From Anaeromyces robustus (lineage: Eukaryota; Neocallimastigomycota; Neocallimastigomycetes; Neocallimastigales; Neocallimastigaceae): a stretch of DNA of 26,429 bases. The stretch lies in NCBI GenBank assembly GCA_002104895.1, contig MCFG01000273.1, positions 67,501-93,929 of the forward strand, given 5' to 3'. The translations under genes were made by a program, and so were the position numbers. Under the pieces are notes generated by a model. It saw nothing but the letters and a program-made list of their open reading frames with translations. It ran no database searches and was not told where the DNA came from. This document shows positions 1 to 26,429 of this stretch, in pieces (the stretch's first letter is position 1; every line of letters begins with the position of its first letter).

Positions 1-526
1 TAGGAACACGACAGTTGGGGAACACGACAATATAATATTTTCATAATAAGATATTTATTTTATGTTTTAATAGACTATTTATTTATTTAAAAATAATTAA
101 TTACATTTAAATTATAATTATAAATAAAATATATTTATTCCAATAATTAAATATAATATTAATTCTATTTAAAACATGTTTATAATGACAATAATAACTA
201 TTTCTGAAAATTAATATTGAAAACCTTGTGTTGAAAATAATAATTCTTTTAAATTATAAAATATTGATAATAAAATTCTTCTAAAAATTCTTTTATACTT
301 ATCTGGAGCAATTCCCTAACTCAGGAAAAGTCCTCGTTTAATTTTATTATTATTATTTTTCTTTTATATCTATATTTTAATTATTTATCCAATCATTTAC
401 ATATTATTATCCAATAATATGATTGAATATTTATTTATAGAACCATATACTCATTCTTTATATAACTATCTTGTATCATAACGCCCCCACTTATGTTATG
501 ACTTCGTCCCTTGAAGTCATTCAAGC
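1..526. other. AT-rich spacer, possible minus-strand retroelement 3' end
   Basis: No credible ORF. Near the left edge GGAACACGACA occurs twice, close together. At about 470-490 the minus strand reads GTGGGGGCG followed by a TTATGATACAAG-like sequence. This resembles a polypurine tract next to an LTR start, so the remainder could be a degraded minus-strand LTR. Its other end was not found; low confidence. Confidence 0.3.
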
Positions 527-1098
527 TGTAACGGTATCAACAACGACATTAAGGAACTTCGTGGCTCAACGGTAACTACTTCTACCTTTATCATAGATAT
601 CACTGGTTCGAATCCTACTTTTACCTTTTTGATTTGGAAAATTATTCATTTATTTAGTTATTAATACATTTGTTCATTTACTTATTTTATTAATAGAATT
701 ATTTAGTCTATAATTATTCATTCACTTAGTTAGATTTATTTAGATATTAGTTATTCGTTCACTTAGATATAAATACGATTTTATTTAGATACTAATTATG
801 TATTCACTTAATTATAGTAATAGTTAAATAATTAAATATTTTGTTATTTAAATAAGTAAACCAATCACGTAATGATTTAGAATAAGTCTTGAATATAAAA
901 GAAATGTATTAATATTATTTTTACTCTTGGAGTCATTATTAATAAGAAAAATATTAAATATTTAAATATTAAATAAAATACAAAATAAATCCATAAACAT
1001 TATGTTTTAATATTGTGTTATTTATTTTGTTTGTTTATTTTATTTTAATTATTGAAATACTACAACAACCTAGTGAATTTCTCACTAAGTTCGTTACA
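527..1098 (+). mobile_element. LTR-like element with tRNA-type promoter, family A copy 1
   Basis: A 572-bp element with TGTAACG at the left end and CGTTACA at the right, a perfect 7-bp terminal inverted repeat of the TG...CA form used by LTRs. It is flanked by a perfect 5-bp target duplication, CAAGC (522-526 and 1099-1103), typical of retroviral-type integrase. It has no ORF. A box and B box motifs lie near the left end. Near the right end TAGTGA and TCACTA form a 6-bp hairpin, and ACTC/GAGT arms form a second small palindrome. A minus-strand copy of exactly the same length lies at 14378-14949; I saw one C/T difference in the promoter part, so both insertions look recent. It could be a solo LTR or an autonomous short non-coding element; no matching internal region is seen here. 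Confidence 0.85.
562..628 (+). promoter_or_regulatory. RNA polymerase III type-2 promoter (A box, B box) in element A1
   Basis: A box TGGCTCAACGG (562-572) and a perfect-consensus B box GGTTCGAATCC (605-615), 32 nt apart, the normal tRNA spacing. T4 and T5 runs follow just downstream and could terminate Pol III. The tRNA cloverleaf itself is not preserved: the D and T stems do not pair well. I read this as a tRNA-derived promoter rather than a tRNA gene. Confidence 0.7.
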
Positions 1099-1336
1099 CA
1101 AGCTTAGAATTTGTCAAAATTTGTATATATTTCTTAATAAAACTTCACAAAAATATTAATTATTTCACTCGTAATTAATAAAAGTCCACCTTTTCTCTTA
1201 AACTCTACGGTAGATAAAAAAAAATAAAAGATAATCCACAAAAATCTATAGCCGGTAGTTAACCAAATTCATAAGTTAAAAGATATTTTTTTAGCATCCA
1301 CAATTAGCAGTAGAAATTTCCTTGAGGCAGTGAAAA

Positions 1337-1380
<44 letters not shown>

Positions 1381-2440
1381 ATTATTTTAAAAATATTTTA
1401 AAAATATTTAAAAATATATAATTATATAAATTTTTTATATATATATATATATAATAATTATATAATAAAGGATTTATATATATATAATTCTACATTTTTT
1501 TTTATACGCAGATATAAAAAGATAATAATAATATTTTTAATAAATAAATATTTTATTATTTTTCATATTATAATGTCACTGTCACGGCCGGATTCTCCAC
1601 CAAATTTGATACAAGATAAACTTATATCTAATTATTTTATTTAAAGACAAGACAGCATGTTAAGTTTCCAACTGGATTATTTTCTAATTTAAATAAGTCT
1701 ACTAGGTCGAATGACTAATTATATAGTTTTTATAATTAAATAGTTTTTATAATTAAATAATATTTAAATAATAACTAAATTAATTGTAATGCAAATAACA
1801 CAATATTTATTTAATAATAATAATAACACTTTAAGATTAACTTTTTAATAGTAAATTTTATTTAAAAATAAGATATTGATAATATTAATATAACTATATA
1901 ATTCAGGTGTTAATAACCTTACAAAGAACATTAAATATAACTTTATGTTATGTTCTTTTATACTTTGTAAGTTTGATAATAATAATATAAAATATAATAT
2001 AAAATATTAATACATTAATTTAATACATTAATTTAAAGTGATACGTTAACGTATAATATAATTAATAATTTGTAATATAATAAGTTATTAATATCGATAT
2101 TAAATAGTAATAAAATTAATATATTATTCAATATAATTGAATATATATAAATAATATATATATTAAAATATATTATTAGATTATTTAAATAATCTTAAAT
2201 TATAATATTTAAAATAAAATATTATAATAATAATTATTATATATAATTATTATAAAAAATTATTAATAATTATTATAATAAATAATAATATTATATATCA
2301 AAATAATTGAAATTATAAATTCTAATTTCAATTGCACTTGATGTCTTGACAAAGATTTTATCTATATAAATTTTATAATTATTTATTTATGGATCCTTGT
2401 AAATATTTAATTATATTTTTATATTGTGTAAACCTTTAAA
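1099..2440. other. AT-rich spacer with palindromes and poly-T
   Basis: No coding sequence recognised. It contains an A8/T36 homopolymer block (1333-1376). An imperfect hairpin has arms CTTACAAAG (1918-1926) and CTTTGTAAG (1963-1971). A perfect 14-bp palindrome ATACGTTAACGTAT lies at 2041-2054. A GC-richer stretch near 1580-1600 precedes TGATACAAGATA, a sequence also found inverted near 470-480, so parts may be degraded LTR. Confidence 0.4.
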
Positions 2441-2545
2441 GTCCAATATCTCGCCAACCAGTGGTCCAAATGGGCTGAAATTCAGATATGTTGTAGCTCT
2501 CGAGCAGAGCTTCCCAATGAGCATAAAATCAAAGCGAAGCGGAGG
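2441..2545. other. GC-richer conserved-looking block of unknown nature
   Basis: About 100 bp with clearly higher GC than the surrounding AT desert. It includes ATCTCGCCAACC, a TGGTCC...GGGCTGA region and CTCTCGAGCAGAG, an imperfect palindrome around CTCGAG. It has no ORF of useful length and no recognised RNA family. It could be a fragment of a dispersed repeat. Nothing more can be supported from sequence alone. Confidence 0.3.
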
Positions 2546-2836
2546 AAATCTTCAATATTTGCCAAGTTATCGTTATTTTTCTTCTGATTATTTTTATTAA
2601 TATCTTAAGGGTTAAATTAAGTTGATTAATATTTATTTAATTTGTCCAAACCCTTTACAATATCAATTTAATTACTTTTTAATATTTGTTTATTTTATTG
2701 AAAATCGAATTTTAAGTGATTTAGTCAATAACGAAATTTAAATGTAATTGATCTATTAGTGAATTTCAATTTTAAATCCACTAATATTCGCGACATTTAG
2801 CCACAGTATGTTAATAGAAGAACCTTCCTATCCAAC

Positions 2837-3541
2837 TGTAACGAATCTCTCAATTAGTAAAATAGTAACCATGGTCTAGTGGTTAGTAACTATGACCATC
2901 TGGGCGAACACTCTGGGTTCGACCCACACCTTGTTCCAAATTTTATAAAAATTTTATTTTAAATTTATTTATTATAAATTTCTGTATTTTATTCTGTATT
3001 TGTTTCTGTATTTTATTTCTGTATTTCTTTATAGAATTACATGGAATGAAATTAGAAACTTTAAGAAAAAATTATATAATATTTCTTTATTTTTCTATGA
3101 GATTCATTTTATATCAAAATATCTTAGTTTCTAGCAATTTTTTATTATTTTTATGAACTTTTATTTTTAAAACTATTTTTCCGCAAAAAGTATAAATAGG
3201 TGTAAAACTTTTAGTTAAAATATTTTTCTTTGTGCTTTTATTCTTTTATAACTTTATATATATTAGTAATAATTAATTCATAAGTAGTTTGAAATACTAC
3301 AAAGATTAGTTATTAATAATTAATAAAACTAAATTCTAATAAAACATATTTTAAATAAAAATAAAATAAAACTTAAAACTAAATCTTACTAATATATATA
3401 TCTCGACACCGACCTTTCAGGTTAACAAAGGAAAGGTGTTCTGATATTGCAATAAGTATCTTTTATTTTAAATTTTATTTTGTTTGTGTTTACTTCAGAT
3501 TTTGGTGTCAATTGTAATATTGGAACTACCGTTCCGTTACA
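2837..3541 (+). mobile_element. LTR-like element with tRNA-type promoter, family B copy 1
   Basis: Starts TGTAACGAATCTC and ends GTTCCGTTACA. The A box TGGTCTAGTGG (2872-2882) begins 35 nt from the 5' end, the same offset as in family A. The B box GGTTCGACCCA (2916-2926) follows at tRNA-like spacing. The A-box region resembles eukaryotic tRNA-Glu/Asp genes. Downstream are repeats of a TTCTGTATTTTAT-like unit and a TATAAATAGG TATA box near 3191. Its 3' part is longer than in other copies. I found no target duplication (CCAAC against ATAAT), so the copy is old or one end is misplaced. Confidence 0.72.
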
Positions 3542-4391
3542 ATAATAATAATTATTCAGATATACAGAAAACGCCTTCAAATAATTTATGAAATATTAAT
3601 TAGAATAATAATAATAATTTATATAATATATTATAATAATTGTTAATTATTTTATAAAAAATTAGAATAGTTGATTATTATATTAATTTACAGAAATTCT
3701 TAGAATTCTAAAAATCTCAAAAAGATTTAAAATTTACTTAAGATCTTAAATAATTAAAAATATCCCATTTTATCTAGAATTAATTATACAGAAAAGATCA
3801 TAAAAATCCAAAGATAAAAATAATTAATATATAGATAAATAATTAAATAGTATACTAAGCAATTAAATAATTAAATAGTTAACTAGTTAGATAATTAGAA
3901 TAGTTATAAATCTAAATCTTAGATTATAAATTCTTATCATTAAATTTATTAATAGTTTATATAGTTTTATATTAGTTTTATATAGTTAGATTTTTATCAA
4001 TATTATTTTATTCATATATTTTATTTAAAATTATACATGTATAAATATATTAGCAATAGATTATAATAATTAAATGTATTAATAATTATTAGATTTAGAA
4101 AAAGTATAAATAAGGATTGAAATTACAATTCCTTTTAATCTTTGTAAGATTATTAAATAACTTAGAATTAATGACTTAATAATTATTATTTAAACTTTTC
4201 TTAATTAATTATTAATAAAAAATATTATTATAAAACTTAATTATTTTAAAACGTGTTCTTTTAATTAATTAATTAATTTATTGTGTATTAATAAATAAAT
4301 TTGCCTATTAATTATATATTTGTTTAATTAGTTATTTTGTTATTAATTAAACATCTTGACCTAACCATTATTAAACCAAAACTACCCACAT
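3542..4391 (+). mobile_element. Degenerate LTR of a self-priming gypsy family
   Basis: AT-rich and non-coding. TATAAATAA (4105-4113) is followed 39 nt later by CTTTGTAAGATTATT (GTAAGATTATT at 4144-4154). The same 11-mer occurs 38 nt after the TATA box in the intact gypsy LTRs (15241 to 15279), so this looks like the U3/R boundary of a related LTR. The right end may be the ...CCCACA near 4391; the left end is not defined. No primer-binding site follows, so it would be a solo or broken LTR. Confidence 0.45.
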
Positions 4392-5019
4392 TTAACACTA
4401 AAGCTTGGCCTTTTTTTTTTTTTTTATTAATCTAGTATTCATGGTTTTTATTTAGTTCATTAATTTTTATAAAATTTAAATAATAAAGTTTTTTATTATT
4501 AATAATAAGTATAAAATAAAAATATTTTCCAAATTTTTTAATCAGTATTAACAAACAGTCGTAACGAAAAATTTTTTAACTTTTAAAATATTATTGATTA
4601 TAGTTAGTATCGAAAAAATTTTATTTTCAAATTATTAGTGATTAACTCACATGATCATGATTAATAAAGTAAACCCAAACTATACTTGCCTTCCAAAAGC
4701 TTGTCATCCAACTTAAGTATCAAAAAAATAGGTTTGGTTTAAGCAGTGGGTCAGGTTAAGAAATTTAATTCATAACAAAATTAACTCATTAAACAAACAA
4801 ATATATATATATATATATATTTTAAATCATCATTCATTAAATTCTTGTGTAATAATTTATTTAAAATATAAACACACTTTTTTAAAAGAATTAGGTTTTA
4901 TAAAAATATTTGGCATAATAGGTTAGGTCAATATCATAATAAAAGCTTCAAAAAAAATTTTTTTTATTTAAAGTTACACGAAATTAATCTTAAATTCAAA
5001 ATTTTAATAACAAATAGTC
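4392..5019. other. AT-rich spacer
   Basis: No gene recognised. It contains a T14 run (about 4411-4424), an (AT)n microsatellite (about 4801-4820) and an A8/T8 palindrome near 4951. It lies directly upstream of the copia integrase fragment and may hold unrecognisable copia sequence. Confidence 0.4.
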
Positions 5020-6260
5020 AAAGCTAATTGCAAATATTGCAAAAATTTCAAAAATTAAAATAGATTGCCACACCAATAGTAATCCACCACTAAGAACAAA
5101 TCAAATAAACCCAATTATTTTACTCAGACATATAATGGATCCTATATCAACGAATCAACTAATAAATATAAATACATAATGACATTTATAGGTGAAAAAC
5201 TTGGATATCATTATTAAAATCAAAAGCCGATGCACCAAAAACAATCATTAACTTTATATATAAAATTAATTAATAATCAAAACCCAGGTAGGATAATTAA
5301 AATATTTAAAACAGACAATGGTAAAGAATATAACTGTAATAAATTGTAAAAAATAAATAAATAAATTATTTTAAACAATTATTTATATTTTTTGACCCAA
5401 TAGGTCAACACAGAAAGTAAGTCAGAATAGAATATGTTTTATAAGAAATATGTTTTATTAGATTTATTAAAATTTAAAAATTTATTCGTTTATTAATTAA
5501 TTTTGTAATGTTCTGAATTACTTATAATTAATTAATAAAATCGCGAAGAATTAATCATTTAAAAATTTTACACCTATTTATACTTTTTACGGAAAAATAG
5601 TTTTCTTTATAAAAAGTTATTTAAAATTTCTAGAAACTTTTGATTAAAAAAATCTTAGAAAAAATTAGAAAAATTTAATATAAAAGTTGTCTAAAATTTT
5701 TGATTATATTCTATTAATTTCTACGTAAAATACAGAAATAAAAATACAGAAATAAAATACAGAAATTTATAATAAAAAATTTTAAATAAAAATTTATTTT
5801 AAAAGTGGAAAGAATATGAGTCGAACATTACTAATTCTGAGTTTCGTTACACATACGAGGATTATGAAAAATATTTTTAGGAATTATGGTACAATAGACA
5901 ATAATAATGACCATATATATTGAGTGACCCTAAAATCGAATCCTACAAGATCAATAAACCAATTTTAATAAATCAAAATTATAATTGGTGTTATAATTTC
6001 ACTGATCACGTGATTGTCATAAATTTTTTAACCCAAAATAATATTAATGATCAAACTTTAATAACAACAACAATGATACTAATTATGATTTTAACCCTAT
6101 TCATACAATAACAATTATTATTCAACACCAAATGAAGATAATAACTTTATAAAACAATAAAAGTTTCTCAAAAGTGATATAGCTAACCCAAAAAATTAAT
6201 AATAAAAGACAACAAAATAATATTATTAAATATAAAGACCGTCTAGTCGCTAAGAGATAC
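5020..6260 (+). pseudogene. Ty1/copia pol fragment (integrase, linker, start of RT)
   Basis: A decayed plus-strand copia polyprotein with stops and frameshifts. Around 5030-5140 are traces of a Cys-pair zinc region. From about 5140 the frame gives a DPIS...YKYIMTFI stretch, and just before 5334 it gives IIKIFKTDNGKEYN. That matches the copia integrase core, with the second catalytic Asp in TDNG. Element B2 interrupts it at 5335-5851. After that come a KNIFRNYGT remnant, a low-complexity linker and, at the end (6214-6260), NNIIKYKDRLVAKRY. The last stretch matches the KARLVAKGY region of copia RT. Element B3 abuts the right end. Confidence 0.7.
5335..5851 (-). mobile_element. LTR-like element family B copy 2, promoter part deleted
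   Basis: Minus-strand orientation. The plus strand starts TGTAATAAATTG and ends GTTTCGTTACA. It aligns by eye with the copy at 19218-19783 over the TATA/TTTTTAC region and the CTGTAT-type repeats. A deletion has removed the A box and the middle of the tRNA-like part, leaving GTTCGACTCA joined to the left end. It lies inside the copia integrase, between KEYN and the downstream fragment. The flanking 5-mers ATAAC and CATAC match only partly, so the duplication is decayed or the end is off by a base. Confidence 0.7.
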
Positions 6261-6813
6261 TGTAACGAAACTTATAATCAGTAAATTAGTAAACATGGTG
6301 AAATACTTTAACCATTGATCTGAACTCTCGTGGGTTAGACTCACACTCAATCTCATTTTTATTATAAAAATTTTTATTTTTAGAAAAATTTATTATTTAC
6401 TTCTGTATTTTATTTCTGTATTTTATCATAAGAATTAATAGAATAAAATCAGAAATTTTCGGATAAAAATATATTATAATTTATCCTTTTTACATAAGAT
6501 TCTTTTTTATCAAAAAAAAAATTAAGTTTCGAGAAATTTTTAGAAACTTTTATGTTTCCTTCTTTTAAAAAAAAAAAAAAATTATTATTATTTTTCAAAA
6601 AATATAAATAGGTGTAAAATTCATTAATAAAATATTTTTAAAATTCGTGCTTTTATTAATTAGTTTATAAGTAATTTGAAATATTATAATAACTAATTAA
6701 TAATTAATATTTATACTTTAATAAAATTAATAAAACTTCTTTTTAACAAAACATATTTATTTTAAATTACTTATTAGTGTTTATAAACCTATTGTGTAAA
6801 CCCAATCGTTACA
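6261..6813 (+). mobile_element. LTR-like element family B copy 3
   Basis: Starts TGTAACGAAAC and ends CAATCGTTACA, about 553 bp. The tRNA-like part is eroded: the A box reads ATGGTGAAATAC and the B box GGGTTAGACTC. The TATA region (TATAAATAGGTG) and CTGTATTTTAT repeats are kept. It is closest to the copy at 10918-11446, sharing the start and the CCTATTGTGTAAA tail. No target duplication is visible (GATAC against TTGAT). It joins copia RT sequence on the left to gypsy integrase on the right, so a rearrangement may have used it as a junction. Confidence 0.7.
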
Positions 6814-8106
6814 TTGATATTACAATAAAAACGCCTGAAATAAGAAAACAAAACAATACCTCCGCAAGAAATCTACTGCTTGTATTAGTAAGCTATATTT
6901 TTAGGAAACTACCGCTTAGAAATCTACCGCTTATTTCGGTCTCTAGATGTTACTCAAATTATAAAGGTACTAATTGGAATAATTACTTATCTTTAGCCGA
7001 ATTCTGCTATAATAATACAGTCCAAGAATCATTAAAACATACTCCTTTTTACGCAAACTACGGATACAACCCAAAGTTTTCCCCGGCAATCCTTAGTTCT
7101 TGTAAAGGATTGTTGAAAAATAGATTACAACAACAATTTGGAAAACACCACAAAAAAAATTAAAAATACGTTAATAAAAAATTTGTTTTGTTAAAATATA
7201 TGTTTTATTAATTTTTTAAGAATAAAAAAAAATATAAAATAATAACAATTACACCTTTCAAAATTTAAGAAATTTTGAAGTATTTTTATATTTTTTTATA
7301 ATTATTTATTATATATTATACTAATTTATTTATATTTAATTTCTATTTATTTACGGACTATCTAACTAACTAAACTTTATTATTTAATAAATTTATTTAT
7401 TATTTCTAAAAATGGAAATTTTAAATTAACTATTAAAACTAAGACTAAATAATTTCAATTGAGTTCATTTATTATTTATTTATTATTCTAATATTAATAA
7501 TATATTTATTATATATTTTAAATTTAAAAAACAATGAAAAATTTTATAAATTAAAAGTGAAAAAATTAATATTTCACAAAATAAATTAATAATTTATTTT
7601 GTTTTGAACTTTATTTAATTGATTTAAATTATTGTTTCACAATAATTTTACAGAAATATTTTTTTGTAATTCAGTTACTTGAAAAGTGGCTGAATTTAAA
7701 ATTAAAGATATTATAATGTGGCGCATAATATCTTTACAGTTCTACAGAAGTCCCTCGTGCAGAAGAATTCACAAAAAATTTATCAGAATTATTCAAACAA
7801 CTAAAAGAAAATTTAAATGAAGCCATAAAGAAACAAGAAAAATTCGCAAATCAACACAGAATGAAACCTCCCGAATTCAAGGTTAACGATAAAGTTTGGA
7901 TAAATAGTTCCTTACTAATTCGAAACAAAAATAAAAAATTAAAACCTAGAAAAATAGGACCTTACAGAATCCTTGAAAAAGTATCTCCGGTATCCTACAA
8001 AATCGAATTCCCAAAAAATATTCGTATTCATACGATTATTCACGTTTCCAATTTTGAAAAAATTTTATTTTAAAAATTTATTATCAAAATTTTCTATACT
8101 TTTCCA
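6814..8106 (+). pseudogene. Ty3/gypsy integrase C-terminal fragment, interrupted by a solo LTR
   Basis: Residues from about 6950 read NYKGTNWNNYLSLAEFCYNN and then TPFYANYGYNPKF, the region after the catalytic Glu in gypsy integrases. The stretch before that is degenerate. The reading is cut at 7100 by the element at 7101-7738 and resumes at 7739. A charged helix follows, then FKVNDKVWI, a KPRKIGPYRILEK motif (GPY/F module) and HVSNFEK (positions 7861-8072). If the insert and one GTTCT copy are ignored, the frame runs straight through. The fragment ends soon after HVSNFEK, with no chromodomain seen. Confidence 0.8.
7101..7738 (-). mobile_element. Solo LTR related to the gypsy LTR, inserted in an integrase pseudogene
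   Basis: 638 bp bounded by TGTAAAG and CTTTACA, a perfect 7-bp inverted terminus, with a perfect 5-bp target duplication GTTCT (7096-7100 and 7739-7743). Read on the minus strand, its first 60 nt resemble the start of the gypsy LTR at 14988. Both have a GATAT...GCCACATTATA...ATATC palindrome followed by a TTCAGC sequence. The hairpin arms AAAGATATTAT and ATAATATCTTT flank GGCGC. There is no ORF and no tRNA-type promoter. Confidence 0.82.
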
Positions 8107-8129
8107 TGTTGTAGAAACTACTCGAACTT

Positions 8130-8545
8130 AATCGATAAAATCTTATCGATTAAATTCTAAAAAATTCTAGTTTTTCTTTTTCTCTTAAATTTTATTTTCC
8201 CGAGATTCATTTTAAATCAAAAAATCTAAGTTTCTAGAACTTTTAATACTTTTTACAAACAAAACTGTTTTTCCGTAAAAAGTATAAATACGTGTAAAAT
8301 TTCGACTAAAGAAATATTTTTTCTTCGCGTTTTTATTAACTAGTTAAATAAGTAATTCGAAACATTACAATAACTAATTAATAAATAATTATACTTTAAA
8401 TTTAATAAAGATTAATAAAAAATTTTATTATAAAACATATTTTTTATTCTTAGTGTTGCCCTCCAAAACTTTTGTGTACTTTATTTAGTCCTTTTGAATT
8501 ACTTAAGGCTTGCGGACCTGTTGTCTACTTCACCCAAACATTACA
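8130..8545 (+). mobile_element. Truncated LTR-like element, family E copy 2
   Basis: It matches the element at 9956-10551 from TCTTATCGATTAAATTC to the ACCCAAACATTACA end. It shares the GTAAAAAGTATAAATA TATA region and the GGCTTGCGGACCTGTTG tail. The left end, including any tRNA-like promoter, is missing or unrecognisable, so the start is approximate. An 11-bp perfect stem with a 4-nt loop (8128-8138 with 8143-8153, around TCGAT) sits at the left edge. No target duplication is seen. Confidence 0.6.
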
Positions 8546-8604
8546 AAGAAATTGAAATATTTAAAGAAAATGAAAAATTAGCATTGAGAAAACTAAAAAA
8601 AGCT

Positions 8605-9071
8605 ATTCTAAATGAAGACAATTTTAAAGACGGATTAATAAATTTTAATGAAATAGAATGTAAAGAAAAGTGCTATGATGGACAGAAATTATATTTTAAT
8701 AATAATTAAATATATATTTTATTTTAAATTATATAACCAATCATGTAATAACTTAGAATAGATTTTGAATATAAAAACTTCATGTATTATTTTATTTTGA
8801 CTCTTGGAGTCAACATTAACCTTTCAATTAGTAATAAATAAAATAATAATATAAAACCATAAATAATTTAAATCTTTCAGTTTAATAGATATTTCAATAT
8901 ATTTTATTCGAGCTATTCATATTGTTGTTTTATTTATTATTAATTACTACAACAACCTAGTGAGAATAACTCATATTCGTTACATTCTAAATGAAGACAA
9001 TTTTAAAGACGGATTAATAAATTTTAATGAAATAGAATGTAAAGAAAAGTGCTATGATGGACAGAAATTAT
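8605..9071 (+). repeat. Perfect 88-bp direct repeat flanking a truncated element
   Basis: Positions 8605-8692 and 8984-9071 are identical over 88 nt by eye, beginning ATTCTAAATGAAG and ending GACAGAAATTAT. The 291-bp DNA between them is the 3' half of a family A element. An 88-bp duplication is far longer than the 5-bp duplications of the intact copies, so this is not a normal integration. Confidence 0.85.
8693..8984 (+). mobile_element. LTR-like element family A, 5'-truncated copy
   Basis: It shares with the right half of the element at 527-1098 the AACCAATCAYGTAAT region, TTGACTCTTGGAGTCAA and the CTACAACAACCTAGTGA...TTCGTTACA end. The left half with the promoter is absent. It breaks the coding fragment 8546-9193 and lies between the 88-bp direct repeats. 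Confidence 0.75.
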
Positions 9072-9193
9072 TCGAAAAAGTCAATGAAGATAAATCAAAT
9101 AACTTTAGTATGATGAATTACAATAAAATTTTAAAAAAAGGAGGTTTAAAACAACTCAACGAAAAATATTATTTAAATCTTTGTATAAATTAA

Positions 9194-9690
9194 TGCTTAC
9201 TCTTCAGGGAAATAGGGTTAAAAAAGGGTTTATTTAAAATAGATTACAACAAAAAAAACACAGACACTAAAATTAGAAAATACACAAATAAAATTTCGTT
9301 TTATTAAAATATTAATTTTAATTCTTATATTTACTTTTTATTAATAAAACTTATAACAATTACATTTTTCTCAAATTACATGAAATTTTCTTGACTATTT
9401 ATATTTTTTACTAATTATATTATAATATATATTTCCTATTTATTTATAATATATTTCTATATAAAACTATCCTAATGAATTTTATTTATGAATAAAATAT
9501 AAACTATAACTAAATTTAGTAAACTAAAATTACTAATTTAAACTATATACTATTTTATTTGAATTTATTCTCTTTATTATTTATTTATTATTCTAATATT
9601 AATACTATATTTATTATCTATTTTGAATTTAAAAACAATGGAAAATTTCATAAATTAAAATAAATCCATTAATCACGTGACAAATATGTA
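9194..9690 (-). mobile_element. Degraded relative of the solo LTR at 7101-7738
   Basis: Non-coding AT-rich DNA that aligns in order with 7130-7600. Shared stretches include AAAATAGATTACAACA, TATAACAATTACA, the TTATTATTTATTTATTATTCTAATATTAATA tract and AAAACAATGRAAAATTT. The terminal part with the GCGCAT hairpin is missing and the ends are uncertain. Orientation is inferred from the better copy. Confidence 0.5.
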
Positions 9691-9955
9691 ACGTTTAATG
9701 AAATAAATCAAAAATCTCAAAACTTACCGAATATATCTTCTATTAATGATCAAGCTGATAGACAAACGATTTGGACATTTGATACTGGAGCTTTTGAACA
9801 TATAACCAATGATAGAAGTATTTTGGAAGACTTTCACAAAGAAAAGAAAAAATAGTATTAAAATGTGCAAACAACTCTCTCTGCGAATTCGATGGAATGG
9901 GAAAATATACTGCTACCCTTAATGGATCTACTATCAAATTAGAAAATATTCTATA
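9691..9955 (+). pseudogene. Ty1/copia protease fragment with a frameshift
   Basis: The frame reads FNEINQKSQNLPN and then TIWTFDTGAFEHITNDRSIL, the copia aspartic protease active-site region (DTGA). A stop follows in the A-rich run near 9845-9860. One frame over it resumes as IVLKCANNSLCEFDGMGKYT and a KLENILYV strand. This matches, strand for strand, the minus-strand protease at 22451-23215 (DSGAGEHITN, then LKCANGTVCKFEGYG). A single indel in the A run explains the break. Element E1 cuts it at 9956. Confidence 0.75.
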
Positions 9956-10551
9956 TGTAATGATATGGATCCATTATGGTTACCAATTAGGCTCACTTCT
10001 ACCTACTTCTATTATCGTAATTGGTTGTCTCTGGTTCGAACTTTACTCTCTACCTCTTGGAATAATAATATTTATTTAATTAATAATAAATACATTCATT
10101 CAATTATTAAATAATAATTTACTTAAAATTAATAATATATAAAATCTTATCGATTAAATTCTAAAAGATTCTAGTTTTTTCTTTTTATCTTAAATCTTAT
10201 TTTCACGAGATTCATTTTAAATCAAAAAATCTAAGTTTCTAGAACTTTTAATACTTTTTACAAACGAAAACTATTTTTCCGTAAAAAGTATAAATATGTG
10301 TAAAATTTCGACTAAATAAATATTTTTTCTTCGCGTTTTTATTAACTAGTTAAATAAGTAATTCGAAACATTACAATAACTAATTAATAAATTATTATAT
10401 TTTATATTTAATAAAAATTAATAAAACATTTTCTAATAAAACATATTCTAATTTACTGTGTCTTTTATCTTTTCAAATCCTTTCGTGTTTCCCATTATTT
10501 TGAATTACTTAAGGCTTGCGGACCTGTTGTTGAATTCACCCAAACATTACA
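9956..10551 (+). mobile_element. LTR-like element with tRNA-type promoter, family E copy 1
   Basis: Begins TGTAATGATATGG directly after copia protease sequence and ends ACCCAAACATTACA. A B-box-like GGTTCGAACTT lies at 10033-10043, with possible A boxes upstream (TGGTTACCAAT or TAGGCTCACTT); this promoter is weaker than in A and B. A TATA box sits near 10289 in the shared GTAAAAAGTATAAATA context. No 5-bp target duplication is visible. The 3' third is repeated in tandem immediately afterwards. Confidence 0.62.
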
Positions 10552-10741
10552 GTAATTCAAAATATTACAATAACTAATTAATAAATTATTTTAAATTTAA
10601 TAAAAATTAATAAAACAATTTAATTCTAAAACATATTTTTAATTCCTTGTGTCTTTTATCCTTTTCAAAACCTTTTGTGTTTCCCTTATTTCGGTTTACT
10701 TTAACTTGCGGACCTGTTATTAGCTTCACCCAAACCTTACA
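10358..10741 (+). repeat. Tandem duplication of the 3' part of element E1
   Basis: 10358-10551 and 10552-10741 are head-to-tail copies. Each starts GTAATTC and ends ACCCAAACNTTACA, and each contains the TGTGTCTTTTATC and CTTGCGGACCTGTT blocks. They differ at many positions, so the duplication is old. The junction falls exactly after the terminal CA of the element. Confidence 0.75.
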
Positions 10742-10917
10742 GTCAAAATAATAATACTCCGGAATTCAAGGATTTCTATGACCCAATGGACATAGACAAT
10801 GTAGAAACTAATAAAAAACTAAAAAAAAAAAAAACAAATCAATGATAAGAATTTAAATAAAAACGGCAAATATTGTATTATTTGTTTTAACAAAGGCTGT
10901 AATTAAACGAATATAAA
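10742..10917 (+). pseudogene. Gypsy gag C-terminal fragment with zinc-knuckle trace
   Basis: It reads TPEFKDFYDPMDIDN, a DPMDID motif I associate with the region before the zinc knuckle of Ty3 Gag proteins. Lys-rich sequence and stops follow, then NGKYCIICFNKGCN, which looks like the first half of a CCHC knuckle. It is broken by an A14 run and stops. Element B6 begins at 10918. Confidence 0.55.
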
Positions 10918-11446
10918 TGTAACGAAACTTATAATCAATAAATTAGTAACCATGGTTTAGTGGTTAAATACTATGACCATCGAGCTGAACTCCTTGGGTT
11001 CGACTCACACTCATTCTCAATTTATAAAAAATTTTTTATTTTAAGAAAAATTTATTATTAATTTCTGTATTTTATTTCTGTATTTTATTTCTGTATTTTA
11101 TCATAGAAATTAATAGAATAAAATCAGAAATTTTCGGATAAAAATTTTTTATAATTTATCCTTTTTCCATAAGATTCTTTTTTATCAAAAAAATTTAAGT
11201 TTCGAGAACTTTTTAGAAATTTTTATTATTTTCAAAAAAATATAAATAGGTGTAAAATTCATTAATAAAATATTTTTAAATTCGTGCTTTTATTAATTAG
11301 TTTATAAGTAATTTGAAATATTATAATAACTAATTAATAATTAATATTTATACTTTAAAATTAATAAAACTTATTTCTAACAAAACATATTTATTTTAAA
11401 TTACTTTATTGTTTATTAAACCTATTGTGTAAAAGCAAACGTTACA
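10918..11446 (+). mobile_element. LTR-like element with tRNA-type promoter, family B copy 4
   Basis: 529 bp, starting TGTAACGAAAC and ending AAACGTTACA, with a perfect 5-bp target duplication ATAAA (10913-10917 and 11447-11451). The A box TGGTTTAGTGG begins 35 nt from the end, and the B box GGTTCGACTCA follows at tRNA spacing. TTTCTGTATTTTA occurs three times in tandem, and a TATAAATAGG box lies near 11240. It is close to the copy at 6261-6813 but better preserved. Confidence 0.82.
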
Positions 11447-11536
11447 ATAAATATTTATAAATATTTTTTAAAATCATTTATTTTGATATATATAATATTT
11501 ATTTTATTTATATATTATATTTTATTTATATATTAT

Positions 11537-11808
11537 ATATTAAAAGAAATATTAAATAATGCTATTTTAACCTCCGCGGAACCAACAGACCTAACCACCA
11601 TTCAAAATTTAGCAACCATTACAAGAAATACAAAAACGTCAATAAGAAGGAAATAAATCACTATAAACATGGAACATATAATATTGAATCAAGCAATAAA
11701 AGAGAATTCATGCCTTGCTATGAAGAAATAAAAGAAATGTTTGGAGAACCAATTAGAAATATTGAATATGGATCACATGACCCAGCCCAACCAATGAACA
11801 CGTCATAG
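11537..11808 (+). pseudogene. Gypsy gag fragment, frameshifted
   Basis: 11537-11656 reads ILKEILNNAILTSAEPTDL, then TIQNLATI. This parallels the end of the gag domain at 25764 (LFPGPRDLISLQTIA). One frame over, an open stretch runs to a stop at 11806-11808 with Tyr/Lys/Asn-rich sequence and EFMPCYEEIKEMFGEP, which I do not recognise. A frameshift near 11600 would join the two. Confidence 0.5.
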
Positions 11809-11850
11809 ATTTATGTTATATAAACATTAATAGTAACCAATCAGGAATGT

Positions 11851-12769
11851 GTTGCATTTCGCAATGTTGCATTTCGCAATATGATATGGGGCGCATATTA
11901 AATTTTTGCAATGAGGCGCATAAAAAATAAATAAAAAAATGAAAAATTTTTTAACACAAATTATGAAAGCCACGTTATGAAATAAAATAAAATAGAATTT
12001 AAAAAAATTAAATAAATAAATAAAAAATATATATATAAATAAATGAATAGAAAATAAATAAATAAATAAATATTTCTTTTTTTATTAATTATTTAATTAC
12101 AAAAAAAAAAAAGTAAAAAAATTAAAAAAAAAAAAAAAATTTATTTTAAAATTAAATATATTTATATTATTTTTTTGATAAATGAATAATAATAAATAAA
12201 ATAAAAAGATAATAAATAATATAACAGTATTATATATGTATTTTTATTAAAAAGACGATAACAAATAATAAATAAAAAAATAATATAAATTTTAGAATAA
12301 AGAAAAGAAACAAATAAATAAATATTTTTTTATAAATTACTTATTTACAAAAAAAAATATAAAATATAAAAATTCATTATAAAATTAAATATTTTTATAA
12401 AATTTTTTTGATTTGAAATATGAAAAGAAATATTCAATATTATTAAAATATTAAATAAAAATTACAATTAAATAAAAAAAATATTCAAAAAATATTCAAT
12501 ATTATTAAAATATTAAATAAAAAAATATTGAAGAAATATTCAATATCATTAAATAAAAAAAATAAATAAAATATTATTAAAATACTAAAAAAATATTCAA
12601 TATTAAAAAAAATATTTAATATTATTAAAACATTAAATAAAAAAATATTATTAAATAAAAAAAAATAAATAAAAAAAAAATATATAATTCTTTATATTAT
12701 ATTTTTATTTATTTAATTATTTATACAATTATGCGCCCCATTGCGAAATGCAACATTGCGAAATGCAAC
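11851..12769. mobile_element. Non-coding terminal-inverted-repeat element (MITE-like)
   Basis: 919 bp. The left end is two tandem copies of GTTGCATTTCGCAAT followed, after a 7-nt extra stretch, by GGGGCGCAT. The right end is the exact inverse, ATGCGCCCC then the 15-mer pair (12731-12769). Each 15-mer is itself a small palindrome (TTGC...GCAA). The interior is an A/T desert of AATAAATAAA and ATATTCAATATT motifs with no ORF. TGT occurs directly outside both ends (11848-11850 and 12770-12772), a possible 3-bp target duplication. If so, it inserted at the very tip of the copia LTR. Confidence 0.75.
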
Positions 12770-13062
12770 TGTTAATTTATTTTGTTTATATAATTTATTT
12801 ATTTAATATATTTAATAATTAATACATTTATTTAATATGAAAGAATTAAACACAACTTCTTCAAAGAATAAAATTATTGTCAGGTGAAAATATAAAATAA
12901 AATATATCATGTGAATACATGACTTTACATAAAATAATGTATAATACATAAAAATATAATGTTACATAAATTTAAGATATTTACATAAATAATGTTAATA
13001 AAACATAAATATACTATTTACACGTGATTAATATAATAAAGTTATAAATTTAAATCTTAACA
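12770..13062 (-). mobile_element. Copia LTR (3' LTR on the minus strand)
   Basis: On the minus strand it begins TGTTAAGATTTAAATT immediately after a polypurine tract and ends ...AAATTAACA, giving TG...CA over 293 bp. It contains CACGTG near its start and ACATAAA-type repeats. The pol C-terminal remnant lies just upstream on the same strand. No matching 5' LTR is visible at the other end of the remnant. Confidence 0.75.
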
Positions 13063-13078
13063 CTCCCCCTCAAATCAA
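13063..13078 (-). promoter_or_regulatory. Polypurine tract of the copia element
   Basis: The minus strand reads GATTTGAGGGGGAG directly before the LTR start TGTTAAG, the standard plus-strand priming site of copia elements. Confidence 0.8.
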
Positions 13079-13252
13079 AATTTCTAAGTATTGAAAATTT
13101 GATTTGCAAAAGATTTTAATTTATTACCATTTACGCATTTTGTCAATACGTCGGCCAGCATTTTTTCAGATTCAATGTAGTTTAATTTTATAATTTTCAG
13201 CGGTCACTTTCTTAGACTTCATTTCTTTCTTCATATTTTAATTTTGTAAACT

Positions 13253-13254
<2 letters not shown>

Positions 13255-13302
<48 letters not shown>

Positions 13303-13346
13303 TTCTAATTTAATTTTTCTTGATTAATATTTATTTTTATTTTTTT

Positions 13347-13382
<36 letters not shown>

Positions 13383-13413
13383 TTCTAATTTAATTTTTCT
13401 TGATTAATATTTA
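13255..13413. repeat. Duplicated poly-T plus 34-bp unit
   Basis: T45 (13255-13299) is followed by AGATTCTAATTTAATTTTTC and on to 13333. About 80 bp later a T31 run is followed by the same 34 bp (13380-13413). This is a tandem duplication inside the copia remnant, probably by slippage or unequal exchange at the T tract. Confidence 0.8.
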
Positions 13414-14179
13414 ATTTATTAAAATTAATTTGGTTATTGTAACTTGGAATAAAATTGGAGATTTTTGGATTGTTATCTATAAATAAAATTTTAATTTCTT
13501 TTTTATGTGATAAAGTGAACTTTTAGTTTACATATGGTGTAATTATCTTTTCTAAATTTTTATTATAATCTTGTATATTATTATTATTTTGTAATATATT
13601 ATTTTAGTTGTTATTTAAATTATTTGTATTAAAAATTTTATTATCATTATTAGAAAAATTTTTATTGTTAATATTGTTATATATATTGTCTTTATATTAA
13701 AAACCTTATTATTATTAATTTGTTCATTAATATTTGAATTATTAATATTATTGTGTTCAAAATTTGTATTATAATAAAATTTTCATTTTTATTATTATTT
13801 AATATATTATTATGTAAATTTTTATATTCAAATTTATTATTAAATAAGGTTTTGTCTGTGTTTATTTCATTAAAAATTATTTTTAATTGAATTATTATTT
13901 TTTTTATTTCAAAATTTGAAAAATTTTTATTATTAAAATTTTTTTTTTATCAAAAAATTTGATTTTTATTTTTTGAAATTTCAGAAATTAAATTTTTGGA
14001 GCTACTTTGAGTAGCAATATCTTTAGAATTTGTATTATAATTTTTGTTGTTGTTTATATCATTTAGATCCTCTTTTAAAGTACTTCCAGGATCTGTGTTA
14101 TTTTCTTGTCCAATATCCCCGCCTTCAGAAGAAATTGCTGAAAAATAATGACTACTTTCTTCTGAAAAATTTGTCGTGT

Positions 14180-14345
14180 TTTCATCATTTTCTTTGTTTA
14201 TTTGTTTATAATTATTAATATTTGGTGAATTGATATTATTTAAATTTTCTTTTTCATTACTTATTTGTTTATTATTATTACTATTTAGTGAATTATTATT
14301 ATTTAAATTTTCTTCTTTATTATTTATTTGTTTATTATTATTAAT
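14180..14345 (-). repeat. In-frame ~63-bp repeats in the copia Asn-rich linker
   Basis: About 2.5-3 units whose minus-strand translation follows the pattern NNNKQI..N.ENLNN..S. The repeat length is a multiple of three, so the frame is kept. This is a coding minisatellite that varies the linker length. Confidence 0.65.
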
Positions 14346-14377
14346 ATTTGTTTTATTGTTATTATTATTATTATTAT

Positions 14378-14949
14378 TGTAACGAACTTAGTGAGAAATT
14401 CACTAGGTTGTTGTAGTATTTCAATAATTAAAATAAAATAAACAAACAAAATAAATAACACAATATTAAAACATAATGTTTATGGATTTATTTTGTATTT
14501 TATTTAATATTTAAATATTTAATATTTTTCTTATTAATAATGACTCCAAGAGTAAAAATAATATTAATACATTTCTTTTATATTCAAGACTTATTCTAAA
14601 TCATTACGTGATTGGTTTACTTATTTAAATAACAAAATATTTAATTATTTAACTATTACTATAATTAAGTGAATACATAATTAGTATCTAAATAAAATCG
14701 TATTTATATCTAAGTGAACGAATAACTAATATCTAAATAAATCTAACTAAGTGAATGAATAATTATAGACTAAATAATTCTATTAATAAAATAAGTAAAT
14801 GAACAAATATATTAATAACTAAATAAATGAATAATTTTCCAAATCAAAAAGGTAAAAGTAGGATTCGAACCAGTGATATCTATGATAAAGGTAGAAGTAG
14901 TTACCATTGAGCCACGAAGTTCCTTAATGTCGTTGTTGATACCGTTACA
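14378..14949 (-). mobile_element. LTR-like element with tRNA-type promoter, family A copy 2
   Basis: 572 bp on the minus strand, with a perfect target duplication ATTAT (14373-14377 and 14950-14954). Its length, ends and sequence match the element at 527-1098; the one difference I noticed is in the A box (TGGCTCAATGG here). The B box GGTTCGAATCC is unchanged. It lies in the Asn-coding part of the copia remnant, 38 bp from the left edge of the gypsy element. Confidence 0.87.
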
Positions 14950-14987
14950 ATTATTATTGATATTTGTTTTGTTGTTTAATTTTAAAA

Positions 14988-15461
14988 TGTTAAGGATTTG
15001 AATGGATTATAGATATAAGCCACATTATATCTATTAAATATTTATTATTCAGCATGTTTATGCGCCCCAAATCCTTATACAATTTAATTATTATTAATTT
15101 TATTAATAATACAGTTGAATATAAATTATACTTTTATTTTATTAACAAATTATATTCTTATCTTATATTATTTTAATATATATTACTATAATTAATATAA
15201 ATATTAATTTACTTATATTATTGTATTGTTCAATGAAATGTATAAAAGATTGATGAAATATGTATTCTTACATTCTTTGTAAGATTATTAACCTAATAAT
15301 AATCTAATAAAATATAATTATAAAATAATTAAACAAATTTAAATAAAGAAACTATATTTATAATAAAACTTATAATAAAATTAATATTAGTGAACACCCT
15401 ACGTATTAGATTATTGAGCATTTCGACCAAGTTAAACTTTAAACCAAACTAAAACTTTACA
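14988..15461 (+). repeat. 5' LTR of the gypsy element
   Basis: TGTTAAGG ... ACTTTACA, 474 bp. U3 opens with a long-range inverted repeat, TAAGGATTTG (14991-15000) with CAAATCCTTA (15068-15077). It encloses a GATATAA/TTATATC hairpin and TATGCGCCCC. TATA is at 15241, and the predicted RNA start is at 15279. AATAAA-type polyadenylation motifs follow in R/U5. Confidence 0.92.
15241..15289 (+). promoter_or_regulatory. Pol II promoter and predicted RNA start of the gypsy element
   Basis: TATAAAAG at 15241, and GTAAGATTATT at 15279-15289, 38 nt downstream. The 5' end assignment rests on two points: this 11-mer is the exact complement of the sequence abutting the LTR, and a related LTR shows the same TATA-to-11-mer spacing (4105 to 4144). 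The first ATG downstream is the gag start. Confidence 0.65.
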
Positions 15462-15471
15462 ATAATCTTAC
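15461..15471 (+). promoter_or_regulatory. Primer-binding site, self-priming type
   Basis: AATAATCTTAC overlaps the last base of the LTR. It is perfectly complementary over 11 nt to GTAAGATTATT at 15279-15289. This is the arrangement known from Tf1 and sushi-type chromoviruses, where the 5' end of the element RNA folds back, is cleaved and primes reverse transcription. I did not recognise a tRNA 3'-end complement here. Confidence 0.75.
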
Positions 15472-15495
15472 CTGCTGTTTTGTAACTTCCTTGGA

Positions 15496-16695
15496 ATGCC
15501 AAAGTTCTCCTTAAGAAAAAACACGGGTTATTCTGCTAAATCGGACGAAGAAATGGAGATGAATCAAGAAGATTCAGTTCAACAATTAAGAATAGAAGCC
15601 TCACAAGCCTGCAATTCCTTAGCTGAAGGGCTTGAACAATTAAGTAATGAGACTTCCCAAGCTTGCTCAAATATTATGTCTGGAGTAAATCAAGGCTTCG
15701 TCTCAAAGGATGATTTGCAATGTTACCATCAAGAGGTAATGAAACAATTTCAATCCTACGAGCGTGCTAATAATGAGATAATGAACTCTTTAGAATCTCT
15801 GAAAAAGGCTACTCTCTACTTTAAGCGCGAACTTACACAAAGAGAGAGACTTTATCCTGGTGCTACGGCTTCTACTAGCGAACAACCAACTCCTGTAGCT
15901 ACCACTTCTGCTCCTCAAGCTACTTTCGATGATAACGCTTCTACTACTACCAGGTTTGACGTAGACAACGACGTTATCATGAGAACAGCTTTTCCCTATA
16001 CTGTTGCTCAGGTACCGGAACCTGGTCTTTTTTACGGCGATATCTCCGAAATTGAACTATTCTGTCAACTTTGCGGAGATACATTCAAAACTTATCCTTG
16101 TAAGTTATGGCCCGAAGAAGCAAAAATCAACTTCGTTCAGTCTAGGTTGCGTGGAGCTGCAAGAAGTTGGTATCAAACAAAATATCCTATTGGTACTATT
16201 CCATCCTCTTTATGGACCCTTCTAGGAGAATTAAAAAGAGCCTTTCCTGATGTCGTTAACAGGAAACTAAAGAAGATTAAATTAGCCAATATAAAGCATA
16301 ATTACGGAAAAATCAATGAGTATATTGATGAATTCCGTAAGTTAACTGCTGATTTAGCTTGGCCTGAAGAACCTTTAGCTTTATTCTTTTATAAAGGTCT
16401 TCATCCTAAATACAAGGATGAAATAAACAAAATGGAAAAGTTTCCTGAGAAGCTCGAAGAAATCATAACAAAGTGTATCTTGTTAGAGTCTTCTCAAGAA
16501 ATGAATGCAAAGATCAGTCAGTTCTCCGGAAATAGAACTGACAAGAAGAAAAATTCAAGTTCCCGTCCGCAGAATACCGAAAAGAAGAACAAAAATACTA
16601 ATTTTAATAAAAACAATAATTTTTACAATAAGTCTAAAAACAACAGTAACGACAACCGCGTTACTGATGTTCAAAAGATCAGTTCAAAAAACTAG
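15496..16695 (+). CDS. gag: Gag, Ty3/gypsy (399 aa)
   Basis: Structural protein of the retrotransposon particle. The ATG at 15496 is the first after the predicted RNA start, which supports it. The N-terminal 110 residues are acidic and probably helical (NEIMNSLESLKK region), and a Thr/Ser/Pro-rich linker follows. The retrotransposon-type gag core spans about 170-330, with LFYGDISEIELFCQL, FVQSRLRGAARSWY, FRKLTADLAWPEE and FYKGLHPKYKDEI. The tail is Asn/Lys-rich and basic with no CCHC zinc knuckle, as in Tf1 Gag; the basic tail may bind RNA instead. It ends SKN-stop with the stop codon directly behind a slippery heptamer. GC is visibly higher than in flanking DNA. The frame is intact. Confidence 0.9.
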   Translation: MPKFSLRKNTGYSAKSDEEMEMNQEDSVQQLRIEASQACNSLAEGLEQLSNETSQACSNIMSGVNQGFVSKDDLQCYHQEVMKQFQSYERANNEIMNSLESLKKATLYFKRELTQRERLYPGATASTSEQPTPVATTSAPQATFDDNASTTTRFDVDNDVIMRTAFPYTVAQVPEPGLFYGDISEIELFCQLCGDTFKTYPCKLWPEEAKINFVQSRLRGAARSWYQTKYPIGTIPSSLWTLLGELKRAFPDVVNRKLKKIKLANIKHNYGKINEYIDEFRKLTADLAWPEEPLALFFYKGLHPKYKDEINKMEKFPEKLEEIITKCILLESSQEMNAKISQFSGNRTDKKKNSSSRPQNTEKKNKNTNFNKNNNFYNKSKNNSNDNRVTDVQKISSKN

Positions 16696-16740
16696 TTGAT
16701 GGACTTCAAAAGAAGTCCTCTCCTTTGAACTTCTCAAAGG
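16686..16740 (+). promoter_or_regulatory. -1 ribosomal frameshift signal between gag and pol
   Basis: AAAAAAC (16686-16692) is phased X XXY YYZ in the gag frame and is followed at once by the gag stop TAG. After an 8-nt spacer comes a perfect 7-bp hairpin with a 4-nt A loop, GGACTTC (16701-16707) with GAAGTCC (16712-16718). A second 7-bp hairpin follows, CCTTTGA (16722-16728) with TCAAAGG (16734-16740). Pol is open in the -1 frame from 16668, so a slip here gives Gag-Pol. Heptamer, spacing, stem and frame all agree. Confidence 0.82.
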
Positions 16741-19217
16741 AAGTTCAACATAACTTAACTACCCTAAACAATAGTCTCCCTGAATCATTTTTCTCATTTA
16801 AATCACACATTCTCATTTTAAATGAGAATAACAAAATTATTAAATACCAAGTTAGATCCATTCTAGATACTGGATCACTTTGCAACTTTATTTCATCAAA
16901 TCTTGTTAAAAAACTTAATTTAAATATTAACAAATGTCAAAGCAAAATTTTAATAAAAGGAATTAGTGGAGATACAGATTCAATAAATCGCTTTGTATCT
17001 CTTAAATTTCAAATAAAATTATTAATCAATAAGAAATTCAGATTTATCCGTTTTAAACAAAAATTTTTGGTCTCAGACCATCTCCCTGTCGATTTACTTC
17101 TTGGTAATCAATTTATGGAGAAATATAAAATCCACTATAATTATCGAAATAAATATGTTTATTCTACTCTTAGTTTAAATCATTTTAAAGATGATTTAAT
17201 AAAAACTTTTTCTTATAATAAAAATAATAAGTCAAATCAGTATAATTATAATTTTTTAATTTACTCTTTTCTTTCACAAAAAGATGTCTCTGGATCTGAG
17301 GAACCTAACATTGAAGACATCCCAGAACCATATAGAGATCTTGCAGTTGTCTTTAGCAAAAAAGAAGCAGACAAACTCCCTCCACACCGTCTTACCGATT
17401 GTGAAATTATATTAAAAGATGGTGCTACCCTCCATTATGGTCCTATCTACCAATTATCCTTAGAAGAAGAAGAAACTCTCAAGGAATATATCGAAGACAT
17501 GTCAGAAAAGGGCTTTATCAGAGAATCTAACTCTCCTGCAGGTTATCCTGTCTTATTCCAGAAGAAACGTGATGGTTCTCTTAGACTTTGCGTTGATTAT
17601 AAAAAATTAAATGCGGTTACTGTTAGAAACTCTTATCCAATTCCGCTTATCAGGGATATAATCGAACGCGTGAAGGGAGCAAAATACTTTACTAAATTAG
17701 ATTTACGCTCCGCTTATAATTTAATTAGAATTAAGGAAGGTGACGAATATAAAACTGCCTTCCGTACTAAATATGGTCATTACGAATACTTAGTAATGCC
17801 ATTTGGATTAAAAAATGCCCCAGCTGTCTTCCAATCGTTTATTAATTCTGTTCTTAGACCATTTTTAGAAAAATCAGTTATTTTGTATCTTGATGATATA
17901 CTCATCTACTCTGAAAATCTAGAAGAACATCATAAAACTGTTCGTGATGTTCTTAAGAAGTTAATTGAAAACAACTTGTTCGCTAAACTATCTAAATGTG
18001 AATTCGATAAAGACAAAGTCGAATTCTTAGGTCACGTAATCTCAGGATCAGGTATATCTACCGACCCGAAGAAAATCAAGACAATTGAAGAATGGCCTGT
18101 CCCTAAATGTGTAAAGGATGTGCAAAGATTCGTTGGTCTTTGCAATTACTATAGAAGATTTGTAAAGGACTTCTCCTCAATCGCTAAACCTTTACACACT
18201 TTAACAAAAAAGGGGAAGAAATTTATCTGGTCTCCAGAATGCGACTCCGCATTCTCAATCTTAAAGAAACGTTTGACGACTTCTCCCGTCCTTCTCCATC
18301 CCGACAATACTAAGCAATTTATTGTCGAATGCGACGCTAGCAATTTTGCTATTGGCGCTGTACTTTCGCAATATGATGAGGATAACAAACTTCATCCTGT
18401 TGCGTACCATTCGAGAAGTCTTAATAACGCAGAACTGAACTATCCAATTACTGATAAAGAACTTTTGGCTATTAAGGATTCTTTCTCTACCTGGCGTCAT
18501 CTCTTATTAGGTGCTAAGTTCAAGGTGAAAGTATTCACCGATCACAAGAACTTAATATACACTCTTGGTGGTAAAATTGGTAACCAACGACAACATCGTT
18601 GGCATTTATTTTTCCAAGAGTATGATTTCGAACTTATTTATCGCCAGGGTAATAAAAACGGAAAGCCAGATTCTCTATCAAGAAGACCGGACTACGTAAA
18701 AGATGATATAGAAGAAGAACCAGAGTTCATTTTGGATAAAAAGAACATTAGCTCTACTCCCTGTTTGATTAGTATAACAAATGATTTTCTCTCGAATATT
18801 AAAAAGCATCTTAAAAATGATCCTGTAGCCGAAGACCTTCGTCTTTACTTCGCTCCCAATAATGCAAATCAAGATTATTTTTATAAACCGTTCAGAAAAA
18901 TGAACAAATTTAAAATCGAAGACAATCTTATATTTTATAACAATTTAATATATATTCCTAAGGAACTTCGCTTAGAAATACTCATGAGATATCATGAGAC
19001 TCCCGCCGCCGGTCATTTAGGTGTCAAAAGAACCTTGGAACTTATCTCTAGGAACTTTTGGTGGCCTAAAATGGAAGACGATGTCAAAGACTTTGTTAAA
19101 TCATGCGAAACATGCATGAGAAATAAAAAGTCAAGACATCGAAAATTTGGATTACTTCAACCCTTAGAAGTTCCTGAAAGACCTTGGAAATCAATTGAAA
19201 TCGACTTTCTTTGTGGG
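16690..19217 (+). CDS. pol: Pol, first part: protease, RT, RNase H, integrase N-terminus (broken)
   Basis: Expressed by -1 frameshift, so it needs no start codon; the first codon after the slip is near 16690. Numbering from 16725: the aspartic protease has DTGS at 48-51 and a later LPVDLLLGNQF strand. RT spans about 215-420, with FTKLDLRSAYN, MPFGLKNAPAVFQ and the catalytic YLDD at 17886-17897 (residues 388-391). RNase H runs from about 535, with ECDAS (first Asp 537), KELLAI and VFTDHKNL, ending PDSLSRRPDY. The integrase zinc domain has H757...GHLG...C..C in CETCMRNK. IEIDF carries the first catalytic Asp (827). The frame then enters the element inserted at 19218 and stops at 19232. No stop occurs before the insert, so pol was intact until then. 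Confidence 0.88.
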
Positions 19218-19783
19218 TGTAATAAATTGTAAAAAATAAGTAAATTATTTTACACAATTATTTTGATTGACCCAACAGGTCTACACAAAAAGTAAATCAG
19301 AAAAGAAAATTGGTTTTATAAGAACTTGTTTTATTAGATTTATTAAAAGTAAAAATTTATTTATTTATTAATTAATTTTGTAATATTCTGAATTACTTAT
19401 AATTAATTAATAAAATCGCGAAGAATTAATCATTAAAAAATTTTACACCTATTTATACTTTTTACGGAAAAATAGTTTTCTTCGTAAAAAGTTATTTAAA
19501 ATTTCTAGAAACTTTTGATTAAAATCTTATAGAAAAATTTAGAAAAATTTAATATAAAAGTTGTCTTAAATTTTTGATTGTATTCTATTAATTTCTACGT
19601 AAAATACAGAAATAAAAATACAGAAATAAAATACAGAAATTTATAATAAAAAAAATTTAAAAAATAAAATTTTAATAAAGTTTGTAACAAGTGTGAGTCG
19701 AACCCAGAGTGTTCGCCCAGATGGTCATAGTGACTAACCACTAGACCATGGTTACTATTTTATTAATTGTGAGATTCGTTACA
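19218..19783 (-). mobile_element. LTR-like element with tRNA-type promoter, family B copy 5, inside pol
   Basis: 566 bp with a perfect target duplication GTGGG (19213-19217 and 19784-19788), TGTAACG...TTACA on the minus strand. The A box TGGTCTAGTGG starts 35 nt from its 5' end, and the B box reads GGTTCGACTCA. CTGTATTTTATT repeats follow, then CTTTTTAC and GTAAAAAG arms next to TATAAATAGG. Removing it with one duplication copy joins the integrase frame exactly. It therefore landed after the gypsy inserted, making it one of the youngest events here. It contains no ORF. Confidence 0.92.
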
Positions 19784-19788
19784 GTGGG

Positions 19789-20829
19789 CTTCCTCCTTCC
19801 AAAGGTTATACAGTAATAATGGTAGTTGTTGATCGCTTTTCTAAAATGATACACCTTGTTCCATTTAAGGATATACCCAATGCAGCACAAACAGCTAAAG
19901 CTTTTATCAATTCAATTTATAGACTGCATGGGCTTCCTTACGATATAATAACTGATAGAGGAACTCAATTTACTAGTGATTTATGGCAAGAGTTCCTTCT
20001 TATTTTAGGTGTTCAATCAAAAATAGCAACTACCGACCACCACGAAACCGTTGGACAAGTTGAACGATGTAACTCCTACATCGAACAATACCTCCGCTGT
20101 TTCTCAAGATCCTTTTATCACAATGACTGGGCTGACTTCCTACCGCTAGCTGAGTTTGCCTACAACAACTCAATTCACCCTTCTACCAACGAAACTCCCT
20201 TCTTTGTAAATTATGGATTCCACCCGTATATGGACGAATTCACTCTACTTCCAACAACTAATATAAATCACAAAACCATTCAAAAGGTTGCCGAAGGATT
20301 CAATCATATACAGGATGTCCTTCTCCGTTCTCAAGAATTATACAAGCGCGCATCCGATAAGAAGAGAATGACCGCTCCTACGTATAAGATTGATGATCTT
20401 GTCTGGATACAAGCTCCTCCTTCTTTGAACCTCGAATCCAGCTCTAAACTCGCTCCCTGTAAATATGGTCCATATAAGGTAACCAATGTCCTCCACAACA
20501 ACAATTATGAAATTGATTTAAAAAAGTCACCTTTTCCTAAACATTACAACGTTTTCCATGTTTCAGAATTAGAACCTTTCATTCCTGTGCCCACTCGTTT
20601 CTCCAAAAGAAACATAGATCCTGAATCTATCAAGGATATAGTTGAAATTTCTGGTTTCAGAACTAATTACAAGAAGAAACAGTACGAATATAGAGTTCGT
20701 TATAAATATCGTACTGCTTATAATTGGGTTCCATCTTCTGAAGTCGAAGATAACCCTCGAAACCAACGCATTTTTATGGAATACCTTAATAGTAATAGAA
20801 CCTCTGCTTCTATTAGTTATGACAACTAA
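19789..20829 (+). CDS. pol: Pol, second part: integrase core, GPY module and chromodomain
   Basis: Continuation of pol, separated by the 566-bp insert and now in a different frame. It opens LPPSKGYTVIMVVVDRFSKM. Numbered from the ATG at 19819: catalytic Asp 46 (ITDRGTQF) and Glu 82 (GQVERCN) are spaced DX35E as expected. YGPYKV at 216-221 marks the GPY/F module, followed by HVSELEPF. The last 65 residues (about 273-323: DIVEISGFR, YEYRVRYKYRTAYNWVPSSE) look like a divergent chromodomain, which in chromoviruses directs integration to particular chromatin. Some aromatic-cage positions differ from the usual pattern. Alone this piece lacks the first catalytic Asp, so the integrase is not functional as it stands. 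Confidence 0.87.
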   Translation, partial: LPPSKGYTVIMVVVDRFSKMIHLVPFKDIPNAAQTAKAFINSIYRLHGLPYDIITDRGTQFTSDLWQEFLLILGVQSKIATTDHHETVGQVERCNSYIEQYLRCFSRSFYHNDWADFLPLAEFAYNNSIHPSTNETPFFVNYGFHPYMDEFTLLPTTNINHKTIQKVAEGFNHIQDVLLRSQELYKRASDKKRMTAPTYKIDDLVWIQAPPSLNLESSSKLAPCKYGPYKVTNVLHNNNYEIDLKKSPFPKHYNVFHVSELEPFIPVPTRFSKRNIDPESIKDIVEISGFRTNYKKKQYEYRVRYKYRTAYNWVPSSEVEDNPRNQRIFMEYLNSNRTSASISYDN

Positions 20830-20941
20830 TTTTTATTTTTTTTAATAATTTTTTTTAGATAATTTATCAATATTTTTTTATTCTACTTTTTGCACCACTT
20901 TTTTGCCACTACCCTCTGTTTGCTTCCGACTATTTTTTTTT

Positions 20942-20989
<48 letters not shown>

Positions 20990-21976
20990 ATCAAAAAATT
21001 TTCAAAAAATTTTTTATCAATTAAAATATTTTTCAAATAATTTTTCAATTTAATTTTCAAAAAATTTTTATCAATTAAAATATTTTTTCAAATAATTTTT
21101 TCAATTTAATTTTCAAAAAATTTTATCAAAAATTTTTAAATAATTTCAAATAAATTTTTCATTTTTTCAAAAAATTTTTTCAAATTAATTATTCAAAAAA
21201 TTTTTTCAATAAATTTTTAATAAAATTTTTCAATTAAATTTTTCAAAAATTTTTCAATAAATTTTTTCAAAAAGAAAAATAAAAATTTTTTTTTCTTTTC
21301 ATATATAAAAAATCATTTTTTCTGTGATACCCATGCACATGGGGTATTTTTCAGAAATTTTTGATTTTTTCATTAATTAAAAATCAATTGGGCTATCCAT
21401 ATAGCCTAAAAAATTTTTAATATAAATTAATAATAAATTAATTAATAAATTAAGATTTGAAAAATCAATACTTTTTTAAAATTTTTAAATTTTTCAAAAA
21501 TTTCAAAAATTTCAATCTACAGCCAAAAATTAAATTTTTTAAAAATTTTTTAAAATTTAATTTTTAAATCAAAAATATTTTTTTTTAAATATAAAAATAT
21601 ATAATTATCAATTTTATAATTTTATTAATATCAATATATTAATATCAAAATTTATAAAATATTTATATCAATATCAAATTTATAAATATAAATATCAATA
21701 TTAATATTAAAATATTCTTATCAATATATATTATATTTTATTAATATTTAATAATAATATTATATTCAACAAATTTTTATATTCCAAAAATTTTATTATC
21801 TTTTATTTTTCACATGGCCAATCGAACTTTTGTTCGAGTGAAATTTAAAAGATTATTTTTAAAGTATACTTTAATCTAAAAAACTTCAAACTTTATCTTT
21901 ATAAAATTTTATATTTAAATTTTGATTATATAACTCTTTGAATTCGCCTGGAATACGAATTCTTGGAAGAGGACGT
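20830..21976 (+). other. Gypsy 3' non-coding region with hairpins
   Basis: About 1.15 kb between pol and the 3' LTR, with no ORF. It holds an A44 run (20943-20986) and an array of degenerate TTTTTCAAAAAATT units (about 20985-21270). Four short hairpins stand out. ATACCCATG/CATGGGGTAT is at 21327-21347, and GGCTAT-CCAT-ATAGCC at 21391-21406. TCGAAC-TTTT-GTTCGA is at 21822-21837. GAATTCG (21940-21946) pairs with CGAATTC (21956-21962), next to the purine tract. Confidence 0.75.
21963..21976 (+). promoter_or_regulatory. Probable polypurine tract of the gypsy element
   Basis: TTGGAAGAGGACGT ends directly at the 3' LTR start. The GGAAGAGGA core is purine-only but short and is interrupted by CGT just before the LTR, so the assignment rests mainly on position. 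Confidence 0.5.
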
Positions 21977-22450
21977 TGTTAAGGATTTGAATGGATTATA
22001 GATATAAGCCACATTATATCTATTAAATATTTATTATTCAGCATGTTTATGCGCCCCAAATCCTTATACAATTTAATTATTATTAATTTTATTAATAATA
22101 CAGTTGAATATAAATTATACTTTTATTTTATTAACAAATTATATTCTTATCTTATATTATTTTAATATATATTACTATAATTAATATAAATATTAATTTA
22201 CTTATATTATTGTATTGTTCAATGAAATGTATAAAAGATTGATGAAATATGTATTCTTACATTCTTTGTAAGATTATTAACCTAATAATAATCTAATAAA
22301 ATATAATTATAAAATAATTAAACAAATTTAAATAAAGAAACTATATTTATAATAAAACTTATAATAAAATTAATATTAGTGAACACCCTACGTATTAGAT
22401 TATTGAGCATTTCGACCAAGTTAAACTTTAAACCAAACTAAAACTTTACA
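21977..22450 (+). repeat. 3' LTR of the gypsy element
   Basis: 474 bp, TGTTAAGG...CTTTACA, without a visible difference from 14988-15461. TAAAA follows at 22451-22455, matching the left flank. Confidence 0.92.
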
Positions 22451-23223
22451 TAAAAATTCTTTTTCATTATTATGTGTTTTTAAGTAATTTCTTAAATTTT
22501 TTATATAGAAATGGCCAAGCCGTCGATGCCAATATAGTTCATCGACATTCTGAGAATTATGCATGACCATAATATTATTTTTATTGTTTTTAAATTTATA
22601 CTTTGATAAACAATAGCCATAAATATTAATTTCATTTCTTTTATTAGATTTATAAGTTGCTATTGTTTTGTAGTTTGAATCTAGCAATCTAAGAATAAAA
22701 TTGTAGTTTAATTTTTCAATTAAAACTTTTATTCCTGATTTGGCTAGTTCAATACCACTAATCATGTTTTTTGTTACATTTTTTGAATATAAAACATGAT
22801 TTAATTTCAAAGTATGTTTATTTACCTTTAAGTCTACTTCACCATAGCCTTCAAACTTGCAGACAGTACCATTAGCGCATTTTAAAGTTATTTTCTCGTT
22901 CTTAAAGTTCTTTAAAATATTTTTATTGTTAGTTATATGTTCTCCAGCGCCTGAATCATATAACCACTCAATTTTGTTATTTTTATTTTTATTTTTATTT
23001 AATAAATTTTTAATATTCTTTAAATTTCTGGAAATACGCGTGTTTTTATATTTATTATTAATATTTTCATAATTATTATCGTGATTATTATAATTTATAA
23101 AGTGTAATGATTTATTATCATCATTTTCATTGTACACTTTATTGTCAATATTGTATTTTAATTCATCAGAGTTAAAATCATTATTATATTCATCATTTAA
23201 TTCGAAATTGTTCATATAACCAT
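22451..23223 (-). pseudogene. Copia remnant: protease and pre-integrase domain
   Basis: Open on the minus strand from at least 23215 (MNNFELNDEYNN; the true frame extends to the element at 23224). An Asn-rich N-terminal part is followed by EWLYDSGAGEHITNN (active-site DSGA). LKCANGTVCKFEGYGEVDLK and a KLNHVLYS strand complete a copia protease. LYWHRRLGHFYIKNLRNYL is the gag-pre-integrase domain with its HXXXGH-like motif. The frame is cut at the gypsy insertion. Across it (14982 downward) it continues straight into the Asn-rich linker with no integrase core, so the parent copia had already lost integrase. Confidence 0.8.
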
Positions 23224-23696
23224 TGTAACGAATACTAGAAATTATAGAGTTGGCTTACTCGTTAAGCTCTAGAACTCTGCTCAGTATTCCTGGGTTCAAT
23301 ACACAGGAATGCCTTTTGTTAAAATTTATATTTTTATTTTTTACTATTTTATTATTTTATTTTTTTATTATTATTTTATTATATATTAATATATTATAAA
23401 GTGTATTAAATGATAATATTATTTTATTATAAAAAGGTTAATAGACCAATTAGATTTAGAATATAATAACTCATGAAAAATGTAATTAAAATATTTTGAA
23501 ATAATGTTTATAAATATTCAAGAATTTTCTCATTTGAAAATTCGAGTTTTTATTAACAAAGAAATAATAAAATAAATAAAATTATTTGATACTAACCTGT
23601 TGTTTGTTTGTGTCCAATAATTCTTGTTTATTTTCTAATATTGAGGTGTTTTTAAGTTTATTAAGAATTATTATTGTTGGACTTCTGTTCTTTACA
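23224..23696 (+). mobile_element. LTR-like element with tRNA-type promoter, family D
   Basis: Starts TGTAACGAATACTAG and ends GTTCTTTACA, about 473 bp. The A box TGGCTTACTCG begins 27 nt in, and the B box GGTTCAATACA follows after 31 nt. ATTCCTG and CAGGAAT form a 7-bp stem around the B box, like an extended T arm. The body differs from families A and B. It lies just upstream of the copia remnant's open frame. Flanks ACCAT and ATAAA do not match, so an end is wrong or the duplication has decayed. Confidence 0.6.
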
Positions 23697-23916
23697 ATAA
23701 AAACTCCTATAAAATTTTTTAAACACCTTAGTATCAAATAATCAAATATAAAATTTTTAAAGACTACTTAAGTAAGTCAGTAAAAATTTATATTAAAGGA
23801 AAAGGACGCTGAAAAAATAGAAAAGTCCGTATACTAATATAAATTTTTACCTTTTGGCGCTTAATAGTAATAAAAAATTTTATATAATAATTTTTATAAA
23901 ACAAAATTTTTTTTAA
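23697..23916. other. Spacer without recognised features
   Basis: AT-rich. GACTACTTAAGTAAGTCAG is an imperfect palindrome near 23763, and AAAAATTTATATTA recurs inverted about 40 nt later (AATATAAATTTTT) around AAAGGAAAAGGACGC. These could be arms of a small inverted-repeat element. No ORF. Confidence 0.35.
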
Positions 23917-24430
23917 TGACAATTTCAATTTCAGTTCAATTTTAATTTCAAATCTCAATTTCAATTTCTATCATAATTCAATTAAAACTTCAATTTCAGT
24001 TCAATTTTAATTTCAAATCTCAATTTCAATTTCAATTTCAATCACGATTCAATTAAAATTTCAATTTCAATTTAAAATCTCAATTTCAACTTCAATTATA
24101 ATTCAATTAAAATTTCAATTTCAATTTAAAACCTCAATTTCAATTTCGACTACAATCCAATTAAAATTTCAATTACAATTTAAAATTTCAATTCAAACTT
24201 CAATTACAAATCAATTAAAAAAAAAAAAAATTCAATTTCAATTTCAATTTCAATTTCAATTTCAATTTCAATTTCAATTTCAATTTCAATTTCAATTTCA
24301 ATTTCAATTTCAATTTCAATTTCAATTTCAATTTCAATTTCAATTTCAATTTCAATTTCAATTTCAATTTCAATTTCAATTTCAATTTCAATTTCAATTT
24401 CAATTTCAATTTCAATTTCAATTTCAATTT
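23917..24430. repeat. (TTTCAA)n hexanucleotide array
   Basis: 24231-24429 is about 33 near-perfect TTTCAA units. The preceding 300 bp (23917-24215) are degenerate versions interrupted by CAATTAAAA spacers, forming a higher-order pattern of about 60-70 bp. The minus strand stays open as alternating Lys-Leu only because a 6-bp repeat has no stop in that frame; I do not call a gene. Confidence 0.92.
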
Positions 24431-25273
24431 ATTCTTAATTTTAAATCCAATTTAAATTTAAATTTTGATTACAAATTCCAATTTAGTATTAATTAAAAAA
24501 AAAAAAAAAAAAAAATTTTTTTTTATCATCAAATTTAAATTCAATTGCAAATTGAAATTTCAATCTCAAAATTTCAAAATCAATTCTGTCAATAAAAAAA
24601 ATCTTTTTTATTTAAAACAATACCAAACTAGAAGAGAATAAAACATTACAATTAAAGTAAACTTGACTAAAATATACAAAAAAGGAAAAAAATATGAAAA
24701 AAAAATAAATAAATACAAAGAAATTTAAATAAATCCAATAATAAAATTTAAATATATAAGTGAATGAATAAATATTTTTTAAATAAATCAATTAATAAGT
24801 GAATAAAAATATAATATTTAAATAAAACACATAATAAAAAATAAACGAATAATTGTAATAAAACAAATAAAAAAAAAATAATATAAAATATTTTTCTTTT
24901 TAATAAAAGAAAAATAAATATTTTTATATAAATTGTTATAAATTTTCTTTAAATCAGCTTCCTGTGACTTCCTACGCGAGGTAGCTTAATCAACTGCCGA
25001 TACGTAATACTTTTGTTTTCTGGGATATTTGACAACTGAGGTAGCTCATATAATTTTTTTCTTAAGGCTAATTAAGTTAGTCGTTAAAAAAAGAAATTAA
25101 TAATATCCTACCTTTTATTAATTTTTAATTAATATTAACAGTCGAATATCTTAGCGTTTATATAACGGTTATAACAAAAGAGCTAAGGGTTCTATCACCT
25201 GAAGTTATTTAATAATTTATAAATAATTTGTTATAAAAATATTTAATTTTAATTATTAAAAAGAAAATATTAT

Positions 25274-25319
<46 letters not shown>

Positions 25320-25402
25320 CTTTAAGAAAATTTATTGTTGATTTATATAAAAATTTAATATTGATAATTGAAATATCCTTTTCTTATTGATATTGAATTT
25401 AA
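24431..25402. other. AT-rich region, possible LTR/leader of the downstream gypsy element
   Basis: No ORF. Homopolymers include A22/T9 near 24495-24525 and A36 (25280-25315). A GC-richer patch at 24957-25050 contains CTACGCGAGGTAG (small hairpin) and GAGGTAGCT twice. CTTAGC and GCTAAG flank a GTTATAAC palindrome near 25150-25190. Its position upstream of a gag start suggests LTR and leader sequence, but no LTR ends or primer site could be assigned. Confidence 0.35.
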
Positions 25403-25573
25403 CAGTTTAAATCAGCATAGACGAGCCTTACTAATCAATCAACAGAGGTATAGTAAGGGTGGTAATAAGATCCTGAAGCGCGTGACGGAACATAGATCGC
25501 GTGAATAGGGTGACGGAAAACGTTTACCATCGGATGAAAGACTCTTGATTAGTAGTCTATTATATTTAAACTG
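25403..25573 (+). ncRNA. Putative structured leader RNA with nested stems
   Basis: A GC-richer island between two A36-39 tracts. Nested arms are as follows. P1 is CAGTTTAAAT (25403-25412) with ATTTAAACTG (25564-25573), 10 bp. P2 is TTACTAATCAA (25428-25438) with TTGATTAGTAG (25545-25555), 10 pairs plus one G-U. P3 is GGTGGTAA (25458-25465) with TTACCATC (25524-25531), 7 pairs plus one G-U. An alternative hairpin, CCTTACTA (25426-25433) with TAGTAAGG (25451-25458), excludes P2 and P3. GTGACGGAA occurs twice in the apical part. It lies about 190 nt upstream of a gag ATG. No known RNA family recognised. Confidence 0.5.
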
Positions 25574-25649
25574 GTCGGAAATTCAATTTCAATAATAACA
25601 ATATTAAATTTATTTTTTTATAAACTTATATTACTTGAAAACTCAAAAG

Positions 25650-25692
<43 letters not shown>

Positions 25693-25763
25693 TATTCTGA
25701 AGATATAAATTCGTTTTAATAAATTAAATTTCTCTTATTATAAATAAAGTAATAACTTTTAAT

Positions 25764-26429
25764 ATGGACGAAGTAAACATCGACAATGCAATCCTGAAAG
25801 ATGGATTTGCTGGGGATAGACGATATCTTAAGGGCTTTCTCGCTAAAATTAACTTGATATTCTTATTGTACCCAGATCGTTACCCAGATGACACGACCAA
25901 AGTAATTTATCTTATATCAAGACTATATGGTAACGCTATGAACTGGGCTGCTACCCTAATTGAAAGATCAGACCCTTGTCTCAATGACTATCAAGCTTTT
26001 ACTTCCAAATTAAAATCCTTTTATGGTGACAATGATGCTAGCTACGTCGCTAACCAAATGCTCAAGAGGATCAAACAAAAAAGTCTTGGAGGAATTAGAG
26101 GATACATATCCGAGTTCAACAAGTATGCCGATGAATCCAACTGGAATGAAGAGGCAAAAATGGATGCCTTCATTGATGGCCTACATCAACAAGTAGCTTT
26201 GAAAGTTTTAGAATTATTCCCTGGCCCAAGAGATTTAATCTCTCTTCAAACAATTGCTTCCAGAATCGATTCAAGACTTAGTGCGAAAAGGACTTTCTTT
26301 GACAGTAATAATAATAATAACTCTACAAGAAAGAAAAATAACTATAGAAAAACTTATAATAAAGATAATTCTCAAGCTAAATATCATGGACCCCTAAGTA
26401 ATGAAGAGAAAGAAAGAAAGAAAAGAAAA
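25764..26429 (+). CDS. gag: Gag of a second Ty3/gypsy element, partial at the window end
   Basis: Open for 222 codons from ATG 25764 to the last base with no stop. It starts MDEVNIDNAILKDGFAG; no in-frame Met further upstream was evaluated. The retrotransposon gag core runs from about residue 20 to 170: FLAKINLIFLLYPDRYPDD, VIYLISRLYGNAMNWAATL, FTSKLKSFYGDND, IRGYISEFNKYADES, MDAFIDGLHQQVALKVL and a DLISLQTIASRIDSRL helix. The tail is Asn/Lys-rich and ends in a KERKKRK-like stretch; any zinc knuckle would lie beyond the window. It differs clearly from the gag at 15496, so it is another family. It may be an active copy, since codons are intact and GC is high. Confidence 0.85.
   Translation, partial: MDEVNIDNAILKDGFAGDRRYLKGFLAKINLIFLLYPDRYPDDTTKVIYLISRLYGNAMNWAATLIERSDPCLNDYQAFTSKLKSFYGDNDASYVANQMLKRIKQKSLGGIRGYISEFNKYADESNWNEEAKMDAFIDGLHQQVALKVLELFPGPRDLISLQTIASRIDSRLSAKRTFFDSNNNNNSTRKKNNYRKTYNKDNSQAKYHGPLSNEEKERKKRK

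Follow-up and report, generated by a model that had tools for sequence, protein, structure and literature searches.

The window analysed here, a stretch of 26,429 nt from contig MCFG01000273.1 of Anaeromyces robustus (positions 67,501 to 93,929), is rich in long terminal repeats (LTRs), which we assign to families A, B (with its variants, V), C, D and G. Two solo A LTRs are present, at 527–1098 on the plus strand (5 bp target-site duplication, TSD, CAAGC) and at 14378–14949 on the minus strand (TSD ATAAT), a B LTR with no perfect TSD lies at 2837–3541 (plus), and B-type variant LTRs lie at 10918–11446 (plus, TSD ATAAA) and 19218–19783 (minus, TSD CCCAC in the orientation of the element). The last of these sits within the pol gene of a 7,463 nt G element (14988–22450, plus strand, TSD TAAAA), which has identical 474 nt LTRs (14988–15461 and 21977–22450) with a self-priming site at 15279–15288, a gag gene at 15496–16695 and a pol gene split by the insertion at 19218 into 16725–19232 and 19819–20829; the G element carries no A or B boxes. 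It stands head to head with the A copy at 14378–14949, across a 38 nt gap (14950–14987), so that the G end and the A box of that copy are 73 nt apart. The interval 23224–23696 (plus), counted among the LTR copies in the initial annotation, is not solo, it is the 5′ LTR of a D element that runs to the contig end, followed by a primer-binding site (PBS, 23697–23708) complementary to the self-primer sequence and by the start of a gag-pol frame with a Ty3 capsid (25764–26429), cut by the contig end.

The A, B and D repeats are true LTRs: they have TG..CA ends and 5 bp duplications and they occur in two-LTR elements, and the full elements of A, B, D and G all possess a PBS, a PPT, TG..CA LTR pairs and matching 5 bp TSDs. 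Copies for this survey and for the box survey below were near-whole LTRs with duplicates removed. Perfect 5 bp duplications flank 15 of 19 solo copies of A, 9 of 11 of B and 2 of 4 of D, and in the window they flank, as initially stated, four of the eleven intervals originally described (527–1098, 10918–11446, 14378–14949 and 19218–19783). The duplications, perfect in most A and B solos, and the full-length copies with two LTRs and an internal region, both of which the initial annotation had proposed to look for, bear out its reading of retroviral-type rather than SINE insertion.

A scan of the whole window, on both strands, for an exact GGTTCRANNC B box preceded by an A box (TRGYNNARNNG, up to one mismatch allowed) whose start lies 38–50 nt ahead of it, returned six pairs, every one within a described copy. 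Four are on the plus strand, with A and B boxes at 562–572 and 605–614 (A), 2872–2882 and 2916–2925 (B), 10953–10963 and 10997–11006 (B variant), and 23251–23261 and 23293–23302 (D, one mismatch in the A box); two are on the minus strand, at 19738–19748 and 19695–19704 (B variant, starting at 19748 and 19704) and at 14904–14914 and 14862–14871 (A, starting at 14914 and 14871). Eleven intervals had been described as copies or fragments of the class; six of them hold these pairs and the other five lack a good pair, namely a B-type copy whose A box is lost (5335–5851, minus), a B-type copy with one mismatch in each box (6261–6813, plus), two headless fragments (8130–8545 and 8693–8984) and a chimeric LTR (9956–10551, plus) in which a C-type head of ~184 nt with a poor A box is joined to a body like that of the 8130–8545 fragment. 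No tRNA was found in the window by ARAGORN or by Rfam at relaxed settings. Of 3000 dinucleotide shuffles of each whole LTR, a box pair arose in none for A, B and the 19218 copy and in one each for D and the 10918 copy.

Genome-wide, the pattern TGTAACG-N45..74-GGTTCRANNC has 412 matches, against one for the same pattern read backwards. Far from being absent from the families, the outcome named beforehand as fatal to the idea, both boxes lie near the LTR start in every one of the 93 distinct whole A, B and D copies, with D scored by its own one-mismatch A box. The offset claimed for the A box in A and B copies, 35 nt in, holds for A and B-type copies (LTR nt 36); in D the A box starts at nt 28, the B box lies at nt 70–80 and the C LTR has an exact B box with two mismatches in its A box. 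As boxes vary little in young families, their conservation within a family proves little; they occur in several dissimilar LTR heads. Of the LTR bodies, A, B and D show no mutual similarity at E ≤ 1e-3 (plus strand), whereas A is related to C (72% over 425 nt). Putative hairpins containing the A box, with seemingly compensating changes, were seen in B-type, E and D heads (13 sequences) and in none of the A, C or F heads.

SINEs have tRNA-like heads, and the heads of these LTRs look like them, so SINE insertions, tRNA pseudogenes or boxes arisen by chance in the AT-rich host genome had to be weighed. The repeats show neither the variable A-rich tail, the variable-length TSD nor the missing LTR pair of a SINE, and the 5 bp duplications, the two-LTR elements, the 412 matches against one and the shuffles lead us to reject SINE origin and chance alike, leaving this explanation with practically no weight.

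The full elements differ widely in coding capacity. The A element (1,658 nt) has no long ORF, its longest Met-start reading in the internal region being 46 aa, and in the C element (~1,850 nt) the corresponding value is 36 aa. The B element (5,147 nt) has a single ORF of at least 80 aa in L090, encoding a Gag with a protease-like stretch that scores around Pfam's cut-offs; the reverse transcriptase (RT) and integrase that an autonomous Ty3/gypsy element requires were not found in this copy. The D element (7,510 nt), read whole in L089, encodes an intact 1,436 aa Ty3/gypsy Gag-Pol (ORF 3103–7413) with Gag, RT, RNase H, an integrase after the RT and a chromodomain, as in chromoviruses. None of the four is a short non-coding TRIM (311–1263 bp), A and C being longer and B and D coding. 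Beyond the fungus, a protein scan of viral contigs gave 11 pattern matches with no relative among them, and a box-pattern scan of viral contigs gave at least 120 stretches, with a single match each in the 80 listed, which we judge to be chance. Five contigs in rumen metagenome-assembled genomes hold matches 42–57% identical, with no direct repeats of at least 60 nt found; in three of them a likely LTR start extends for 44, 55 and 76 nt, too short to reach the B box and without an A box at up to one mismatch.

In A, B, D and G the first 10–11 nt behind the 5′ LTR match the complement of an LTR stretch downstream of a TATAAA motif, so that the PBS of these elements pairs with their own mid-LTR sequence, which speaks against the tRNA-like part of the LTR as primer. 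The distance from TATAAA to the complement is 35 nt in A, 41 in B, 35 in D and 38 in G, and this length of complementarity was equalled in 0, 2, 23 and 5 of 2000 dinucleotide shuffles, respectively; C has 10 nt of complementarity 35 nt after its TATAAA (unshuffled). In the window the motif and self-primer lie at 894 and 929–939 (A), 3191 and 3232–3241 (B), and 23509 and 23544–23553 (D). Complementarity and TATA spacing fit self-priming of the Tf1 type, with the RNA 5′ end predicted from sequence. The self-primer lies at LTR nt 321–403, about 250–325 nt downstream of the B box, whilst runs of at least four T start 5–26 nt past the B box and runs of at least five T occur by LTR nt 100–254, all of them ahead of the self-primer. 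Since the box-bearing LTRs also hold a TATA box and a PBS-complementary sequence, a Pol II start of the genomic RNA is most likely, rather than a start at the boxes, and the T-runs make it unlikely that the boxes drive transcription of the whole element. Synthesis of the genomic RNA by Pol III, starting from the boxes, has been proposed for Helenus and is known for Cassandra; here it would suit a layout like that described for Helenus LTRs and the shortness of A and C, but T-runs follow the B box closely, the 7.5 kb D element contains 11 runs of at least six T and the self-primer lies downstream, which makes this reading hardly credible, and we reject it.

The strongest hint of box usage is the position of other elements. 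The pair survey comprised 419 entries with 418 distinct starts, complete for A (48/48), D (51/51), G (68/68) and V (83/83), with 100 of 146 B matches listed and, for C, the 69 matches of 86 nt among 100 listed of 117, the family being set by match length where letters were not shown. Among the matches listed, 18 head-to-head pairs lie closer than 400 nt: in 15 the gap is 36–41 nt, and all 15 join A, B or V with C or G, whereas the other three join B/V with B/V at 212, 338 and 387 nt. Random shifts of C and G (2000 trials) gave a mean of 0.11 and a maximum of 2 such pairs. Measured to the A box, the C or G end lies at 71–76 nt (mean 73.1), and this distance is 73 nt, too, for one G copy placed 66 nt upstream of a tRNA-Trp gene. 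This is the sole case at a tRNA gene, the fixed distance being otherwise seen at LTR heads; near a second tRNA-Trp gene (L044) the test of element ends described below gave neither heads nor tails of G or C. For eleven G heads there is an exact B box ahead within 100–130 nt, always at 115–119 nt, against none for the reversed pattern; nine of them belong to the 15 fixed-gap pairs, and they are at most 11 of ~68 G heads, those in L087 and L071 facing no exact B box. Separately, an A tail 52 nt from an A head proved to be a broken A element, its gap opening with A's internal start.

Could the order be the reverse, with C and G the older copies and A and B inserted before them? Which element came second cannot be read from head-to-head pairs alone, but C or G lies tail-first 27–50 nt before B, V or D heads in seven cases whilst A, B, V or D tails before C or G heads occur in none, and a G copy also lies upstream of a tRNA gene, so we regard this as very improbable. 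Of the A, B, V and D ends, none of 79 heads and none of 77 tails faces an A box plus a B box, compared with 4 of 7 G heads and 3 of 6 C heads, each of the latter counts including at least one inward-facing end. This test dropped ends with less than 110 nt outward, drew on loci fetched around A, B and D copies, which biases it, and used an A-box rule blind to D-type targets. D has no head-to-head C or G neighbour within 400 nt among its 51 heads (matches listed); the two G copies near it are placed tail-first, at 54 and 77 nt from the D A box, and another tail-first case, C267, lies 64 nt from the A box. It is also improbable, if slightly less so, that the G and C integrases recognise the DNA of the LTR head itself and not Pol III factors. 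The targets seen are mostly LTR heads starting TGTAACG, but the tRNA-Trp target has only A and B boxes in common with them, the distances coincide if taken from the A box and not from the LTR end (66 nt at the tRNA gene against 36–41 nt at LTRs), and C and G heads were not found as targets of each other, a comparison of little power. The fixed-distance insertion suggests that the cell treats these repeats as tRNA-like genes. The initial annotation of the LTRs was incomplete in lacking these insertions, the TATA and self-priming start and the coding members.

It had also pointed to no published class of LTRs with tRNA-type promoters; one was published in 2024 as Helenus (TRIMp3; Kojima, PMC10886601). 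In the available portion of that paper, Helenus elements are miniature (TRIMs of 311–1263 bp), mostly with a tRNA-complementary PBS, fungal Helenus is Copia-linked and found in Basidiomycota, and an autonomous partner sharing a long LTR stretch is thought unlikely. The same portion states that not a few Repbase LTRs resemble part of a tRNA and that only TRIMs below 1000 bp were followed up, so longer tRNA-promoter LTRs may have been passed over. A, B and D share with Helenus, as there described, tRNA-derived A and B boxes in a tRNA-like LTR part, the 5 bp TSD seen in fungi, a PBS and PPT, many solo LTRs and several families per genome; they differ in that the boxes lie in self-primed Ty3/gypsy families, one Gag-coding (5.1 kb) and one Gag-Pol-coding (7.5 kb). 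Cassandra, a non-autonomous element of land plants whose RNA is reportedly made by Pol III, likewise has an LTR-internal Pol III promoter, of 5S type and not tRNA type (PMC10886601, same portion). Our elements resemble Tf1 in the first 10–11 bases of the predicted RNA being complementary to the PBS, and D resembles Tf1/Tf2 in its single Gag-Pol ORF with a Tf2-1-like SH3 domain and chromodomain, but a tRNA-type promoter in U3 finds no mention for Tf1 in the available text (PMC7175516). G and C recall Tj1, a self-priming Ty3/gypsy element with a 5 bp TSD that integrates upstream of tRNA genes; Tj1 is described, in the excerpts available, as inserting 1–10 bp before the start site in one orientation (PMC4600332, PMC5911963), whereas our insertions lie ~66 nt before the tRNA gene, in both orientations and mostly before element-borne promoters.

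We consider it probable that these are self-primed Ty3/gypsy-type LTRs, those of A, B and D with both TATA and Pol III promoters, and that factors bound to the boxes guide G and C. D codes for Gag-Pol and B for Gag, with A and C as short relatives without long ORFs. The mid-LTR TATA promoter would set the start of the genomic RNA, whose 5′ end would pair with the PBS behind the 5′ LTR and prime reverse transcription as in Tf1. Pol III factors would assemble on the tRNA-type promoter at the outer end of U3 in A and B-type LTRs, so that the LTR edge would resemble a tRNA gene, and G and C, their integration presumably following Pol III promoters, would insert upstream of the A box at a distance of ~73 nt; at most, Pol III might make a short RNA ending inside the LTR. 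A rather unlikely variant is that TFIIIC, perhaps with TFIIIB, binds the boxes and guides G and C with no Pol III transcription at all, the boxes being left over from an earlier TRIM with a tRNA promoter or from SINE capture. The tolerated A-box mismatch in D and the poor A box in C speak for it, as does a self-priming start that makes a Pol III start unnecessary; against it, both boxes keep fixed places in all 93 copies and recur in several unlike heads, and the insertion spacing equals that at the tRNA gene.

As a benefit to the element we favour, though it is less likely than not, that the factors on the boxes preserve an open or insulated state of the LTR within silent AT-rich regions, as tRNA genes can do elsewhere. 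Also tentative, and less likely than not, is the wider reading that coding, self-primed Ty3/gypsy elements retain a working tRNA-type promoter at the outer U3 edge as a Pol III docking site (boundary, anti-silencing or decoy) rather than for their genomic RNA, and that G and C, a second guild of elements seeking Pol III, exploit these mobile pseudo-tRNA genes.

Coding, self-primed Ty3/gypsy hosts of tRNA-type promoters, and their use as landing sites, appear to be new. The published picture, in the portion of PMC10886601 available, is of tiny non-autonomous elements whose RNA is expected from Pol III; with a probable Pol II start beside the promoter in coding self-primed elements, the promoter should have a different role. 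With G and C inserting at a single distance, the assembly itself would provide a genetic readout of LTRs marked by Pol III machinery. The pattern also points to a chain of mobile elements, some landing at others as if at tRNA genes, which could be tested in the genome of any gut fungus.

We searched the 70.2 Mb genome (769 contigs, the window being the end of contig C194) and collected 93 distinct whole LTR copies of the three box-bearing families (A 31, B 32, D 30). Solo copies numbered 19 in A, 11 in B and 4 in D, with perfect 5-bp duplications at 15, 9 and 2 of these, respectively. Of the remaining copies, 5 A, 11 B and 16 D have a fixed internal start after the LTR, and 7, 10 and 10 a fixed purine-rich end before it. 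Full elements with two LTRs and an internal region were recovered: an A element of 572+514+572 nt (target-site duplication (TSD) GAAAT, one LTR mismatch), with a second A pair showing no mismatches (TSD ATAAG), and, each with an identical LTR pair, a 5,147 nt B element (locus L090, TSD CATAT), a 7,510 nt D element (locus L089, TSD CATAG) and, in the window, a 7,463 nt element of the box-less family G (TSD TAAAA). The TSDs and two-LTR elements bear out the initial annotation, which had called the window copies LTR-like. Family C, with an exact B box and a two-mismatch A box, has LTRs of 592-593 nt around an internal region of 661 nt; on contig C505 (G000), C-type heads (LTR starts) at 20706, 21957, 23211 and 24462 show a ~1,250-nt spacing, like multi-LTR C concatemers. 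The 3' LTR is preceded by GGAGGACCA in B, C and D and A carries GGGGGGTAT, ends hinting at a common reverse-transcription machinery.

The single ORF of the D element is intact, is 1,436 aa long and contains Ty3 capsid, RT, RNase H, integrase, SH3_Tf2-1 and chromodomain domains. The B element has only one ORF of at least 80 aa (614 aa), which codes for Gag and a protease-like part that falls slightly short of the Pfam cut-offs, and the two proteins share 47% identity over 433 residues. No Met-start reading above 46 aa was found in the A and C internal regions. G codes for gag and pol, the latter 49% identical to D pol and interrupted by a B-type LTR at 19218-19783; a domain search found no chromodomain in G. 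Among the best 120 of 7,906 matches to the D Gag-Pol RT region, a same-length protein matched at 100% in the jgi, lgn and ena sources; the closest match bearing a gut-fungus name was an Orpinomyces model (78%). The window has ~20% GC outside the G element. This one protein and the base composition suggest an anaerobic gut fungus (Neocallimastigomycetes) as host. A long (CAATTT)n-like array at 23912-24432 lies in the D element leader, and is also found at L089; a Copia-type Pol fragment (22424-23215, minus strand, Pol_BBD domain) adjoins the G insertion and stops shortly before the D LTR, which starts at 23224.

The A box lies at LTR nt 36 and the B box at nt 79-80 in A and B, and at nt 28 and 70 in D. 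Deeper than the boxes is a TATAAA, and 35-41 nt beyond it in A, B, C, D and G lies a self-primer stretch whose complement forms the first 10-11 nt after the 5' LTR, a match reached by shuffled LTRs in 0 (A), 2 (B), 23 (D) and 5 (G) of 2000 trials. This TATA/self-primer layout is like that described for Tf1, whose RNA base-pairs with the PBS through its first 11 bases (PMC7175516). As G has the self-priming site and lacks A and B boxes, the boxes are not simply part of self-priming LTRs. LTRs of A, B and D are predicted to hold two promoters, the tRNA-type boxes and a TATA start. T-runs, at which Pol III stops, start at LTR nt 91-115 (at least four T) and 100-254 (at least five), so Pol III RNA from the boxes should end within the LTR. 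In B-type heads (2872-2900, 10953-10981 and others), D heads and a further head type, E, the A box sits in a hairpin whose stem changes look compensating between variants; the hairpin could possibly act at the RNA level.

A survey of insertion sites found A or B copies and G or C copies in head-to-head arrangement, separated by a near-constant distance. Among 418 distinct LTR starts, 15 of the 18 head-to-head pairs less than 400 nt apart had gaps of 36-41 nt: B-G 4, A-G 3, B-C 3, V-G 2, A-C 2 and V-C 1 (V being B variants), none joining C/G with C/G or A/B/V with A/B/V. When C and G were displaced at random by as much as 2 kb, such pairs averaged 0.11 (maximum 2; 2000 trials). Among neighbours sharing one orientation, tails (LTR ends) of C or G lay 38, 37, 38, 29, 37, 50 and 27 nt before B, V or D heads, distances which rest on assumed LTR lengths, and no A, B, V or D tail preceded a C/G head. 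C and G therefore look like later insertions, in either orientation, aimed at the box-bearing head. The gap was read in seven pairs (five of the 15, head-to-head L056 and tail-first L087) and its sequence differed in all of them, and the insertions are therefore independent events. D had no head-to-head C/G neighbour within 400 nt among the 418 starts; G tails occur twice near a D A box, at 54 and 77 nt, the former at L087 (1000-1973), where a tail-first G LTR 27 nt before the D LTR is off the usual distance.

The distance separating C/G ends from A boxes is 71-76 nt (mean 73.1). A tRNA gene offers a comparison for G at one locus, L074, where 66 nt separate a G copy from the tRNA-Trp gene (ARAGORN) downstream, whose A box begins at base 8, 73 nt from the G end; near a second tRNA-Trp gene (L044), no C/G end was matched. 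Genome-wide, 11 G heads faced an exact B box within 100-130 nt, all at 115-119 nt, and the reversed pattern occurred at none; nine of the 11 belong to the 15 pairs and the others are on contigs C65 and C554. Most of the ~68 heads with the longer G head pattern, some of them inward-facing 3' LTRs, failed this strict test. At loci picked for their proximity to A, B and D copies, 4 of 7 G and 3 of 6 C heads faced A and B boxes; of the control ends of A, B, V and D, none of 79 heads and none of 77 tails did so. We read the fixed spacing as a putative natural footprint left by Pol III factors on LTRs of the A and B types.

The proposal of an LTR class with tRNA-type promoters held, although the class itself is already known in miniature elements as Helenus, described as TRIMs of 311-1263 bp that are associated, among fungi, with Copia and with Basidiomycota (PMC10886601). 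That paper judged an autonomous partner sharing a long LTR stretch unlikely, and noted likeness to tRNA parts in 'not a few' LTRs yet followed up TRIMs alone, so that Repbase may contain longer, unreported cases; its main text mentions neither Neocallimastigomycota nor self-priming. Among the matches listed by literature searches that cover few subscription papers, we found no report of coding elements with tRNA-promoter LTRs, none that treats LTRs as landing sites of the Pol III kind, and no gut-fungus LTR studies. Pol III targeting by mobile elements is well known, and Tj1, the nearest known element to G, is likewise self-primed with a 5-bp duplication, but its insertions fall 1-10 bp upstream of the start site, unlike those of G (PMC5911963, PMC4600332). 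What appears new here, compared with the miniature Helenus, is that larger, self-primed, protein-coding forms carry the boxes and that other elements seem to insert at a fixed distance before them, insertions which amount to a direct test of box use.
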